Below, in pieces: positions 1 to 64,000 of a stretch of DNA of 64,000 nt. Both the position numbers and the translations under genes were made by a program. The notes beneath the pieces are model-generated. The model saw nothing but the letters and a program-made list of their open reading frames with translations. It did no database searches and was not told the origin of the DNA. The stretch's first letter is position 1. Each line of letters starts with the position of its first letter. The stretch spans positions 558,001 through 622,000 of the forward strand of contig NZ_CP061038.1 of the NCBI RefSeq assembly GCF_014490665.1, in the 5' to 3' direction. Origin of the DNA: Sphingomonas alpina. Its GTDB lineage: Bacteria > Pseudomonadota > Alphaproteobacteria > Sphingomonadales > Sphingomonadaceae.

Positions 1-563
1 TTCTTGGCCTTCTCGTTGAGGTCGACGGTGAACTGCTTGAGCGCGCTTTCGCCCTTTTTCTCGCCGGGCTTCTGCGTCTTCTCTTCCTCGGCGCCCTTCA
101 CTTCGCGCGCTTCGGGAACGGCGCCGCCCTTGCCGACGCCATGCGAGATGAAGCTGACGGCATCGAGACGGCTCATGTCCTGCTGCTGAAGGAAATAGAC
201 GGCATAGCTTTCGCGCTCGCTGAACAGAGCGACGAGCACATTGGCGCCGGTCACCTCGTCGCGGCCCGAGGACTGGACGTGGAGAATCGCGCGCTGCACG
301 ACGCGCTGGAAACCGCTGGTGGGCGACGGGTCGGTAGCGGCATCGACCTTCAGCGCCTCGAGCTCGGTATCGAGATAATGCGCCACGGTCGCTTTCAGCT
401 CGCCGAGATCGACGCCGCATGACGACATGACATTGGAGGCATGCTCGTCATCGACCAGCGCCAGCAACAGATGCTCCAGCGTCGCATATTCATGACGGCG
501 CGACGATGCGGCTTCGAGCGCCTTGTGAAGCGTGGTCTCGAGCGCAGAGGCGAAACTAGGCAT
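1..563 (-). CDS. clpA: ATP-dependent Clp protease ATP-binding subunit ClpA (N-terminal part, cut by window edge)
   Basis: The reverse strand from the ATG at 563 reads through the window edge without a stop, giving 187 residues of the amino end. It begins MPSFASALETTLHKALEAAS and contains the two Clp_N repeats (about residues 1-145: the YATLEHLLLAL segment, then the VTGANVLVALFSE segment), followed by a charged linker leading towards the first AAA+ domain, which lies outside the window. ClpA is the Hsp100 unfoldase that feeds substrates to ClpP in the cytoplasm; the N-domain binds substrates and the ClpS adaptor. ClpB also has Clp_N repeats, but the short 'MPSFASALE' start and the charged linker favour ClpA. 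Only the 5' part is visible, so the AAA+ motifs cannot be checked. Confidence 0.92.
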   Translation of the reverse strand, partial: MPSFASALETTLHKALEAASSRRHEYATLEHLLLALVDDEHASNVMSSCGVDLGELKATVAHYLDTELEALKVDAATDPSPTSGFQRVVQRAILHVQSSGRDEVTGANVLVALFSERESYAVYFLQQQDMSRLDAVSFISHGVGKGGAVPEAREVKGAEEEKTQKPGEKKGESALKQFTVDLNEKAK

Positions 564-646
564 TCAGATTACTCCATGCGGACCGTCGGAATGCGGACGG
601 CCCTTTCCACTAATGTTGGAAGGCAGGTCGCCCGCATCAAGCACTT

Positions 647-680
647 GAAAAAAGCTCCGGCTCTTCCAGCCTGCCGGAGC
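647..680 (-). terminator. Rho-independent terminator of the DUF1192 gene
   Basis: An 8-bp perfect inverted repeat (GCTCCGGC at 654-661 with GCCGGAGC at 673-680) is followed, reading leftward, by a run of six T. It begins nine bases beyond the stop of the DUF1192 gene at 689, the classic position for an intrinsic terminator. Confidence 0.8.
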
Positions 681-688
681 GCTCATGC

Positions 689-886
689 TCATCGCTTGAA
701 TAGGTCGTCAGCGCTTGCGCGATGGTTAACGGCCTTGGTCATGCGTGTACGTGTGCGGACGATTTCGCCCTCCAGCGCGGCGATCCGCGCTTCGCATTCC
801 TCGACCGACAGGGGGTCGAGGTCCTGCCGGGTCAGCGCTGTCAGCGGGTCGCCCGGTTTTCCTGCAAGGATCTCATCCAAATCCAT
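689..886 (-). CDS. DUF1192 family small protein
   Basis: A 65-residue protein beginning MDLDEILAGKPGDPL and ending NHRASADDLFKR. The proline/aspartate-rich start, the DLDPLSVEECEARIAALEGEI helix and the HRASAD..F ending are the hallmarks of DUF1192, a short alphaproteobacterial family of unknown function. The middle (about residues 25-55) is a charged helix likely to form a coiled coil. It is transcribed divergently from the oxidoreductase at 964 across a 77-bp gap. The role is unknown. Confidence 0.88.
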   Translation of the reverse strand: MDLDEILAGKPGDPLTALTRQDLDPLSVEECEARIAALEGEIVRTRTRMTKAVNHRASADDLFKR

Positions 887-963
887 GACATGAAAGTTGA
901 CCGGGTGTACCGCGATGTCAATAAGACCCGCCGGATATCCGGCGAAAAAGGGGCGGCGGATCG

Positions 964-1968
964 ATGAGCGACATTCCGAAACTGATGCGGGCGATCGATC
1001 CCGATGCGCCCGGCGGACCCGATGTGTTGCGCATCGTCGAGCGGCCCGTGCCGGTGCCCGGGCCCGAAGAGGTGCTGATCCGCGTCGCCGCCGCCGGCGT
1101 CAACCGGCCGGAAGTGATGCAGCGCAAGGGATTATACCCGCCGCCGCCTGGCGCGCCGTCGATTCTCGGCATGGAAGTATCCGGCACGATCGTCGCGGTT
1201 GGTGACGGCGTCATGAAGGAAATTATCGGCCAGCCGGTCTGCGCCCTGATCAGCGGCGGCGCCTATGCCGATTATGCCGTCGCGCCCTGGGGCCAGTGCC
1301 TGCCGGTGCCCGAAGCGCTGTCGATGGTCGAGGCCGCGGCAATGCCCGAGACGCTGTTCACCGTGTGGACCAATTTGTTCGAGCGCGGCTATGCCTCGGA
1401 AGGCGACACGGTGCTGGTGCATGGCGGGACCAGCGGCATCGGAACCATGGCGATCGCGCTTGCCAATCTGTTCGGCCTGACGATCATCGTCACGGCCGGA
1501 TCGGACGAGAAATGCGCCGCGGCCAAGGCGCTCGGGGCGGATCATGCGATCAACTACAAGACGCAGGACTTCGTCGCTGAGGTGAAGGCGATTACCGCCG
1601 GCAAGGGCTGTGCCGTGGTGCTCGACATGGTCGGCGGCGACTATCTGCCGCGCAACATGCAGTGCCTTGCGGACGATGGTCGTCACGTCTCGATCGCCGT
1701 GCAAGGCGGGCTGACCGCGACGATCCCGATCTTCGAGATCATGCGCCGCCGCCTGACTCTGACCGGATCGACGCTGCGCCCGCGCGACACCGCGTTCAAG
1801 ACGCTGGTCGCCGACGAACTTTCACGCACGGTCTGGCCACATGTCGCAGCGGGACGTTTGAAACCGGTGATCGACCGCACTTTCCCGCTCGCGGAAGCCC
1901 CGGCTGCGCATGAACGGATGGAGGCCGGCGACCATGTCGGCAAGATCGTGCTGGTGATGGACGACTAG
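964..1968 (+). CDS. NAD(P)H:quinone oxidoreductase, MDR superfamily (PIG3/zeta-crystallin type)
   Basis: A 334-residue zinc-independent medium-chain dehydrogenase/reductase. The N-terminal GroES-like domain (about 1-125) carries AAGVNRPEVMQRKGLYPPPP, and a Rossmann domain follows with VHGGTSGIGTMAIALA around residue 155 as the NADPH-binding loop. The family reduces quinones by one-electron transfer using NADPH. No structural or catalytic zinc cysteine cluster is seen, as expected for this subfamily. It starts at ATG 964, preceded by a GGGGCGG-type ribosome site, and runs divergently from the DUF1192 gene. The natural substrate cannot be read from sequence. Confidence 0.9.
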   Translation: MSDIPKLMRAIDPDAPGGPDVLRIVERPVPVPGPEEVLIRVAAAGVNRPEVMQRKGLYPPPPGAPSILGMEVSGTIVAVGDGVMKEIIGQPVCALISGGAYADYAVAPWGQCLPVPEALSMVEAAAMPETLFTVWTNLFERGYASEGDTVLVHGGTSGIGTMAIALANLFGLTIIVTAGSDEKCAAAKALGADHAINYKTQDFVAEVKAITAGKGCAVVLDMVGGDYLPRNMQCLADDGRHVSIAVQGGLTATIPIFEIMRRRLTLTGSTLRPRDTAFKTLVADELSRTVWPHVAAGRLKPVIDRTFPLAEAPAAHERMEAGDHVGKIVLVMDD

Positions 1969-1984
1969 CGCCTATGGTCGGTCG

Positions 1985-2090
1985 TGGAAAAAGGCAGCGG
2001 GATCCCAGCGTCCGCTGGGATGACGGGGCTTGTTTGGTTGGCCGCCTGCCCAACTACACACGTCATTCCCGCGAACGCGGGAATCCCGCT
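1985..2090. repeat. Palindromic repeat pair upstream of the GIY-YIG gene (REP/BIME-like)
   Basis: Two related palindromes in opposite orientation. Copy 1 has arms ATCCCAGCG (2002-2010) and CGCTGGGAT (2013-2021); copy 2 has arms ATTCCCGCG (2065-2073) and CGCGGGAAT (2076-2084) followed by CCCGCTTCTTCTTCTCG. Both belong to the widespread CGTCATYCCCGC-N-GCGGGATCCCGCT extragenic palindrome type. They mirror a second pair at 2461-2569 on the other side of the GIY-YIG gene. Confidence 0.85.
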
Positions 2091-2110
2091 TCTTCTTCTC
2101 GATTCCTGAG

Positions 2111-2440
2111 ATGAAAGGCGGCTGGGTCTATATGATGGCCGATCGCTATCGCGGCGCAATCTATATCGGCGTCACCGCTTATATCGAAGCCCGCGCCTTC
2201 CAGCATGCGACCCAGGTCGGCTCCGATTTCTGCCGCCGCTACGGCATTACCAAGCTCGTCTGGGCCGAATATGCCGAGCGGATCGACGATGCGATCGTGC
2301 GCGAGAAGCAGATGAAGAAATGGCGGCGCGCGTGGAAGATCGAGCTGATCGAGACGGTGAATCCCGATTGGCTGGATTTGTTCGAGACGATGAACGGCGG
2401 GACGGAAGAAGGCGCCGTATTTCCGAAGGAGTTGCGATAG
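2111..2440 (+). CDS. GIY-YIG nuclease family protein
   Basis: A 109-residue protein starting MKGGWVYMMADRYRGAIYIG. It has the GIY-YIG signature (WVYMM at residues 5-9, then AIYIGVT around 16-22), followed by the family's Arg, Glu and C-terminal Asn region (EARAFQHATQ, REKQMKKWRRAWKIELIE, NPDW). This stand-alone short form is common in Proteobacteria and resembles the catalytic domain of UvrC and homing endonucleases; its function is not established. The ATG at 2111 is chosen because the upstream part of the open frame lies in the flanking palindrome. The gene sits between two pairs of palindromic repeats, an arrangement that suggests it may act on or move with them (inference). Confidence 0.87.
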   Translation: MKGGWVYMMADRYRGAIYIGVTAYIEARAFQHATQVGSDFCRRYGITKLVWAEYAERIDDAIVREKQMKKWRRAWKIELIETVNPDWLDLFETMNGGTEEGAVFPKELR

Positions 2441-2460
2441 CCCCGCTTTCTTAAACCTCC

Positions 2461-2570
2461 CGTCATCCCCGCGAAGGCGGGGATCCCGCTTCTTCTTTTC
2501 GACAGAAATTCAGTCTCTACCGGCCAAGGTGGAAAAGGCAGCGGGATCCCCGCTTGCGCGGGGATGACGT
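2461..2570. repeat. Palindromic repeat pair downstream of the GIY-YIG gene
   Basis: Copy 3 has arms ATCCCCGC (2465-2472) and GCGGGGAT (2477-2484) followed by CCCGCTTCTTCTTTTCGAC. Copy 4, inverted, has arms ATCCCCGC (2546-2553) and GCGGGGAT (2558-2565), preceded by GTGGAAAAGGCAGCGG. That lead-in almost repeats the one before copy 1 at 1985, which differs by one A. The four copies make a near-symmetric frame around the GIY-YIG gene. Confidence 0.85.
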
Positions 2571-2674
2571 TGAGGTGGGAGGTTCCCCCGACATCTCAAT
2601 CGACATTCGTGTTCGATTCCGCTGGCGACCGGCCGTCTCGACCTCTATCCTGTATTCATGGGGCAGGGTGGTAA

Positions 2675-3286
2675 GTGTTAGCGTTTCTCGGGGCGCCGGA
2701 AAATTTCGTCTTCGTTTCGGCCATCGTGCTGATGCTGTTGATCGGCGTCGTGCAACTGGTCGGGCTTGGTCATGACGCGCATATTCATGGCGATTTCGAT
2801 TCGCACCCCGACCTGCTGAGCTGGCTCGGGGTCGGCCGCTTGCCCATGCTCATGCTGCTGGTCGTTTTCCTGGCGACCTTCGGCGTGATCGGGCTGATCG
2901 GCCAGCAGGCGATTCATGACACGACCGGCGCGCTGCTGGATTCCTGGTTCGCCATTCCCGCCGCCCTTGCCGCGGCGCTTCCCGTCACTGGCCTGGCCGC
3001 CCGGGGCCTCGCGCGCGTCCTGCCGCGCGATCACACCACCGCGATCTCGCTCGACGATCTGGTTGGCGAGGTGGCGTATATCGTCACCGGCCGTGCCGCT
3101 TATGGGTCGCCCGCCCGCGCTCGCGCCGAGGACGAACATGGCCAGGCGCATTACGTCATGGTCGAACCCAATACGCCCGACCAGGTCTTTGAGGAGGGCG
3201 AGCGCATCCTGCTCGTACGCCGCGAGGACCAGATCTTTCGTGCCATTTCTCGCGGCGACCATCGTCTGCCGCATATCGGAGTCTGA
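2675..3286 (+). CDS. yqiJ: YqiJ family membrane protein (OB-fold, DUF1449)
   Basis: A 203-residue protein with three membrane segments (about residues 9-31, 56-80 and 89-112) and a C-terminal OB-fold domain (about 120-203), the layout of YqiJ. YqiJ-type proteins resemble NfeD and are genetically paired with flotillins, which they may assist in organising membrane microdomains. The start is GTG at 2675 (MLAFLGAPENF), preceded by GGGCAGGGTGG. The stop at 3286 lies five bases before the flotillin start, so the two are an operon. Confidence 0.88.
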   Translation: MLAFLGAPENFVFVSAIVLMLLIGVVQLVGLGHDAHIHGDFDSHPDLLSWLGVGRLPMLMLLVVFLATFGVIGLIGQQAIHDTTGALLDSWFAIPAALAAALPVTGLAARGLARVLPRDHTTAISLDDLVGEVAYIVTGRAAYGSPARARAEDEHGQAHYVMVEPNTPDQVFEEGERILLVRREDQIFRAISRGDHRLPHIGV

Positions 3287-3291
3287 CCGCA

Positions 3292-4986
3292 ATGAACGAA
3301 GTCGTTAGCCAGTCGGGATCGATCATACCCTATCTGATCTATTCGGGCGTCGGCCTTGCCGCGCTGCTGATCCTCGGCATGATTCTCGCCAAGCTCTACA
3401 AGCGCGCTTCGAAGGAGATCGGCTTCGTGCGCACCGGCTTCGGCGGCGAAAAGGTCGTGATCAACGGCGGTGCGCTGGTGCTGCCGGTGTTCCATGAGAC
3501 GATGCCGGTCAACATGAACACGGTGCGTCTCGCCGTCGAGCGCAAGAACACCGACGCGCTGATCACGCTCGACCGGCTGCGCATTGACGTGAAGGCCGAA
3601 TTCTATGTCCGCGTGCGTCCCGACGCCCAGTCGATCGCGACCGCGGCGCAGACGCTTGGCATGCGCACCATGCATCCCGATGCGCTGAAGGAGCTGGTCG
3701 AGGGCAAGTTCGTCGACGCGCTGCGTTCGGTCGCCGCCGGCATGACGATGAACCAACTGCACGAACAACGCGCCGATTTCGTGCAGAAGGTGCAGCAGGT
3801 CTCCTCCGCCGATCTGGCGATGAATGGCCTGGAGCTCGAATCGGTCTCGCTGACCGGGCTCGACCAGACCTCGATCGAGCATTTCAATGCCAATAACGCG
3901 TTCGACGCCGAAGGCCTGACCAAGCTGACCGAGCAGATCGAACTGCGAAAGAAAGCGCGCAACGATATCGAGCAGGACACGCGGATCCAGATCGAGACCA
4001 AGAATCTCGAGGCCGAGCGCCAGTCCTTCCTGATCGGCCGCGATACCGAATTCGCCCGGCTCGAGCAGGAGCGCGAGATCGAACTGAAGCGCGCCGGCCA
4101 GGCGTCCGAAGTGGCGCGCGAACAGGCGCTGCGCACGCGTGAAGCCGATCAGGCGAAGATCGAGGCCAAGCAGAAGGTCGACAGCTCGCAGATCGAAGCC
4201 GACCGCGCGGTCAAGGAAGCGCAGATCGCGCAGGAACAGGCGCTCGCGCTGGCCCGGCAGGAGCAGCAGATCGCGGTGCAGAACAAGAGCCGCGAAGAAA
4301 GCCAGTCGCGCGCCGAGGCCGATAAGGCACGCGCCGAAGCCGTCGCCGCCGAGGAACAGGTCGGCACCGCGCGCGAGACGGAGATCGCCGAGCGCCAGAA
4401 GCGCATCGAGCTGATCGATGCGTCGCGCGAAGCCGAACGTGCCGCGATCGGCATCAAGGTGCAGGCCGAGGCTGAGAAGCAGGCGGCGGCCGACCGCGGT
4501 GAAGCGGTACGACTGACCGCCGAGAGCGAAGCGGAAGCTGCCAAGCTCAAGGCGGAGGGCGACCGCGTCCGCTTCGAGGTCGAGGCCGCGGGGCAGCGTG
4601 CGGTCAACGAAGCGGCGAACCTGCTTTCGTCCGACCAGGTGTCGATGGCGACCAGGCTCGCCTTGCTCAAGGTGCTGCCCGACCTGATCCGCGAAGCGGC
4701 ACGGCCGATGGAAGCGATCGACAGCATCAAGATCGTGCAGGTCGAGGGGCTGCAGGGCCAGGGCGGTGCCGGTGTCGCGATCGACGGCGATGGCGGTAAC
4801 GGCAACCTCGCCAATTCGGCGGTGTCGGCGGCGTTGCGCTATCGCGCCCAGGCGCCACTGATCGACGGGCTGATGAAGGAACTCGGCATCGACGGCTCGT
4901 CGCTTGAGGCGATGACGAAATCGGTGACCGCAACCCAGACCAAACCGGTGGTCGCGCCGGTCGTGGTCGTGTCCGACCAGGAATGA
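3292..4986 (+). CDS. yqiK: Flotillin family protein YqiK
   Basis: A 564-residue protein with one N-terminal membrane anchor (about residues 12-36), an SPFH/Band-7 domain (about 45-215) and a very long Ala/Glu/Gln/Arg-rich coiled coil (about 220-455, with repeated EAD.A and AEAEAE patterns), then a short C-terminal oligomerisation region. This matches bacterial flotillin YqiK, which assembles in lipid microdomains of the inner membrane. It is the second gene of a two-gene operon with yqiJ. The length matches the family; nothing appears missing. Confidence 0.92.
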   Translation: MNEVVSQSGSIIPYLIYSGVGLAALLILGMILAKLYKRASKEIGFVRTGFGGEKVVINGGALVLPVFHETMPVNMNTVRLAVERKNTDALITLDRLRIDVKAEFYVRVRPDAQSIATAAQTLGMRTMHPDALKELVEGKFVDALRSVAAGMTMNQLHEQRADFVQKVQQVSSADLAMNGLELESVSLTGLDQTSIEHFNANNAFDAEGLTKLTEQIELRKKARNDIEQDTRIQIETKNLEAERQSFLIGRDTEFARLEQEREIELKRAGQASEVAREQALRTREADQAKIEAKQKVDSSQIEADRAVKEAQIAQEQALALARQEQQIAVQNKSREESQSRAEADKARAEAVAAEEQVGTARETEIAERQKRIELIDASREAERAAIGIKVQAEAEKQAAADRGEAVRLTAESEAEAAKLKAEGDRVRFEVEAAGQRAVNEAANLLSSDQVSMATRLALLKVLPDLIREAARPMEAIDSIKIVQVEGLQGQGGAGVAIDGDGGNGNLANSAVSAALRYRAQAPLIDGLMKELGIDGSSLEAMTKSVTATQTKPVVAPVVVVSDQE

Positions 4987-5141
4987 TGAGGCGTTTCACG
5001 CGTATGTCCAACCAGGGTCGGGTCTTCGGGGAAGGCGATGACGTTGATTGATGACCCGGTGGTCAAGCGGGATGCCATGATTCGCGGCGTTTTGCTGGGT
5101 CGCCAAGGTCCGACAGCGTAGCCGGTACGATCGGAATTTCT
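4987..5141. other. Convergent intergenic gap between yqiK and the WYL regulator gene
   Basis: These 155 bases separate the end of yqiK from the end of the oppositely oriented WYL regulator gene. I see no strong terminator hairpin with a T-run and no convincing small gene in it. Confidence 0.5.
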
Positions 5142-6110
5142 TCAAACCAGCGGCGCGCTCCGGCCGATCATCTGCCCGGCCAGTTCATGCAACGCCGCGC
5201 GTAATGCCGGCGGATCGATCACCTCGATCTCCGGCCCGATGGCGAGCAGGTCGAGCGCCGCCTGTTCGGGCCGCTCGACCGGCAGGGTCAGGCGCACCCA
5301 GCCATCGCTTTCCACTGTTCCGGCCGCCTGCACGGCGCGGACGGCATAACCGCCGAGCCGGGCCAGTCGCTTGAGGCCGATCGGCGAAGCGCGCAGCACC
5401 GCATTCTCCTGCCGCAAATCGCTCTCGAAGCGCTCGGTCGCTTCCGACCAGAAAGCGGCGAGTTCGAACCCCGCGGGCCGCTCGAACATCGTATCCAGCA
5501 TCGTCGCCGACAGGATATTGGACACTTTGAAGATTCGCGTCTTGCCGCGCGCGGCGGCGACGCAATACCAGCCGCCGCCTTTCATCACCAAACCGAGCGG
5601 TTCGATCCGCCAGTCATGCGTTGCAGTCCAGCTTTCGTAGCGCATTTCGACCACCCGCTGGTCGAGCACCGCGCGGGTCAGTCGGGGCAGATGCTCGGCC
5701 GGCTGATCGTCGCGGTACCAGTCGACCGGGTCGAGATGGAAGCGTCCGCCGATCCGCGCCGCGCCGTCGACCGATCCGGGCGTCAGCGACGCGAGCAGCT
5801 TGCCCTTCGCGCGCGATGCCGCGGGGCCCAGGCCGAGCGCGGCGGCCGGGCCGGGCAAGCCGATCATCAGCATCGCCTCCGCTTCGTCGCTGGCGAGCCC
5901 GGTCAGGCGCGTGCGATATCCGTCGAGCAGCTGGAACCCGCCGCCCGGGCCGCGATCGCCATAGACCGGCACGCCGGCCGCGCTCAGCGCGTCGATATCG
6001 CGATAGATGGTCCGCTCCGAGACCTCGAACTCCTCGGCCAATGCCTTCGCGGTCAGCCGCGTGCGGAGTTGCAACAGGATCAGGATCGACAGGAGCCGGC
6101 TTGCGCGCAT
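5142..6110 (-). CDS. YafY-type transcriptional regulator with HTH and WYL domains
   Basis: A 322-residue protein. Residues 1-60 form a DeoR-like winged helix (MRASRLLSILILLQLRTRLT then SERTIYRDIDALS), and a WYL ligand-sensing domain spans about 135-210 (VVEMRYESWT, then IEPLGLVMKGGGWYCVAA). A WCX-type tail follows. Family members are one-component regulators that often control a divergently placed gene; here the neighbour is the exported DUF1579-like protein at 6192, only 81 bp away, a plausible target. The ligand is unknown. The start is the ATG at 6110. Confidence 0.9.
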   Translation of the reverse strand: MRASRLLSILILLQLRTRLTAKALAEEFEVSERTIYRDIDALSAAGVPVYGDRGPGGGFQLLDGYRTRLTGLASDEAEAMLMIGLPGPAAALGLGPAASRAKGKLLASLTPGSVDGAARIGGRFHLDPVDWYRDDQPAEHLPRLTRAVLDQRVVEMRYESWTATHDWRIEPLGLVMKGGGWYCVAAARGKTRIFKVSNILSATMLDTMFERPAGFELAAFWSEATERFESDLRQENAVLRASPIGLKRLARLGGYAVRAVQAAGTVESDGWVRLTLPVERPEQAALDLLAIGPEIEVIDPPALRAALHELAGQMIGRSAPLV

Positions 6111-6191
6111 GAATCGGCTATGCCCGATAATAGCTGACGGAAAGTGTCAGGTAGCACGGTCCATACCGCTTCGCATCACAGGTGAAGGAAA

Positions 6192-6767
6192 ATGGACATG
6201 GAACAGACAATCGGACGCAGAACAATGCTGCAGGGCGCTGCTGGATTGATCGTCGCGCATATGGCGCTGGCTGGCGTGACGGCGGCGGGCGCGACCGAGG
6301 CCGAACCGCTGGGCAAGCCGGGCGATTTCGACTTCCTGACCGGCGAATGGCGGATCCATAATCGCATGATCAAGCCAGGAACGACCGGCGAATGGATCGA
6401 GTTTCCCGGCGAAGCGACGGTACGGGCGATCCTCGGCGGCGTGTGCAGCGTCGAGGAACTGCGCATCCCGGCGCGCGATTTCTCCGGCATGGGTCTGCGC
6501 CTGCTCGATCTCGAAAAGCGGGTCTGGTCGGACCATTGGGTCAACGGCAAGTCCGGTGTGGTCGCCGTACCGGGGCAGTTGGGGGTATTCCGGGACGGCG
6601 TCGGCACGTTCGAGTCCGAGGAAATGGATGGCGGCACCAGGATGCTGGTGCGCGGGATATGGGACCGGATCACCCCGACCTCGCACCGCTGGTATCAGAC
6701 CGTCTCACGCGATGGCGGCAAGAGCTGGGCGGAAAACTGGTACATGGACTGGAGCCGCGTCGGTTAG
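6192..6767 (+). CDS. Exported DUF1579-like protein with Tat-type signal
   Basis: A 191-residue protein starting MDMEQTIGRRTMLQGAAGLI. The twin-arginine (residues 9-10) followed by a hydrophobic stretch to about residue 30 suggests Tat export. The remainder (GDFDFLTGEWRIHNRM, then SVEELRIPARDFSGM, then a terminal SWAENWYMDW) resembles the DUF1579/heme-binding-like beta-barrel proteins, for which no enzyme activity is established. It diverges from the WYL regulator and may be its target. An alternative ATG two codons in (6198) lies closer to the twin arginine. Confidence 0.75.
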   Translation: MDMEQTIGRRTMLQGAAGLIVAHMALAGVTAAGATEAEPLGKPGDFDFLTGEWRIHNRMIKPGTTGEWIEFPGEATVRAILGGVCSVEELRIPARDFSGMGLRLLDLEKRVWSDHWVNGKSGVVAVPGQLGVFRDGVGTFESEEMDGGTRMLVRGIWDRITPTSHRWYQTVSRDGGKSWAENWYMDWSRVG

Positions 6768-6895
6768 GATGGATCGACGGTCAGCGCCGCGATGCGGGCC
6801 GCGTCGATTCAATCCTGCGGGCATTCATGCCAGCGTGGCGGCGGATGGGATGCCAGCCGGCGTTGCGCCCCGCTCTTTGACATGACCGGAAAACA
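6768..6895. other. Leading part of the 6.8-7.2 kb intergenic region
   Basis: About 130 bases between the DUF1579-like gene and the repeat element at 6900. I see no gene, no clear terminator and no repeat in it. Confidence 0.4.
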
Positions 6896-6899
6896 ACCA

Positions 6900-7076
6900 G
6901 TGTTTTGCGACCGCTGTTCGGCAGGAACAGCGGTCAGCTCACCCCTGTTCCTGCGCTTCCCACCGCTGTTATGGATAACAGCGGTGGAGGTATTCAAGGC
7001 ATTGAAAAAAGAAGAAAATCAGCGACCCAGATCCAACTTAACAGGGGTGACCTTTTTTCGAAGGAACAGCGGTAAA
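6900..7076 (+). repeat. CTGTT/AACAG multi-hairpin element, copy 1 (prefix ACCG/ACCC)
   Basis: This element has three nested perfect inverted repeats. Hairpin 1 pairs GACCGCTGTTC (6909-6919) with 6925-6935. Hairpin 2 pairs CCACCGCTGTTAT (6960-6972) with 6975-6987. A long-range pair joins TCACCCCTGTT (6939-6949) with AACAGGGGTGA (7040-7050). Between them lies an A-rich stretch (6996-7020). The shared box ATCCAACTTAACAG is at 7031-7044, a T6 run at 7053-7058, and a last GAACAGCGGT at 7064-7073. Twenty bases (7031-7050) recur exactly in copy 5, as do the 16 bases 6904-6919. There is no open frame of note. It lies between two forward genes. Whether it acts as RNA or DNA is unknown. Confidence 0.85.
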
Positions 7077-7236
7077 TCCGGCCCGATGATGACCGCGACT
7101 CGCATGGCTGCGGTCATCGGCCAATCGGCGCGGCAGGCAGGTCACAAGGCGCGCTTGTCGATCATTCCGCTCGTTTGATTTGACGCACCGCGCCGGAGCG
7201 CCATGAAGAGTGCGTCGATCGAGGGGGAGCCGCGGC

Positions 7237-7854
7237 ATGTCCAATCTGATTCTTCACGAATATGCCCGGTCGGGAAATTGCTACAAGATCCGCCTCACCG
7301 CCGCCTGTCTCGGCCTTCCGGTCGAGCGGCGCGAATATGACATCATGGCGGGAGCAACGCGGACCCCGTCCTTTCTCGATACGGTCAACGCCAATGGACG
7401 AATCCCGGTGCTCCAGGTCGGCGACCGGTTTCTGCCGGAAAGCGGGGCGGCGTGTCTGTATCTCGCCGACGGGTCGGCGCTGCTCCCGGCGGACCGGTTC
7501 GACCGCGCCGACATGATGCGCTGGATGTTCTGGGAACAATATAATCACGAACCCAATGTCGCGACGTTGCGCTTCTGGCGCCTGTTCATCGGCGACGATC
7601 GTCTGAACGATCTGCAACGCGCGCAGCTTCCCGCCAAACAGGTGGCGGGCGAAGCCGCGCTCGCGTTGATGGACGAGCATCTGAGCACGCGCGACTATTT
7701 TGTCGGTGACCGGCCGACGCTCGCCGACATTGCGCTCTACGCTTATACTCATGTCGCGAATGAAGGTGGTTTCGATCTTTCGCTCTACCCGTCTGTACAA
7801 AAGTGGCTCGGGCAAGTTGCAGCAATGCCGGGGCATGTAACATTGGACGCTTGA
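7237..7854 (+). CDS. Glutathione S-transferase family protein
   Basis: A 205-residue protein with an N-terminal thioredoxin-like domain (about 1-78; LHEYARSGNCYKIRLTAACLG, with the NGRIPVLQ cis-proline and ESGAACLYLA glutathione-binding motifs) and a C-terminal all-helical domain (about 88-200, with DRPTLADIALYAYTH). GSTs conjugate glutathione to electrophiles or act as peroxidases in the cytosol. The start at 7237 is chosen over upstream in-frame codons because GAGGGGGAG lies 8-16 bases before it. The substrate is unknown. Repeat element copy 1 lies upstream. Confidence 0.9.
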   Translation: MSNLILHEYARSGNCYKIRLTAACLGLPVERREYDIMAGATRTPSFLDTVNANGRIPVLQVGDRFLPESGAACLYLADGSALLPADRFDRADMMRWMFWEQYNHEPNVATLRFWRLFIGDDRLNDLQRAQLPAKQVAGEAALALMDEHLSTRDYFVGDRPTLADIALYAYTHVANEGGFDLSLYPSVQKWLGQVAAMPGHVTLDA

Positions 7855-7944
7855 ACTGACACGGAACTGTCACGCGTCACGATTCTAAATGTAACACGAT
7901 GTCGTCATAGCCGCTGCAATGGGAAACCTTAGCGGGGCGAGGCC

Positions 7945-8847
7945 ATGAACGTCATCAGCAAGCTTATGAGCGACGGCAATATTACCGACCTGACGGACTT
8001 CGCCAATTCCCATCCGGCGATTCCGGAACGGATCGTGGAGGGACGGCGGCAATATCGGACGATCTGGATTTCCGACGTGCATCTCGGGACGCGCGGCTGC
8101 AACGCGACGATGCTGATCGACTTTCTCGATCATGTCGATAGCGAGACGATGTATCTGGTCGGCGACATCATCGACGGATGGCGGCTGAAGAAGAAATTCT
8201 ACTGGCCATCGGCCCATAACGATATTGTCTGGCGGCTGCTGAAACGCGCGAAGCGCGGCACGCGCGTGATCTATATCCCGGGTAATCATGACGAGGTGTT
8301 CCGGCAATTCTCCGGGCTCGATTTCGGCGGCGTGTCGATCCGCCGTCAGGCGATCCATGAAACCGCCGATGGCCGCCGTCTGCTCGTGCTGCACGGCGAT
8401 GAATTCGATGCGATTACTTTGACGCACCGCTGGCTGGCGCATGTCGGCGATGTCGCGTATGAATTCATGATGGCCCTGAACCGCTGGGTAAACGCGTATC
8501 GCCGCTTCTTCGACCTGCCCTATTGGTCGCTGTCGAAACACGCGAAGGCCAAGGTGAAGAACGCAGTCGAATTCATTTCGAACTACGAAGAAGTCGTGGC
8601 GCAGGCAGCGGGCAGCCGCGGCGTCAACGGTGTCGTCTGCGGCCATATCCATACTGCCGAGTTCCGCGACATCGGCGGCGTGGAATATTATAATGATGGC
8701 GACTGGGTGGAGGGATGCACGGCGCTGGTCGAACATTTCGACGGCCGCATGGAGCTGATCCACTGGGCCGACGAGATCGCCCGGCGCGAACTGCCCGATG
8801 ACGCACCAGGACAAGCCCGCGCGGGGATCGAGATGATGGCGGCCTGA
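7945..8847 (+). CDS. UDP-2,3-diacylglucosamine diphosphatase-family metallophosphatase (LpxH-like)
   Basis: A 300-residue calcineurin-type phosphoesterase. The metal-binding motifs are visible in order: SDVHLG (43-48), GDIIDG (73-78), GNHDE (113-117), HGDEFD (about 150-155) and GHIHTAE (about 225). LpxH hydrolyses UDP-2,3-diacylglucosamine in lipid A synthesis, but this longer version with an N-terminal extension of about 40 residues is usually paired with a glycosyltransferase, as here (five-base gap to the next gene). Because sphingomonads often carry glycosphingolipids in place of LPS, the true substrate may be another lipid-linked nucleotide or phosphate (inference). Confidence 0.82.
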   Translation: MNVISKLMSDGNITDLTDFANSHPAIPERIVEGRRQYRTIWISDVHLGTRGCNATMLIDFLDHVDSETMYLVGDIIDGWRLKKKFYWPSAHNDIVWRLLKRAKRGTRVIYIPGNHDEVFRQFSGLDFGGVSIRRQAIHETADGRRLLVLHGDEFDAITLTHRWLAHVGDVAYEFMMALNRWVNAYRRFFDLPYWSLSKHAKAKVKNAVEFISNYEEVVAQAAGSRGVNGVVCGHIHTAEFRDIGGVEYYNDGDWVEGCTALVEHFDGRMELIHWADEIARRELPDDAPGQARAGIEMMAA

Positions 8848-8852
8848 CCAAA

Positions 8853-9878
8853 GTGCGCATCGCGATCGCCACAGACGCGTGGACGCCCCAGGTCAACGGG
8901 GTCGTGCGGACCTTGCAGATGGTCCGTGCCGAACTCGAACGCCAGGGCCATGAGGTGCTGATCGTCTCGCCCGACCTGTTTTATTCGGTGCCTTGCCCGA
9001 CCTATCCGGAAATCCGCCTGGCCTTTGCCAGCACCTATACGGTCGGCAAGATGCTGGAGGATTTCGCACCGCATGCGATCCATCTTGCGACCGAGGGGCC
9101 GGTCTGCGTCGCCGCGCGGCGCTGGTGCCTCAGCCGCGAATTCCCCTTCACCACCGCCTATCACACGCAATTCCCCGATTATGTCGCGGCGCGGACCGGT
9201 GTGAATCCGGAATGGGTGTGGCGTTATATCCGCTGGTTCCATGCGCCGGCGCAATCGATCCTCGCCTCGACGCCGTCGATCGCCGAGACGCTGAAGGCGC
9301 ATGGCCTGACCCGCATCCGGCATTGGGGGCGTGGGGTCGATCTCTCGGTGTTCGGCGCCGATGCCGCACCCGACCCGGCGATCACGGTGCTGCCTGGGCC
9401 GATTCAGCTCTATGTCGGCCGCGTCGCGGTGGAAAAGAATATCGAGGCGTTCCTGCAGACCGGCCAGCCCGGCACCAAGGTGATCGTCGGCGACGGCCCC
9501 GCACGATCCGCGCTGGAAGCGAAATACCCGGATGCGAAATTCCTCGGCCCCCGCTTCGGTGCCGATCTTGCCGCCTGCTATGCTGCGGCCGATGTGTTCG
9601 TCTTTCCGAGCCGGACCGACACGTTCGGGCTGGTGATGATCGAGGCGCTGGCCTGCGGCGTGCCCGTCGCGGGCTATCCGGTGACCGGGCCGATCGACAT
9701 CTTGAACGACCGTGTCGGCGCGATGGACGAGAATCTCGACACGGCGATCGCGACTGCGCTGACCCGCGACCGTGCGGCCTGCATGGCCTATGGCCGGACC
9801 TTCACCTGGGAAGCGAGCGCGCGCCAGTTCCTCGGCGCGCTGGTACCCGCATTCGGCGATGAGGCAGCCGCGGCCTGA
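8853..9878 (+). CDS. Glycosyltransferase family 4 (GT-B fold)
   Basis: A 341-residue GT-B enzyme. The N-terminal acceptor domain starts RIAIATDAWTPQVNGVVRTL, typical of GT4 enzymes acting on lipids. The C-terminal donor domain contains LYVGRVAVEKNIEAFL and the EX7E-like segment FPSRTDTFGLVMIEALACGVPV. The start codon is GTG at 8853, five bases after the stop of the phosphatase, so the two are co-transcribed. The best analogues are mannosyl- or glucosyltransferases that glycosylate diacylglycerol or phosphatidylinositol-type lipids. The sugar and acceptor cannot be told from sequence. Confidence 0.88.
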   Translation: MRIAIATDAWTPQVNGVVRTLQMVRAELERQGHEVLIVSPDLFYSVPCPTYPEIRLAFASTYTVGKMLEDFAPHAIHLATEGPVCVAARRWCLSREFPFTTAYHTQFPDYVAARTGVNPEWVWRYIRWFHAPAQSILASTPSIAETLKAHGLTRIRHWGRGVDLSVFGADAAPDPAITVLPGPIQLYVGRVAVEKNIEAFLQTGQPGTKVIVGDGPARSALEAKYPDAKFLGPRFGADLAACYAAADVFVFPSRTDTFGLVMIEALACGVPVAGYPVTGPIDILNDRVGAMDENLDTAIATALTRDRAACMAYGRTFTWEASARQFLGALVPAFGDEAAAA

Positions 9879-9917
9879 GCCTCTTCCCGCTGGATCGCGG
9901 CAAAAGGCTCAGCCACA

Positions 9918-10295
9918 TCAGGGACGAAACCCGACTTCGATCAGGATCCGTCCCGGCGCGAAGCAGTAAAAGACCCAGCCGCCCCGCATCGCGCGTGGCG
10001 CATTCCAGATAGCGGCATCGGCCGCGACCAGCTGCGCGTAGAGCGCATCAACCTCACCGCGCGACGGCAGGATGAAGCCGATATGATAAGTCGCCACAGC
10101 GGTCGAGACCTGGTCCGCGCCGCCGAATTTGGCCACCGGCCGGCTGATGACGAGTTCGAGGCCGGCATCATCGTTGAGGATCGCCAGCCCATCGGCGCCG
10201 CGCATTTCGATTTCGGCAAGGCCGAAATGCTCGATCAGAAAATCGCGCGTCGCCGCGACATCGGGGACGTGAAGGTCGAGGTGATTCAGTCGCAT
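9918..10295 (-). CDS. VOC family (glyoxalase-like) protein
   Basis: A 125-residue vicinal-oxygen-chelate protein (MRLNHLDLHVPDVAATRDFL) with the beta-alpha-beta-beta-beta repeats of glyoxalase I/dioxygenase folds and a C-terminal CFAPGRILIEVGF strand. Metal-ligand candidates are the N-terminal His (residue 5 or 7) and the late Glu. The start at 10295 is preferred to the in-frame ATG at 10307 because GGAG lies seven bases upstream of it. The substrate is unknown. Confidence 0.8.
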   Translation of the reverse strand: MRLNHLDLHVPDVAATRDFLIEHFGLAEIEMRGADGLAILNDDAGLELVISRPVAKFGGADQVSTAVATYHIGFILPSRGEVDALYAQLVAADAAIWNAPRAMRGGWVFYCFAPGRILIEVGFRP

Positions 10296-10309
10296 TGTCA
10301 GCTCCATCA

Positions 10310-10470
10310 GGGTTCAACCCGCGCTGGAGCCAGTCGAAAAACGGCACGCCCAACGCGAGCCCCCGGCACATGCCGGGCTCGCGTCGTGGGTTCTCACGCA
10401 GGAGCGTGGAGCAGAGCTTCCGGATGGAAGGGGTCGGGCTTACCGTGATCCGACCCTGCCTTTTTCGACG
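10310..10470 (+). ncRNA. Candidate structured small RNA ending in an intrinsic terminator
   Basis: This stretch has no credible gene on either strand. It contains a very stable hairpin (ACGCGAGCCCCCGGCA at 10353-10368 with TGCCGGGCTCGCGT at 10371-10384, two-base bulge) inside weaker flanking pairing, and it ends with a terminator (10431-10465). That is what an independently transcribed forward RNA of about 150 nt would look like. I compared it loosely with 4.5S, 6S and tmRNA features and could not assign it. It could equally be a leader of trcR. Confidence 0.4.
10431..10465 (+). terminator. Intrinsic terminator upstream of trcR (first of two)
   Basis: GGGTCGG (10431-10437) pairs perfectly with CCGACCC (10450-10456), followed by TGCC and five T. 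It ends the structured region at 10310-10470. Confidence 0.65.
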
Positions 10471-10597
10471 CGCCATCGTACCGCCGCCGTGTCGCCGATG
10501 CAAATGGCCGAGCACCGCCGCATAGAGGGTCGGCGGGGCGTCGCACGCGCCGCCTTGCCACTCCGCGCCATCCGCAGTAAGTCGGGCGCCAGCACAT

Positions 10598-10630
10598 GGC
10601 CGCTCCGAAAGGGGCGGCCCTTTCTGTTTT
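10598..10630 (+). terminator. Intrinsic terminator immediately before trcR (second of two)
   Basis: GGCCGCTCC (10598-10606) pairs with GGGGCGGCC (10611-10619) around a GAAA tetraloop, with one G-T wobble, followed by CTTTCTGTTTTT. It ends only 14 bases before the trcR start codon and just before its AAGGAG ribosome site, so it could act as an attenuator or mark the end of an upstream RNA. Confidence 0.72.
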
Positions 10631-10644
10631 TAAGGAGTTTCCCC

Positions 10645-11325
10645 ATGGCTCAGCCGCTCATGCCGCATGCGACCGCGTCGTGGCTCGTCGACAATACCTC
10701 GCTCTCGTTCGAGCAGATCGCTGAATTCTGCGGCCTGCACATCCTCGAGATCCAGGCGATCGCCGATGATACCGCCGCGACCAAACTGACTGGCCGCGAC
10801 CCGGTTCGTGCGCACGAACTGACCCAGGAAGAAATCGACAAGGGCCAGGCCGATCCGGAATATTCGCTCAAGATCCTGAAAGGGCCGGAGCAGGTCCGCC
10901 GCACCAAGGGCCCGCGCTACACGCCGGTGTCGAAGCGTTCGGACAAGCCCGACGGCATCGCGTGGATCATCCGCAACCATCCGGAGATCACCGATGGCGC
11001 GATCGGCAATTTGATCGGTACGACCCGCACCACGATCGCGGCGATCCGCGATCGTAGCCACTGGAATATTGCCAATATCACCCCGAAGGATCCGGTCACC
11101 CTGGGCTTGACCACGCAGCGCGAACTCGACGCGGCGGTGGGCAAGGCGGCCAAGGCGGCGGGCCTTGAAGCGCCGGTCGATACGCGGCTCGAAGGCGACC
11201 GCGAGGCGCTGATCACCGAATTGCGCGCCCAGCGCGCGCAGGCCGTGCTCGACGCAGAAGCGGTGGAAGCCGGCGAAGCTCCTGCCTCGGCCGAGCCGAC
11301 CGCCGAGAACCTGTTCAAACGCTGA
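10645..11325 (+). CDS. trcR: Cell cycle transcriptional regulator TrcR (DUF1013)
   Basis: A 226-residue protein starting MAQPLMPHATASWLVDNTSL. It belongs to DUF1013, an alphaproteobacterial family with two helix-turn-helix-like segments (residues about 15-45, SFEQIAEFCGLHILEIQAIA; and about 118-150, TDGAIGNLIGTTRTTIAAIR), annotated as the cell-cycle regulator TrcR. The C-terminus is Ala/Glu-rich and ends FKR. AAGGAG at 10632-10637 fixes the start at 10645. It is preceded by two terminator hairpins in tandem, hinting that expression may be controlled by transcript termination (inference). Confidence 0.9.
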   Translation: MAQPLMPHATASWLVDNTSLSFEQIAEFCGLHILEIQAIADDTAATKLTGRDPVRAHELTQEEIDKGQADPEYSLKILKGPEQVRRTKGPRYTPVSKRSDKPDGIAWIIRNHPEITDGAIGNLIGTTRTTIAAIRDRSHWNIANITPKDPVTLGLTTQRELDAAVGKAAKAAGLEAPVDTRLEGDREALITELRAQRAQAVLDAEAVEAGEAPASAEPTAENLFKR

Positions 11326-11336
11326 TTCGTCGGCCG

Positions 11337-11364
11337 CCGCGCGCTGGTTGAGGCCAGTGCGCGG
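11337..11364. terminator. Hairpin between convergent trcR and MFS genes
   Basis: CCGCGCGCTGG (11337-11347) pairs with CCAGTGCGCGG (11354-11364) with one mismatch. It sits between two converging genes and probably serves as a bidirectional terminator, although no T-run follows. Confidence 0.5.
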
Positions 11365-11393
11365 TGCCCGGCTTCTCGTTCATCGACCCGCGG

Positions 11394-12923
11394 TCACGGC
11401 GTGCAGGGCGTCGTCGCCTCCGTCGTCTGCGCTGCTTCGCGCACGCCGAACACCACGAAGCTGATCCCGGCGAGCAGCCAGACGCCGATTCCGCCATAAA
11501 GCATGACCCAGCCAAAGCCGTGGACCAGTGCGTCGTGGACCACCGCGCCGGACAGCTCCGGAACCGCTGCGGTATTGCCGGCGGCGATCCGTTCCGCCAG
11601 CGAGCGCAACGCCGCATCGTTGACTGAGGACGGCAGCACGCTCCTGAGATACGTCGCGACACCACTGATCAGGATGAAGCCCATCATTGCGATATTGATC
11701 GCGAGCGAGATCATCCGCGCGCTCATGTCGATGCCCGACGCCATGCCGGCGCGGTCGCTCGATATCGCCCCCGTCGTGGTGTTGGTGACGGGCGTGTTGG
11801 TCAGACCGATGCCGATCCCGGCGAGCAGTGCGCCGGGCAGCATCGTCATCCAACTCGCGTTTGCGGCGGCGCTGCCGGCCTTCATCAGAAAGAAGCCAAG
11901 GCCAATGACGAACAGCCCTGCCGGGATGACGAGCGCGGCCCGGTAGCGCAGTGCCAATCGTTCCGCCAATGGCGGTACGAGCAGAGCCGGCAGCGTATAG
12001 GCAAGCAGCGCCGTGCCGGTCGTGACGGTGTCATAGCCAAGCCCGGCATGAAACCAGATCGGCAGGTAGATCATGAACGGCCAGAAGCTGATGTTCATCG
12101 CCGCCGACCCGACCACCGCGCCGGAAAAGGCCCGGATGCGGAAGACCGAAAAGTCGATCATCGGCCGGGCGCTGACCTTCTCGGCGATGATGAAGGCGAT
12201 GAAACTCGCGACGGCCAGGCCGATGACCCCAAGTCCGGCCGGGCTGCCGAAGCCCAGCGCGGGCCCTTGCGTGATGTAGAAGGCGAGGCAGAAGACCGAC
12301 AAGGAGAGAGTGACGATGCCGATGATATCGAGGCTCTCCGCACCGGGGTCGCGCGATTCTCGAACGCCGATCATCGCGAGGAGCGCGGTGACGGCGGCGA
12401 GCACGACATGGACGAGGAATACCCATGCCCAGTTCGACAGCGCGACGATCGCGCTGCCGATGATCGGGCCGAAGCCGAGGCCGATCCCGAAGATGATCCC
12501 CCACCAGCCGAATGCCATGCCGCGTTCGCGCGGTTCCTGGAATTGATGCGACAGGACTGCGACCTGGCAGATCAGCATGACACCGCCGCTCATGCCCTGA
12601 AGGAAGCGCGCGGCGATCAGCACGGCGACGTTGCCGGTGAGACCGCAGATCAATGACGTTGCGCCAAAGGCGATGATGCCGATCAGGAAGATGCGCCTGC
12701 GGCCATAGCGATCGGCCAGCGTGCCGGTTGCGAAGAGTACCGTCGTCACCGCGATGGTGTAGGCGTTCATGATCCATTGCAGCGCGCTGAAATTCGCATG
12801 CAGCGCCTGTTCCAGCGTGGGCAGGATCGCCGGCACGCTGGAGATTTCCAGGCCGAACATCAGTGAAGAAAGACAGACGGCGGCCAGGGCGATCAGGCTC
12901 TGGCTGCGGGATGTAAGGGACAT
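11394..12923 (-). CDS. MFS transporter, DHA2-like drug:proton antiporter
   Basis: A 509-residue major facilitator protein with about 14 hydrophobic segments. The loop 2-3 motif reads GTLADRYGRRRIFLIG (about residues 60-75), and a motif-C-like segment GWWGIIFGIGLGFGPIIG lies near residue 135. These match the 14-helix DHA2 group that exports drugs or metabolites by proton antiport at the inner membrane. The ATG at 12923 is used because the upstream in-frame extension overlaps the divergent LysR gene. The regulator at 13032 is divergent and probably controls it. Confidence 0.9.
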   Translation of the reverse strand: MSLTSRSQSLIALAAVCLSSLMFGLEISSVPAILPTLEQALHANFSALQWIMNAYTIAVTTVLFATGTLADRYGRRRIFLIGIIAFGATSLICGLTGNVAVLIAARFLQGMSGGVMLICQVAVLSHQFQEPRERGMAFGWWGIIFGIGLGFGPIIGSAIVALSNWAWVFLVHVVLAAVTALLAMIGVRESRDPGAESLDIIGIVTLSLSVFCLAFYITQGPALGFGSPAGLGVIGLAVASFIAFIIAEKVSARPMIDFSVFRIRAFSGAVVGSAAMNISFWPFMIYLPIWFHAGLGYDTVTTGTALLAYTLPALLVPPLAERLALRYRAALVIPAGLFVIGLGFFLMKAGSAAANASWMTMLPGALLAGIGIGLTNTPVTNTTTGAISSDRAGMASGIDMSARMISLAINIAMMGFILISGVATYLRSVLPSSVNDAALRSLAERIAAGNTAAVPELSGAVVHDALVHGFGWVMLYGGIGVWLLAGISFVVFGVREAAQTTEATTPCTP

Positions 12924-13031
12924 GGTTCGGCCTTTCGACGTCGGATGGGGCCAGAACGAGATAGTGCGCGCTTGATCATAACAGAATTGGATGATTATAT
13001 ATTTCAGAGACGACAGAAGTGGATAGATGCG
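12924..13031. promoter_or_regulatory. Divergent promoter region between MFS and LysR genes
   Basis: These 108 bases separate the divergent starts. They contain an A/T-rich segment (12975-13010, with GATCATAACAGAATTGGATG and ATTATATATTTC) that stands out from the GC-rich surroundings and is the likely site of both promoters and of LysR binding. No exact operator is assigned. Confidence 0.5.
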
Positions 13032-13889
13032 ATGATGACGCTGGACGTGGATGCTGTCCGGGCATTTGTGACGATCGCCGATTTGCAGAGCTTTACCCGC
13101 GCCGCCGAGGCGTTGGGCAGCACGCAAGGGGCGATCAGCGTGAAGCTGAAGCGGCTGGAAGAACGGCTCGATCATCGGTTGATCGAACGAACGCCTCGGC
13201 AGGTGCGCTTGTCGGCGCAGGGAGCGGTGTTCCTGGAGTCCGCGCGCGACTTTCTCTGCGCCCATGACCGGGCGATTGCCGCACTGTCGTCGTCGCGCCG
13301 CCATTTCGCGCTCGGTATTGCCGCGCATGTCGCCGGCCCCGAAGTGCCCACGCTGCTGGCGCGGCTCAACGCGCATGATCCCGGCCTGACGATCGAAGTG
13401 CAACTCGACACGTCACGCGCGCTGCTTGATGCCTTTGACCGGGGCGAGCTCGATGCGGCGATCATTCGCCGCGAGGACGACCGGCGCGATGGCGAGGTGC
13501 TCGGGCCGGAGCATTTCGGCTGGTTCGCCGCACCGCAGTTCGAGCATCGTCAGGGCGAACCGCTGCGGCTCGCCGCCCTGTCGCCGGTCTGCGGCGTTCG
13601 CGACATCTCGACCCAGGCGCTCGACGCCGCGGGCATTGCCTGGACCGAGGTGTTTCTCGGCGGCGGGTCGTCGGTCGTGACGGCTGCGGTGTCGGCGGGC
13701 CTGGCGGTCTCGGCATTCTCCTGCCGCCTTGCCCCCGCCGGCTCGGTCGAGGTCAGCCAGCGTTTCGGCCTGCCGCCGCTACCCTCTTCGGAGATCGTCC
13801 TGCATTCCACGCTGACCGACGCCAAGTCCCGGGAAGCGCTACGCACCTTGGCATGTGCCTTTCGGGAACACCGGGCGTCGTCCAGCTAA
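13032..13889 (+). CDS. LysR family transcriptional regulator
   Basis: A 285-residue LysR-type regulator. The winged HTH is at residues 3-62 (LDVDAVRAFVTIADLQSFTRAAEAL, then TQGAISVKLKRLEERL), followed by a periplasmic-binding-protein-like effector domain. The start is ATG 13032 or 13035; the longer open frame upstream enters the divergent promoter. It likely regulates the MFS exporter across the 108-bp intergenic gap. The effector is unknown. Confidence 0.9.
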   Translation: MMTLDVDAVRAFVTIADLQSFTRAAEALGSTQGAISVKLKRLEERLDHRLIERTPRQVRLSAQGAVFLESARDFLCAHDRAIAALSSSRRHFALGIAAHVAGPEVPTLLARLNAHDPGLTIEVQLDTSRALLDAFDRGELDAAIIRREDDRRDGEVLGPEHFGWFAAPQFEHRQGEPLRLAALSPVCGVRDISTQALDAAGIAWTEVFLGGGSSVVTAAVSAGLAVSAFSCRLAPAGSVEVSQRFGLPPLPSSEIVLHSTLTDAKSREALRTLACAFREHRASSS

Positions 13890-13961
13890 AGGCATCGGGG
13901 CCTGTCGGCGACCGGCACATAGTTGTTGGCACGCGCGTCATTCCGTTGCTACCCGCAACCT

Positions 13962-15050
13962 ATGTCGACCGCGCCCCAGTCCGATGCCGCCTTCGTTCCC
14001 GACGAGAGCTTCGTGCCCACCAGCCATAAGGGGCTGACCTATCCGTTCGGCGGCGCTGAACCGGCGGACGGTGAAGTGATGACGGTGGCCAAGGGTGTGC
14101 GCTGGGTCCGGCTCAAGGTTCCCGGGCCGCTCAAGCATGTGAATTGCTGGCTGCTCGACGATCAGGACGGCGTCGCGCTGATCGACACCGGCATGAACAC
14201 AACCGAGGCGCGTGCGGCGTGGAAGGCCGTGTTCAAGGGACCGCTTGCCGGCGTGCGGGTGACGCAGATGATCGGCACGCATTTCCATCCCGATCATATC
14301 GGTCTCGCCGGCTGGATGTGCGATCATCACGCGGCGCCCCTGGTGATGACGCGCGGCGAATGGCTGACGGCGCAGATGCTTGTCGCCGATGCGCGCGATG
14401 CAGTCCCGGCGGAGGTCACCGCGATGCGGGTCGGCGCCGGCTGGAGCGAGGAACAGATCGTTCACGCAGCGGAACGCGGCTGGGCCGGTTTTCGCCGCAT
14501 CGTTACGCCGCTGCCGCTCAGCTTCACGCGGATCAAGGATGGCGACACGCTGACCATTGGCGGCCAGGCCTGGCATGTGGTGGTCGGGTCGGGTCACAGC
14601 CCGGAACATGCCTGCCTGCTCAACGAGGCGACGGGGTTGCTGATCGCGGGTGACCAGGTGCTGCCGCGGATCAGTCCCAATGTCTCGCTCGGGGTGACCG
14701 AGCCCAATGCCGATCCGCTCGGCGAATGGTTCGCCTCGATCGCGAAGCTCAGAACCCTGCGTGATGACCTGCTCGTGCTGCCCGGCCACGGGGACCCGTT
14801 TACCGGTCTGCATGCCCGGCTCGATGCGATGGATCGCGAGCATCATGAGCGGCTCGACGAGTTGGAAGTCTTTATCGCCGAACCGCGCCGCGCGGTGGAT
14901 TGTTTCGGCCGCCTGTTTCGTCGCGCGATCGGCCCCGATATGCTCGGCATGGCGACTGGTGAAGCACTGGCGCATCTTCGCCGTCTCGAGATCGAGGGCA
15001 GGGCAGTGAAGGACGTGATCGACGGCGTGTGGTGGTATCGCGCGGTTTAA
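13962..15050 (+). CDS. MBL-fold metallo-hydrolase
   Basis: A 362-residue metallo-beta-lactamase-fold protein. The HXHXDH zinc motif reads HFHPDH at residues 107-112, with a later His in GSGHSPEHACLL (about 212), the Asp in IAGDQVLP (about 232) and the His in LPGHGDPFTGL (about 280). A C-terminal helical extension (about 290-362) resembles glyoxalase II-like and SdsA-like hydrolases. The ATG at 13962 gives the normal N-terminus, although no strong ribosome site is visible. The substrate is undetermined; thioesters and lactones are typical for this shape. Confidence 0.87.
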   Translation: MSTAPQSDAAFVPDESFVPTSHKGLTYPFGGAEPADGEVMTVAKGVRWVRLKVPGPLKHVNCWLLDDQDGVALIDTGMNTTEARAAWKAVFKGPLAGVRVTQMIGTHFHPDHIGLAGWMCDHHAAPLVMTRGEWLTAQMLVADARDAVPAEVTAMRVGAGWSEEQIVHAAERGWAGFRRIVTPLPLSFTRIKDGDTLTIGGQAWHVVVGSGHSPEHACLLNEATGLLIAGDQVLPRISPNVSLGVTEPNADPLGEWFASIAKLRTLRDDLLVLPGHGDPFTGLHARLDAMDREHHERLDELEVFIAEPRRAVDCFGRLFRRAIGPDMLGMATGEALAHLRRLEIEGRAVKDVIDGVWWYRAV

Positions 15051-15112
15051 GGAGTGAAATTCCCAACCGTTCGTGCTGCTTGTCGTCTTCTTTGCTTAGA
15101 AAAGAAGTACGG

Positions 15113-15138
15113 CCCTTCGACAAGCTCGGGGTGAACGG
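15113..15138. repeat. Dispersed CCCTTCGACAAGCTC-type repeat
   Basis: A single copy of the extragenic repeat reading CCCTTCGACAAGCTCGGGGT followed by GAACGG. Related copies occur at 30741-30768 and as an inverted pair at 55470-55537. This word is common in sphingomonad intergenic DNA. Function unknown. Confidence 0.7.
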
Positions 15139-15186
15139 GTTAAGGTGGGGCCGACGCCGGGGGGCGATTCAGCTTCGGAGCCGCCA

Positions 15187-16062
15187 ATGTCCGATCTTCG
15201 CGACCGCGCCATCCAGATCTATGACGCTTTCACGCATGAACATCGCGATCGCCGTACCTTGCTCCGCGAAATGGCGACGCTGGCCGGATCGGTCGCCGCG
15301 GCCGAAGTGCTGATTGCGGGCATTGCCGCATCGCCCGCCGCTGCCGCGATCATCGACCCCGCCGACCCGCGGCTGGTTACGCGCAAGGGCAGCTACGATA
15401 TTGGTCCCGGCAAGAGCATGACCGGCTATTTCGCGGCGCCGCGCGATGCCAGGGGCGCGGGCGCGGTCATGGTGATCCACGAAAATCGCGGCCTGACACC
15501 GCATATCGAGGATGTCGCGCGCCGCGTCGCGCTGGGCGGTTTCTATGCCGTCGCACCCGACTTCCTGTCCGACCAGGGCGGCACGCCGGCCGATGAGAAT
15601 GCCGCGCGCGACCTGATCGGCAAGGCGAATTATGACGCCGTCATTGCCAGTGCGATCGGAACGATCGCGCGGCTCAAGACGCGCGAAAACGGCAATGGCA
15701 AGGCAGGGATCATTGGTTTTTGCTGGGGCGGCGCGCTGGTCAACCGCGTCGCCGTCGCGGCCGGCGATGCGCTGTCGGCCGGTGTGGCTTATTATGGGCC
15801 GGCCCCCGCGCCGGAAGAGGCGGCCAAGGTGCAGGCGCCGTTGCTGCTTCATTACGCCGGCAAGGACACCCGCGTCGCGGCAACCGGCGGACCCTGGACC
15901 GAGGCGCTCAAGGCGGCGGGCAAGGACGTGACCGCCTATACCTATGAGGGGGTCGATCACGCCTTCAACAACGACACCTCCAAGGAACGCTATAACGAGG
16001 CGGCGGCGGCGCTGGCATGGGAACGCACCATCGCTTTCCTGCACAGCCATATTGACGGCTGA
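15187..16062 (+). CDS. Dienelactone hydrolase family protein
   Basis: A 291-residue alpha/beta hydrolase. An N-terminal region (residues 1-55) with DRRTLLREMATLAGSVAAAE looks like a twin-arginine-type signal or an anchor before the catalytic domain, similar to YghX-type proteins. The nucleophile is Cys179 in GFCWGG, the usual Cys of dienelactone hydrolases, and the catalytic His is in GVDHAFNND (about residue 260). HENRGL near residue 98 carries the conserved Glu. These enzymes cleave dienelactones in chlorocatechol degradation, but many have other ester substrates. The start at 15187 is chosen over 15145, which reads through the upstream repeat. Confidence 0.88.
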   Translation: MSDLRDRAIQIYDAFTHEHRDRRTLLREMATLAGSVAAAEVLIAGIAASPAAAAIIDPADPRLVTRKGSYDIGPGKSMTGYFAAPRDARGAGAVMVIHENRGLTPHIEDVARRVALGGFYAVAPDFLSDQGGTPADENAARDLIGKANYDAVIASAIGTIARLKTRENGNGKAGIIGFCWGGALVNRVAVAAGDALSAGVAYYGPAPAPEEAAKVQAPLLLHYAGKDTRVAATGGPWTEALKAAGKDVTAYTYEGVDHAFNNDTSKERYNEAAAALAWERTIAFLHSHIDG

Positions 16063-16110
16063 CCGTTCGACTGTTCTATATATGTTCCATATCTGGAAAT
16101 GGAGAGTGCG

Positions 16111-16731
16111 ATGAGCCTGACCTTTTATACCAATCCCATGTCGCGTGGCCGGATCGCACGCTGGATGCTCGAAGAGACCGGTGCCGACTATGAGACGGTG
16201 GTGCTCGACTTTGCTTCGTCGATGAAGGACGAGGCCTATCTCGCGGTCAATCCGATGGGGAAAGTGCCCGCGATCGTCCATAACGGCCATGTCGTGACCG
16301 AGTGCGCGGCGGTCTGCGCCTATCTCGCCGATGCCTTCCCGGAGGCTGGTCTTGCCCCGCCGACCACGGACCGAGCCGATTATTACCGCTGGATGTTCTT
16401 CGCCTCGGGACCGACCGAGCAGGCAGTAACCAACAAGTCGCTCGGCTTCGTTCCGACCGCCGACCAGGGCCGGATGGCCGGCTATGGCAATTACGACCTG
16501 ATGGTCGACGTGCTCGAACAGGCGGTGTCTGCGCATCCGTATATCACTGGCGACAGCTTCACCGCCGCCGATGTCTATGTCGGGTCGCAGGTTGCTTGGG
16601 GCACGCAGTTCGGGACGCTGCCGAAGCGTGATGCCTTTGTCGATTATGTCGCCCGGCTCACGGAGCGCGAGGCGTATCAGCGCGGCAATGCCAAGGACGA
16701 TGCGCTGATGCCGGCACAGCAGCCGGCCTGA
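16111..16731 (+). CDS. Glutathione S-transferase family protein
   Basis: A 206-residue GST. The N-terminal thioredoxin-like domain reads LTFYTNPMSRGRIARWMLEE with the NPMGKVPAI cis-proline loop and the TECAAVCAYLAD glutathione site. The C-terminal helical domain includes YITGDSFTAADVYVGSQV. The start at 16111 follows GGAGAG at 16100-16105. It is 48 bp after the dienelactone hydrolase and may be co-transcribed with it. The substrate is unknown. Confidence 0.9.
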   Translation: MSLTFYTNPMSRGRIARWMLEETGADYETVVLDFASSMKDEAYLAVNPMGKVPAIVHNGHVVTECAAVCAYLADAFPEAGLAPPTTDRADYYRWMFFASGPTEQAVTNKSLGFVPTADQGRMAGYGNYDLMVDVLEQAVSAHPYITGDSFTAADVYVGSQVAWGTQFGTLPKRDAFVDYVARLTEREAYQRGNAKDDALMPAQQPA

Positions 16732-16744
16732 CCCTCGCGGTAAC

Positions 16745-16790
16745 CCCGCTGCTTCCCCGGCGAAGGCCGGGGTCCAGTGGCGGGGTAGCA
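16745..16790. repeat. CCCCGGCGAAGGCCGGGG palindromic repeat
   Basis: Inner arms CCCCGGC (16755-16761) and GCCGGGG (16766-16772) are enclosed by weaker outer pairing between ACCCCGCTG (16743-16751) and GGCGGGGTA. This is a separate type of extragenic palindrome from those around the GIY-YIG gene. It sits between two convergent genes and may also terminate transcription. Confidence 0.65.
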
Positions 16791-16840
16791 GTGATGAGGG
16801 CCGCGCTCCGTTACGGCCATCATCCCGGCTGGATCCGGCT

Positions 16841-17047
16841 TTAGAACTTTCCGACGGAATCGCGGCGCGCCGGCAACGCTGCGATCACCGCGTCGCGCCA
16901 TTCTGCCGTGCCGCTGGTCCAGCCGGCGATTTCGTCGATCGTCCGCGCGCATCCGGCACACAGGCCGGACACGTCGTCGATCTCGCAGATATTGATGCAC
17001 GGACTCACGATCCGCACCACCGGGACCGTTTCGAAAATCCCGTCCAT
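16841..17047 (-). CDS. DUF1289 domain protein
   Basis: A 68-residue protein with the DUF1289 cysteine pattern CINIC (residues 17-21) and CAGC (30-33), likely binding a metal, followed by a helix with the TIDEIAGW motif. DUF1289 proteins are short, widespread in Proteobacteria and of unknown function. It ends the helicase transcription unit, starting four bases after the helicase stop. Confidence 0.88.
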
Positions 17048-17051
17048 GGCG

Positions 17052-18524
<1,473 letters not shown>

Positions 18525-18640
18525 GCTGTGTCCGGAAAAATCAGGCTTGGGGAAAGCCACCAGCCAGTAACGGTGCGCTTGCGGATAAGACGGCAAAAGT
18601 CAAGGTAAAGGCGCTCGTTCGACCTTCGGTAACGAGCAAC

Positions 18641-19114
18641 CTAGTCTCTTCCGCGTTTGGATTGGAGTCGCTTGAAGGACGAAATGGGGCAGGCGCGGCC
18701 GGAGCGCGAGCGGATGATGTCGCGGTCGGCGCAGATCATGCCGTCGGGCGTCTTCTTGATATAAAAGCCGGCGTAGAAATCGAGCGCAGGGCAATCATTG
18801 TCGAGTTTCGCGCGCATCCTGCTGCCATCGGCCATCATCAGGTCGACGCTGTCCTTGCGTGCTTCAGCCGACCCGGCCAGGCTTTGTACCGGGATGCATT
18901 TCGGCCCGTTTTTCTCCGCCATCCGCCGGGGCGAGTCCGGGATGACAATATCGGCCACCGGCGGCGGACCGACCGGCGGGCGCGGCACGCGGATGATGAT
19001 CCGCTGCCGAATCGTCAACTGTGCGACCAGCACGCCCCTGCTGCCCTGATCCTTGTCGGTCGGGGGCGGTGCGGCCAGCAACAGGATCAAAACAGGGACG
19101 ATCGGATTCGGCAT
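18641..19114 (-). CDS. Uncharacterised exported protein
   Basis: A 157-residue protein that I do not recognise. The first 15 residues (MPNPIVPVLILLLAA) form a hydrophobic signal or anchor, followed by a proline-rich spacer (PPVGPPPVADIVIPDSP). Two cysteine-containing segments follow (GPKCIPVQ, then NDCPALDFYAGFY, GMICADRDIIRSRSGRACPI). The pattern of four cysteines suggests a small disulfide-bonded periplasmic domain. The ending overlaps no other gene. Function unknown. Confidence 0.7.
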   Translation of the reverse strand: MPNPIVPVLILLLAAPPPTDKDQGSRGVLVAQLTIRQRIIIRVPRPPVGPPPVADIVIPDSPRRMAEKNGPKCIPVQSLAGSAEARKDSVDLMMADGSRMRAKLDNDCPALDFYAGFYIKKTPDGMICADRDIIRSRSGRACPISSFKRLQSKRGRD

Positions 19115-19246
19115 GAACCGTCAATAATTACCGCAAACGTTTGAACAGTCGATGAACTAATGACACTAGGCGCGCAGCAAGTGGGCGCGGGGCATCTGGG
19201 AGGCGCAGCAATTGGCCTGCGCCGCATCGCGTGATAGCGCCGCATT

Positions 19247-20695
19247 ATGACATCTGCGCAATCCAGGCTGATCGAATCCGCCCGCACCACGCTCGGCCCG
19301 AAAGCGGTGTTGACCGACCCCACCGATATCGATCCCTGGCTGCATGACTGGCGCGGCCGCTATCATGGTGCCAGTCCGGCGATCCTCGCTCCCGACAGCA
19401 CCGAAGGCGTGGCCAGGATCGTCGCACTGGCCGGTGAACAGGGCGTCGCGCTGGTGCCGCAGGGCGGGAATACCGGCATGGTCGGTGGGGCGACCCCGCC
19501 GGCGGACGGATCCGCGCTGATCCTATCGTTGCGCCGGCTCAACCGCATCCGGACCGTCCTGCCCGCCGACAATCTCGCCATCGCCGAGGCGGGGGTGATT
19601 CTCGCCGATCTCCACGCAGCCGCCCTTGCACAAGGCCGGCGTTTCCCCCTCACGCTTGGCGCGCGTGGCAGCGCCACGATCGGCGGGCTGGTCTCGACCA
19701 ATGCCGGCGGCACCCAGGTGCTGCGCTTCGGCACGATGCGCGCACTGGTCGCGGGCGTCGAGGCGGTGTTGCCGGACGGTTCGATCCATGACGGGCTCGC
19801 CGCGCTCAAGAAGGATAATCGCGGCTATGACCTCAACCAGCTGCTGATTGGCGCTGAAGGGACGCTTGGGATCGTCACGGCGGCCACCTTGCGTCTCGTC
19901 CCCGCCATCACCGCGCGTGCGGTCGCCTGGGTGGGGCTGGAAAGTCCCGAGGCGGCATTGCGCCTGCTCCGCCGGCTCGAAGCCGCCACCCATTCGATCG
20001 AAAGCTTCGAGATCATCCCGGCCGATTCGCTCGGCCTGGTGCTGCGCCATATTCCCGGCACGCGGGCGCCGCTTGGCGGAAGCCATCCCTGGCATGTGCT
20101 GATCGAATCGGTTGCGACGGACGCGGCCGCCGAATCGCCTGCCGGGCTGCTCGAACGCCTGCTTGCCGCCGCGCTCTCCGATGGAATGGCCAGCGATGCG
20201 GTGATCGGCGCGAGCGAGGCACAGGCGGAGGCGTTCTGGCGGCTGCGCGATTCGATCTCCGAATCCGAACGCGCCGCCGGCCCCGCCGTGCAGCACGACA
20301 TCTCGGTCCCTGTTTCCGCCATGCCGCGCTTCATGATCGAGGCGGCGGCGGCGTGCGAGGCGGCCTTTCCGGGCACCCATGCCAGCGCCTTCGGCCATCT
20401 CGGCGACGGCAATGTCCATTTCCATGTCCGCGCGCCCACCGGAATTGATCCGGCGCGCTGGTATGCGGAGGATGCACCGGGCGTGACTCGCTTCGTCAAT
20501 GACCTGGTGGTGTCGGTCGGCGGATCGATTTCTGCCGAGCATGGCATCGGCCAGATGAAGCTTGGCGAGCTCGAACGCCTGTCTTCGCCCGCGCGGATGG
20601 CCGCACTGCGCGCGATCAAGGGCGCGCTCGATCCGCATGGCCTGTTCAACCCCGGAAAGCTCGTGACGCTTGCGCCGACGCCCGCCAAGCCATAG
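19247..20695 (+). CDS. FAD-linked oxidoreductase, GlcD/D-2-hydroxyacid dehydrogenase family
   Basis: A 482-residue flavoenzyme. The PCMH-type FAD domain (about 40-215) contains PQGGNTGMVGGATP at 71-84 and the RGSATIGGLVSTNAGG motif; the C-terminal FAD-oxidase domain (about 220-478) has FGHLGDGNVHFH and SAEHGIGQMKLGEL, which carry the active-site and metal-binding histidines. The family includes D-lactate, D-2-hydroxyglutarate and glycolate dehydrogenases; this layout (single subunit, about 480 residues) fits D-2-hydroxyacid dehydrogenases passing electrons to ETF or quinone. The exact substrate is unknown. Confidence 0.9.
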   Translation: MTSAQSRLIESARTTLGPKAVLTDPTDIDPWLHDWRGRYHGASPAILAPDSTEGVARIVALAGEQGVALVPQGGNTGMVGGATPPADGSALILSLRRLNRIRTVLPADNLAIAEAGVILADLHAAALAQGRRFPLTLGARGSATIGGLVSTNAGGTQVLRFGTMRALVAGVEAVLPDGSIHDGLAALKKDNRGYDLNQLLIGAEGTLGIVTAATLRLVPAITARAVAWVGLESPEAALRLLRRLEAATHSIESFEIIPADSLGLVLRHIPGTRAPLGGSHPWHVLIESVATDAAAESPAGLLERLLAAALSDGMASDAVIGASEAQAEAFWRLRDSISESERAAGPAVQHDISVPVSAMPRFMIEAAAACEAAFPGTHASAFGHLGDGNVHFHVRAPTGIDPARWYAEDAPGVTRFVNDLVVSVGGSISAEHGIGQMKLGELERLSSPARMAALRAIKGALDPHGLFNPGKLVTLAPTPAKP

Positions 20696-20763
20696 AGCCA
20701 CGGGCCATTCGGCTCGCGTAGTGTGCGCCCGATCAACGACGATCGTTTTCAATGGAGATTCCA

Positions 20764-21543
20764 ATGGCCAGCGCGCCGCAACAGCAATCGCAACTGCCGC
20801 TCTTCTATAACGCGCTTGAGCCGCTCTCGTCCGAAGCACATGCCAATTATCGCGCACGGGCGATGGACAGTGCGCCGTTCCTGATCAACCAGCACACCAT
20901 CCCGATCACGGTCGATGAATTCACCCTGGCGCAGCGTTTCATGCCGATCGTCTTCACCGCCGGTGATGATGCGATCCCGATCGCGCTGATGGGGCTGAAC
21001 GAAGGCGTCAACGTATTCATCGGCGAAGACGGCAAGCTGCTCGAGAATAATTTCTACGTGCCGGCCTATGTCCGCCGCTATCCCTATATGCTTGCGCGGC
21101 TGCGTCCCGATGCACAGGAACTGTCGCTCTGCTTCGATCCGACCTCGGATGCGCTCGGCAATTTCGACGAAGGCGAGCCGCTGTTCGCCGACGGCCAGCC
21201 GACCGAGCTGGTCAAGAACGTCCTTGCGTTCAACGAATCGTTCGAACAGGCCGGCGCCCGCACCAATCAGTTCATGGGCGAGCTGCGCGAAATGGGCCTG
21301 CTGATGGAAGGCGAAGTCTCGATTCAGCCCGAAGGCGCCGAGCAGCCCTTCGTCTATCGCGGCTTCCAGATGGTCAATGAAGAGAAGCTCGCCGACCTGC
21401 GCGGCGATCAGCTGCGCAAGATCCACAAGAACGGCATGCTCCCGCTGCTCTACGCGCACCTCTTCTCGCTGCCGCTGATGCGCGACATCTTCGCGCGCCA
21501 GGTCCAGCTGGGCAAGATGCCGGTGCCCGAACTGACCCTCTGA
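20764..21543 (+). CDS. SapC family protein
   Basis: A 259-residue protein (LPLFYNALEPLSSEAHANYR, then ALMGLNEGVNVFIGEDGKLL and YVPAYVRRYPYMLARL) with clear similarity to the SapC family, first described from a Campylobacter surface-layer transport locus. In sphingomonads the gene usually stands alone or near TonB receptors and has no proven role. No signal peptide or membrane segment is seen. The ATG at 20764 follows GGAG at 20755-20758; the in-frame ATG at 20752 overlaps that site. Confidence 0.88.
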   Translation: MASAPQQQSQLPLFYNALEPLSSEAHANYRARAMDSAPFLINQHTIPITVDEFTLAQRFMPIVFTAGDDAIPIALMGLNEGVNVFIGEDGKLLENNFYVPAYVRRYPYMLARLRPDAQELSLCFDPTSDALGNFDEGEPLFADGQPTELVKNVLAFNESFEQAGARTNQFMGELREMGLLMEGEVSIQPEGAEQPFVYRGFQMVNEEKLADLRGDQLRKIHKNGMLPLLYAHLFSLPLMRDIFARQVQLGKMPVPELTL

Positions 21544-21562
21544 CCTGAACGACAAAGATGTG

Positions 21563-21601
21563 CAGCGCCCTGCCAGGCTCAATCGTCCTGGCAGGGCGCT
21601 G
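21563..21601. terminator. Long hairpin downstream of the SapC gene
   Basis: A perfect 15-bp inverted repeat, CAGCGCCCTGCCAGG (21563-21577) with its complement at 21587-21601 and a 9-base loop, begins 20 bases after the SapC stop and lies between two converging genes. There is no T-run, so it may be a bidirectional transcription or mRNA-stability block. Confidence 0.65.
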
Positions 21602-21652
21602 TGGATATTCCGGGGCGCGGGTCGAGAGCCAGGCCGGATTTGCGGCGAGCCG

Positions 21653-22135
21653 TCATCCGCCGATGATCGCATCGATCAACCGCTGGTCCTGGTCATAGAC
21701 CCAGCATTCGATCAGCAGCCCGTCCGCCACGCGGTAGAGCAACAAGCGATCCACCTCGATCGGCTGTTCGCCCTGCATCAGCATTTCGCGCGCGAGGATC
21801 GCGCCGAGGCGGTCGCCCGCCAATATCTCGGTCACGCCCATAAGCTTGCGCCGCGTGCGCTGCGAGAATGCCGCCAGCGTCTTGAGCGCGGCGGGCTTGC
21901 CGACATGAGTGCCCGACAAGGCGGATTGGCCGAAATAATGCAGCGTGAAGTCGTCATGATAGCAGGTGACGATTGCGGCCAGATTGCCACTCGTCCAGGC
22001 GGCCGCATAGCGCGCGAGCGCCTGTCGAACCGCCGCTTCGCCCGGATCCTGGCCCGCCATTGCCGATAGCGCGCCGACCGTGCCGAGCAGGGAAATCGCC
22101 TTGACCATGGTGCGTCGTGTCCAATCCTGTTGCAT
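21653..22135 (-). CDS. SnoaL/NTF2-like protein with signal sequence
   Basis: A 160-residue protein with a short hydrophobic N-terminus (TRRTMVKAISLLGTVGALSAM), possibly a Tat-type signal, and a cone-shaped NTF2/SnoaL-like domain (about 33-155; VRQALARYAAAWTSGNLAAI, then CYHDDFTLHYFG). This fold is used by polyketide cyclases, isomerases and non-catalytic binding proteins. It is divergent from, and its start slightly overlaps, the AraC-type regulator at 22145, which may control it. Confidence 0.8.
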   Translation of the reverse strand: MQQDWTRRTMVKAISLLGTVGALSAMAGQDPGEAAVRQALARYAAAWTSGNLAAIVTCYHDDFTLHYFGQSALSGTHVGKPAALKTLAAFSQRTRRKLMGVTEILAGDRLGAILAREMLMQGEQPIEVDRLLLYRVADGLLIECWVYDQDQRLIDAIIGG

Positions 22136-22144
22136 GATGCCGTC

Positions 22145-22963
22145 ATGGCAAGTTCGGCCCGATCACGCTTTCACGATGCGGCTGCGCGCATGCCAGTCGC
22201 GCCTGTGCCGGCGGCGCGCGTCTTCGCCTGGGGCGCGCGGGCGCTCTATGTCGGGCCGGCGCTCAATCTCTCCGCGCATCGCAATGCCGTCGCGGTGGTC
22301 GCGCTTGGCCTTGACGGCGCGTTCGGTGTCGCCGATCCGCCGGCGGAGACGTCGGGACGCTACCGCCGCTGCCGCAGCGTGGTCATCCCGCCCGGCAAGC
22401 TGCATCATTTCGCCGGCACGCAGGGCCGCTTGGCGTTCCTCTATATCGATCCCTTCAGCGACGAGCTTGCCCGGCTGCGCGCTTCGGCCCGCGCGCCGGC
22501 GCCGCACGCGGCGTTCGACCTGCAGGAGGAGGACGCCCTGATCCGAACCCTGACGGCCTTGGCCGACGACAGGAACGATTGGGCGACGACCCGCGCCGCG
22601 CTGGACTCGCTGCTCGCCTCTTCCGCGCGCCCGATCGACCCAAGGGTGGAGGCAGCGCTGGCGCTGCTCCACGAGCGGCCCGGCGACCGCCTTTCGCTCG
22701 ACACGCTTGCAGCGCAGGCCGGCCTGTCGGAATCGCGCCTGCGTCATGTGTTCAAGGCCGCGACCGGCGTGCCGCTGCGCCGCTACCGGCTGTGGGCCGC
22801 GATGCGCACCGCGATCGGCACCATGGCGCGGGGCGAAACGCTGACGGCTGCGGCGATGGATGGCGGCTTCGCCTCATCGGCACATTTCAGCGCGGCATTT
22901 CGCGCCATGTTCGGCATGGAGCCCTCGCGTCTCGCCAAAGGCCGTCTGGCGATGGAAGGGTAA
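22145..22963 (+). CDS. AraC family transcriptional regulator
   Basis: A 272-residue regulator. The C-terminal HTH pair is clear (about residues 165-265: RLSLDTLAAQAGLSESRLRH, then the ATGVPLRRYRLW turn and GGFASSAHFSAAFRAMFGM). The N-terminal half is a cupin-like sensing domain with PPGKLHHFAG. The start at 22145 is favoured because an ATG at 22130 would overlap the divergent SnoaL-like gene. The inducer is unknown. Confidence 0.88.
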   Translation: MASSARSRFHDAAARMPVAPVPAARVFAWGARALYVGPALNLSAHRNAVAVVALGLDGAFGVADPPAETSGRYRRCRSVVIPPGKLHHFAGTQGRLAFLYIDPFSDELARLRASARAPAPHAAFDLQEEDALIRTLTALADDRNDWATTRAALDSLLASSARPIDPRVEAALALLHERPGDRLSLDTLAAQAGLSESRLRHVFKAATGVPLRRYRLWAAMRTAIGTMARGETLTAAAMDGGFASSAHFSAAFRAMFGMEPSRLAKGRLAMEG

Positions 22964-22967
22964 GCGA

Positions 22968-24423
22968 TCAGGCCGCGTCCGCCGCTGCCGTGGTCCAGCC
23001 CAGGCCCGGGATGGTGATCGATCGCCGCCCCGACAGGTCAGTGCGCGTGACCAGGATGTTGCGCCCTTCCATATAGCTCATCACCCGCCGCGCTCGGCCA
23101 AGCGAGCTGGTGCCATAGGTGCGCGCGACATCCTCGTCGGTCGGGCAGGGCTCGCCCTCCTTCGCAGCACGCGCGACGAGCAGATACGCGCCGAGCATAT
23201 CGTCGGGCAGGTCATAGGCTGCGCGGATCACTTCGGCCCATTCTTCGTCCAGGCCTTCGAAAATCCCTGCGCGCGCGGCGGCAAGGCGGCGCGCAAAGGC
23301 CGAGGTGTCGAGCGGCGCGCGGTATACCCCGGCCATCCGGCAACGCACCTGGAAATCCTGGAACAGCACCGCCGCGGTGCGCGACGCCGCATCCGGGTCG
23401 CCGACGATCGCGCGCATCACGTCGCGAATGACCTGTTCGATGAACGCCGGATCCTCGGCCGGCTTCGGCGCCGCCGGCTCGGCCTCTACCGGATGCGAGA
23501 TCTGCTCGATCAGCTCCTCGGCCGGTGCGGGGCGCGGCGGGGGGAGGGGGCGGTGGCGGCGGCATATCCTCCAGCCCTTCGAGCAGGAACTGTTTCATGT
23601 CCGCGGCGGGCGCGTCGGGCAGCGGCGTCAGGATCGGACTGCCGCTGCGCGCCGATGTCTCGACCGCGCCGATGCGGATCTCGACCGGGCGGCGCGACAC
23701 GGCGGGCCCGAGCGCCAGGAAGGTGCCGCGCTGCAGGTCGCGGATCGCCTCGGCCTGGCGCCGCTCCATGCCGAGCAGGTCGGCCGCGCGCGCCATGTCG
23801 ATGTCGAGAAAGGTGCGGCCCATCAGGAAGTTCGAGGCCTCCGCCGCGACATTCTTCGACAGCTTGGCGAGCCGCTGCGTCGCGATGATCCCGGCCAGGC
23901 CGCGCTTGCGCCCGCGGCACATCAGGTTGGTCATCGCCGACAGCGATGCGCGGCGGATTTCCTCCGACACTTCGGCGCCGGCCGCCGGCGCGAAGATCTG
24001 CGCTTCGTCGACCACCACCAGCGCCGGATACCAGAATTCGCGCGGCGCATCGAACAGGCCCATCAGGAAAGCGGCGGCGCAGCGCATCTGCCCCTCCATC
24101 TCCAGCCCTTCAAGGCTCAGCACGACCGATGCGCGATGCTCGCGGCAGCGCGCGGCGAAGCGCGTCACCTCGGTCACCGAATAGGCCACCGCCTCGATCG
24201 CGGTATGGCCGTAGGGACCGGCCAGCGTGGTGAAGTCGCCTTCGGGATCGATGATGATCTGCTGCACCTGGTTCGCGCTGCGCTCGAGCAGTCGGCGCAG
24301 CAGGTGCGACTTGCCCGACCCCGAATTGCCCTGCACGAGCAACCGCGTCGCGAGCAATTCTTCGAGATCGATCGGCACGCTCTTACCCGCGCCGTCGGTG
24401 CCCATGTCCACCTGAAACGTCAT
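22968..24423 (-). pseudogene. HerA-type ATP-binding protein (DUF87), interrupted by a frameshift
   Basis: Translation from ATG 24423 gives a HerA/FtsK-like ATPase: Walker A GNSGSGKSH at residues 32-40, Walker B ALVVVDEAQIFAP near residue 125, then the CRGRKRGLAGIIATQRLAKL sensor region. Near 23540-23562 the frame runs into a poly-proline stretch encoded by two C-tracts (+ strand GGGGGGAGGGGG) and then into low-complexity Arg/Gly junk. Dropping one base there restores a coherent C-terminus (PAPAEELIEQISHPVEAEPA, then the MRAIVGDPDAASRTAAVLFQ domain) ending at 22968. The restored protein would be 484 residues. This may be a real mutation, a slippage-controlled switch or a sequencing error. Confidence 0.75.
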
Positions 24424-24487
24424 GGCTGTGGCATGGCCGATGCAGGGGCAGGGGAGCAAGGGGCAAGCGACGCCCATCGGCTATTTC

Positions 24488-24686
24488 GTCGCATGGCTGA
24501 TACTGGCTGTTACTGGCTGTTCTATGCCGAAATGTTTTTTCCTGGCTGTTATTTCGCCGTTAGATCGAAAGAATATGGCTGATTTCATGTTGTTGCATCT
24601 CAACTGCGGGTTGCCGGAACAGCCAGCATATCAGCGACCGAACAGCCAGCTAACAGCCAGCGGAACAGCCAGGTATCAGCCAGCCA
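24488..24686 (-). repeat. CTGTT/AACAG multi-hairpin element, copy 2 (prefix CTGG)
   Basis: The nine-base word CTGGCTGTT occurs exactly at 24503-24511, 24513-24521 and 24542-24550, and its complement AACAGCCAG at 24618-24626, 24641-24649, 24652-24660 and 24664-24672. Degenerate edges reading GGCTGATA (24495-24502) and TATCAGCC mirror each other outside. A T6 run is at 24535-24540. Read leftward, the segment AACAGCCAGGAAAAAACATT corresponds to AACAGCATGGAAAAAATTC of copy 4, so this copy is inverted relative to copies 1, 4 and 5. It lies between two reverse-strand genes. No coding sense. Confidence 0.85.
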
Positions 24687-24886
24687 ATAGGGGGCAATCC
24701 GTCCGGCGGGCGGAGCCGCTGCCGGACCTTGTGAAATATTCGCGATGAGAAATAGCCGGGGCCAGTCCGAAGATAGCCCAGGACTGACCCTGCTTCAGCG
24801 GGAGTCGATGTTGAATCGTCGCCCCGGCTGGAGAGGCCTCATGCCGATTCTGGCGGAGTGCGGGCGGGCGGCGATACTCGTTTCTC
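24687..24886. other. Remainder of the gap between element copy 2 and the flavoprotein gene
   Basis: About 200 bases between the repeat element and the end of the flavoprotein gene at 24887. I see nothing that I would call a gene, a terminator or a repeat. Confidence 0.4.
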
Positions 24887-25780
24887 TCATGCCCGTACCA
24901 GGGACTGATGGGCCGCAACGCCCGCGAGCACGCCCGATGCCGAAGCGATCGTCGCATTGTGCATCGGCGTGGTGGCGTCGCCCGCCGCATAGACGCCGGG
25001 TACCGAGGTCAGCCCCCATGGATCGACCTTCACGAACGGACCGGTCGGGCCTTCCTCCATGGCGCAGCCCAAATTTCCGGCAATGGGGCTCGACGGGCGG
25101 GTCCTGGGTGCGGTGAAGATAGCGGAAAGTTTGATGATCCGGCCATCCGCAAGCCTGACCCCGTCCAGCGCCGGCGCGTTGCCGATCAGTTCGATCACGG
25201 GCGATCGCTCGATCGTGACTCCCCGCGCGGCAAGAAGCGCGAGCTCGGCGGGGTCGGGCTCATAAGCGCCTTGGGTGAAATAGCGCGTCGTGCCCCAGTC
25301 GGGAAGCAAGGCGGCCTGATGGGCCGACATCGCATGATTGGCGATGACGCCCAGGGCGCGGTCGCGCACTTCATAGCCATGGCAATAGGGGCAATGCAGT
25401 ACGGTCTCGCCCCACCGTTCCGACATGCCGGGAATGGCCGGGAGTTCGTCCGACACTCCGGTCGCCAGCACCAGCCGGCGCGTCTTTCGCTCGACGCCGG
25501 TGGACAATGTCACGACGAAATGGTCGTCGGCCCGGACCGCGCTCCGCGCCTCCGCCGCCACTATTTCGACCGTGGGATAGGCCAGCAGCTGGCAGGTCGC
25601 CTCCCGCATGATGGCATGGGGCGCTCGTCCGTCCTGGCCCAGAAAGCCATGCGCTGCTTCGGCGAACCGGTTCCTCGGCATTCCCGCATCGATCATCACT
25701 ATATTCTGTCGCGCGCGGGCGAGCTGCATGGCCGCGGACTGACCTGCGAAACTCCCGCCGATAACGACAACATCATGCAT
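24887..25780 (-). CDS. Thioredoxin-reductase-like NAD(P)/FAD-dependent oxidoreductase
   Basis: A 297-residue flavoprotein. The FAD dinucleotide-binding loop is at the N-terminus (VVVIGGSFAGQSAAMQLARA, residues 4-23), with a C130-P-Y-C133 redox-type pair in HCPYCHGYEVRD and the terminal FAD motif GVYAAGDATTPMHNATIASA. It matches the short pyridine-nucleotide-disulfide family related to thioredoxin reductase; the NADPH-binding glycine motif (around residue 145, ALGVIANHAMSAHQ) is degenerate. Two direct repeats at 25819-25873 lie just upstream and could be operators. The electron acceptor is unknown. Confidence 0.85.
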   Translation of the reverse strand: MHDVVVIGGSFAGQSAAMQLARARQNIVMIDAGMPRNRFAEAAHGFLGQDGRAPHAIMREATCQLLAYPTVEIVAAEARSAVRADDHFVVTLSTGVERKTRRLVLATGVSDELPAIPGMSERWGETVLHCPYCHGYEVRDRALGVIANHAMSAHQAALLPDWGTTRYFTQGAYEPDPAELALLAARGVTIERSPVIELIGNAPALDGVRLADGRIIKLSAIFTAPRTRPSSPIAGNLGCAMEEGPTGPFVKVDPWGLTSVPGVYAAGDATTPMHNATIASASGVLAGVAAHQSLVRA

Positions 25781-25818
25781 GGCTCGACCTCATTGTTCGC
25801 CTTTCAGATACGACACAT

Positions 25819-25873
25819 ATGATGTTACATAATCACCTGCGGCGATTTTGCAACTAATGAAGTTACATGATTA
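25819..25873. promoter_or_regulatory. Tandem direct-repeat operator candidate upstream of the flavoprotein gene
   Basis: ATGATGTTACATAATCA (25819-25835) and ATGAAGTTACATGATTA (25857-25873) match at 14 of 17 positions and are spaced 38 bp apart, close to four helical turns less a little. Each contains the partly palindromic ATG-N-N-GTTACAT. They lie 38-93 bp before the reverse-strand ATG at 25780. This is a typical arrangement for a redox-type or HxlR/Rrf2-type repressor, but no regulator gene is adjacent. Confidence 0.6.
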
Positions 25874-25947
25874 GGCAGCGCGACGCTGAGCCGCCGAGAC
25901 GCAAGGGCGGGCAGGCGTCTTGCCGGGTCGCTTGCGGACCCGGCGCT

Positions 25948-26823
25948 TTACGAAGCGGGGGTTCCGGAAGCGTCGGTCATCGCGCGCAGCGCGATCATTG
26001 CCTCGGCCTCGGCGAGGTGCAGTCGTTCCACCATCCGGCCATCGACCCGCAGTGCGCCCTTGTCGGCATTTTCGGGCAGCGCGAACGCCGCCACCACGGC
26101 CTGCGCCGCGGCAAGCTCCGCATCGCTCGGCGTGAACACCCGGTTGCAGGTCCCGATCTGCTTCGGATGGATCAGCGTCTTGCCGTCGAACCCGAACGCC
26201 CGCCCTTGCCGGCACTGCGCCTCAAGTCCCGCGTCATCGTCGATCGCGTTGAACACGCCATCGAGAATGGTGAGCCCATATGCCCGCGCCGCCGCCACCG
26301 ATTGCGCCAGGAAGCCGAGGAACGGCACCCGTTCCACATCCAGCGTGGCGCGCATTTCCTTGGCGAGATCATTGGTGCCCATCACCCAGCCGCTCAGCCG
26401 CGTCGTGCGCGCCTGCGCGGCGATCTCCTCCAGTCGGAACATCGCGCGGGCGGTCTCGATCATCGCCCAGAGCCCGGTATGCGCGGGCGCCGCGGCGATC
26501 AGCGCGTCATAGGCGGCGACTTCGGCGGCGTCGTTGACCTTGGGCACCAAAATCGCGTCCGGCCCGGCAATTGCCAGCGCCGCCAGGTCGTCGCGCCCCC
26601 AGGGCGTGTCCAGCCCATTGGCGCGGACGATCAGCTCGCGACGGCCGAACCCGCCCTCCCTGACCACCGCAAGAGCGGTTTCCCGCGCCGCCGCCTTGGC
26701 CTCGGGCGCGACCGCATCCTCCAGGTCGAGCACCACCGCATCGCACGGCAGGTCGCGCGCCTTCTCGATCGCGCGAAGGTTTGACGCGGGCATGTACAGC
26801 AGGCTGCGGCGGGGGCGTGTCAT
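25948..26823 (-). CDS. HpcH/HpaI aldolase / citrate lyase beta-like protein (CoA ester lyase)
   Basis: A 291-residue TIM-barrel lyase of the CitE family. It shows RPRRSLLYMPASNLRAIEKA, then VVLDLEDAVAPEAK with the acidic metal ligands (about residue 35), the KVNDAAEV strand, MIETARAMF with the metal-binding Glu (about residue 122), and the GFDGKTLIHPKQI motif near residue 212. Stand-alone CitE-like proteins cleave malyl-, citramalyl- or methylmalyl-CoA using Mg2+. No citrate lyase alpha or gamma subunit is nearby, so a role in a CoA-thioester side pathway is more likely than citrate fermentation. Confidence 0.87.
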   Translation of the reverse strand: MTRPRRSLLYMPASNLRAIEKARDLPCDAVVLDLEDAVAPEAKAAARETALAVVREGGFGRRELIVRANGLDTPWGRDDLAALAIAGPDAILVPKVNDAAEVAAYDALIAAAPAHTGLWAMIETARAMFRLEEIAAQARTTRLSGWVMGTNDLAKEMRATLDVERVPFLGFLAQSVAAARAYGLTILDGVFNAIDDDAGLEAQCRQGRAFGFDGKTLIHPKQIGTCNRVFTPSDAELAAAQAVVAAFALPENADKGALRVDGRMVERLHLAEAEAMIALRAMTDASGTPAS

Positions 26824-27000
26824 GCTGCCCTCATAGCCGCATATGTGCAGTCCTCAATGCCCGCGCGGGCCAGGTCTCCATCCTTGACCCACCGATCGCG
26901 CTGGGCCTGTCAGCTTGCTCCATGAATACGGGTCAGCTGCAGGTTGAAGCCCGGCCGCTTCCTGTTCGACACTCCTGAATAGCGCCTTATCGGAGAAGCG

Positions 27001-29124
27001 CTATCGCAGATATGTCCTGATCGCCGTGCCGCCCATTGCCGGGTCCGAAATCGAATCCCGCCCGGTTTCCATCCGCCCGGCGAAGCGCCGGAAATAGCTC
27101 TTCTCCGCCGCGACCTCGACCGCCAGATCATACCAGCCGGATGTCGCCGATACGCGCCAGAGCTCGGTGACCGACTGGCCGGGACGCAGCGTGATCGTCC
27201 GGGCGTCGAGCGCCTTGCCATAGGCCATCGGGCGAATATCGATCCGCCGCGCTGCCGCGCTGGGATTGTCGAGCGTCAGTGCGATCGCGCGCCGCATCGG
27301 CTCCGGTCGCAGCGATACCTGCAGCGCGTCTCGGCTCCGCATCCCGATGAAATGACGATGGAATCCGTTCGGCCCCAGCACCCACAGATCATAGGCGCCG
27401 TCGCCCGCGCCCGCCCACAAGCCGCTCAGCCGGGCCGATGCGCCGACAGTATAGCGCCGCGGCGCGCGCTTGAGCTGCAACCGGTCATAGACATGGAAGA
27501 CCGCGCCGGCCCGGCCGCTATTGGCGAAGTCGAGACGGACGCCGTCATCGGCGACATGAGCCTGCACGTCGAGCGCATAGGGCAGGGCGCGTGAGCGGCG
27601 CGGGCCGGTCGCCTGGACCGGCATGTCGGGCTGGCCGGGCGGTACCGCTATCGTCCGCTTCGGTAGGGCGGCGGCACGCGCGGCCTGCGCAGCGGTGGCG
27701 GGCAGGGCAGGCCAGTTGCGCGCATCGTTCGGATGCCTGAAATCGAACGCGGAGGTCAGGTCGCCGCACACGCTGCGCCGCCATGGCGAGATGTTCGGCT
27801 CCTGCACCCCGAAGCGCAATTCCAGCAAGCGGATCACCGAGGTGTGATCGAATGTCTCGCTATTGACCCAGCCGCCCCGGCTCCACGGCGAGATCACGTA
27901 CATCGGCACGCGCGGGCCCAGGCCATAGGGACGCCCGATCAATTCCGGGCGCTCGAACAGGGCATCGGCGGCGGAGCGGACGAGATGATATTCGCCCTCG
28001 GTCGACACGGTCGATCCCCCGGCCAGACCATCGGCGGCGGCGGAATCGCGCGACGGCGGCGCGGGCGGCGGCATATGGTCGAAATAGCCGTCATTCTCGT
28101 CGAACATCACCAGCAGCGCCGTGCGGCTCCACACTTCGGGATTGGCGGTCAGCGCATCGAGCACGCGCGCGGTATAATCCGCGCCCTGCGCCGGGCTGGA
28201 GGCGGAGGGGTGTTCCGACCCGGCGGCATCGGCGATGATATAGGAAATCCGCGGCAGCGTGCCGGCCAGCACGTCCTGGCGCAACCGGTCGAGCTTCTGC
28301 GTGGAAAGGCCGCGCGCGATCAGCTCATGATCCGCGCCGCCCGGCCCGGCGGCATCCGCATCGCGGAAGCGGCGGAACCCGACCAGTGGATTGTCGGTGA
28401 AATTATCCGCCATGTCCTCATAGATGCGCCAGTCGATTCCCGCCGCCTGCAGCCGCTCGACATAGCTGGTCCAGCGATACCCCTCGGGCGCGCCGCCATT
28501 CTTTGCCAGTTGATCGTGCGAATTGGCGATCGACGGTCCGCCATTCCGGCCTGTCGGATCGTTGGTCCCGCTCCACAGGAACAGCCGGTTGGTGTTGGTC
28601 CCGGTCTGGACCGAGCAATGATAGGCGTCGCACAGCGTGAAGGCATGGGCGAGCGCATATTGAAAGGGCAGATCGGCGGCGCGGTAATAGCCCATCGACC
28701 CCGGTGTCTTCGCCTTGGGCCAGGCGCTCATCCGTCCTTCGTCCCATGCCGCCTGTGCATCGGGCCAGTTATGCGGCGTGCCCTCGGCGCGCATCAGCGG
28801 GAAGGCGGCGACCGTGTCGAGATGGAAGGGCGCGAGTCCCGCCGGCCGGTCCGGCGCGCCATATTGCGTCCAGATGGTTTGCCGGCCGGTTCCCGCCGCC
28901 GACGGGATTGGGAAGCGATCGCCAAAGCCCCGAACACCGGCCGCTGATCCGAAATAATGGTCGAAGCCGCGATTCTCCTGCATCAGGATCACGATATGCT
29001 CGACATCGGCCAGCGTGCCCGTGCGCACATCGGCGTCGATCGCCATGGCCCGCGCGATCGGGCTCGCCGCGAGCATTCCCGCACCCCCCGCCGCTAATAC
29101 CTGCCGTCGATCGATCCGCACCAT
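27001..29124 (-). CDS. Phospholipase C, phosphocholine-specific (PlcN/PlcH type)
   Basis: A 707-residue exported phosphoesterase. The N-terminus VRIDRRQVLAAGGAGMLAAS carries a twin-arginine-type signal, as is known for Pseudomonas PlcH/PlcN. ENRGFDHYFG (about residues 50-60) is the active-site and metal motif of the acid-phosphatase-like superfamily, followed by NSHDQLAKNG and MFDENDGYFDHMPPPAPP. Two C-terminal DUF756-like repeats (about 490-700) end the protein. It hydrolyses phosphatidylcholine or sphingomyelin outside the cytoplasm. The start at 29124 follows GGGAGAG; residues encoded upstream do not resemble a signal. Confidence 0.9.
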   Translation of the reverse strand: MVRIDRRQVLAAGGAGMLAASPIARAMAIDADVRTGTLADVEHIVILMQENRGFDHYFGSAAGVRGFGDRFPIPSAAGTGRQTIWTQYGAPDRPAGLAPFHLDTVAAFPLMRAEGTPHNWPDAQAAWDEGRMSAWPKAKTPGSMGYYRAADLPFQYALAHAFTLCDAYHCSVQTGTNTNRLFLWSGTNDPTGRNGGPSIANSHDQLAKNGGAPEGYRWTSYVERLQAAGIDWRIYEDMADNFTDNPLVGFRRFRDADAAGPGGADHELIARGLSTQKLDRLRQDVLAGTLPRISYIIADAAGSEHPSASSPAQGADYTARVLDALTANPEVWSRTALLVMFDENDGYFDHMPPPAPPSRDSAAADGLAGGSTVSTEGEYHLVRSAADALFERPELIGRPYGLGPRVPMYVISPWSRGGWVNSETFDHTSVIRLLELRFGVQEPNISPWRRSVCGDLTSAFDFRHPNDARNWPALPATAAQAARAAALPKRTIAVPPGQPDMPVQATGPRRSRALPYALDVQAHVADDGVRLDFANSGRAGAVFHVYDRLQLKRAPRRYTVGASARLSGLWAGAGDGAYDLWVLGPNGFHRHFIGMRSRDALQVSLRPEPMRRAIALTLDNPSAAARRIDIRPMAYGKALDARTITLRPGQSVTELWRVSATSGWYDLAVEVAAEKSYFRRFAGRMETGRDSISDPAMGGTAIRTYLR

Positions 29125-29345
29125 CGTCACACTCTCCCGCGCTGATCGATATGCCGGAACGGCGCAGGCGAACAGGTCAATCCTCGGGCAAGCAAGCGGG
29201 AAAATCGATACCTCGCCCTTTCGCGCAGCCGATTCAACGCCGCCGCCAATCATGAAAATGTGCGCGTGACGGACCGTCGCGGCGGCCCGGCACGCTCTTT
29301 CTCAGGATGAATATCGCAACAGCTCGTCGGAGTTCGCAAAGAGGC
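29125..29345. other. Gap between the phospholipase C start and element copy 3
   Basis: About 220 bases upstream of the phospholipase gene. This presumably carries its promoter, but I cannot point to convincing -35/-10 or regulatory sites, and there is no gene. Confidence 0.4.
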
Positions 29346-29348
29346 GCG

Positions 29349-29556
29349 GGTATCTCCCTGCAACTCCCTGTTATCATGCGCACCGCTCCCTGTTCCGCGC
29401 GCCCGATCTCCCTGTTATTCGATAACAGGGAGATGGAGGAATAATTGATTGAAATAGAAGGAAAATATCTCCAGAAAATCGCCCGAAAGCGGCCAAAAAA
29501 ATTGCCGCTCCCTGTTATTCTCCCTGTTATGCGCGAGATAACAGGGAGCGGCGTCG
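29349..29556. repeat. CTGTT/AACAG multi-hairpin element, copy 3 (prefix CTCC)
   Basis: CTCCCTGTT occurs five times (29364-29372, 29386-29394, 29408-29416, 29508-29516, 29520-29528) and its complement AACAGGGAG twice (29424-29432, 29540-29548). Two perfect hairpins: ATCTCCCTGTTAT (29406-29418) with 29422-29434, and CCGCTCCCTGTTAT (29505-29518) with 29538-29551. Between them is a purine-rich A/T-rich interior (29438-29490) containing ATTGAAATAGAAGG, and an A7 run at 29495-29501. The shared ATCCAACTTAACAG box is absent in this copy. It lies between two reverse-strand genes. Confidence 0.85.
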
Positions 29557-29593
29557 CACTTCCGTGGTGATGCGATGAACCGGAGACGCTGTA

Positions 29594-30667
29594 TCAGCTC
29601 CAGGCCGCCAGCTCCGCCCCGGTCAGCGGGAGGGGCATGGTCCGGCCTTCCGCCGCGGCCTGCGCCGCCGCCTCGATCACCGCCATCACCGCCAGCGCCT
29701 GGATCGGCGGCACCGGATTGGCGCCGCCACCGCGCAGCGCCTGATGGATCGCGCGGTAATAATTGCGCTGGTCGCCCGCCGGGGTCGGGAGGCTGCGCAC
29801 CTCATCGCCGTGATAGAGCCGCAGATCATCGCCGTCCTCGCCCCAGCCCGGCGCGCCCGGGGTGATGCCGGCAAGCAATTGCTGTTCCTGCCGATCGGCT
29901 AGCGCTTTGACCACGCTCGCCTCGGTGCCGTGGACGGTGAAGCGCGCGGTGCCGCCGGTCACCACCATCCCGGCATGGAGGATGACCCGTCGCGCGCCGT
30001 AGTTCAGCACGACATGCGCCCAGTCATCGACCTGTCCGCCACTGCGCTGCACGGCAAGGTTCGCCTGCAGGCTCTCGGGCAGGCCAAACAGCTGCAATGC
30101 CTGATCGACCAGATGCGGGCCAAGGTCGAACCAAACGCCGCTGCCGGGCAGCGCCTGCTCGCGCCAGCGGTCGCGCACCTCGGGGCGAAAGCGGTCGAAA
30201 TGCGATTCGAAATGCACGACATCGCCCAGCGTGCCGGCGTCGATCAGCTGCTTCACGCCGAGATAGTCGCTGTCCCAGCGCCGGTTGTGGAACACCGACA
30301 GCAGCCGGCCCCGTTCCTCCGCCAGGGCGATCAATGCGCGCGCCTCGTGGAGATCGAGCGTGAAGGGCTTGTCGACCACCACATGCTTGCCCGCGGCCAG
30401 CGCGGCACGCGCCAGCGGCGCATGGCTGCTGTTCGGGGTGGCAATGACGACCAGCTCGATCGCCGGATCGGTAATGGCCTGAAGCGGATCGGCCATAACG
30501 CTCATGCCGGGCAGGTCGGCCTGCACTTTCGCCGCATCGCTCGACGCGACCAGTGCGAGGTCGAGCCCCGCGATCGAGCGGATCAGCGGCGCGTGAAAGG
30601 TCCGGCCCGAAAAGCCATAGCCGATCAATGCGGTCCGGACCGCCGGTCCTTGAGCCGTGTCGTTCAT
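29594..30667 (-). CDS. Gfo/Idh/MocA family NAD(P)-dependent oxidoreductase
   Basis: A 357-residue dehydrogenase. The Rossmann domain starts RTALIGYGFSGRTFHAPLIR (residues 10-29, GXGXXG-like) and includes the EKP-like catalytic strand HVVVDKPFTLDLHEARALI near residue 95. The C-terminal alpha/beta domain begins about residue 130 (FHNRRWDSDYLGVKQLIDAG). Family members oxidise or reduce sugars and inositols. The substrate is not evident and no sugar transporter is next to it. The start is ATG 30667. Confidence 0.9.
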   Translation of the reverse strand: MNDTAQGPAVRTALIGYGFSGRTFHAPLIRSIAGLDLALVASSDAAKVQADLPGMSVMADPLQAITDPAIELVVIATPNSSHAPLARAALAAGKHVVVDKPFTLDLHEARALIALAEERGRLLSVFHNRRWDSDYLGVKQLIDAGTLGDVVHFESHFDRFRPEVRDRWREQALPGSGVWFDLGPHLVDQALQLFGLPESLQANLAVQRSGGQVDDWAHVVLNYGARRVILHAGMVVTGGTARFTVHGTEASVVKALADRQEQQLLAGITPGAPGWGEDGDDLRLYHGDEVRSLPTPAGDQRNYYRAIHQALRGGGANPVPPIQALAVMAVIEAAAQAAAEGRTMPLPLTGAELAAWS

Positions 30668-30740
30668 GTATGTTCGCCTTGCGGTTGCCGGCCTGTCCTA
30701 GACCAACATTGGATTGGGCGGAATCACCTCTCCTCCGTTC

Positions 30741-30768
30741 GCCCTTCGACAGGTTCAGCCCGAACGGG
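30741..30768. repeat. Dispersed CCCTTCGACAGGTTCAGCCC-type repeat
   Basis: A single copy of the same extragenic repeat family as 15113-15138 and 55470-55537, here reading GCCCTTCGACAGGTTCAGCC then CGAACGG. Function unknown. Confidence 0.65.
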
Positions 30769-30842
30769 GATGGATCAGCTCCAGCCTACATCCCTGATGA
30801 ACCCGCTGCCAGCGCGCAGCCGGAGTGAGATTGCCTTCGCCC

Positions 30843-31202
30843 TTACGGCTGGAGCACCCATTTGCCACGCTGCGCGGTGCAGCTCGACTTTGTATCGGCC
30901 AGCGATTTCGGGCTGCGTGCATAATAATAGGTTGTGACGGGCTGGCCGTAAGGGCCGACGCATTTCGCCTGCGCTCGGGGCGGGCAGGCCTTGAGGACCG
31001 TGGCTTTCAGGGGGCCGTTTGAATTGGACGAGCATTGCTCGGCATAGTCGGCGGCGGGGATCTTCAGGCTGGTCTCGCTGCAATCCTTGATTGCCTCGGA
31101 CATCATCTCTCCCTCGATCAGGCAGGCATTCTGGGCCTGAGCGGCCCCGCCGCTCGCCATCAACAGGACGAAACCGACCGCACCCGCCTTGACCAGATTC
31201 AT
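30843..31202 (-). CDS. Small exported cysteine-rich protein, uncharacterised
   Basis: A 119-residue protein beginning MNLVKAGAVGFVLLMASGGA with a cleavable signal (AQA-Q about residue 24). The mature part contains at least six cysteines (NACLIEG, KDCSET, QCSSNS, KACPPRAQAKC, SSCTAQRG), so it is likely disulfide-rich and periplasmic. The start at 31202 follows GGGGAGAAGG, a strong ribosome site, whereas an upstream ATG at 31235 lacks one. I do not recognise the family. Confidence 0.75.
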   Translation of the reverse strand: MNLVKAGAVGFVLLMASGGAAQAQNACLIEGEMMSEAIKDCSETSLKIPAADYAEQCSSNSNGPLKATVLKACPPRAQAKCVGPYGQPVTTYYYARSPKSLADTKSSCTAQRGKWVLQP

Positions 31203-31316
31203 GACCTTCTCCCCGCTCGGAACACGCATCGACATGCCTGTTCACAGATAGGTTTCGCGATCGCGGCTTGTCCAGAGCGGGTGGGTAAGTCCTTGCCGGA
31301 GCTGGGTGGGCGCCGC

Positions 31317-32063
31317 TCAGCGGCCGTTGCCGGGCGATTCGGTTTCCGGATAGTCGAGGCTCGGATACCAGTCGGTCCCGCGCCCGCCCGGCGTCCAGTC
31401 GAGGATGGTCCAGAGCGGCGTCGGGTCCGGCGCGAGGTGCGGGTCGAAGCCCGGATCGGCGGTGTCGAAGCCGCCTTCGGCCGCCCAGAACAGATTGACC
31501 GTGTCGCCGCGCCGCTGCCAGACGGAGACGATCGCGCCTTCATCGCCGTCCGCGTCGATCCCGCCATAATCGTGCGCGAAATCGTCGCCGATGCTCTGGT
31601 AGAAATGGAGATTGCGCCAGCCGCGCTCGAGCGCGACCGCCTGTTGCCGCGCGACCGGCGAACTGCCGATGATCGCCATTGCGATGCGCTGCTCGATATC
31701 GCGCGCAGGGATGTCGAGCGAGCCGACGAACGAGGTGCACATCGGGCAAGGGCGCTCGCGCTGTGGTCCGTACATCCAGTAATAGGTGAACAGCGTGTCG
31801 TGCCGCCCGAACATGTCGATCAGCCCGACCTCGCGCCCGTCCTCGCCGAGGAAGCGATAGTCCCTGGCCGCGCCGCCCGGCGGCAGTGCGCGGCGCAGCG
31901 CCGCGACGCGCTGGATCTGGCGGCGCAGCTCGATCTCCTCGGCAAGCAAGGCAGTGCGCGCGCGGTGATAGTCGTCGCTGTCGTGCGGGAAGGGCTTGCG
32001 GCCCTTGATTGCCAGCTCCATCGCCGGTGCGAGCGGCTGGTCGGGGTTTGCATGGTCGGTCAT
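31317..32063 (-). CDS. DUF899 family thioredoxin-like protein
   Basis: A 248-residue protein. LLAEEIELRRQIQRVAALRR (about residues 40-60) and the segment YWMYGPQRERPCPMCTSFVG (about 94-113) mark DUF899, a thioredoxin-fold family of unknown activity. The CPMC pair (residues 105-108) resembles a redox site. DUF899 proteins are often encoded near regulators that respond to small molecules, which is not obvious here. The start at 32063 excludes an upstream frame extension that overlaps other genes' DNA. Confidence 0.85.
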   Translation of the reverse strand: MTDHANPDQPLAPAMELAIKGRKPFPHDSDDYHRARTALLAEEIELRRQIQRVAALRRALPPGGAARDYRFLGEDGREVGLIDMFGRHDTLFTYYWMYGPQRERPCPMCTSFVGSLDIPARDIEQRIAMAIIGSSPVARQQAVALERGWRNLHFYQSIGDDFAHDYGGIDADGDEGAIVSVWQRRGDTVNLFWAAEGGFDTADPGFDPHLAPDPTPLWTILDWTPGGRGTDWYPSLDYPETESPGNGR

Positions 32064-32214
32064 CGATACTCTCCCGGATCGTCTCCCGGACAGGCGGCCC
32101 GTCATGTCGGAAAAATGCCCGCCGGTGCAGCGGCTCCAACGCCGGAGATGTGCCATGCGTTGCATTGTCGGGATGCGCGGCGGTGGACGAGGTGCGGGCG
32201 CCCACGCGCGTCGA

Positions 32215-32487
32215 TCAACGCTTCTCGAAATTCCGTTTCGCCGATTGCTGCTGGCCGATGATCCGCCATTGATCATAGGTGCGGCAGATCGTCTTGCGGG
32301 TCGGCTTGTCGTACAGGCATATTTGCCGATCGCCCGGAATCGGGTCGATCGGGCCAACCGGGATACCGAGCGGCGGGTTGGGCTTAGGGTCAGGTGTGCC
32401 CTGGGCATATTGTGCGTGCGCAGCCATGCAGGGCGTGAGCGACAACGCCAGAATCCAGCCGCTAAGACTGTGAAAAACGCGGTACAT
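32215..32487 (-). CDS. Small exported hypothetical protein
   Basis: A 90-residue protein beginning MYRVFHSLSGWILALSLTPC with a signal peptide (cleavage probably after AHA, about residue 25). The mature part has a proline-rich segment (PDPKPNPPLGIPVGPIDPIP) and two cysteines (QICLYD, KTICRTYDQW). The RTYDQW ending is common in small exported sphingomonad proteins. Function unknown. Confidence 0.65.
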   Translation of the reverse strand: MYRVFHSLSGWILALSLTPCMAAHAQYAQGTPDPKPNPPLGIPVGPIDPIPGDRQICLYDKPTRKTICRTYDQWRIIGQQQSAKRNFEKR

Positions 32488-32587
32488 TCCGGGAATGTAG
32501 CACCGGAAAGCCAGAGTGCCATAGGTCCCGGAATGTTTCGTGGTGACCGCGCTGTTTACCTGTGACGGCGCCGGGGATGATCCGCCG

Positions 32588-33397
32588 TTACTTGGGCTTC
32601 ACGAACTTCAGCGTCATCCGGTCGCTCTCCCCGATCGCCGCATAGCGTGCGCGGTCCGTGTCGCCCTCCTGATAGGTCGGCGGCAAGGTCCACACGCCCT
32701 TGGGATAGTCGTGCGTATCCTTGGGATTGGCGTTCACCCCGCTCTCGGCGACCAGCTTGAAGCCGGCCCTGGTCGCATAGGCGACCACCGTGGACTGCTT
32801 CATATAGCCGCTCTTGCCTTCCTCGACTCCCGCCTGGCCCTCGGGCAGCCGGTGTTCCTCGACGCCGAGCGTGCCGCCGGGCTTGAGCATGGCGAACATC
32901 TGGTCGAACGCCGCCTGCGTCTTGTCGCTCTCGCCAAAGCGCCAGTTATGGACGTTGCGGAACGTCAGCACGGCGTCCGCCGTCCCGGCCGGCACCTTCG
33001 GCCCCGCGCCTTCGGGGAAGATCGCATATTTTACCGTGCGATAGAGTTCGGGACTGGCCGCCTGCTTCGCCTTGACCGCGGCCTGGCCCTTCTCACTGGC
33101 GGCGGCGATGTAGAGCGTACCCTTGCCCGCGAGATAGGGGGCGAGAATTTCGGTATACCAACCGCCGCCCGGCCAGATCTCGACCACCGTATCGGTTGGC
33201 TTCACGCCGAAAAAGGCCAGCGTCTCGGCCGGATGGCGATACTGGTCGCGGGCCATGTTCTCGGGCAGGCGGGTCGGCGCCCCGACCGCGGCCATGATCT
33301 CGCGACCCGGCGTGGCGTCCTGCGCCTGGGCGATGCCGGCGGTCGGGGCGCCGGTGCCGATCATCAGGGCGGCGGCGAAAACGGGCAGGATGCGCAT
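32588..33397 (-). CDS. Exported class I SAM-dependent methyltransferase-like protein
   Basis: A 269-residue protein with a signal peptide (MRILPVFAAALMIGTGAPTA, cleavage near AQA) followed by a methyltransferase-fold domain. Motif I is degenerate (TVVEIWPGGGWYTEILAPYL, about residues 67-86), with VLTFRNVHNW later. Periplasmic proteins of this shape occur widely in Proteobacteria. Because AdoMet is not expected outside the cytoplasm, catalytic activity is doubtful. The start at 33397 is used since the longer frame lacks a signal. Confidence 0.82.
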   Translation of the reverse strand: MRILPVFAAALMIGTGAPTAGIAQAQDATPGREIMAAVGAPTRLPENMARDQYRHPAETLAFFGVKPTDTVVEIWPGGGWYTEILAPYLAGKGTLYIAAASEKGQAAVKAKQAASPELYRTVKYAIFPEGAGPKVPAGTADAVLTFRNVHNWRFGESDKTQAAFDQMFAMLKPGGTLGVEEHRLPEGQAGVEEGKSGYMKQSTVVAYATRAGFKLVAESGVNANPKDTHDYPKGVWTLPPTYQEGDTDRARYAAIGESDRMTLKFVKPK

Positions 33398-33554
33398 CGG
33401 AATTCCTTCTGGCGGGATACAGGTCGATACGCATCTTGTCGCGCACATCCGCATCCGGGACAATTGCCCGGCCGTGTAATTTTCCGTTTCCGCACCTTTC
33501 CATCCGCCGCCAACTATGATCATCTCGCGCTCGACAGACTTAAAGGGGTGGCAC

Positions 33555-35000
33555 ATGAAAAGCTGGTTGGCGGCGGTACAGGTTGCGGCATTGTGCGTCG
33601 GCGTCGCCGCTCCGGGAATTGCCCCGGCGCAGGTGCCGACCTCCTCGGCCCCGCTCGCGCTGAAGCCCGATCAGCAGGCATTCCTCGACCTCTACAAGGA
33701 GATGGTCGAGACCAATACGACGCTGTCGGTGGGCAGCTGCACTCAGGCCGCGGCGCAGGTCGCCACGCGGCTGAAGGCGGCGGGCTATACCGATGCCGAT
33801 ATCACGACATTCGCCGTACCCGATCATCCGAAGGAGGGCGGCATCGTAGCGGTCCTGCCGGGCACGTCGAAGATGCTGAAGCCGATGCTGCTGCTCGCGC
33901 ATCTCGACGTGGTCGAGGCGAAGCGCGAGGACTGGACGCGCGACCCGTTCAAGCTGATCGAGGAAGGCGGCTATTATTATGCGCGCGGCTCCGCCGACGA
34001 CAAGTCGATGGCGGCGGTGTGGGCGGATCTGATGATCCGATTCAAGAAGGACGGATACCGCCCCAAGCGCATGATCAAGATGGCGCTGACCTGCGGCGAG
34101 GAAACCACCTATGCCTTCAACGGCGCGCAGTGGCTGGCGCAGAACAAGGCCGATCTGATCGCCGCCGAATTCGCACTGAACGAAGGCGGCGGCGGCGATA
34201 CCGACGGCAAGGGCAAGGTGATCGTCCAGACGATGCAGGTCGGTGAAAAGGCGGTGCAGAATTTCCGGCTCGAGGCGACCAATGCCGGCGGGCACAGCTC
34301 GATCCCGATCCGCGACAATGCGATTTACGAACTGAGCGACGCGCTGGCCAGGGTGCGCGATTATGAATTCCCGGTGCTGATGACCGACACGACCAAGGCC
34401 TTCTTCGCCAAGGCGGGCGCGGCGCGGACCGACAAGATCGGCGCGGCGATGGTCGCGATCGCCGCCAACCCGCAGGACAAGGCGGCGGAGGCGATCGTGT
34501 CGACCGACCGCACCTATCATTCGATGCTGCGCACCACCTGTGTCGCGACCCTGCTCGATGGCGGCCATGCCAATAATGCGCTGCCGCAGCGCGCCGGCGC
34601 CAACGTCAATTGCCGCATGTTCCCGGGCCAGACGCTGGCGCAGACTCAGGCCGCGCTGGCCGCTGCGATCGGCGATGCGAAGGTGACGATCACCCCGGTG
34701 CCGCCGATCCGCCCGACCGCGGTGCCGCCGTCGCTCGACCCGCGCATCATGGGACCGGCCGAGACGCTGGTGAAGAAATATTTCCCCGGCGTGCCTTTGG
34801 TGCCGGTGATGTCGACCGGCGCGACCGACGGCATCTTCCTGGAGGCGGTCGGCATCCCGACCTATGGCGTGCCGGGCATCTGGGGCGACCCCGACGGCAA
34901 TGGCGCGCACGGCCTGAACGAGCGGATCGAGGTGCGCTCGCTGTTCACCGGGCGCGATTATCTGACCGACCTGGTGAAGGTCTATGCCAATATGAACTGA
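33555..35000 (+). CDS. Exported M20 family peptidase (zinc metallopeptidase)
   Basis: A 481-residue protein with a signal peptide (MKSWLAAVQVAALCVGVAAP...) and an M20/M28-type di-zinc peptidase domain: HLDVV (first zinc His), ARGSADDKS (bridging Asp), TCGEETT (catalytic and metal Glu pair) and the C-terminal GAHGLNE (last His). A dimerisation domain lies between about residues 225-345 (NAGGHSSIPIRDNAIYELSD). M20 enzymes trim dipeptides or N-acyl amino acids; this exported form probably acts in the periplasm. The start at 33555 follows AAGGGGTGG. Confidence 0.9.
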   Translation: MKSWLAAVQVAALCVGVAAPGIAPAQVPTSSAPLALKPDQQAFLDLYKEMVETNTTLSVGSCTQAAAQVATRLKAAGYTDADITTFAVPDHPKEGGIVAVLPGTSKMLKPMLLLAHLDVVEAKREDWTRDPFKLIEEGGYYYARGSADDKSMAAVWADLMIRFKKDGYRPKRMIKMALTCGEETTYAFNGAQWLAQNKADLIAAEFALNEGGGGDTDGKGKVIVQTMQVGEKAVQNFRLEATNAGGHSSIPIRDNAIYELSDALARVRDYEFPVLMTDTTKAFFAKAGAARTDKIGAAMVAIAANPQDKAAEAIVSTDRTYHSMLRTTCVATLLDGGHANNALPQRAGANVNCRMFPGQTLAQTQAALAAAIGDAKVTITPVPPIRPTAVPPSLDPRIMGPAETLVKKYFPGVPLVPVMSTGATDGIFLEAVGIPTYGVPGIWGDPDGNGAHGLNERIEVRSLFTGRDYLTDLVKVYANMN

Positions 35001-35038
35001 GCGCGGGCGGCGGTCCGTCGCAGGAGAGGAGGAGAGAC

Positions 35039-35695
35039 ATGATGCGGATGCTGGCCATCACCATTGTCCTGTTGTCGTCGGGCATGGCCGATGCGCAGCG
35101 TCTGCCTGCTTCGCGCCTCACCGACGCGCAGCTCAACGATTCGCTCGAACTCGGCCAGGAGATCGAGGACCGCGCCGATGGCGACCTGAACGGCGACGGC
35201 CTGATCGACACCGCCTATTCCGTGAGCAGCCCGGACGCGCGCGGCGTGACGGTGCTGATCGCGCAGCCGGCCGGTGTGAAGCCGCCCTTTCGGCCGATCG
35301 GTGAGCTCAAGCTTGAGCCGGTGGCGCTCGGCCCGGCATCGCTGTCGATCGCAAAGGGCGTGCTGAAGGTCGAGGAGTTGACCGGCGGGACGACGGCGGT
35401 GTCCGCCATCTACCGCTTCCGCATCGATCCGGCCGCGGGGCGGGGGCAACGCATGCGGCTGATTGGCCTCGATGCGACGCTCTACAGCCGCACCTATTCG
35501 CATGACGGGTTCGAGATGAGCTGGAACCTGCTGACCAGCGCGATCGTCACGCGCGAGTTGCGGCTCAACAAGGGCGGCGGTGATGCGGCCTATGACAAGG
35601 TGTTCGAGCAGCGCTCGAAGCGCGTGAGCAAGCCGCTCTACATGGAGGACGCGCCCGACCCCGAAATGGTCATGATCGATCTGCGCAAACGCTGA
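35039..35695 (+). CDS. Uncharacterised exported protein
   Basis: A 218-residue protein starting MMRMLAITIVLLSSGMADAQ with a clear signal peptide. The mature part begins RLPASRLTDAQLNDSLELG and contains DGDLNGDGLIDTAYSVSSPD (about residues 52-71), an EF-hand-like or VCBS-type acidic turn that could bind calcium. No catalytic motif is seen. The start at 35039 follows a very strong ribosome site (GGAGAGGAGGAGAG), 38 bp after the M20 peptidase, with which it may be co-transcribed. Confidence 0.75.
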   Translation: MMRMLAITIVLLSSGMADAQRLPASRLTDAQLNDSLELGQEIEDRADGDLNGDGLIDTAYSVSSPDARGVTVLIAQPAGVKPPFRPIGELKLEPVALGPASLSIAKGVLKVEELTGGTTAVSAIYRFRIDPAAGRGQRMRLIGLDATLYSRTYSHDGFEMSWNLLTSAIVTRELRLNKGGGDAAYDKVFEQRSKRVSKPLYMEDAPDPEMVMIDLRKR

Positions 35696-35728
35696 CGTCC
35701 GTACGCGCTTGATCAACCGCCCCGCGCC

Positions 35729-36256
35729 ATGCCTAATCCCATCATGCCCATCCTCAGATTTCTCCTCGCCGCGTTCGCGCTGATCCTCGCCACACCCTGT
35801 GCCGCTGGTCCGGTGGAGGATCGCGCCGCGATCCTCGCGGTGGTCGCGCGGATGGAGGCGGCGTGGAACCGCGGCGATTTCCGCGGCTATATGGCCGGGT
35901 TCCGGAATCCCGACGTGGTGTTCGTTTCCGGCGGGAAGTTCCAGGACGGGTGGCAGGGCACGCTGGACCATTATGTCCGTGACTATGGCGCCTCGCCCGC
36001 GACCCGCGGCACACTGCATTTCTACGACATGAAGATCGAACTGCTCGCGCCCGACGCTGCGATGCTGGTCGGCCGCTATCATCTCGAACGCCCGGTCCGC
36101 GCGGCCGAAGGGGTGAATACCCGGCTGTTCCGCAAGGTCGGTGGTGAGTGGCTGATCACGCTCAACCATGTCTCGGCCTATGACGTGGCGCCCGCGCCTA
36201 TTTCTCCGACACCTCCGTCCGTGCCAGCAGCGCCGTCAGGTCGTCCCGCCAATTGA
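35729..36256 (+). CDS. Exported NTF2-like / DUF4440 family protein
   Basis: A 175-residue protein with a signal peptide (MPNPIMPILRFLLAAFALIL) and an NTF2-like domain (AILAVVARMEAAWNRGDFRG, then NPDVVFVSGGKFQDGWQGTL and NTRLFRKVGGEWLITLNHVS), followed by a proline-rich tail. The last 59 bases overlap the 3' end of the convergent alpha/beta hydrolase gene at 36198, so the proline-rich tail may be acquired read-through. Function unknown. Confidence 0.78.
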   Translation: MPNPIMPILRFLLAAFALILATPCAAGPVEDRAAILAVVARMEAAWNRGDFRGYMAGFRNPDVVFVSGGKFQDGWQGTLDHYVRDYGASPATRGTLHFYDMKIELLAPDAAMLVGRYHLERPVRAAEGVNTRLFRKVGGEWLITLNHVSAYDVAPAPISPTPPSVPAAPSGRPAN

Positions 36257-37322
36257 CCGCCCATGTATGGGTGCCGTGGCCATGCGTATCGTCAGTCTCC
36301 GGGATCAGGCGGAACTGCGCGTCCTTCATCCGCGCGACGGCCCGCACTGGATAATCGAGGTTGCGCGGGTTGATGAAATCGTCCGCTGAATTGATCCAGG
36401 TCAGCGGCGCGGTGATCGCCTCCAGCTTGGGCCAGGGATTATAGCTGCGCGAGGCATCGACCTGGTAGATCAGGTCATTGGCGTCGATCCCCGCGATCGA
36501 CTTGGCGACGCGCTCCTGCGCATAGGCCGCCGCCTTGTCGCGCTCGGGATAGAGTTTCTGCAGATTGACCGGTGCGGCGCCGGCAATGAACAACAGGGTC
36601 GCCGCGGTGCGCAGGCCCTGTACTGGCGGCGCGGTATAATCGCCTCCGGCCCAGGCCGGGTCAGCCTTGATCCCGTCGATCAGCAATTGCCGCCACATGC
36701 GGTTGAGCCCCGCCAGCTCGACCGGCTCGCACGCCAGCGGCATCAGCGCGCGGGCGAAATCCGGGTGCGTCTCGCCCCAGACCAGGCTGTGCATGCAGCC
36801 CATCGACGTGCCCATGATCAGCCGCATGCGGGGGATGCCGAGACCCTCGCTCAGCAAGCGATATTGCGCTGCGACCATGTCGTCATAATCATAGCGCGGG
36901 AAACGCATATGCAGCCCGTCGGACGGCTTGGACGATTTTCCATGCCCGATATTGTCGGGCAGGATGATCCAGTAGCGCGTGATGTCGAGCGGCTGTCCCG
37001 GGCCGTAAAGCTGGTCGGCGAATTGCGCCGAGAGGAATTGTTGTCCGGTCCCGCCGGTGCCGTGCAGCACCATCACCGCATTGTCGATCTGCCCCCGAGC
37101 GTCACGATGCGGCTTGCCGAGCATGGTGTAATGCAGCTTCAGATCGGGCAGCGTCTCGCCCGATGCGAAGCGGAAATCCCTGATGTGGAAATCCGCTTCG
37201 GCGGTCGGCCATTTGCTGGCCGGTGCGGGTGCCGGTGTCGCGCTGGCCGGCGGCGGTGCGGGGGGTGCCTGTACGGCGGGTGCGGCGGCCTGCGCGGCGA
37301 GCAGAAGGAGCGATGCGATCAT
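36198..37322 (-). CDS. Exported alpha/beta hydrolase, homoserine O-acetyltransferase-like
   Basis: A 374-residue protein with an N-terminal signal and a Pro/Ala-rich linker (MIASLLLLAAQAAAPAVQAP). The hydrolase domain has the nucleophile Ser in LIMGTSMGCMHSLVWG (about residue 165), the Asp in WINSADDFINPRNLDY and the His in THGHGTHTWAVNW. This HGTGG-N-GXSXGC pattern resembles MetX-like acyltransferases and related hydrolases, but the exported location argues against a biosynthetic MetX. The stop overlaps the convergent DUF4440 gene by 59 bp. Confidence 0.83.
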   Translation of the reverse strand: MIASLLLLAAQAAAPAVQAPPAPPPASATPAPAPASKWPTAEADFHIRDFRFASGETLPDLKLHYTMLGKPHRDARGQIDNAVMVLHGTGGTGQQFLSAQFADQLYGPGQPLDITRYWIILPDNIGHGKSSKPSDGLHMRFPRYDYDDMVAAQYRLLSEGLGIPRMRLIMGTSMGCMHSLVWGETHPDFARALMPLACEPVELAGLNRMWRQLLIDGIKADPAWAGGDYTAPPVQGLRTAATLLFIAGAAPVNLQKLYPERDKAAAYAQERVAKSIAGIDANDLIYQVDASRSYNPWPKLEAITAPLTWINSADDFINPRNLDYPVRAVARMKDAQFRLIPETDDTHGHGTHTWAVNWRDDLTALLARTEVSEK

Positions 37323-37460
37323 CCGCCGCTTCTGCTCCCTGTGGGCCCACCTGCCAAGCCGCCGGCGATTCAACTCAGCTGTTTATGATGCCAGCATCAT
37401 TTCCACGGGGCAGACATCCCCGGCCGGCTCTTTCTCATCATGAAATCAACCTCCGGGCGC
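37323..37460. other. Gap before element copy 4
   Basis: About 140 bases between the hydrolase start (37322, reverse strand) and element copy 4. It presumably contains the hydrolase promoter. No gene or clear site is seen. Confidence 0.4.
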
Positions 37461-37638
37461 CTGCTGTTCCGTTGCGAACAGCAGCAGCCCGCATGCTGTT
37501 AATTGCTGTTTTCATGCTGTTATTGAATAACAGCATTGGCGGCCATTATCGCATTGAGATTACGGGAAGAAATCTCGCCGAAAATCCAACTTAACAGCAT
37601 GGAAAAAATTCACGGCGAAAACAGCATGAAACAGCAGG
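37461..37638 (+). repeat. CTGTT/AACAG multi-hairpin element, copy 4 (prefix CATG/CTG)
   Basis: Hairpin 1 pairs CTGCTGTTC (37461-37469) with GAACAGCAG (37476-37484). A long-range pair joins CATGCTGTTAA (37492-37502) with TTAACAGCATG (37591-37601). Hairpin 2 pairs ATGCTGTTATT (37514-37524) with AATAACAGCAT (37526-37536). An A/T-rich interior (37540-37582) containing GCATTGAGATT is followed by the shared box ATCCAACTTAACAG (37584-37597), an A6 run (37603-37608) and terminal AACAGCATG/AACAGCAG words (37620-37637). The order of parts is the same as in copy 1, although nearly all paired bases differ. It lies between two reverse-strand genes. Confidence 0.85.
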
Positions 37639-37675
37639 ATCCGGCCGCCCTTTCGTGGGGTGACTGGACCACCGA

Positions 37676-40600
37676 TCATGCCTCCGCCATCGTTCCCATC
37701 GTCACATAATCGATCTTGCCCGTGCCCAGCACCGGCAGCGCCTCGACGATGCGGACATCCTTGGGCACCATCAGCTCGGTCACGCCATTGGCCCGGGCCC
37801 AGGCCTGCAGCGCGGCGGCACTTGCGTCCTGGCGGGTGGTGAACAGCACCAGCTGCTCACCCTTGCGCGCGTCGGGCCGGGTGACGACGGCATGTTCGGC
37901 GTCGGGCCATAGCGCGCCGGCATAGCCTTCGACCGCGGGCAGCGAGACCATCTCGCCGCCGATCTTGGCAAAGCGCTTGGCGCGGCCGCGGATCGTGATG
38001 AAGCCGGCATCGTCGATCGTGACGATATCGCCAGTGTCGTGCCAGCCATCCTCGGGCGGTTGCAGCACGCCTGGACGGTCGGCCTTCAGATAGCCCGCCA
38101 TCACGTTGGGCCCGCGGATCGACAGCCGCCCGCCTTCCTCGATTCCCGGCACCGGATCGAGCTTGCTGGACATGCCAGGTAACAGCCGCCCGACCGTGCC
38201 GGCGCGGAAATGCATTGGCGTGTTGACCGCGATCACCGGCGCCGCCTCGGTCGCGCCATAGCCTTCCAGAATACGCAGGCCGAACTTCTCCGCATAGGTC
38301 TTGCGCGTTTCGTCGCGCACGCGTTCGGCGCCGGCGAAGATGTAGCGCAGCGAATAGAAGTCATAGCCATGCGCCATCCGTGCATAGCCGCTGAGGAAAG
38401 TGTCGGTGCCGAACAGGATCGTCGCATTGGCGTCATAGGCGAGCGCCGGGACAATGCGGTAGTGCAGCGGGCTGGGGTAGAGCACCGTCTTCACCCCCGA
38501 CAGGATCGGCAGCAAGGTGCCGCCGGTCAGGCCGAAGCTGTGGAACACCGGCAGCGCGTTCAGCACCACGTCGCTCTCGTTGAAATCGATCCGCGCCGAG
38601 AGCTGCTGGCAATTGGCCAGCAGGTTGCGGTGCGTCAGCACCACGCCCTTGGGCAACCCTTCCGAGCCGCTGGTGAACAATATCACCGCCGGCGCATCGC
38701 TCGCCACGCCGAGGCGGCGGTGGAGCCGTCCGGCAAAACGGGTGAGGAACAGCGCGCGCAGCTTCTGCATCGGGCCGATCGTTGCGGCGATATCCTCGAG
38801 ATAGCGGATGGCGACCCCCGCCTCGGCCAGTCCGGCAACGACGTCACCCAGCTTGGCCTGGTCGACAAAGGCATGCGCGGTGACAATCGTGCGGACCTCC
38901 GCCGCGGTGCATGCCGCCTTCAAATTAGTCAGCCCGGCGGTGTAGTTGAGCATCGCTGGCACGCGGCCTTTGGCCTGCAACGCGAAGAAGGTTGCGACCA
39001 CGCCGGCGACATTGGGCAGCAGCACGCCGACCGCTTCGCCCTTTCGTGTTCCCTCCGCTAGCGGCCGGCCCAGCGCGAGCGATCCGGTGATCAGTCGCGA
39101 ATAGGCGAGGGGCGAGCGTTTGATGTCCTCGACCACCTGCGCCTTGCCGCCATGAATGTCCTTCGCGTCGAGCAATGCCTGGAACAGGGTGCGGTCGATG
39201 TCCGACGTGGCGAAGATCATCTCGCTCATCACATCGTACAGCATCCGCCCGGCCGCCGCGCGGCGTTCGCGCGCGGTGCCGGCGGCGAGCGCGAAGCGGC
39301 GCTGCGGCAGGATCGTCAGGCTGATCTTCGGGAAGGTGCGGCGCCGAACCTTGCCGCCGAGATAGGAAAAGGGCGTGAATTGTGCGCCGTCGATGCGGAC
39401 CGGCACGATCGGTGCATCGGCCTTGTCGGCGACCATGCCGGGGCCGTCGAACACCTTCATCAGCGCGCCGGTCACGGTGATGCGCCCTTCGGGGAAGATC
39501 ACCAGGGTACGGCCCTGCTTGACGGCCTTGACCATCGCCTTGGCCGCCATTGGGTTGGTCGGGTCGACCGGAAAGGCGTTGAACATGCCGAGGAACGGTT
39601 TGACCCACCAGGCTTTGGCAATGCGCGAATGGATCGCGAAGGTCGGCTTGCCCGGCAGGAACGCAGCGAGCAGCAGCCCGTCGAGGAAGGAGACATGGTT
39701 GACCACCACCACTGCCGGCTCGCCGGGCTGCGGCATATTTTCCTTGCCGGTCACTTCGACGCGGTAAAGCAAGGTGAGCGTCCAGCGGACCAGTGCCTTG
39801 AACACCGTTTCGGGCAGCAGCCAGCAGGAGATCAGCGCGATCGCCAGCGTCGCAAAGCCCATCGCGCCGATCACGCCCGGCACGCTGGTGCCCGCCGCGA
39901 GCAGCCCAAGCACGATCGCGACCAGCAGCACGGTGATGACCGCATTGACGATATTGTTGGCGGCAATGATCTGCGATCGCTGTTCGGGCGCGCTGCGCGT
40001 CTGCAGGATGGCGTATAGCGGCACGATGAACACGCCGCCCGAAACAGCGACGCCGGCGACAGAGGCGAGGATCACCCAGCTTCCCGGTGTCGCCAGGAAC
40101 GCCCAGACCGATGGGCCTGCGCTGCCGATGGTGAAGGTTCGCGTCGCGATCCACATCACGACCAGCGAGCCCGCCAGCACCAGCGCCGATACCGGGACAT
40201 AGCGCGCCGACACTTCGCCCGCGAGCATGCGGTTGACCGCCAGCGAGCCAAAAGCGACGCCGACCGAGAAAACCAGCAGCAACATCGTCACCAGCTCGGG
40301 CCCGCCGCCCAGCGTGCCCGTCACCAGCGGGGCGAGTTCGGACAGGATGATCGCGCCGACCGCGAAGAACCAGCTGATCCCGAGGATCGCCAGCCACACG
40401 CCGCGCCCGCCATGCGCCGCCTTCAGGATATGCCAGGTGCCGCGCGCGATGTTCCAGTCGATGGGTTGGCGCGGTTGCAGTGACGGCGCGCGCGGTACGA
40501 ACAGGCTGGCGAACAGGCCGAGCAACGCGACGCCGGTTGCAGCAAGGCCTGCCTCCCAGGGGGGAATGATCCCGCCGAGCAACTGGCCGCTGAGGATCGC

Positions 40601-41068
40601 CAGGAAGGTTCCCGCCTCGATCAGCCCGGTGCCGCCCATGATCTCGCGCTCGCTCAGATGCTGCGGCAGGATCGAGTATTTGACTGGCCCGAAGATCGTC
40701 GAATGGACGCCCATCAGGAACAGGCAGACGAGCAGGACGGGCACCGATTCAAACCAGAAGCCGCCAATGGCCATGATCATGATGCCGACTTCGGCGGCTT
40801 TCACCAGGCGCACCAGAACGGCTTTGTCATGGGTGTCGGCGATCTGTCCGGCGATCGAGGAGAAGAGGAAATAGGGCAGGATGAACAGACCGGTCGCGAT
40901 CGTCGCCAGCATCTCCGCCTTGCCCGGATCGGCGGCGTAGAGCCCGAAATTGGCGAGGAAGAGCAGCGCGAACTTCAGCAGATTGTCGTTGAACGCGCCC
41001 AGGAACTGGACGACGAACAAGGGAGCGAAGCGGCGTTTGCCGAGAAGTGAAAGATCAGGGGCGGACAT
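37676..41068 (-). CDS. aas: Trifunctional MFS-PlsC-acyl-ACP/acyl-CoA synthetase (Aas-like)
   Basis: A 1130-residue fusion of three parts. Residues 1-425 are a 12-helix MFS transporter (VVQFLGAFNDNLLKFALLFL, LplT-like). Residues about 430-630 are a PlsC/1-acylglycerol-phosphate acyltransferase with NHVSFLD at 457-463 (the HX4D motif) and FPEGRITVTG near 525. Residues about 640-1125 are an AMP-binding acyl-ACP synthetase with VILFTSGSEGLPKGVVLTHR near 790. This matches the LplT-Aas system that imports lysophospholipid (LplT), reacylates it (PlsC) and activates acyl chains (Aas). The start is ATG 41068; an imperfect palindrome lies upstream at 41138-41179. Confidence 0.94.
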   Translation of the reverse strand: MSAPDLSLLGKRRFAPLFVVQFLGAFNDNLLKFALLFLANFGLYAADPGKAEMLATIATGLFILPYFLFSSIAGQIADTHDKAVLVRLVKAAEVGIMIMAIGGFWFESVPVLLVCLFLMGVHSTIFGPVKYSILPQHLSEREIMGGTGLIEAGTFLAILSGQLLGGIIPPWEAGLAATGVALLGLFASLFVPRAPSLQPRQPIDWNIARGTWHILKAAHGGRGVWLAILGISWFFAVGAIILSELAPLVTGTLGGGPELVTMLLLVFSVGVAFGSLAVNRMLAGEVSARYVPVSALVLAGSLVVMWIATRTFTIGSAGPSVWAFLATPGSWVILASVAGVAVSGGVFIVPLYAILQTRSAPEQRSQIIAANNIVNAVITVLLVAIVLGLLAAGTSVPGVIGAMGFATLAIALISCWLLPETVFKALVRWTLTLLYRVEVTGKENMPQPGEPAVVVVNHVSFLDGLLLAAFLPGKPTFAIHSRIAKAWWVKPFLGMFNAFPVDPTNPMAAKAMVKAVKQGRTLVIFPEGRITVTGALMKVFDGPGMVADKADAPIVPVRIDGAQFTPFSYLGGKVRRRTFPKISLTILPQRRFALAAGTARERRAAAGRMLYDVMSEMIFATSDIDRTLFQALLDAKDIHGGKAQVVEDIKRSPLAYSRLITGSLALGRPLAEGTRKGEAVGVLLPNVAGVVATFFALQAKGRVPAMLNYTAGLTNLKAACTAAEVRTIVTAHAFVDQAKLGDVVAGLAEAGVAIRYLEDIAATIGPMQKLRALFLTRFAGRLHRRLGVASDAPAVILFTSGSEGLPKGVVLTHRNLLANCQQLSARIDFNESDVVLNALPVFHSFGLTGGTLLPILSGVKTVLYPSPLHYRIVPALAYDANATILFGTDTFLSGYARMAHGYDFYSLRYIFAGAERVRDETRKTYAEKFGLRILEGYGATEAAPVIAVNTPMHFRAGTVGRLLPGMSSKLDPVPGIEEGGRLSIRGPNVMAGYLKADRPGVLQPPEDGWHDTGDIVTIDDAGFITIRGRAKRFAKIGGEMVSLPAVEGYAGALWPDAEHAVVTRPDARKGEQLVLFTTRQDASAAALQAWARANGVTELMVPKDVRIVEALPVLGTGKIDYVTMGTMAEA

Positions 41069-41137
41069 GGTGTCTCCTCTCGGCCTTCCTATCGGCCAAT
41101 CGCGAAGCCGATGTTAATGACAGGCATGATATCGCTC

Positions 41138-41179
41138 AATTGATCGATGTTCAATTAAAAAAATGAACAGCGATCAATT
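41138..41179. promoter_or_regulatory. Inverted repeat between the aas and nucleotidyltransferase genes
   Basis: AATTGATCGATGTTCA (41138-41153) pairs with TGAACAGCGATCAATT (41164-41179) with one mismatch across a 10-base A-rich loop. It sits in the divergent region between aas (start 41068) and the nucleotidyltransferase (start 41302). It could be an operator or a transcription-stopping hairpin. Despite the GAACAG word it does not fit the multi-hairpin element family, having no repeated CTGTT words. Confidence 0.5.
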
Positions 41180-41301
41180 TGGTTCCGAGGGGGGAATGAA
41201 ATGGATAATCCGACCACGATTTAGCGGGAGTGTCGCAACTAAGGACCCGGTTGGCAATCCGAGGGTTTGTGTCGTGTCCGCGCGCGCGATAGGGCAGTGT
41301 C

Positions 41302-42534
41302 ATGAGGGGCAAGCCACCATCGCAGCACCTGCAGATGCTCTCACCCGAAATGCGGCTGGTCACAGCATGTTCTCGCTGGCCGGCGACTCCCGAGCGCGAC
41401 GCGGCCGTGCGCGCTGCCGCCATTGCCGTTGACTGGGCCCTTTTTGATAAGCTCATCGCGCGCCACCGCGTCCTGGGCCTCGCTTATGCCGCGCTGTCTT
41501 CAGCCGGCGTCGCATTGCCGGAGACTCTCGCGCGATCGCTGATGACGCGCGTCGGGCAGATCGCCGGGCAAAACCGGGTTCTGGCGATGGAATCGGCGCG
41601 GCTGCAATTCATGCTCGATGCCGCCGGCATCCCCTCGCTGCTGGTCAAGGGCGCACCGCTCGCGCAGCTTGTTTATGGCTCGCAGGCTCTGAAACATGCC
41701 AAGGATATCGACCTGCTGGTCCGTCCCGCGGATCTCGCCGCTGCGCTCGCTTTGGTTCGCGCCGACGGCTACCAGCTCTGGTTGCCCGCCCGCGAACTGA
41801 GCGAGCGCCAGCTCGGCGATGTCATGCGCCATAGCCGCGACATTGCGTTGGTCGATCGCAAGCGTCGCGTGCAACTGGAGCTGCATTGGGGGCTGACCGA
41901 CAATCCGCGCATGCTCCCGGGATTGAATGCGACCGCGGCGAGCCAGACGGTGATGCTCGGCCCGGACGGCCCGAGCGTTCGCACGCTTGGGCCGGACGAT
42001 CTGTTCGCCTATTTGTGCGTGCACGGCGCTGCGCATGGCTGGATCCGGCTGAAATGGCTCGCCGACGTCGCGGCCTTGGCGGGACAGGGGGCGCAGGGCG
42101 AGATCGATCGCCTCTATCGCGCCGCAGCCGCGAATGGCGTTGGCGAGTGCGCCGCCCAGGCGCTGCTGCTTGCCGGGATGCTGCTCGAACTGCCGCTGCC
42201 GCCGGCGCTTGCCGAAGAGCTGCGCGCCAGCCGCCGCGTGCGGAAGCTTGTCGCTGTGGCGCTCGACATCATGGCCGGGCCGGGGGCGGAGCGCGAGATC
42301 GCCCATCGGCGCTTCGGTCAGGCGCGGCTGATCCGCGCGCGCTTCCTGCTGTCACGCGATTGGCGCGACCTGGGCGTCAATATCATCGCGCATATGACGG
42401 CGCTGGACGATGTGCTGGCAATACCCTTGCCGTCGCGGCTGCATCTTCTCTATCCTGTGCTGCGCGTGCCGCTATGGATCGGGCGGCGTGTCGGCGCGGT
42501 GGGGCGCGGCCGGAAGGAAGAGGGGGTTCAATGA
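41302..42534 (+). CDS. Nucleotidyltransferase family protein of the lasso-locus type (NTP_transf_5-like)
   Basis: A 410-residue protein. The catalytic core shows SLLVKGAPLAQLVYGSQALK followed by DIDLLVRP (about residues 138-145), the DXD-like nucleotidyltransferase motif, and RRVQLELHWGL downstream. Proteins of this type occur in lasso-peptide and related RiPP loci of Sphingomonadales and Firmicutes (for example paeninodin-type clusters), where their exact reaction is not settled. The stop overlaps the DUF6916 start (ATGA), so the two are translationally coupled. Confidence 0.8.
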   Translation: MRGKPPSQHLQMLSPEMRLVTACSRWPATPERDAAVRAAAIAVDWALFDKLIARHRVLGLAYAALSSAGVALPETLARSLMTRVGQIAGQNRVLAMESARLQFMLDAAGIPSLLVKGAPLAQLVYGSQALKHAKDIDLLVRPADLAAALALVRADGYQLWLPARELSERQLGDVMRHSRDIALVDRKRRVQLELHWGLTDNPRMLPGLNATAASQTVMLGPDGPSVRTLGPDDLFAYLCVHGAAHGWIRLKWLADVAALAGQGAQGEIDRLYRAAAANGVGECAAQALLLAGMLLELPLPPALAEELRASRRVRKLVAVALDIMAGPGAEREIAHRRFGQARLIRARFLLSRDWRDLGVNIIAHMTALDDVLAIPLPSRLHLLYPVLRVPLWIGRRVGAVGRGRKEEGVQ

Positions 42535-42833
42535 CCGAATTGCTGACCAGCGCGATGTTCACGCCGCATATCGGCAGCGCGTTTTCGGTGCGGATGCACG
42601 AGTATGAGGATGTGTTGACCCTGGTCGAGGTCGGCGATCTGCCGCATGGCCTGCCCAGTGAAGCGCGCGAGCCCTTTACCCTCTTGTTCAAGGGCGCGAG
42701 CACCAGCATCCTGTTCGATCAGCAGATCCTCGCGCTGGAGCATCCGGTGCTGGGTGTGACCGAGATCATGCTCACCCCGTGCGGACGCGACAGCGGTGGC
42801 GGCTGCTTCCACTATGAAGCGGTGTTCAACTGA
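42531..42833 (+). CDS. DUF6916 family protein
   Basis: A 100-residue protein starting MTELLTSAMFTPHIGSAFSV. A pattern of beta strands with FTLLFKGASTSILFDQQIL and ending HPVLGVTEIMLTPCGRDSGG matches DUF6916, a short family usually found next to tail-collar/MdpB-like genes, as here. The start overlaps the preceding stop as ATGA (42531-42534). Its last 22 bases overlap the end of the convergent GNAT gene. Function unknown; a partner in assembly of the tail-like proteins is plausible (inference). Confidence 0.8.
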   Translation: MTELLTSAMFTPHIGSAFSVRMHEYEDVLTLVEVGDLPHGLPSEAREPFTLLFKGASTSILFDQQILALEHPVLGVTEIMLTPCGRDSGGGCFHYEAVFN

Positions 42834-43333
42834 ACCTCTTGCCCGGACGGCGTGGCGCCGTCGGGGAACCATTCCATCAGCCAATAGGGCCCGCGCCGCT
42901 CGATTTCGCGAAACCCTTTGCGGTCGTACAGTCTGCGCGCGGGATTGAAGCCCTCGACATGAATCGACACGCCGCGGCCGAGCGCAGCCGCCTCGGCCAT
43001 GACGCGGTCGAGCAAGGTGCCGCCAATGCCCTGCCCCGATGTTTCGGGCAGCAACGAGATGTCGACGATGCGATGATCGCGCGTGCCGCGAAACAGATAG
43101 AGCCGGCCGACAGGCGCGCCATCCGCTTCGATCACACTGAATTCGGCGTCATGATAATGCGTCTGGTAATGGCTGCGCTGCATCGAGAATTGCTGCTCGA
43201 GAAACGGGCGCCGGGCTTCATCCGGAATCCCCATCGCCTCGACCTCGGCCCAGCGGATTGCGACATAGAGACGGCGGAGGAACGGTTCGTCCTCCGCCGT
43301 CTCCGGGCGCAGCGTGAAGGCTGGCAGTGTCAA
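42812..43333 (-). CDS. GNAT family N-acetyltransferase
   Basis: A 173-residue acetyltransferase. FTLRPETAEDEPFLRRLYVA opens the GNAT fold; the acetyl-CoA loop reads LPETSGQGIGGTLLDRVMAE (motif A, QGIGG around residue 101), followed by NPARRLYDRKGFREIERRGP. It starts four bases after the third tail-collar gene and is the last gene of the same operon, so it may modify a tail protein or a related peptide (inference). Confidence 0.88.
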   Translation of the reverse strand: MTLPAFTLRPETAEDEPFLRRLYVAIRWAEVEAMGIPDEARRPFLEQQFSMQRSHYQTHYHDAEFSVIEADGAPVGRLYLFRGTRDHRIVDISLLPETSGQGIGGTLLDRVMAEAAALGRGVSIHVEGFNPARRLYDRKGFREIERRGPYWLMEWFPDGATPSGQEVQLNTAS

Positions 43334-43337
43334 CGCA

Positions 43338-43889
43338 TCAGTTCCGCGCAGGGAAGACCCCGTTGATGCAGATGCAGACCATCAGCGGCAGATAGGGCTG
43401 CCGATTCTCATGCGGGCTGGAACTGCCGGTAATGCCGACAGAGAGCGGATGCATGATCACCGGCTGGGTCAGCGGTGGTTTGGTAAAAGGCGCCGAAGGT
43501 GTGCCGGCCGGCGAAGAAAGACGGCTGAGGTTCGTTATATTGCTCGGCGCGGCCTGCAGACCGGTGATCGCACTCGGGAATACCTTGGTGTGCACGATAT
43601 GACTATGTGCCGGCATTTGCCCCTGGGTCAGCGAGATATACTCGCTGCCGGCTAATTCCCCGACCACCCAGTTGGTTAGGCCAGGGCCTTGTCCCTGACT
43701 GACCGGACCACGTCCGGAATAATTGGGCAATGCAAAGGTGGTCGTGCCGTTGCCACCATAGTTGGTGCCCAGGATCGAGAACAGCGCGGCATATTGCTGG
43801 ATCGGCAATATGTTGCCGTTGCATTGCAACCAGCCGCGCGGGACGAATGTGAAACCGAAAGCGCGAATTTCGCCAAGAAAACCGTCCAT
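43338..43889 (-). CDS. Phage-tail-collar / MdpB-like protein 3 of 3
   Basis: A 183-residue protein starting MDGFLGEIRAFGFTFVPRGW. It contains CNGNILPIQQYAALFSILGT followed by the NYGGNGTTTFALPNYSGRGP collar motif, the QMPAHSHIVH segment and a C-terminal GVFPARN. Tail-collar domains of this type occur in phage fibres and in bacterial 'microcystin-dependent protein' families. It is third in a run of three with conserved C-terminal P-S/A-R-N endings. No other phage gene is nearby. Confidence 0.87.
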   Translation of the reverse strand: MDGFLGEIRAFGFTFVPRGWLQCNGNILPIQQYAALFSILGTNYGGNGTTTFALPNYSGRGPVSQGQGPGLTNWVVGELAGSEYISLTQGQMPAHSHIVHTKVFPSAITGLQAAPSNITNLSRLSSPAGTPSAPFTKPPLTQPVIMHPLSVGITGSSSPHENRQPYLPLMVCICINGVFPARN

Positions 43890-43910
43890 GATAAAGCTCC
43901 CTGTTCGCCG

Positions 43911-44441
43911 TCAGTTGCGGCTGGGAAAAATGCCCGCCAGCGCGATGATATACGTCGCCGCCAGAGTGGGCATGATATTGTCGTGCGGCAGGGTGTTGCC
44001 CGAGGGCTGCACCGTATCGATCGCCAGCGTGAAATCAGTCGTCGTCAACCCAGTCGGGTCGAGGTAAAGCAGCTCGCCAAGTTCCGGCTCGGCAAGTAGC
44101 GCGTTCGATGGCTGCGATGTCGTCGCTGCGGTCGCCTGGGCAATCAGGCTGTGCGAGTGCGGTGGAATCTGCGTTTCGAGAAGCGTTACCGTCTCGCTGC
44201 CCGATGCCTGACCGATAACATAGGAGGACAGGCCCGGACCCGTCCCCTGGCTGACCGGGAAACGGCCGCGCAGATCGGGCACGGCGAATGTCGTCTGGCC
44301 GTCGCCCCCATAAGTGGTGCCGATCAGCGCGTAGAGTGCGTCATAGTTGGAGATCGCAAGCAGCGCGCCATTGCAGAGGTGCCAGTTGGCGGGTGCAAAA
44401 GTGCCGCCGAACAAGCGGATTTCGCCAAGATAAGGAGTCAT
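43911..44441 (-). CDS. Phage-tail-collar / MdpB-like protein 2 of 3
   Basis: A 176-residue paralogue of its neighbours starting MTPYLGEIRLFGGTFAPANW, with CNGALLAISNYDALYALIGT, TYGGDGQTTFAVPDLRGRFP and TQIPPHSHSLI in the same order, and ending GIFPSRN. The spacing of 21-39 bases to its neighbours indicates one operon. The three genes differ mostly in the region after the histidine motif (about residues 100-150), which in such proteins forms the variable exposed part. Confidence 0.87.
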   Translation of the reverse strand: MTPYLGEIRLFGGTFAPANWHLCNGALLAISNYDALYALIGTTYGGDGQTTFAVPDLRGRFPVSQGTGPGLSSYVIGQASGSETVTLLETQIPPHSHSLIAQATAATTSQPSNALLAEPELGELLYLDPTGLTTTDFTLAIDTVQPSGNTLPHDNIMPTLAATYIIALAGIFPSRN

Positions 44442-44480
44442 TTTTCACGTCCTCCAGGAGGGAGCCGTTGTCCGGCAGGG

Positions 44481-45023
44481 TCAATTGCGCGAGGGGTAGA
44501 TGCCCGACGTCGAGATACAATAATTGACCGTCAGATAAGGCTGTATGTTATTATGGGGCTGGCCACCGCCGACGTTCGAAATACTGTTACCGGCAAGTGC
44601 GACCGAATTGGTCGTGGTCGACGCATAAATCATCTCGTTCGCGCCGCCGGTTATGGCAGTCTGCGCATTGCCGAGATAATTGTTCAACGGCGAGTTGGCG
44701 TTCGCATTGGCGCTCGATCCCTTGAGCAAATGGTTATGCGCCGGAAGCTGGCTGGTGACGAGCGTGACATTTTCCACCCCACCTGATGCACCTTCGGGAT
44801 AAAAGGATCCACCGGGAAGCTGGCCCATGCCGAGGACGACGCGTCCGCGCAAATCGGGCAGGGCGAAGGTTTGAACACCGTTGCCGCCATAGGTCGTGCC
44901 GAGCAACGAGAACAATGCCTGGTTCTGTGCAATGCCGAGGATGGCCCCATTGCACAGAGCCCAGGTCTTCGGTGCCCAGTCCCATGGGAACATACGGATT
45001 TCCCCCAAGAAATAATCCGACAT
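44481..45023 (-). CDS. Phage-tail-collar / MdpB-like protein 1 of 3
   Basis: A 180-residue protein starting MSDYFLGEIRMFPWDWAPKT. It has CNGAILGIAQNQALFSLLGT, TYGGNGVQTFALPDLRGRVV and SQLPAHNHLLKGSSA, and ends GIYPSRN. First gene of the tail-collar/GNAT operon, preceded by a possible 42-codon small membrane protein gene. GGAGGG-like sequence precedes the ATG. The trio resembles the repeated MdpB genes seen in diverse bacteria, whose function is unproven. Confidence 0.87.
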   Translation of the reverse strand: MSDYFLGEIRMFPWDWAPKTWALCNGAILGIAQNQALFSLLGTTYGGNGVQTFALPDLRGRVVLGMGQLPGGSFYPEGASGGVENVTLVTSQLPAHNHLLKGSSANANANSPLNNYLGNAQTAITGGANEMIYASTTTNSVALAGNSISNVGGGQPHNNIQPYLTVNYCISTSGIYPSRN

Positions 45024-45071
45024 ATACCCTCCTTTAGAAAGTAAGCTCCGCTCTTCATCTGAATCGGCGAT

Positions 45072-45200
45072 TCAGAATCGGCTGAGCGCTGCGCAACAAA
45101 TCAATAAAAAGAACAGGAACGTCAACACTCTCGGTGTCAATGCAGGCTTTGATGCCTGATTGACCCCGTAAAGGTCGGTGATCACGTCATATACGCGCAT
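45072..45200 (-). CDS. Candidate 42-residue small membrane protein
   Basis: The frame from ATG 45200 encodes MRVYDVITDLYGVNQASKPA then LTPRVLTFLFFLLICCAALS and RF: a charged N-terminus and one membrane span (about residues 24-40). It ends 48 bases before the first tail-collar gene on the same strand and may head that operon. No strong ribosome site is visible, so it could be fortuitous. Confidence 0.35.
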   Translation of the reverse strand: MRVYDVITDLYGVNQASKPALTPRVLTFLFFLLICCAALSRF

Positions 45201-45448
45201 CGATCGACCGCCAGTCAAGCGCGATCTGCATTGTTGCGCCGCAATAAATGCCATATTTTTGATCCAATATGGTTTTTGTTCAGAGGTGCCGAAGTGGGAG
45301 AATGCGGTGTTCCGGCTCTCCTTTGGGCTCAGGCTGTTCGCGATTGGGGCGGAACACCGATCTGTTGTACTTTCGTCGTCAGTTTTAGCATTGCTCGTTC
45401 GCTCATGCTTCGCGTAGGAACGCGCGAACTGGAGTTAAGGGGACGGCA
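45201..45448. promoter_or_regulatory. Divergent regulatory region of the RiPP-like locus
   Basis: About 250 bases between the small membrane ORF and the peptide gene at 45449. It contains an A/T-rich patch (45250-45275) and a 10-bp perfect inverted repeat, CGGTGTTCCG (45305-45314) with CGGAACACCG (45350-45359), separated by 35 bases. These could serve as promoter and operator or leader attenuator for the two divergent units. No gene is evident. Confidence 0.45.
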
Positions 45449-45619
45449 ATGGAACAGTCTGAGCGATTGAACACTACCGACACGGTCGGTGGAGGAGCGG
45501 ACGAGCGTAAATCCTGGCGGACACCGGCCGTGATTACGCCTGCCGACATCAAGGAAGGGACCGGTTTTAATGCCGGTGTCGCCGGCGACAATTTTCTATC
45601 GTCCAATGCTTCGAGCTGA
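45449..45619 (+). CDS. Candidate 56-residue precursor peptide of the RiPP-like locus
   Basis: Starts MEQSERLNTTDTVGGGADER and ends GFNAGVAGDNFLSSNASS. The segment KSWRTPAVITPADIKEGT fits the lasso-leader pattern (aromatic-X-X-Pro-X-aliphatic, then Asp-Ile and a Thr near the cleavage site). Cleavage after EGT would give an 18-residue core with Gly1 and Asp9, the usual ring size; the Thr-at-minus-2 rule instead gives Phe1 and Asp8. A C-terminal Ser fits loci with tailoring kinases. AAGGGG is seven bases upstream of the ATG. It sits 30 bp before the cyclase-like gene. No leader peptidase or recognition protein is nearby, so the assignment is tentative. Confidence 0.5.
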   Translation: MEQSERLNTTDTVGGGADERKSWRTPAVITPADIKEGTGFNAGVAGDNFLSSNASS

Positions 45620-45649
45620 ACGCGCCATCGGCTAGACCTGTGAAAATGA

Positions 45650-47557
45650 ATGGGTGAATTTGCCGGCGCCGTCCGGTTTGATGGCGGCCCGATCGAAAGT
45701 GCGACATGCAACCGGTTGGGCCAGGGCCTTGTCGGTCAGGCTAAAGCGACGTTGTGGCGTGGGGGTGCCGGGGCAATAGCCGAACGGGGTGCTTTGCGAA
45801 GCGCTTCGCACAGTGCGCCGCAACTGGCGGAACTCCCGTCAGGCGCGGTGCTGGTTGCCGATGCCCGGGTTGACGAACGTGACGAGACAATGCGCGCACT
45901 CGGGATGGAGGTGTCGTGCCGGCCAGCGGATCTGGCGATACTCGGTGCCGCCTGTGCGCGATGGGGCGACGACGCGGCCGCCCAGTTATATGGTGATTTC
46001 GCATTCGCACTTTGGGATGAGCGATCGAGCCGGCTGACATTGGCGCGCGACGCGCTTGGCATGCGCGCACTCTATTATTTCGTCGATGATGATATTGTCA
46101 TATTTGCAACCACCTTGCGCAAGATGCTTGCCTTGCCGCAGGTGCCGCGTGATCTCGATGATATCGCGATCGGTAATTTCATTACCCAGACACAGGGCGA
46201 TGTTGAACGCACACTTTATCGTTACATCCGCCGGGTACCGCCTGGCGGTACGGTCGTTATCGAACGTGGTTCGGTGCGGGTGGGTCGCTACTGGACGCCG
46301 CAATCGATTGCACCGGTGCACTATGTCCGCGATCAGGACTATGTCGATGCCGGGCGTGAACTGCTCGACCGCGCGGTGGCCAGCCGCCTGCCGTCCAATG
46401 GCGGGGTCGCTGCGATGCTGTCCGGCGGGTTCGATTCAACCGGCGTGGTCGGCACGGCCGCACGATTGCTGGGGGATCGGCGGATCAGCGGATATACTCG
46501 CGTGCCGGGCGCTGCGCATCCCTATGATACGCTCGACGAGGCGGCGCTGGCGCGGCAATTGGCGGGCAGTTATGCCAATATCGACTGGACGGCGATCGAC
46601 GATGATATCGAGATGCGGCGCGATCGCGAACCCGAGCTGGAATCGTCAATTCTAGGCATGCCCTACACCGGCGCCTTCAATCCAAGCTGGTACCAGCCTC
46701 TGCTCGATGCCGTCGAACGGTCCGGCGCGCGCGTCCTGCTCAATGGCGGGATGGGCAATATGACCCTGTCATGGTCCGGCGTGCCTCCTTATGCCGACCA
46801 TTTGCGGCGTGGCCGGCTGATTGCCGCCGTTCGCGTGGCGATGGATACGCAACGAACCCAGCAGCGCTCACTTCTCAACGTCCTTCGCAAGGATATGATA
46901 CCCGCTATCGAACCCCGATCGCTGCGCCTCTGGCGCTGGCGACGGCATGATCGCGGAGCGTCCGCGATGCTGCGTCACTGCCTTGTTGCCCCCGACTTTC
47001 TCGACGGACTCGATTTCGATCGACACGCCAGGGCGCTCGGCCAGGATCTGCCGTTCGAGCGGAAGGGAGATGCTCGTACCTGGCGGATGCAGCTTCTTCA
47101 GAGCCAATATCCACGCGATGTCATGGCCGGGCTCCGGCATTCCTTTTCCTTCGATCACCGCGATCCGATGTCTGATCGACGGCTCGCCGAATTCTCGCTG
47201 GGCGTGCCCAATGCCCAATTCTTTCATAAGGGCGAGACCCGCTGGCTGGCGCGTCGCGTCCTCGCCGATCGGGTACCTCGCGATGTGTTGATCGAACATC
47301 GCCAGGGACGGCAATGTCCCGAATGGCACCATGTCGCCAGCAGGCGCCGCGATGCGATGGCGGCATCGATTGAGCGGATTGGCCGCTCGCCGCTCGCGTC
47401 CCGGGTTATCGATGTCCCGCGCTTGAAAAATCTGCTCGATACCTTTCCCGAGGATGCCGCGATGGCGATGAAGAGCAGCGCCGAACATGGCCCGATGCTC
47501 CTGCGCGGCATTCAGATGGGCAGCTTTCTGCGCTGGCATGAAGGCGGCAACGAGTAA
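45650..47557 (+). CDS. Asparagine-synthetase-like protein, probable lasso cyclase-type (no glutaminase cysteine)
   Basis: A 635-residue AsnB homologue. The N-terminal half is glutaminase-fold (RDALGMRALYYF around 133-144), but the protein begins MGEFAGAVRF with no Cys2, so it cannot use glutamine as ammonia donor. The synthetase half has the PPi-loop SGGFDST at 258-264 and the later YTGAFNPSWYQPLLD region. Such enzymes adenylate a carboxylate side chain for macrolactam closure, as in lasso cyclases (McjC-like) and beta-lactam synthetases. It is 30 bp after the candidate precursor and ends eight bases from the convergent ABC exporter. Confidence 0.83.
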   Translation: MGEFAGAVRFDGGPIESATCNRLGQGLVGQAKATLWRGGAGAIAERGALRSASHSAPQLAELPSGAVLVADARVDERDETMRALGMEVSCRPADLAILGAACARWGDDAAAQLYGDFAFALWDERSSRLTLARDALGMRALYYFVDDDIVIFATTLRKMLALPQVPRDLDDIAIGNFITQTQGDVERTLYRYIRRVPPGGTVVIERGSVRVGRYWTPQSIAPVHYVRDQDYVDAGRELLDRAVASRLPSNGGVAAMLSGGFDSTGVVGTAARLLGDRRISGYTRVPGAAHPYDTLDEAALARQLAGSYANIDWTAIDDDIEMRRDREPELESSILGMPYTGAFNPSWYQPLLDAVERSGARVLLNGGMGNMTLSWSGVPPYADHLRRGRLIAAVRVAMDTQRTQQRSLLNVLRKDMIPAIEPRSLRLWRWRRHDRGASAMLRHCLVAPDFLDGLDFDRHARALGQDLPFERKGDARTWRMQLLQSQYPRDVMAGLRHSFSFDHRDPMSDRRLAEFSLGVPNAQFFHKGETRWLARRVLADRVPRDVLIEHRQGRQCPEWHHVASRRRDAMAASIERIGRSPLASRVIDVPRLKNLLDTFPEDAAMAMKSSAEHGPMLLRGIQMGSFLRWHEGGNE

Positions 47558-47565
47558 CGGGCCGC

Positions 47566-49272
47566 CTATGCGGTGACTTGTCCCAGCTCCACCCGCACCA
47601 CCCGGTCGCACAGCGCCATGCTTTCGGCGCGGTGCGAAATCATCAGGATCGTCGGTCGTGGATCCAGCGCGGCGAGCCGGGCGAGCAACGCAGCCTCGCC
47701 CTGGGCATCGATCGCATTGGCGGCCTCATCGAGGACCAACAGGCGCGGGCTGCGCAGCAGAGCGCGGGCCAGAGCGAGGCGCTGCCGCTCGCCGCCCGAC
47801 AGCATCGTGCCGCGTTCGCCGATCACCGTGTCCAGCCCCTGTTCGAGCCGCGCGACCAGGCCTTGCGCGTCCGCCAGATCGAGCGCGCGGGCCATTGCCT
47901 CCTCGCTGATCGCAGGGTCGCCCCAACTGAGATTGCGGCGCACGCTGTCATGAAACAGGAACCCGTCCTGCGGGACATAGGCAACGCTGTCGCGCCAGCC
48001 GGCGCGGCGCGCGGCGTCGAGCGGCTCCCCGCCGACCAGCATCTCACCGGATTGCGGTACGAGCAGCCCGATCATCATGTCGATCAGTGTCGTCTTGCCG
48101 GCGCCCGACGGACCGCTGATGCCGATAAAGCTGCCCGGCGCGATCGTCAGGCTCGCTTCCTTCACGCCGCCGCCGCCCGGATGAAGGAAGGCCGCGCTAC
48201 GCAATTCGATATCGCCGACGGGTGGGGTGACCGGCGGCGGAGCGGTGGCTTCGTCGCGGCCCAGATCGACCTCCAATTGACGGATCGCTTCGAAACTCGG
48301 CAGGCCGAAAAAGAAGTTTTGCGCTGCCGCCTGGATCTGCTGCGCAGGGCCGCTCATCCGCGCGAAGATCAGCACCAATGCGATCAGCACTGCCGGCTGA
48401 ATATGCATGGCAACCCCGGCCAGCACCACGGCTGCACCGGCCAATGAAGAGCCGATCGCAAAGCCGGCACGACTTCGCGCCTGGCGTTGCTGAAAGGTCA
48501 GCTGGCGCTGGCGCAACTGGGTCTGGATCGTTTCGAACTCGGTGACGAAACGGCCTTGGCCATTCTGCGCCGCCGCTGCCTTCAACCCGCCGAGAAAACC
48601 GCTGGCGCTGCCCATCAACGCCTGGCTCTGGCGCACGACATCGCTGCCCAGGTCGCGCGACCGGCCGTGCGACATCAGGATCACGCCGCCCCCGATCATC
48701 AGCAGGATGATCGCCCCCGCTGCAAAGCCGGGCGCAAGCATGAAAGCGAGCGCGCCCTGCACGACCAGCAGCACGACCGCGACCACGCCTTGAACCATGA
48801 ATTGTGCGCTTGAACCGAGCCGCTGCATCTCGGTGCCGAGCAGATTGGTGATGCGGGCATGACGCAGCGTCACGATCCGGCTCCATTGCGCTGCGGCGAG
48901 CGTGTGCAGCACCTGGTTGCGCTGCTGTTCGACAAAGCCGGTCTGTAACTTGCCCAGCGTCAGGTCGCGCATGTAAAGCGTGCCGGCACGGATCAGCGCG
49001 ACACAGACGAACGCGGCCAGCAGCACGGCGAGTTGCGTGACTGGCGTGGTGGCGCCGAGCGCGGTCAGCGTCTCTCCGATCCATATCCGCCACGGATCGC
49101 CGCTCCCCGGCGAAACGACGACGCTGAGAATCGGGATCAGCAGCACCACGCTGACCCCCTCGAGCAGTGCGCCCGACCCGACCAGCCCGGCGGCCAGCCA
49201 GACCCGCCAGCGCGCATAACTGCCGAACGCGGCCGCGAACGCTGCGGCCGATTTCCACGGGCCGGATTTCAT
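47566..49272 (-). CDS. ABC transporter permease-ATPase, peptide exporter (McjD/MsbA-type)
   Basis: A 568-residue half-transporter. The membrane domain (about 1-310, six helices) is followed by a nucleotide-binding domain with Walker A GPSGAGKTT (about 385), the signature LSGGERQRLALARALL (about 485) and Walker B LLVLDEAAN. No N-terminal C39 peptidase domain. It resembles lasso-peptide exporters of the McjD group but could export lipids or other peptides. The ATG at 49272 is favoured; it overlaps the stop of a 20-codon frame (49331-49269) in the ATGA arrangement, suggesting translational coupling. Confidence 0.85.
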   Translation of the reverse strand: MKSGPWKSAAAFAAAFGSYARWRVWLAAGLVGSGALLEGVSVVLLIPILSVVVSPGSGDPWRIWIGETLTALGATTPVTQLAVLLAAFVCVALIRAGTLYMRDLTLGKLQTGFVEQQRNQVLHTLAAAQWSRIVTLRHARITNLLGTEMQRLGSSAQFMVQGVVAVVLLVVQGALAFMLAPGFAAGAIILLMIGGGVILMSHGRSRDLGSDVVRQSQALMGSASGFLGGLKAAAAQNGQGRFVTEFETIQTQLRQRQLTFQQRQARSRAGFAIGSSLAGAAVVLAGVAMHIQPAVLIALVLIFARMSGPAQQIQAAAQNFFFGLPSFEAIRQLEVDLGRDEATAPPPVTPPVGDIELRSAAFLHPGGGGVKEASLTIAPGSFIGISGPSGAGKTTLIDMMIGLLVPQSGEMLVGGEPLDAARRAGWRDSVAYVPQDGFLFHDSVRRNLSWGDPAISEEAMARALDLADAQGLVARLEQGLDTVIGERGTMLSGGERQRLALARALLRSPRLLVLDEAANAIDAQGEAALLARLAALDPRPTILMISHRAESMALCDRVVRVELGQVTA

Positions 49273-49331
49273 GCTGCCCGAAGCGCCGCACAGAGCAGCA
49301 CGCCGACACTGCTCGCCAGTATATCGTTCAT
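49269..49331 (-). CDS. Short upstream ORF coupled to the ABC exporter gene
   Basis: A 20-codon frame, MNDILASSVGVLLCAALRAA, whose TGA overlaps the exporter ATG (ATGA). It is preceded by GGGGTTGGGG-like sequence that could bind ribosomes. It may be a leader peptide that sets translation of the exporter, or simply the 5' untranslated region. Confidence 0.3.
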   Translation of the reverse strand: MNDILASSVGVLLCAALRAA

Positions 49332-49339
49332 TCGGCCCC

Positions 49340-49598
49340 AACCCCCGTGATAGGTCGACGGGTATAGGAGCATCGTCACGTCACGCCAATTGCCGGGCCA
49401 TATCCGGGGCGTGCTGCATTGCAGCAAATAATTCTGCTTTGTTTCCGGTACTTATCGTTTTGGTTCCATACTCTACTTGCAAAGCATTCGCGGCAGCCGC
49501 ACCATTCGCGCCGGAATGAGACCGAGCAAGGGCGCGCAGACGCCGGCCGTCATTCCGGGAGCCGGGACCTGAACGACAGGGCAGGGGGAACGAGCAGC
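49340..49598. other. Intergenic region between the ABC exporter and RND operon
   Basis: About 260 bases between divergent transcription units. It contains a small perfect palindrome TGCTGCATTGCAGCA (49412-49426) beside an A/T-rich patch, a possible regulator site for the RND operon. No TetR- or MarR-type regulator gene is present nearby. Confidence 0.45.
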
Positions 49599-49599
49599 G

Positions 49600-50805
49600 A
49601 TGATCGATAACCAGAACTGGTTGCGTGGCATGGCAAGCGGCCTTGCACTGTTGCTGATTGCCGCTTGCTCGGGCGCAAAGCCGCCCCCCGGACCGCCGGT
49701 GGCGCAAGTGACGGTCGCGGTACCGCTGCAGCGCGACGTGGTCGACTGGGACGAATATGTCGGCCGGTTCGAGGCGATCCAGGACGTCGAATTGCGCCCG
49801 CGCGTGTCAGGCACGATCGACCGCGTGCTGTTCACCGACGGGCAGAATGTCGGCCAGGGTCAGGCGCTCTTCACCATCGATCCGCGTCCCTATCGCGCCG
49901 CACTGGGCCAGGCGCAGGCGGCATCGGCCAAGGCCGCGGCGTCGCTTGCCAATGCGCGGTCGGAACTGGCGCGGGCGCAGAAACTGCTCGATGTGCAGGC
50001 GATCTCCAAGGAAGAATTCGAAACCAAGCAGGCGGCGGTACGGACATCGGGCGCAGACCTTGCCGCGGCGCAGGCCTCGGTCAGCAACGCGCAGCTCAAT
50101 CTCGGTTTCACCACGGTGCGCTCTCCGATCTCGGGCCGCGTGTCCGACCGTCGTGTGTCGAGCGGCAATTTCGCGACTGAGGGGCAGACCGTCCTGACGC
50201 GCGTCGTATCGACCAACCCGATCTGGTTCTCGTTCGAAGGCGCGGAAAGCTTCTATCTCAAATATCTGCGCCAGGACCGTAGCGGCGAACGTGGTTCTTC
50301 GCGCAACACGCCCAATCCGGTCGAGGTGCAACTCGCCGATGAAAGCGGCTATCGCTGGCGTGGCCATATGGATTTCCTCGACAATGCGATCGATCAGAAT
50401 TCCGGCACGATCCGCGCCCATGCGGTGATCGCCAATCCCGACGGCTTCCTGACCCCCGGCATGTTCGGCCGGGCACGGCTGCTCGGGTCGGGCACGTACA
50501 AGGCGATGCTGGTGCCGGACGAGGCGATCAGCACCGATCAGACTCGCAAGCTCGTCTATGTCGTCGGCAAGGACGGCAAGGCGACGCCGCGCCCGGTCGA
50601 GACCGGGCCGCAGGTCGAAGGACTGCGCGTGATCAAGAAAGGGCTGGCCGCCACCGATCAGGTCGTGATCGAGGGGCTGACCACCCTGCAACCCGGGGCG
50701 CCGGTCAAGGCGCATCTGATCAAGATGCAGCCGCGTGCCGCCAACACATCGCCGACGTCGCAGCCGGACACGGCCCCGCCGCCGTCCGAAGCCACGGCGC
50801 GCTGA
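49600..50805 (+). CDS. RND efflux periplasmic adaptor (MexE/AcrA type)
   Basis: A 401-residue membrane-fusion protein with a lipoprotein-type signal (SGLALLLIAACSGAKP, lipobox Cys about residue 23). The barrel-sandwich hybrid, the alpha-hairpin (AQAASAKAAASLANARSELA, about 105-160, coiled coil) and the beta-barrel (DEAISTDQTRKLVYVVGKDG) are in order. Ends with a proline/threonine-rich tail. It links the RND pump at 50810 to the outer-membrane factor. GCAGGGGGAACG precedes the ATG. Confidence 0.92.
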   Translation: MIDNQNWLRGMASGLALLLIAACSGAKPPPGPPVAQVTVAVPLQRDVVDWDEYVGRFEAIQDVELRPRVSGTIDRVLFTDGQNVGQGQALFTIDPRPYRAALGQAQAASAKAAASLANARSELARAQKLLDVQAISKEEFETKQAAVRTSGADLAAAQASVSNAQLNLGFTTVRSPISGRVSDRRVSSGNFATEGQTVLTRVVSTNPIWFSFEGAESFYLKYLRQDRSGERGSSRNTPNPVEVQLADESGYRWRGHMDFLDNAIDQNSGTIRAHAVIANPDGFLTPGMFGRARLLGSGTYKAMLVPDEAISTDQTRKLVYVVGKDGKATPRPVETGPQVEGLRVIKKGLAATDQVVIEGLTTLQPGAPVKAHLIKMQPRAANTSPTSQPDTAPPPSEATAR

Positions 50806-50809
50806 TCCC

Positions 50810-53800
50810 GTGAAATTCCCCCATTTCTTCATCGAGCGGCCAATCTTCGCCGCCGTCATGTCGATCCTGATCGTCGTGTTCGGGATCGTCGCCTATCCTG
50901 GCCTGCCGGTCGCGCAATATCCCGAGATCGCGCCGCCGACCGTGGTGGTCAGCGCGAATTATCCCGGTGCGACCGCCGAGACGTTGGCCGAAACCGTCGC
51001 CGCGCCGCTCGAGGAATCGATCAACGGCGTGGAGGACATGATCTACATGTCCTCCTCTTCGACCGGCGACGGGGCGATCGCCATCACCGTCACCTTCAAA
51101 CAGGGCGTCGATGTCGACCAGGCGCAGGTGCTGGTGCAGAACCGCGTCTCGACCGCCGAGCCGCGCCTGCCCGAGGAAGTGCGCCAGATCGGCGTGACGG
51201 TGCGCAAGAATTCACCGGACATCCTGATGGTCATCGCGCTGACCTCGCCGGACGGATCGCTGTCGCAGCAATATATCTCCAACTATGCCACGACTCAGCT
51301 GATCGACCGGTTGTCGCGCATTCAGGGCATTGGGGGCGTGCGCTCGTTCGGTGGTCGCGACTACAATATGCGCGTGTGGGTCGATCCCGACCGGGCATCG
51401 TCGCGCAACCTGACCGTCGATGAAATCATCGCCTCGATCCGTGCGCAGAACGCGCAGGTCGCGGTCGGATCGGTCGGCCAGCCGCCCTTTAACCAGGGCG
51501 GCACCGCGTTCCAGCTCGGTATCCAGACCGAGGGCCGGCTGACCACTACCGACCAGTTCGGCGAGATCATCGTCAAGCGCGACGATCAGGGCCGGCTGAC
51601 ACGCCTGCGCGATGTCGCGCGGCTCGAACTCGGCGCGCAGGATTACGGCATCAACGCCCAGTTGAGCGGCAAGGCGACCACCGCGCTCGGCATCACCCAG
51701 CTGCCGGGATCGAATGCCCTGACTACGGCGGAAGCGGTCAAGAAGGAAATCGCCGAGGCAAGCAAATCCTTCCCGGCGGGAATGACCTATTCGATTCCCT
51801 ACAACCCGACCGAATATATCGAAGCGTCGATCGAGGCCGTGTACCACACGTTGATCGAGGCGATCATCCTGGTCGCGCTGGTCGTGCTGCTGTTCCTGCA
51901 GAGCTGGCGCGCGACGATCATCCCGCTGATCGCGGTACCGGTCGCCCTGGTCGGGTCGCTGGCGATGCTCGCCGTGTTCGGCTTCTCCCTCAACAACCTC
52001 TCGCTGTTCGGCATGGTGCTGGCGGTCGGGATTGTCGTCGACGACGCGATCGTGGTGGTCGAGAATATCGAGCGGTTGATGGAGGAAAAGGGTCTCTCCC
52101 CGCGCGAGGCCGCGCATGAGACGATGGACGAGGTGTCGGGTGCGCTGATCGCGATTTCGCTGGTGCTGTGCGGCGTATTCATCCCGACCAGCTTCATCCC
52201 CGGCATTTCAGGGCAATTCTATCAGCAGTTCGCGCTGACCATCGTCTCGGCGGCGGTGATCTCCGCGTTCGTGTCGCTGACCTTGTCGCCGGCGCTCGCC
52301 GCGATGATCCTGAAGCCCAAGCATGAGAGCGAACCGCGACCGGGCTGGCTCGGTTATCCGGCGCGCTTCTCACGCGGCTTCAATCGTGGCTTCAACAGGC
52401 TCGGCGAAAGATTCGGCAAGTTCACCGCCCGCGCAGTCCGCTCGCTGGTGCTGGTCGGCATCGTCTATGCCTGCCTGATCGGGCTGGCCGGCTGGCGCTT
52501 CACTGCGACGCCGACCGGCTTCATCCCGGCACAGGACCAGGGCTATCTGATCGCAGTGATTCAGCTTCCGCCAGGATCCTCGCTGCAGCGCACGACCGAG
52601 ATCATGAACAAGGCGGGGGAAATCGCCCGCGCCAACCGGGCGACTCAGGCGACCGTCGCCTTTGCCGGGCTGGACGGTGCGACCTTCTCGACCGCGCCGA
52701 ATGCGGGCGCGATGTTCATTCCGCTGAAGCCGCATGCCGACCGCAAGAACGCGAACATGATCGCCGGTGAACTGCGCAAGGCATTCGGCCCGCTCACCGG
52801 CGGCAACATCCTGGTCATCCCGCCGCCGCCGGTGCGCGGAATCGGTACCGGCGGCGGCTGGAAGATGCTGATCGAGGATCGCAACAATCAGGGCTACAAG
52901 GCGCTGGAGGGTGCGGCGTTCGCGATGATGATGAAGGCCAACCAGGCCCAGGGCATCACGAGCGCCTTCACCACCTTCAACACGCGCACGCCCCGGCTCT
53001 ATGCCGATATCGATCGCGAACGCGCCGAACAGCTTGGTGTGCCGGTGGACAGCGTGTTCCGCACGCTCGGCACCTATCTCGGTTCGACCTATATCAACGA
53101 CTTCAATTTCATCGGCCGCACCTTCCGTGTGACGGCGCAGGCGGATGCGCCGTACCGCGATCAGATTTCCGATGTCGGGCATCTCAAGACGCGTTCGGCG
53201 GCCGGTAATATGGTGCCGCTCGATGCGGTACTCACCTTGAAGAACGACAGCGGGCCGTACCGCGTGGTGCGCTACAATCTCTATCCATCGGCGGAACTGC
53301 AGGGCGATACCGTGCCCGGCTTCTCGTCCGGCCAGTCGCTCACCACCATGGCGACGCTGGCGTCGCAGACCTTGCCCAAGGGCATGTCGTTCGAATGGAC
53401 GGAACTGGCTTATGAACAGCAACAGGCCGGCAATACCGGCGCATTGGTGTTCGGGCTCGCCGTGCTGTTCGTCTTCCTGCTGCTTGCGGCGAATTACGAA
53501 AGCCTGGTTCTGCCGCTCGCCGTGATCCTGATCGTGCCGATGTGCCTGCTCGCGGCGATCGTCGGGGTGAATATCTTCGGCGGCGACAACAACATCCTGA
53601 CTCAGATCGGGCTGGTCGTGCTGATCGGGCTGGCGGCGAAGAATGCGATCCTGATCGTCGAATTCGCGCGCCAGAATGAGGAAGCGGGGATGGAGATGCA
53701 CAAGGCGGCCGAACATGCCGCCGAACAACGCCTGCGCCCGATCGTGATGACCTCGATCGCCTTCATCCTCGGCGTGCTGCCGCTGGTGATCGGCACCGGG

Positions 53801-53998
53801 CCGGGTGCCGAGATGCGCCAGGCACTGGGTGTGGCGGTGTTCTTCGGCATGATCGGTGTGACGACATTCGGCCTGCTCTTCACGCCGAGCTTCTATGTCA
53901 TCAGCCGCAAGTTCGGCGACTGGGTCAGCACCAAGGTGCGTCGCACGCCGAAACCGGAAATGGAACCGGCACCGGTGCCGGAAGGAGGCGCGGCATGA
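50810..53998 (+). CDS. RND efflux pump, hydrophobe/amphiphile efflux (HAE1) family
   Basis: A 1062-residue inner-membrane RND pump with about 12 membrane segments. The proton-relay Asp pair is in VVDDAIVVVEN (about residues 405-415), and the N-terminal FIERPIFAAVMSILIVVFGI and the ANYPGATAETLAETVAAPLE porter repeat match the AcrB/MexB group. The start is GTG 50810, four bases after the adaptor stop, so translation is coupled. The pump exports drugs, bile salts or solvents; the substrate is not inferable. Confidence 0.94.
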   Translation: MKFPHFFIERPIFAAVMSILIVVFGIVAYPGLPVAQYPEIAPPTVVVSANYPGATAETLAETVAAPLEESINGVEDMIYMSSSSTGDGAIAITVTFKQGVDVDQAQVLVQNRVSTAEPRLPEEVRQIGVTVRKNSPDILMVIALTSPDGSLSQQYISNYATTQLIDRLSRIQGIGGVRSFGGRDYNMRVWVDPDRASSRNLTVDEIIASIRAQNAQVAVGSVGQPPFNQGGTAFQLGIQTEGRLTTTDQFGEIIVKRDDQGRLTRLRDVARLELGAQDYGINAQLSGKATTALGITQLPGSNALTTAEAVKKEIAEASKSFPAGMTYSIPYNPTEYIEASIEAVYHTLIEAIILVALVVLLFLQSWRATIIPLIAVPVALVGSLAMLAVFGFSLNNLSLFGMVLAVGIVVDDAIVVVENIERLMEEKGLSPREAAHETMDEVSGALIAISLVLCGVFIPTSFIPGISGQFYQQFALTIVSAAVISAFVSLTLSPALAAMILKPKHESEPRPGWLGYPARFSRGFNRGFNRLGERFGKFTARAVRSLVLVGIVYACLIGLAGWRFTATPTGFIPAQDQGYLIAVIQLPPGSSLQRTTEIMNKAGEIARANRATQATVAFAGLDGATFSTAPNAGAMFIPLKPHADRKNANMIAGELRKAFGPLTGGNILVIPPPPVRGIGTGGGWKMLIEDRNNQGYKALEGAAFAMMMKANQAQGITSAFTTFNTRTPRLYADIDRERAEQLGVPVDSVFRTLGTYLGSTYINDFNFIGRTFRVTAQADAPYRDQISDVGHLKTRSAAGNMVPLDAVLTLKNDSGPYRVVRYNLYPSAELQGDTVPGFSSGQSLTTMATLASQTLPKGMSFEWTELAYEQQQAGNTGALVFGLAVLFVFLLLAANYESLVLPLAVILIVPMCLLAAIVGVNIFGGDNNILTQIGLVVLIGLAAKNAILIVEFARQNEEAGMEMHKAAEHAAEQRLRPIVMTSIAFILGVLPLVIGTGPGAEMRQALGVAVFFGMIGVTTFGLLFTPSFYVISRKFGDWVSTKVRRTPKPEMEPAPVPEGGAA

Positions 53999-55431
53999 AG
54001 GCGCTTGCGTCGCTCCCGGCGCTGGCATCGACCCTGGTGCTGGCGGCCTGCACGGTGGGGCCCAATTATGAGCGCCCGGCCACATCGGCCGGGGCGGCGG
54101 GCGGTTTCAGTGAAACGGGGCGGAGCAGTGCGGTTGCCGCAACCACGCTGCCCGATGATTGGTGGAAGCTTTATGACGACCCGATCCTCGACCGGTTGAT
54201 CACCGACGCGCTTGTCCACAACACCGATATTCGCGTTGCCGCGGCCAACCTGGCGCGGGCGCGGGCGGCATTGTCGGAACAGCGCGGCGCGCGGCTGCCG
54301 TCGACCGACATCAGCGCGTCTGCCACGCGCAGCCGCACGGCGGCGGGGCAAAGCCCGACGCGGACGGCGTTCGAAACCGATTATTATTCGGTCGGCTTCG
54401 ATGCCTCTTATGAGATCGACCTTTTCGGCGGTGTGACTCGCGCGATCCAGGCGGCGCAGGGCGACCGCGATGCAGCGGCGGCGCAGCTCGATGCGGCGCG
54501 CGTGTCGATCGCGGCGGAAACCGCGCGCGCCTATGCGACCGCATGCGGCAATGCCGCGCAGCGTGCCGTGGCGCAGGAGACGGTCGGGCTGCAGCAGCAG
54601 ACGCTCGACCTCACCAGGCGTTTGTTCGACGCCGGGCGCGGCACGCGCCGCGATGTCGAGCGCGCCGATGTGCTGCTCGCCCAGACCCAGGCGCAGATTC
54701 CAGGCTTCGAGGCCGAGCGCCGCGCGTCGCTCTATGCGCTGGCGACGCTCACCGGTCGTCCGCCCGCCGAGATCGATGGTGATGCCGATCGCTGCACCAG
54801 CTCACCGCGCGTTCGTGCGATCCTGCCGGTGGGCGACGGCAATGCCTTGCTTGCGCGCCGGCCCGATATCCGCGCGGCGGAGCGCACGCTCGCCGCCGAT
54901 ACCGCACGGGTCGGGGTCGCGACCGCCGATCTCTATCCCTCGATCCAGCTTCTCGGCAGCATTGGCTTTGGTGGGACCAAGCCGGGCAACGTGTTCAAGG
55001 GATCGGGCTTTTCCTATTCGCTCGGGCCGCTCATCTCGTGGAACTTCCCCAACCAGACGATCGCGCGCGCCAGGCTGCGCCAGGCCAGGGCGGTGTCGGA
55101 CGGATCGCTCGCACGCTTCGACGGCTCGGTGCTGACCGCGTTGAAGGAAGTCGAACAGGCACTTGCGCGCTATGCTGGCGCGCTCGACACCAATGCCGCA
55201 CTGGTCCGTGCAGAACAGGCGAGCGGGGAGGCGGCGAAGCTGTCGAAACTGCGCTTCGACTATGGTGCCGACAGTTTCCTGCTGCTGATCGATGCCGAAC
55301 GCGACCGGGCCAATGCGCGGGCGGCCCGTGCCCAGTCGGACGCAGCGGTTGCGGATGCACAGATCAGCCTGTTCAAGGCGCTTGGCGGCGGCTGGGAAGC
55401 CGCGCCGGAGGTCACGCGGCGCGAGCCGTGA
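53995..55431 (+). CDS. Outer-membrane efflux factor, NodT/OprM family
   Basis: A 478-residue outer-membrane factor with a lipobox (STLVLAACTVGPNYERP, Cys about residue 18) and the two repeated coiled-coil hairpins of TolC-like proteins (for example RAALSEQRGARLPSTDISAS and GDGNALLARRPDIRAAERTL). It overlaps the pump stop by four bases (ATGA), completing a three-gene operon. No separate regulator is adjacent. Confidence 0.92.
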   Translation: MKALASLPALASTLVLAACTVGPNYERPATSAGAAGGFSETGRSSAVAATTLPDDWWKLYDDPILDRLITDALVHNTDIRVAAANLARARAALSEQRGARLPSTDISASATRSRTAAGQSPTRTAFETDYYSVGFDASYEIDLFGGVTRAIQAAQGDRDAAAAQLDAARVSIAAETARAYATACGNAAQRAVAQETVGLQQQTLDLTRRLFDAGRGTRRDVERADVLLAQTQAQIPGFEAERRASLYALATLTGRPPAEIDGDADRCTSSPRVRAILPVGDGNALLARRPDIRAAERTLAADTARVGVATADLYPSIQLLGSIGFGGTKPGNVFKGSGFSYSLGPLISWNFPNQTIARARLRQARAVSDGSLARFDGSVLTALKEVEQALARYAGALDTNAALVRAEQASGEAAKLSKLRFDYGADSFLLLIDAERDRANARAARAQSDAAVADAQISLFKALGGGWEAAPEVTRREP

Positions 55432-55836
55432 TTTCGAGCATTGCTCAGGTTCAGTGGAATCAGGCCCTACCGTTTGCCCTGAGTCTGTCGAAGGGCATCC
55501 GCTGCGCTTGGGCTTCGACAAGCTCAGCCCGAACGGGCGGGGATCAACTTGGCTAGAGCGGATCGACATTCAGGTTTGGAGAGTTCGCTTTTCGAAATAT
55601 TTCGTCACCCCGGAACAAGTCGGTACCTCCCTTTAAGACAAGGAAGCTTGTGTCCCCGCGAAGGCGGGGACCCAGTCTGGACTCCCGCCTTCGCGGGAGC
55701 ACAAGGAAGGGGCGATCACTCTCGATTATGCCGATCCCCTGGTCGAAGGGGTTAAGCGCCGAACAAGCCGGAGTGGCGGCAGAGGCGGACGATGAATTCT
55801 CTACAAAACTGAATGTCGATCCCGACTAGGGCTGCC
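55432..55836. repeat. Repeat-rich intergenic region with three kinds of palindrome
   Basis: These 405 bases hold no gene. They contain an inverted pair of the CCCTTCGACAAGCTCAGCCC repeat family (55470-55496 and 55510-55537), and two further palindromes: GTCCCCGC (55652-55659) with GCGGGGAC (55664-55671), and CTCCCGC (55682-55688) with GCGGGAG (55693-55699). It separates the RND operon from the convergent FecR gene, and the repeats probably also stop transcription. Confidence 0.75.
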
Positions 55837-56793
55837 TCAGCGTTCCGCCGTCCTCGGCGCAGACGCTGCGGGGCTCGGCAGCGGCTCAATCGCAATCGCA
55901 TCGGGTTCGGCAATCAGGTCGCGGATCGTGGCGGTATCGCCTTGGTCGACCACGCCGAAGACCGGCATCGATCCCGCCTTTGGATCGGTCAGCACCACGC
56001 GGTCGCGCGCATAAAGATTGATCTTCGCAATGACATCGCGCAGCGGCTCGCCGCGAAAGACCAGTTGGCCACGGGTCCAGGCGGTGGCGCTCTCGGCGTC
56101 GAGATCCGTCGCCTGGCGGATGAAGCCGACGCTGCCGCCATCGCGCGCGGTAATCCCGAACGCCAGCCGCTCCCCCTTGCGCGCGAGCTTCTCGATCGGC
56201 TCGCTCGCGCGCACGCCCCGTGCGCCGTCGCGCAGCGCGATGCGGATCACGCCCTCGACCACCGTGACCTCGGCCTCGCGTGCCGCCACCGCAACGTCGA
56301 ACGCGGTGCCGACCGCTCTCACTTCGCCATGCGGCGTCTCGACGATGAACGGTCGCGCGGCGTTGTGCGCGACCTTGAACAGCGCCTCGCCGCTGGCCAG
56401 TCTCAACCGGCGCTCGCTCGGCGTATAGCTGATGGCGACGCGGCTGTCGGCCGCGAGCGTGACCGTCGAACCGTCCGCCAGCCGGATCAGCCTGCGTTCG
56501 GCATGGCCCGTCGCATAATGCTGCGCGAAATCGCGTTCCGTCGCGGGATGAACGAACCAGGTGATGCCGCCGATGATCGCGAGCATCACCGCTGCCAGTG
56601 CGGCGGCTCGCGCCGGCCATGTCTGCCACATCGACGGTACCGGCGGAGCCTCGACCGGGCGCTCGAAGTCGCCCAGCCAGTCCCAGAAGGCCGCGGCTTC
56701 CTGCCGGTCGGCCGGATGCAGATTGTCGCTGCGCCCGGACAGCAGCGCATCGAATACCGCCTCGGCGCGGTGTCCCAGGTCGCGGTCGCTCAT
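55837..56793 (-). CDS. FecR-type anti-sigma / sigma-regulator protein
   Basis: A 318-residue membrane protein. The cytoplasmic N-domain (residues 1-80) is followed by one membrane span (ARAAALAAVMLAIIGGITWF, about residues 62-81) and a periplasmic FecR domain (about 90-318: RLIRLADGSTVTLAADSRVA, then EALFKVAHNAARPFIVETPH). It relays a signal from the TonB receptor's N-terminal domain to the ECF sigma factor. Its start overlaps the sigma stop (ATGA, 56790-56793). Confidence 0.92.
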   Translation of the reverse strand: MSDRDLGHRAEAVFDALLSGRSDNLHPADRQEAAAFWDWLGDFERPVEAPPVPSMWQTWPARAAALAAVMLAIIGGITWFVHPATERDFAQHYATGHAERRLIRLADGSTVTLAADSRVAISYTPSERRLRLASGEALFKVAHNAARPFIVETPHGEVRAVGTAFDVAVAAREAEVTVVEGVIRIALRDGARGVRASEPIEKLARKGERLAFGITARDGGSVGFIRQATDLDAESATAWTRGQLVFRGEPLRDVIAKINLYARDRVVLTDPKAGSMPVFGVVDQGDTATIRDLIAEPDAIAIEPLPSPAASAPRTAER

Positions 56794-57332
56794 TGCCCGC
56801 GCTCCATCAAATGGCCGAGCCGGGCATAGAGATGCGCGACAGCATGAGTCAGATGCTTCTGCACCATGCGTGAACTGATGCCCAGTTCGCGCGCAATCTC
56901 GCTTGTGCTGCGTTCGTCGAAGCGACGCATCACGAATACTGCGCGGCATCGCGAGCCCAACTCGTCGAGTGCCGCCTCCAGCGCAGCCTGCAGATCGGCG
57001 ACACGCCGCCCATCCTCCTGCGCAGGCCGGACCGGCATGTCATGTTCGTCGAGCAGCGGCGCGGTCGAGATCGTGCGCCGGTGGCGGTCGGCGATCAGAT
57101 TGGCGGCGATGCGGAAGAGATAGGCCTGTGGCTCGTCAAGCGTCTGCGTGCGTGCCCGGGCGATCAGCCGCGCGCATGCTTCCTGCACCAGGTCCTCGAC
57201 TTCGGCGGGATTGGCGACGCGGCGGGCGACGAACGCGCGAAGCGCCGCGCGATAGGCATCGAAGCCTTCGCCCGTCGCTAGGCCTGCGTCGCTATTTGCC
57301 GCTCTGCGCAACTCTTTGTGTCCCCCATCCAC
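56790..57332 (-). CDS. ECF RNA polymerase sigma factor (FecI type)
   Basis: A 180-residue sigma factor. Region 2 reads VEDLVQEACARLIARA then LFRIAANLIADRHRR (about residues 44-85), and region 4 reads LGSRCRAVFVMRRFDERSTS then EIARELGISSRMVQKHLTHA (about 125-165). The start is GTG 57332. With the adjacent FecR and the STN-domain receptor at 57492 it forms a cell-surface signalling set; it is expected to transcribe the receptor operon. A palindrome lies in the divergent promoter gap. Confidence 0.92.
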   Translation of the reverse strand: MDGGHKELRRAANSDAGLATGEGFDAYRAALRAFVARRVANPAEVEDLVQEACARLIARARTQTLDEPQAYLFRIAANLIADRHRRTISTAPLLDEHDMPVRPAQEDGRRVADLQAALEAALDELGSRCRAVFVMRRFDERSTSEIARELGISSRMVQKHLTHAVAHLYARLGHLMERGQ

Positions 57333-57371
57333 GCCCGGTACTCATTGCCATGACGCGCCGCAGGGGCAAAG

Positions 57372-57419
57372 GCGAACCAGATTCGGGCCGGCGATAAAAA
57401 AATTACAGCCCTGGTTCGC
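57372..57419. promoter_or_regulatory. Inverted repeat in the divergent FecI/receptor promoter region
   Basis: GCGAACCAG (57372-57380) and CTGGTTCGC (57411-57419) form a perfect 9-bp inverted repeat separated by 30 bases that include an A7 run. Lying between the FecI gene and the TonB receptor, it may be a Fur-independent operator or part of the sigma-dependent promoter. No canonical Fur box is evident. Confidence 0.5.
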
Positions 57420-57491
57420 ATTGATCCATTTTGGCGTCATTGAAATATCGGCTCTGGGGAGGGCCGGGCAACGAGTGAAGGGGGCCCGCCG

Positions 57492-60400
57492 ATGAACACA
57501 CGCCATCTGTTATTCGCCACGACCGCAATCATGATCGCCATGCCGGCCACCGCGCAGGCCGCTGCGGATGTGCGCCACAGCATCGACTTGCCGGCCGGAT
57601 CGCTCGACACGGCCTTGTTCCAGGTCGCACGCCAGACCGGCATGCAGCTAGTCTTCACCGACCCGGGTATCGCCGGAATCCGCGTCGCGCGCGTGTCCGG
57701 TTCTTATACCGCGCGCCAGCTGCTCGACACATTGCTGTCGAAGACGGGCTATACCTATCGCTTCACCGGCGCGCGCAGCGTCCGGGTGATTGCGCTGGCC
57801 AAGGCCGGGGCGAAGGTCCGGCCGGCTGCGCTCACGCAATCCGCACCCCAGGCCACCGACGGCCAGGCCGGTTCCGACACATCCAGCACCACCCAGGCCG
57901 AGAATGCCGTGGATGGCAATGATCAGCAGGAGCAGGGCGACATCGTCGTCGTCGGCACCCAGATCAAGGGCAGCAAGGTCACCGAGGCGCTGCCTGTCAC
58001 GGTGGTCGATGAGCAGCAGATTCGCGCCACTGGCGCCGTTTCGGGTGATGAGCTGTTCCGTTCGATCCCGCAAATGGGCGATGTCAGCTTCAATTCGAGC
58101 TATCTGCCCAACAGCTCCAACTCGGCGCGCGGCGATGTCGGTTCGGTCAATCTGCGCAATCTGGGTGTCGGCAATACGCTGACTCTGCTCAACGGTCGCC
58201 GCGTCGTCGCTCATCCAACCAGCCGCGCCGACGACAATCTCGTTCCGGTGCAGACCTACAACACCAACGCGATCCCGGTGTTCGGGCTCGAGCGGCTCGA
58301 GGTGTTGCGTGACGGCGCGGCAGCGATTTACGGTTCCGACGCCGTTGCCGGCGTGGTCAACACCGTACTCAAGACCAATTTCACCGGTGTCCAGATCGAG
58401 GGACAGACCGGATGGGCGGAGGGCACCAATCTCGCCGAGAGCAATCTCAACTTGTTGGCGGGGAAGAATCTCGGCGACCGTGGCAACATAACCTTGTTCG
58501 CAAGCTATGATCGCCGAACCTCGCTTGGTGCACGCGATCAGGACTATACCGCTTCGGCCAATCTCAACCCGCTATTCGCCGATACCCGCTTTTCCACCGC
58601 GACCGACGGACGTAGCACGATCACGCCCTGGGGCTCGTTCCAGACCTTGGGCAATGTCGTCGTCAGGCAGGGCGCCACCAATCTGACCAACGCATCGGGC
58701 CAGTTCCACGTCCAGCCGCTGACCAATGCCGGCTGTGCCACGAACACGACGACTGGCCTGCCTGGCGGCATTTGCATCGACGACGGCGCCAATAGCGCGG
58801 CGGGCGATCGCAACCTTGGCTTCGATGCGCCTCATGCCTTCAACACCAGCGTGATACCGTCATTGAAGCGCGCGAATTTTTTCCTGACCGGCCATTATGA
58901 ACTGACCGACGGTCTCGAATTTTTCGGTGAGGCCGGATATTACACGGCGAAGACACGCAGCGTGCAGGCCTCGACCGGCACGCTGAGTTCGGGGCCGCTG
59001 GTGATCCCCGCGTCGAATTACTGGAATCCGTTTGGCCCGGTGACCTTCGCCAATGGCCAGGCCAATCCCAACCGCCTGCCTGGCATCAACGCGCCAGCCG
59101 GCGGGCTGCCGGTTATCCTCAGCAGCTATAATTTCGCCGATGTCGGACCCAACATCGTCGATGTGAAGAACACGCAATATCGCCTGCTCGGCGGGCTGCG
59201 CTGGAATTTTCTTGGCTTTCAATGGGAAAGCGCAGCGCTCTATTCGCAGGCACGCGTCCGCGACACCTCCGATGGTATCAGCCAGACAGCGCTGCAGCGC
59301 CAGCTCGCTCTGTCGACCCCCGATGCCTATAACCCGTTCAACGGCGGCAACCTGCTCGACCTGAGCGGCGCCGATGCAACGCCGAGCAGCCGCGCGGCGA
59401 TCGATGCAATTCGGGTCAAGACGCAGCGCGTCAGTACCTCGACGCTGGCGATGATCGACCTGAAAGGGTCCAATGCCTCCTTGTTCAGCTTGCCTGGCGG
59501 CGATGTCGGCCTGGCGATCGGCGGCGAAGTTCGCCGTGAAACACAGCGCGACGATCGCGATCCGCGTCTCGACGGGACAATCACGTTCAAGGATGCGGTG
59601 AACGGCGTCGTGAACGGCTCCGATCTGATCGGCACCAGCCCCTCGCCCGATACCAGCGGGCGCCGTACCGTGGCCGCCGCTTATGTCGAACTCGCGGTGC
59701 CGGTGGTCAGCCCGGAGATGAATATCCCGCTGGTCCGCAAGCTCGAACTGCAGATCGCTGGCCGGTTCGAACATTATGACGATGTCGGCAGCGTGGCGAA
59801 GCCAAAGATCGCCGGCGCCTGGGATGTGTTCCGTGGCCTGCGGCTGCGCGGTTCTTATGCTCAGGGCTTCAAGGCGCCGAACCTTGAACAGATCAACGCG
59901 ACCGTGGTCACGCGGTCCAACACGCGAACCGATTGGCTCCGTTGCGAGGCGCTGTTGAAAAGCGGGACGATCACGAGTTTCACCGATGCCCGCTGCGCCA
60001 CGTCCCAACGCTTCGCGACCTCCGCGCAGCGTTCGGGCAATCCCGATCTGAAGCCCGAAACGTCGAACACCTGGTCGGCGGGCATCGTCCTGCAACCCTA
60101 TTTTCTCGACAGCGCGATCGGCAAGATCACCTTCACGGCCGATTATTGGCACGTGAACCAGAAGGGCATTGTCGGCCTGTTCGGGGAGGGCAATGCGTTG
60201 ATCAACGATTATCTGTTGCGTGCGAAAGGCAGTTCGGATCCCAACGTCATCCGCGCCACGCCGACCGCCGACGATATCGCCTTGTTCGCGGGATCGGGCC
60301 TTGCACCTGCGGGCCGCGTGCTCTTCGTCAAGGATCAATACGTCAATCTGCTGCCGCAGGAAGCGGCCGGCTTTGATCTTGGTCTGACCTGGCGGCTGCC

Positions 60401-60893
60401 GGATTTCGGCATCGGCCGGTTCAACTTCACCGCCAATGCCGCGCATCTCAGCAAATTCTTCCTCAAGCCGTCGCCCAATATCCAGACCTTGATCGATGCG
60501 CGGGCGGCGGGGACGATCAATGCTGGCACGACGATCAGCGGCGGCGGTGACCTGGTCCGCCAGAATGGCAAGCCGCGCTGGAAGGTTACCGGCACCGCGA
60601 CATGGAGCTACAAGCAGTTCGAACTCGGCGGCTATACGCAATATACCAGTGACGTGGATGAAACCGCGTTGGTCGATTCCGCCGGCATTCCGTGGCTGAT
60701 TGAGGATCAGATGACCTTCAACGCCTATGCCCAGGTCTCGGTCGGCACCGAGCGCGAGGGCAATTACCGGCTCCGGTTCGGCGTCAGGAACCTGACCAAC
60801 GAAAAGCCGCCTTTGTCCTCGAACGGCTATCTCGGTTCGATGTACAATCCTTATGGGCGTTACTGGTACGCCAGCGTGCGGGCGTCATTCTGA
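57492..60893 (+). CDS. TonB-dependent outer-membrane receptor with N-terminal signalling (STN) domain
   Basis: A 1133-residue receptor. A signal peptide (about 1-24) is followed by the STN/secretin-N domain (about 32-100; LPAGSLDTALFQVARQTGMQ, then TARQLLDTLLSKTGYTYRFT). After a Gln/Ser/Asp-rich linker comes the plug (QGDIVVVGTQIKGSKVTEAL, then GVGNTLTLLNGRRVVAHPTS) and a 22-strand barrel ending YWYASVRASF. The STN domain shows it signals to the adjacent FecR. The unusual partners downstream (gamma-glutamyltransferase, M20 amidohydrolase) suggest a peptide-like ligand rather than a simple siderophore (inference). Confidence 0.92.
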   Translation: MNTRHLLFATTAIMIAMPATAQAAADVRHSIDLPAGSLDTALFQVARQTGMQLVFTDPGIAGIRVARVSGSYTARQLLDTLLSKTGYTYRFTGARSVRVIALAKAGAKVRPAALTQSAPQATDGQAGSDTSSTTQAENAVDGNDQQEQGDIVVVGTQIKGSKVTEALPVTVVDEQQIRATGAVSGDELFRSIPQMGDVSFNSSYLPNSSNSARGDVGSVNLRNLGVGNTLTLLNGRRVVAHPTSRADDNLVPVQTYNTNAIPVFGLERLEVLRDGAAAIYGSDAVAGVVNTVLKTNFTGVQIEGQTGWAEGTNLAESNLNLLAGKNLGDRGNITLFASYDRRTSLGARDQDYTASANLNPLFADTRFSTATDGRSTITPWGSFQTLGNVVVRQGATNLTNASGQFHVQPLTNAGCATNTTTGLPGGICIDDGANSAAGDRNLGFDAPHAFNTSVIPSLKRANFFLTGHYELTDGLEFFGEAGYYTAKTRSVQASTGTLSSGPLVIPASNYWNPFGPVTFANGQANPNRLPGINAPAGGLPVILSSYNFADVGPNIVDVKNTQYRLLGGLRWNFLGFQWESAALYSQARVRDTSDGISQTALQRQLALSTPDAYNPFNGGNLLDLSGADATPSSRAAIDAIRVKTQRVSTSTLAMIDLKGSNASLFSLPGGDVGLAIGGEVRRETQRDDRDPRLDGTITFKDAVNGVVNGSDLIGTSPSPDTSGRRTVAAAYVELAVPVVSPEMNIPLVRKLELQIAGRFEHYDDVGSVAKPKIAGAWDVFRGLRLRGSYAQGFKAPNLEQINATVVTRSNTRTDWLRCEALLKSGTITSFTDARCATSQRFATSAQRSGNPDLKPETSNTWSAGIVLQPYFLDSAIGKITFTADYWHVNQKGIVGLFGEGNALINDYLLRAKGSSDPNVIRATPTADDIALFAGSGLAPAGRVLFVKDQYVNLLPQEAAGFDLGLTWRLPDFGIGRFNFTANAAHLSKFFLKPSPNIQTLIDARAAGTINAGTTISGGGDLVRQNGKPRWKVTGTATWSYKQFELGGYTQYTSDVDETALVDSAGIPWLIEDQMTFNAYAQVSVGTEREGNYRLRFGVRNLTNEKPPLSSNGYLGSMYNPYGRYWYASVRASF

Positions 60894-62644
60894 TGTCTCG
60901 CATCGGTCGCGTCATGGCATTCGCCGCCCTGCTTTCGCTGGCCGGTACACCGGTCATGGCGTCGGCGCAGGAAGATCCCGCGGCGCCGCGCGCTACGACC
61001 GGCGGCGACATCGTCGCCTATGACCAGATCCATAAACCGGCGATCGGCCGGGGCGGTATGGTGGTGAGCCAGAACGCGGTCGCCGCGCGGGTTGGCGCCG
61101 ATATCCTGCGCAAGGGCGGCAATGCGGTCGACGCGGCGGTCGCGGTCGGCTTTGCGCTGGCGGTGGTGTTGCCGCGCGCGGGCAATATCGGCGGCGGCGG
61201 CTATATGCTGGTGCACATGCCGGCCAAGGGCGGAAAGCCGGCGGTTGACCTGGCGATCGACTATTACGGCCAGGCCTCGCGCAACACGACGCCCGACCTG
61301 CTGCTCGGTGCCAATGGCAAGTTCGATCCGGCCAAGGGCTATTCGATGAAGGGCGTCGCCATTCCGGGTACCGTCGCCGGGTTATGGGAAGCGCATCGGC
61401 GCTTCGGCAGCTTGCCCTGGGGAACGCTGGTCGCGCCGGCGATCGCCATGGCGGCCAAGGGCGTCGCGCTGAGCGATGACGAGGCGCAGGCCAATGCCGA
61501 CCAGAAAAAGGCGATGGCCGACGATCCCGCCGCGCTGGCGGTCTATTTCAAGCCGGACGGCAGCGCCTATGCGCCGGGAGAGACATGGCGCCAGCCCGAC
61601 CTGGCGAATACGCTCAAGACGATCGCCGCCAAGGGGCGTGATGGCTTTTATGCCGGACCGCTCGCGGCGAAACTTGCCGCCGGGATCAAGGCCGGCAGCG
61701 GCGTGATCGACGCCAGGGATCTCGCCGACTATCGCCCGATCGTCTCGGCGCCGATCTGGTCGAGCTATCGCGGTCGCAAGGTCGCCTATATGCCGCCGAC
61801 CGCCTCCGGGGTGAGCGTTGCCGAGGCGATGAACATCCTCGAGACTTTCCCGGTGCGCGAAGGAAAATGGGGCAGCACCGCCAACCTCCATCTGCTCGCC
61901 GAGACGCTGAAGATCGTATCGTCCGACCGCCGCCTGATCGGTGGCGGGCCCGACTGGCGGACGCCGACCTCGGGGCTGGCGAGCAAGGCCTATGCGGCCG
62001 AGCGCGCAAAGCTGATTCGCACCGACCGCTCGCTTGGCCGCACCGATGTGCCGGAGGGCAATCCCTATCCGTTCGAAAGCAAGGACACGACGCATTTCTC
62101 GATCGTCGATGCGCAGGGCGGGGCGGTCAGCAATACCTACACATTGTCGGCATCCTATGGCGCGCATGTCGTGGCGCCGGGCACCGGCATCCTGCTCAAC
62201 AATTCGCTCGGCAATCTTGCCTGGGGGCGCGGGACCGATGGCCAGCGTCGCGCGACCCTGCCGGTAGCGGGCAAGCGTGTCGGTTCAACGATCACGCCGA
62301 TCATCGTCTTCCAGGACGACAAGCCATGGCTGGTCACCGGCACGCCGGGCGGCGGCTATATCATCGCGACGATGGTGCAGATGCTGTCCAATGTGATGGA
62401 CTTCGATCTCAACGTGGCCGAGGCGGCTGAGCGTCCGCGCATCAACCAGGGCGATGCCGATGCGCCGCTTGAACTCGAACAGGGCTTCTCGCCTGATCTG
62501 GTCGGGTTGCTTGAGGCGAAGGGGCACAAGGTGCGCATGTCGAATACGATGGGCAGCGTGCAATCGATCATGGTCGACGGCGACCGCTTTCTCGGGTCGG
62601 CCGACACACGTCGCCCCGATGCGCTGGCGGTGGGGGTTCGCTGA
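60893..62644 (+). CDS. ggt: Gamma-glutamyltransferase / glutathione hydrolase
   Basis: A 583-residue Ntn-hydrolase with a signal peptide (MSRIGRVMAFAALLSLAGTP). The self-processing nucleophile is Thr399 in KDTTHFSIVDAQGGAVSNTY, and the substrate-loop glycines GGGYIIATM are present downstream. It cleaves gamma-glutamyl bonds in the periplasm and splits on maturation into large and small subunits. Its ATG shares a base with the receptor stop (TGATG), so it is co-translated with the TonB receptor, suggesting that the receptor brings in a gamma-glutamyl compound. Confidence 0.93.
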   Translation: MSRIGRVMAFAALLSLAGTPVMASAQEDPAAPRATTGGDIVAYDQIHKPAIGRGGMVVSQNAVAARVGADILRKGGNAVDAAVAVGFALAVVLPRAGNIGGGGYMLVHMPAKGGKPAVDLAIDYYGQASRNTTPDLLLGANGKFDPAKGYSMKGVAIPGTVAGLWEAHRRFGSLPWGTLVAPAIAMAAKGVALSDDEAQANADQKKAMADDPAALAVYFKPDGSAYAPGETWRQPDLANTLKTIAAKGRDGFYAGPLAAKLAAGIKAGSGVIDARDLADYRPIVSAPIWSSYRGRKVAYMPPTASGVSVAEAMNILETFPVREGKWGSTANLHLLAETLKIVSSDRRLIGGGPDWRTPTSGLASKAYAAERAKLIRTDRSLGRTDVPEGNPYPFESKDTTHFSIVDAQGGAVSNTYTLSASYGAHVVAPGTGILLNNSLGNLAWGRGTDGQRRATLPVAGKRVGSTITPIIVFQDDKPWLVTGTPGGGYIIATMVQMLSNVMDFDLNVAEAAERPRINQGDADAPLELEQGFSPDLVGLLEAKGHKVRMSNTMGSVQSIMVDGDRFLGSADTRRPDALAVGVR

Positions 62645-62797
62645 CACCGATGTGCACTGGTTGTGGTGTTTTGGTTCTGTTGCCCGGCATCCGCTCGGCC
62701 GTCGATTCAGTCGTTGCGCGATGTACGGCATGGTGGTGCCGGACGTGCGCATTGCCGGGCATCTTGCACCACTCGTTGCCGTGCTGAATATCGTTCC
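62645..62797. other. Gap between ggt and element copy 5
   Basis: About 150 bases downstream of ggt. No clear terminator hairpin with a T-run, gene or repeat is visible. Confidence 0.4.
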
Positions 62798-62799
62798 AG

Positions 62800-62965
62800 T
62801 TTGCGACCGCTGTTCTGGCAATAACAGGGGTCGGGTCACCGCTGTTACCTGCTGTTTCCATAACAGCGGTGAGGAAAAGTAAGATGCTGAATATAAACAG
62901 GAATCAATAACCCGAAATCCAACTTAACAGGGGTGATGTTTTTTTGAAAATAGCAGCGGTCAGCA
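62800..62965 (+). repeat. CTGTT/AACAG multi-hairpin element, copy 5 (prefix ACCG/ACCC)
   Basis: It starts with the same 16 bases as copy 1 (62800-62815). Hairpin 1 pairs GACCGCTGTTC (62805-62815) with TAACAGGGGTC (62822-62832), imperfect. Hairpin 2 pairs TCACCGCTGTTA (62836-62847) with 62861-62872 perfectly. An A/T-rich interior (62873-62912) precedes the shared box ATCCAACTTAACAG (62917-62930), AACAGGGGTGA (62926-62936), a T7 run (62939-62945) and a decayed AGCAGCGGTC (62952-62961). The order is that of copies 1 and 4. It lies between two forward genes and may separate ggt from the amidohydrolase transcript. Confidence 0.85.
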
Positions 62966-63043
62966 GGGAAAGCGACCCGCATCGATATGGCTTGGTGTAG
63001 GGCGGCAACGACCCTGAGAATGGCATTCGAAAAGAAGGAAGAG

Positions 63044-64000
63044 ATGATGATCCGCAGCCTGCTTCTCGCCGCAACGGCGCTCACCTTTTCCGGCGCCGCG
63101 CATGCCCAGGGCGTGACCGAGGTGCAGCGCGGCGCGATTCTCGCCAATGTCGATGGCCGCGCCCCGGCGCTGGCGGCGACCGCGAAGAAGATCTGGGATT
63201 ATGCCGAAGTCGGCTTTCAGGAAACCAAGAGCTCCGGGCTGTTGCAGGCCGACCTCAAGAAAGCCGGCTTTACCGTGACGGCGGGCGTGGCCGGCATGCC
63301 GACAGCCTTCGTCGCCAGCTTCAAGAACGGCACCGGGCCGGTGATCGCGGTGCTGGCCGAATTCGACGCACTGCCCGGCCTGGCGCAGGAAGCGACCTCC
63401 GCGCGCGCGCCGATCGCCGGCAAAGTCGCCGGGCATGGCTGCGGCCATAATATCTTCGGGGCCGCATCGGTCACTGCGGCGATGGCGATCAAGGACTGGA
63501 TGGTCGCCAACAAGATTCAGGGTGAGCTCCGCGTCTATGGTACGCCGGCGGAAGAGGGCGGTTCGGGCAAGGTCTATATGGTCCGCGCCGGGCTGTTCGA
63601 CGATGTCGATGCGGTGCTGCACTGGCATCCCGGCGACCAGAACGGCGTCGCGGTGGGCAAGAGCCAGGCGAACATCTCGGGCAAGTTCCGCTTCCATGGC
63701 CTCGCCGCGCATGCGTCGGCCGCACCCGACAAGGGGCGGTCCGCGCTCGACGGGGTCGAGGTGATGAACGTCGCGGTCAATTACCTGCGTGAACACATTC
63801 CGATGTCGACGCGTATCCATTACATCGTCACCAATGGCGGCCAGGCGCCGAACGTCGTGCCCGATTTCGCCGAAAGCTATTATTATGTCCGCAACACCGA
63901 TCCGGCGATCGTCAAATCGGTGATGGCGCGGGTGCAGAAGGCGGCCGAGGGCGCTGCGATCGCGACCGGCACCACGGTCGAGTTCGAGGCGACCGGCGGC
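63044..64000 (+). CDS. Exported M20-family amidohydrolase (3' end cut by window edge)
   Basis: The frame starts MMIRSLLLAATALTFSGAAH with a signal peptide (cleavage near AHA) and runs to the window edge, giving 319 residues. It is an aminobenzoyl-glutamate-utilisation or hippurate-hydrolase type: KIWDYAEVGFQETKSSGLLQ, then GHGCGHNIFGAASVTAAMAI with the metal Cys/His pair, GTPAEEGGSGKVYM (catalytic Glu) and GLAAHASAAPDKGRSALDGV. The dimerisation domain is cut off. GAAGGAAGAG precedes the start. Next to ggt, it fits periplasmic processing of an amino-acid conjugate. Confidence 0.9.
   Translation, partial: MMIRSLLLAATALTFSGAAHAQGVTEVQRGAILANVDGRAPALAATAKKIWDYAEVGFQETKSSGLLQADLKKAGFTVTAGVAGMPTAFVASFKNGTGPVIAVLAEFDALPGLAQEATSARAPIAGKVAGHGCGHNIFGAASVTAAMAIKDWMVANKIQGELRVYGTPAEEGGSGKVYMVRAGLFDDVDAVLHWHPGDQNGVAVGKSQANISGKFRFHGLAAHASAAPDKGRSALDGVEVMNVAVNYLREHIPMSTRIHYIVTNGGQAPNVVPDFAESYYYVRNTDPAIVKSVMARVQKAAEGAAIATGTTVEFEATGG

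Follow-up and report, generated by a model that had tools for sequence, protein, structure and literature searches.

Hairpin arrays in a group of Sphingomonas genomes: a candidate new family of modular interspersed repeats divided into word-specific subfamilies

Identity and distribution of the family

We find that five intergenic hairpin arrays in a 64-kb window of the Sphingomonas alpina genome (the whole stretch of DNA analysed, 64,000 nucleotides) are best read as members of a new interspersed-repeat family that is modular and non-autonomous and is present in a group of Sphingomonas genomes. A first-pass annotation of the window had proposed a five-copy family; the family is real, but its size was underestimated, since a covariance model built here detects 114 arrays in the S. 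alpina genome. As that annotation had suggested trying, the model was also run on other sphingomonad genomes, recovering 68 arrays in Sphingomonas sp. ERG5, 30 in Sphingomonas sp. QA11 and 9 to 22 in each of three more genomes. Genus-wide, a match exists in 9 of 295 Sphingomonas genomes (S. alpina counted in), and 286 of the 295 have none. Up to 150 candidates were scored per genome in these genome-level searches, with stricter filters for the 295-genome search (over 40 genomes). With at most one mismatch, the box ATCCAACTTAACAG occurs 80 times in the 5.2-Mb genome against 0 for its reversed control, and none of these 80 matches has its midpoint within a predicted gene (own codon model). The 5'-module motif GCTCTTTSWCAT occurs 98 times against once for the reversed control; the 5'-module pattern also matches five viral contigs (pattern match only).

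The S. alpina array set used below numbers 110, against the 114 found by the model, and one weak reverse-strand match (L335) was removed from the listing of 35 matches in this genome. Locus L042 carries two antiparallel box matches, one of which was dropped, leaving 79 of the 80 for the subfamily and word statistics. For ERG5, 52 of 75 model matches were kept, the others being 15 duplicates from overlapping loci and 8 matches below 33 bits. A search of genome contigs matched 85 stretches; among the 80 of them listed, 33 come from ERG5, 9 from QA11, 3 from bin-596 (the same sequence as genome G043), 1 from RYN_525 and 1 from Sphingomonas sp. AR_OL41, the last (L249) with no visible word array. 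A further 33 listed stretches from scattered organisms were set aside, the two inspected (L206, L243) having no array, as were matches L085-L087 in another family, which have no word array.

The first-pass annotation did not recognise the family, and nor do the resources consulted here. Rfam yields no match at the gathering threshold across the 64-kb window; elements 1 and 5 stay without one even when E values up to 1 are admitted, and four other copies give only two chance-level matches, both outside the elements. We found no earlier description of this family among the open-licence PMC papers listed. PMC8632094 mentions Sphingomonas once, in another context, and the boxA letters have no match in PMC10250234.

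Architecture of the elements

A full element spans approximately 280-370 bp, measured from GATTCA to 70 nt past the box, and opens with a 5' module (GATTCAA, 50-68 nt, then GCTCTTTSWCAT), behind which CTGTT/AACAG words form the array; the ATCCAAC box and a run of A or T complete it. Words, hairpins and A/T runs are present in all five window segments, as first described, and the A/T-rich, purine-biased interior also holds: in the 64 box elements, of 79, for which it was measured, GC is 0.456 (0.646 across the window) and purine 0.583. Each element extends approximately 94-131 bp outside the edge first given and begins at GATTCA.

Element 1 (6806..7103, plus strand; ACC[C/G] subfamily) is matched by the model at 6952-7073 (E 1.1e-17), and comprises GATTCAA at 6806, a boxA-like GCTCTTT at 6872-6878, the box ATCCAACTTAACAG at 7031-7044, a T-run and 3' CGACTCGC at 7096-7103. 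Its box is shared with elements 4 and 5, as the first reading had it. Element 4 (37367..37638, plus strand; CATG subfamily; model match 37502-37628, E 2.8e-21) has GATTCAA at 37367, GCTCTTT at 37427, the box at 37584-37597 and an A-run, and element 5 (62704..62983, plus strand, the 3' end approximate; ACC subfamily; model match 62838-62960, E 1.3e-15) has GATTCAG at 62704, no recognisable boxA-like site, the box at 62917-62930 and a T-run. Element 3 (29231..29556, plus strand; CTCC subfamily) is matched in part, at 29408-29480 (E 1.5e-7); GATTCAA lies at 29231 and GCTCTTT at 29294-29300, followed by words CTCCCTGTT/AACAGGGAG and an A-run, without an ATCCAAC box. Element 2 lies on the minus strand, at 24488..24817 with an approximate 3' end, and is a degenerate member of the CTGG subfamily, assigned by reading the sequence given a weak minus-strand model match (E 0.0066); it has GATTCAA at 24817, a boxA-like GCTATTT at 24756-24750, words that in part read CTGAT/ATCAG, an A-run and no recognisable box.

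Folded as single-stranded DNA, elements 1, 3, 4 and 5 give z-scores of -4.5, -5.3, -5.0 and -1.8, respectively. In the inner hairpin, 52 cells are changed on both sides, a value reached by 0 of 500 shuffles; few independent covariation events are shown, however, because the number of pairs with changes on both sides (4) is reached by 457 of 500 shuffles, and the covariation counts largely mirror differences between subfamilies. In 110 of 154 cases the 42 nt ahead of the boxA-like site have a better fold than their shuffled versions, which would be weak grounds for a predicted hairpin inside the 5' module, and we do not claim one. Tandem expansions occur in L134 (12 AGCTGGCTGTT units) and L335 (6 near-identical units), and slippage seems to act on array length.

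Word subfamilies

The arrays fall into subfamilies by the prefix of their words, among them ACC[C/G], CTGG, CATG, GCCC and CTCC. Four main subfamilies account for the 79 box elements (ACC 36, CTGG 16, GCCC 14, CATG 13), and with the CTCC and GCTC types there are six word types in the S. alpina genome and at least two more in its relatives, identical words occurring in different species. The run that follows the array differs accordingly, with a T-run in ACC, into which the 3' arm runs, and an A-run in CTGG, CATG and GCCC.

The word had been considered locus-specific. Word agreement, however, is 0.378 within an element, 0.369 between elements of the same subfamily and 0.008 between subfamilies, and slot-preserving shuffles reach the observed within-element agreement in 108, 313, 97 and 442 of 500 cases. 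The prefix is consequently a trait of the subfamily and not of the locus. Two related points stand as first made, namely that all arms of one copy change together and that hairpin compensation alone is insufficient to explain their agreement. That the subfamilies were initially named after their words is a caveat. Other parts of the element also predict them. The post-box segment, which starts at the 5th base past AACAG and ends at the AACAG that follows, gives the right word subfamily in 74 of 75 cases (shuffled mean 22.2, maximum 35), the interior in 45 of 64, and the 5' module in 43 of 69, with the CTGG (11/16) and CATG (7/10) modules mostly nearest to ACC.

Orthologous sites and composite loci

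A comparison of orthologous regions, also proposed in the first-pass annotation, reveals that the prefix does change between species. We find 18 two-sided ERG5 pairs at 17 S. alpina sites, 12 with a different word and 6 with the same, the word differing at 11 of the 17 shared sites. Of the remaining ERG5 arrays (from the 52), 9 match on a single flank, with a different word in 5 and the same word in 4, and 25 have no match of 200 bits. The site of element 1 is empty in ERG5 (372 versus 20 bp), and the element is absent in genome G033; at this one empty site no target-site duplication is visible against ERG5, and the edges are not sharp. At the site of element 4, ERG5 holds an element with the same word, whose 5' module ranks 1 of 101.

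At two sites shared with ERG5 a clearly inherited 5' module is retained before a changed array. At L043, which is CTGG in S. alpina, the module ranks 1 of 101 with the CATG orthologues in ERG5 (L220, z 4.2) and G033 (L166, z 2.9), and at L065 (CATG here, CAC in ERG5) it also ranks first (z 2.8). Nearly all words at L043 differ from those of its orthologues, and the interior ranks merely 58 and 24 of 80, whereas three same-word pairs rank 1, 4 and 5. Among the 12 word-switched pairs scored, orthology of the 5' module is not recognisable in six (ranks 24-84 of 101) and weak in another three (ranks 5-8, z 1.5-1.9), so that most of the switched pairs could also be due to divergence or to insertions that hit one site independently. 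This scoring left out the L321 and L207 pairs, in which no 5' module could be recognised, and L187's second array.

Composite loci, in which two arrays with different words stand behind a single 5' module, number 7 in ERG5, where 45 array sites hold 52 arrays, and 1 in S. alpina, with none among its 76 box loci. At L187, compared with L051, an inherited CATG array is followed by an extra CAC array.

Gene context

All five window copies lie between co-directional genes, as noted at the outset, but this does not extend to the family. Where both neighbours of a box match were called (n = 78, L042 being included twice as it matched on both strands), 38 gaps are convergent, 34 co-directional and 6 divergent, against 6, 12 and 11, respectively, among 29 window gaps that hold no element and measure 60 bp or more. 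The elements avoid divergent gaps, and their orientation relative to neighbours is mixed. A null of 145 gaps (16 convergent, 73 co-directional, 56 divergent) was rejected as biased, because a gap adjoining a convergent gap cannot itself be convergent; its gap counts also used a stricter gene-score cut-off than the 78 of the family.

Propagation of the arrays and alternative explanations

The arrays probably represent one dispersed non-coding family, in which a 5' module is combined with word-specific cassettes that are likely to be copied and exchanged as whole blocks, which is why all arms of a copy agree. This explanation is built on end states, and the exchange itself is inferred, not observed; recombination or conversion among scattered copies is one conceivable route, targeted re-insertion another. 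No element is covered by a predicted gene, and the enzyme that makes new copies would be supplied in trans, perhaps recognising the hairpins as they fold in single-stranded DNA; arrays would be lengthened by tandem slippage, and gene 3' ends may be favoured because insertion is tolerated there. Our best guess is that the element is mainly selfish. Many lineages have a common architecture and are told apart by a short self-complementary word. They occur together, are stacked behind a single 5' module and take each other's place at orthologous sites, so that the turnover of a small bacterial repeat is directly observable, with the word as a handle on the lineage of each copy. This raises the question of which enzyme can move an array that is free to change sequence as long as its arms still pair.

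A more specific variant, which we regard as unlikely, is that the GATTCAA-boxA module is a dock that stays resident through speciation, while an enzyme inserts, stacks and replaces cassettes with the word as their address; a four-base word would then keep cassettes of different lineages apart in one genome. Every subfamily keeps to its own word, and the arms within a cassette carry it in complementary form.

A regulatory RNA, with a boxA-like site that would bind NusB/S10 and arrays that might act as terminators or antiterminators, is an unlikely alternative. The excess of GCTCTTTSWCAT over its reversed control and its resemblance to the gammaproteobacterial boxA consensus GYTCTTTAANA (PMC5725501) are consistent with such a role, as is the ACC 3' arm running into a T-run. 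GCTCTTTSWCA agrees with Nus boxA at positions 1-7 and the last, but not fully at 8-9, and this consensus is gammaproteobacterial; a search of the S. alpina genome for a 16S gene, as a source of its own rRNA boxA, found none. Against this role stand the A-runs of CTGG, CATG and GCCC arrays, the mixed orientation, the avoidance of divergent gaps and the absence of relevant Rfam matches over the window and the copies searched.

It is improbable that these are REP/BIME-type elements mobilised by a REP-associated tyrosine transposase (RAYT). Like REP/BIME, they are high-copy palindromic repeats outside genes, with RAYT-like genes in the same genomes (PMC3733652, PMC12306157), and several repeat families per genome are described for some species in those sources. 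A search for PF01797 genes finds them in 6 of 6 element-bearing genomes examined (S. alpina by a degenerate gene only, below the cut-off) and in 0 of 4 without elements, and the elements are hairpin-rich and avoid divergent gaps. However, where their flanks are listed, the PF01797 genes end in different repeats (AATTACGGTGACAG... and AATTCGGGGACAC... among them), and none of these genes adjoins a GATTCAA module or shows the box. REP palindromes are 20-40 bp long and carry GTAG or CGTC at one end (PMC3733652), whereas our elements are several times longer (approximately 280-370 bp). In the 12 nt flanking each side of the inner hairpin, GTAG is present in none of 68 cases and CGTC in two; before all CTGTT words, the two tags occur in 1 and 14 of 317. 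We consequently did not adopt a RAYT as the mover, and the search for PF01797 identified no mobilising enzyme for the arrays. One PF01797 gene of G043 (L277) includes CTGTT/AACAG in its end, which differs in all else; the marginal match beside one element (L077/L107) is a degenerate fragment, and the best QA11 match (L275/L287) looks IS200-like and is split over two frames.

We consider it very unlikely that the arrays are of a nucleoid or segregation type, with CTGTT half-sites in helical phase that would bind a host protein. The 238 spacings between consecutive CTGTT words do cluster at 10-13 (130), 20-23 (70) and 30-35 bp (38), with none between, but this phasing would also arise from a decayed 10-12 bp tandem repeat (L134, L335), subfamilies vary freely in their prefix, and nearly all congeners have no match. 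Finally, the first-pass suggestion of concerted evolution at each locus (slippage, conversion or hairpin-templated copying), or of a separate factor reading each locus, is highly improbable: words do agree within elements, tandem expansions exist and nearly all words differ at L043, but neither process is needed and the suggestion is largely refuted already, because agreement within elements is no higher than within subfamilies and composite loci hold two words, and the L043 interior has changed as well.

Relationship to known repeats

Pneumococcal BOX elements (boxA-boxB(n)-boxC; 125 copies in one genome) are similarly modular interspersed repeats in which the outer modules enclose middle units that vary in number; they too have strong predicted structure and are phylogenetically restricted (PMC3049150). 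The comparison is one of architecture only. BOX has terminal inverted repeats and target duplications (PMC3049150), and, unlike in BOX, several self-complementary-word subfamilies coexist here and replace each other at orthologous sites. The family works somewhat like integron cassette arrays, with a fixed 5' part followed by exchangeable, stackable hairpin units, although these units contain no genes and are the repeats themselves. MITEs are short, non-coding, dispersed elements, and the 114 copies described here are likewise short, non-coding, dispersed and polymorphic between species, but no cognate transposase (PF01797 search) or target duplication (one empty site) was found. It is doubtful that GATTCAA at the 5' end and a patchy 3' CGACTC represent terminal repeats; 14 of 36 ACC copies and 1 of 43 others have CGACTC no more than 80 nt from their last word, and a GATAGAATC 3' end is seen in L042.

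Element architecture and distribution

All five of the intergenic segments that the first-pass annotation had grouped under one plan are present in the window as described (within elements 1-5: 6806-7103, plus strand; 24488-24817, minus; 29231-29556, plus; 37367-37638, plus; 62704-62983, plus), the second being a degenerate CTGG element. With at most one mismatch allowed, the 5,197,460-bp Sphingomonas alpina genome holds 80 matches to the box ATCCAACTTAACAG and 0 to the reversed pattern, and box-anchored alignment of every copy yields a single architecture of approximately 280-370 bp. Its array runs from short-prefix CTGTT words through an inner CTGTT-loop-AACAG hairpin and an interior with a TTGAAAA-like core to the box, which terminates in the complement of the word and is followed by a T-run (ACC subfamily) or A-run (other subfamilies) and more complementary words. 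Upstream of the array lies a second conserved part absent from the first-pass annotation, consisting of GATTCAA, 50-68 nt, GCTCTTT and then SWCAT. With a gap of 50-70 nt permitted in the pattern search, 142 of 154 such modules have 55-62 nt between GATTCAA and GCTCTTT, and the boxA-like 12-mer has 98 copies in S. alpina versus one match for the reversed control.

Covariation in the inner stem amounts to 52 double-change cells, a value reached in 0 of 500 shuffles, but neither the number of pairs (4) nor that of pair types (11) shows it, these being reached in 457 and 188 of 500, respectively. Predicted single-stranded DNA folding gives z < -4 in four of six segments and -1.8 and -2.8 in the other two. 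Distances between CTGTT words cluster at 10-13, 20-23 and 30-35 bp, with none in between (n = 238); since an 11-bp unit is also found repeated in tandem (12 units at locus L134, six at L335), slippage would be sufficient to cause this phasing.

A search with a covariance model built from 36 array sequences (128 positions) finds 114 arrays in S. alpina, 68 in Sphingomonas sp. ERG5, 30 in sp. QA11, 22 in genome G043, 19 in the MAG RYN_525, 9 in genome G033 and zero in four further congeners; genus-wide, 9 of 295 genomes have a match, S. alpina included, one of them a single weak match. The 5' module pattern occurs 88 times in S. alpina, 24 in G033 and 4 in G043, and is absent from the remaining 117 relatives searched. 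Only 6 of the 24 G033 modules carry a word array, the other 18 (L142-L179) representing a short, module-only type that is also seen at four ERG5 loci (L202, L218, L248, L251) and one in S. alpina (L127); some module-only sites are full-element sites in S. alpina (L041, L065, L039, L130). The pattern also matches five viral contigs (L270-L274), possibly by chance.

An Rfam search gave no match to the family, and a search of open-licence papers found no earlier description of it. Judging from part of the published accounts, its nearest architectural analogue is the pneumococcal BOX element (PMC3049150), and membership of REP/BIME is excluded by tag and length. We rate the family as a bacterial interspersed repeat, unusual in that several word lineages coexist and appear to be exchanged as blocks at orthologous sites.

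The word is a trait of the subfamily

By word, 79 box elements comprise 36 ACC[C/G], 16 CTGG, 14 GCCC and 13 CATG; CTCC and GCTC types are among the copies lacking an exact box, ERG5 has a CAC type, and the similar genomes QA11 and G190 have TTTCC types. The word had been regarded as locus-specific, yet this is not borne out: word-pair identity is 0.378 within elements, 0.369 between elements of one subfamily and 0.008 between subfamilies. When words are shuffled position by position between elements of one subfamily, the identity seen within elements is reached in 108, 313, 97 and 442 of 500 trials, so we find no sign that individual loci are homogenised.

As the subfamilies are named by their own words, other segments were tested for subfamily signal. 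For the segment between the box word and the next AACAG, the nearest neighbour shares the copy's word subfamily in 74 of 75 cases (shuffled mean 22.2), compared with 45/64 for the interior, 42/69 for the spacer after boxA, 51/79 for the tail and 43/69 for the 5' module, in which CTGG and CATG copies are mostly closest to ACC copies. The array is a unit, from which the 5' module is partly independent.

Apparent array replacement at shared sites

Comparing 52 ERG5 arrays with 110 from S. alpina, both flanks of 18 (17 sites) match an S. alpina element locus, 12 with a different word and 6 with the same; one of the 12 lies second at a site where the first array has the same word in both genomes. 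In this comparison of orthologous regions, which the first-pass annotation had proposed, the prefix therefore differs at 11 of 17 sites and the word is the same at 6. Of the remaining ERG5 arrays, 9 match on one flank (word different in 5, the same in 4) and 25 on neither, and G033 adds three two-sided pairs (2 different, 1 same). The ERG5 counterpart of window element 4 (37367-37638) has the same CATG word. Among 101 S. alpina 5' modules, the positional counterpart ranks 1, 5, 1, 1, 1 and 18 in same-word pairs, and 8, 71, 1, 6, 84, 5, 68, 24, 1, 82, 1 and 53 in different-word pairs, whose mean of 33.7 is reached by random ranks in 379 of 20,000 simulations.

The clearest case is L043, with CTGG words in S. 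alpina versus mostly CATG at the same site in ERG5 and G033, to which the flanks are 90-92% identical and the 5' module recognisably inherited; its interior ranks 58 and 24 of 80 against these orthologues, versus 1, 4 and 5 for three same-word pairs. A second clear switch is L065 (CATG in S. alpina, CAC in ERG5). At both loci, the array appears to have been exchanged whole while the 5' module in front of it was kept. Three further pairs with switched words give no more than a hint of array replacement, and in six with an unrecognisable 5' module, whole-element replacement, same-site re-insertion or divergence are all possible.

The most direct evidence for the word as a cassette property comes from composite loci, in which one 5' module precedes two arrays of different words, each largely faithful to its own. 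There are seven in ERG5 (CATG then CAC in four, CAC then CATG in three) and one in S. alpina (L131, CTCC then ACC); at composite L334 the contig ends before GATTCAA, leaving the boxA-like part alone visible. The 76 S. alpina box loci scanned have one array each on the element strand and no second. ERG5 locus L187 shares with its orthologue L051 an inherited 5' module and leading CATG array, but has an extra CAC array behind.

We infer a non-coding repeat of 5' module plus array cassette, in which cassettes of several lineages would be copied around the genome by a putative copying enzyme, replacing or stacking on each other. A word that must only pair inside its cassette would be free to drift and to be founded anew, each resulting lineage then taking its new word into every copy. 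PF01797 genes, mostly RAYT-like, occur in six of six element-bearing genomes examined (degenerate in S. alpina, L107; L276-L287 in G033, G043, G120, G121 and G122) and in none of four genomes without elements. Among the matches listed, repeats other than the element flank these genes, several having an inverted repeat with AATTACGGTGACAG.

Genomic context

By our codon-model gene calls, 38 of the 78 box hits with a called gene on either side lie in convergent, 34 in co-directional and 6 in divergent gaps. The corresponding counts are 6, 12 and 11 among the 29 element-free window gaps no shorter than 60 bp (Fisher P = 0.014 for the convergent and 0.0004 for the divergent class) and 10, 31 and 11 among all 52 window gaps (P = 0.0008 and 0.034). 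A role in transcription is possible, since the elements have a boxA-like site and ACC copies a T-run; however, other subfamilies carry A-runs, and where the elements lie seems to fit tolerated insertion at gene ends better than regulation.

The gap holding element 1 (6806-7103) is 372 bp in S. alpina versus 20 bp in ERG5, with no target duplication visible in this comparison; G033 also lacks the element, but its gap contains other repeated sequence. Elements 2 (24488-24817) and 3 (29231-29556) have no ERG5 counterpart. A stretch of about 1.5 kb including element 2 (approximately 24466-25988) is missing where ERG5 and G033 otherwise match this region. Besides the element it holds a gene (24887-25780, minus strand) predicted to encode an FAD/NAD(P)-type oxidoreductase, named by eye from its N-terminus.

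Some elements are themselves interrupted. Arrays at L255 (ERG5) and L217/L146 (G043) are broken directly after a CTGTT word by a common sequence starting GTTAGGTGACAG that resembles a further mobile element inserting into the word. The interior of the L193 element (ERG5) is broken by tandem copies of a short CGGCTTC-type unit, and at L037 an unrelated repeat-like stretch apparently splits the element between 5' module and array.
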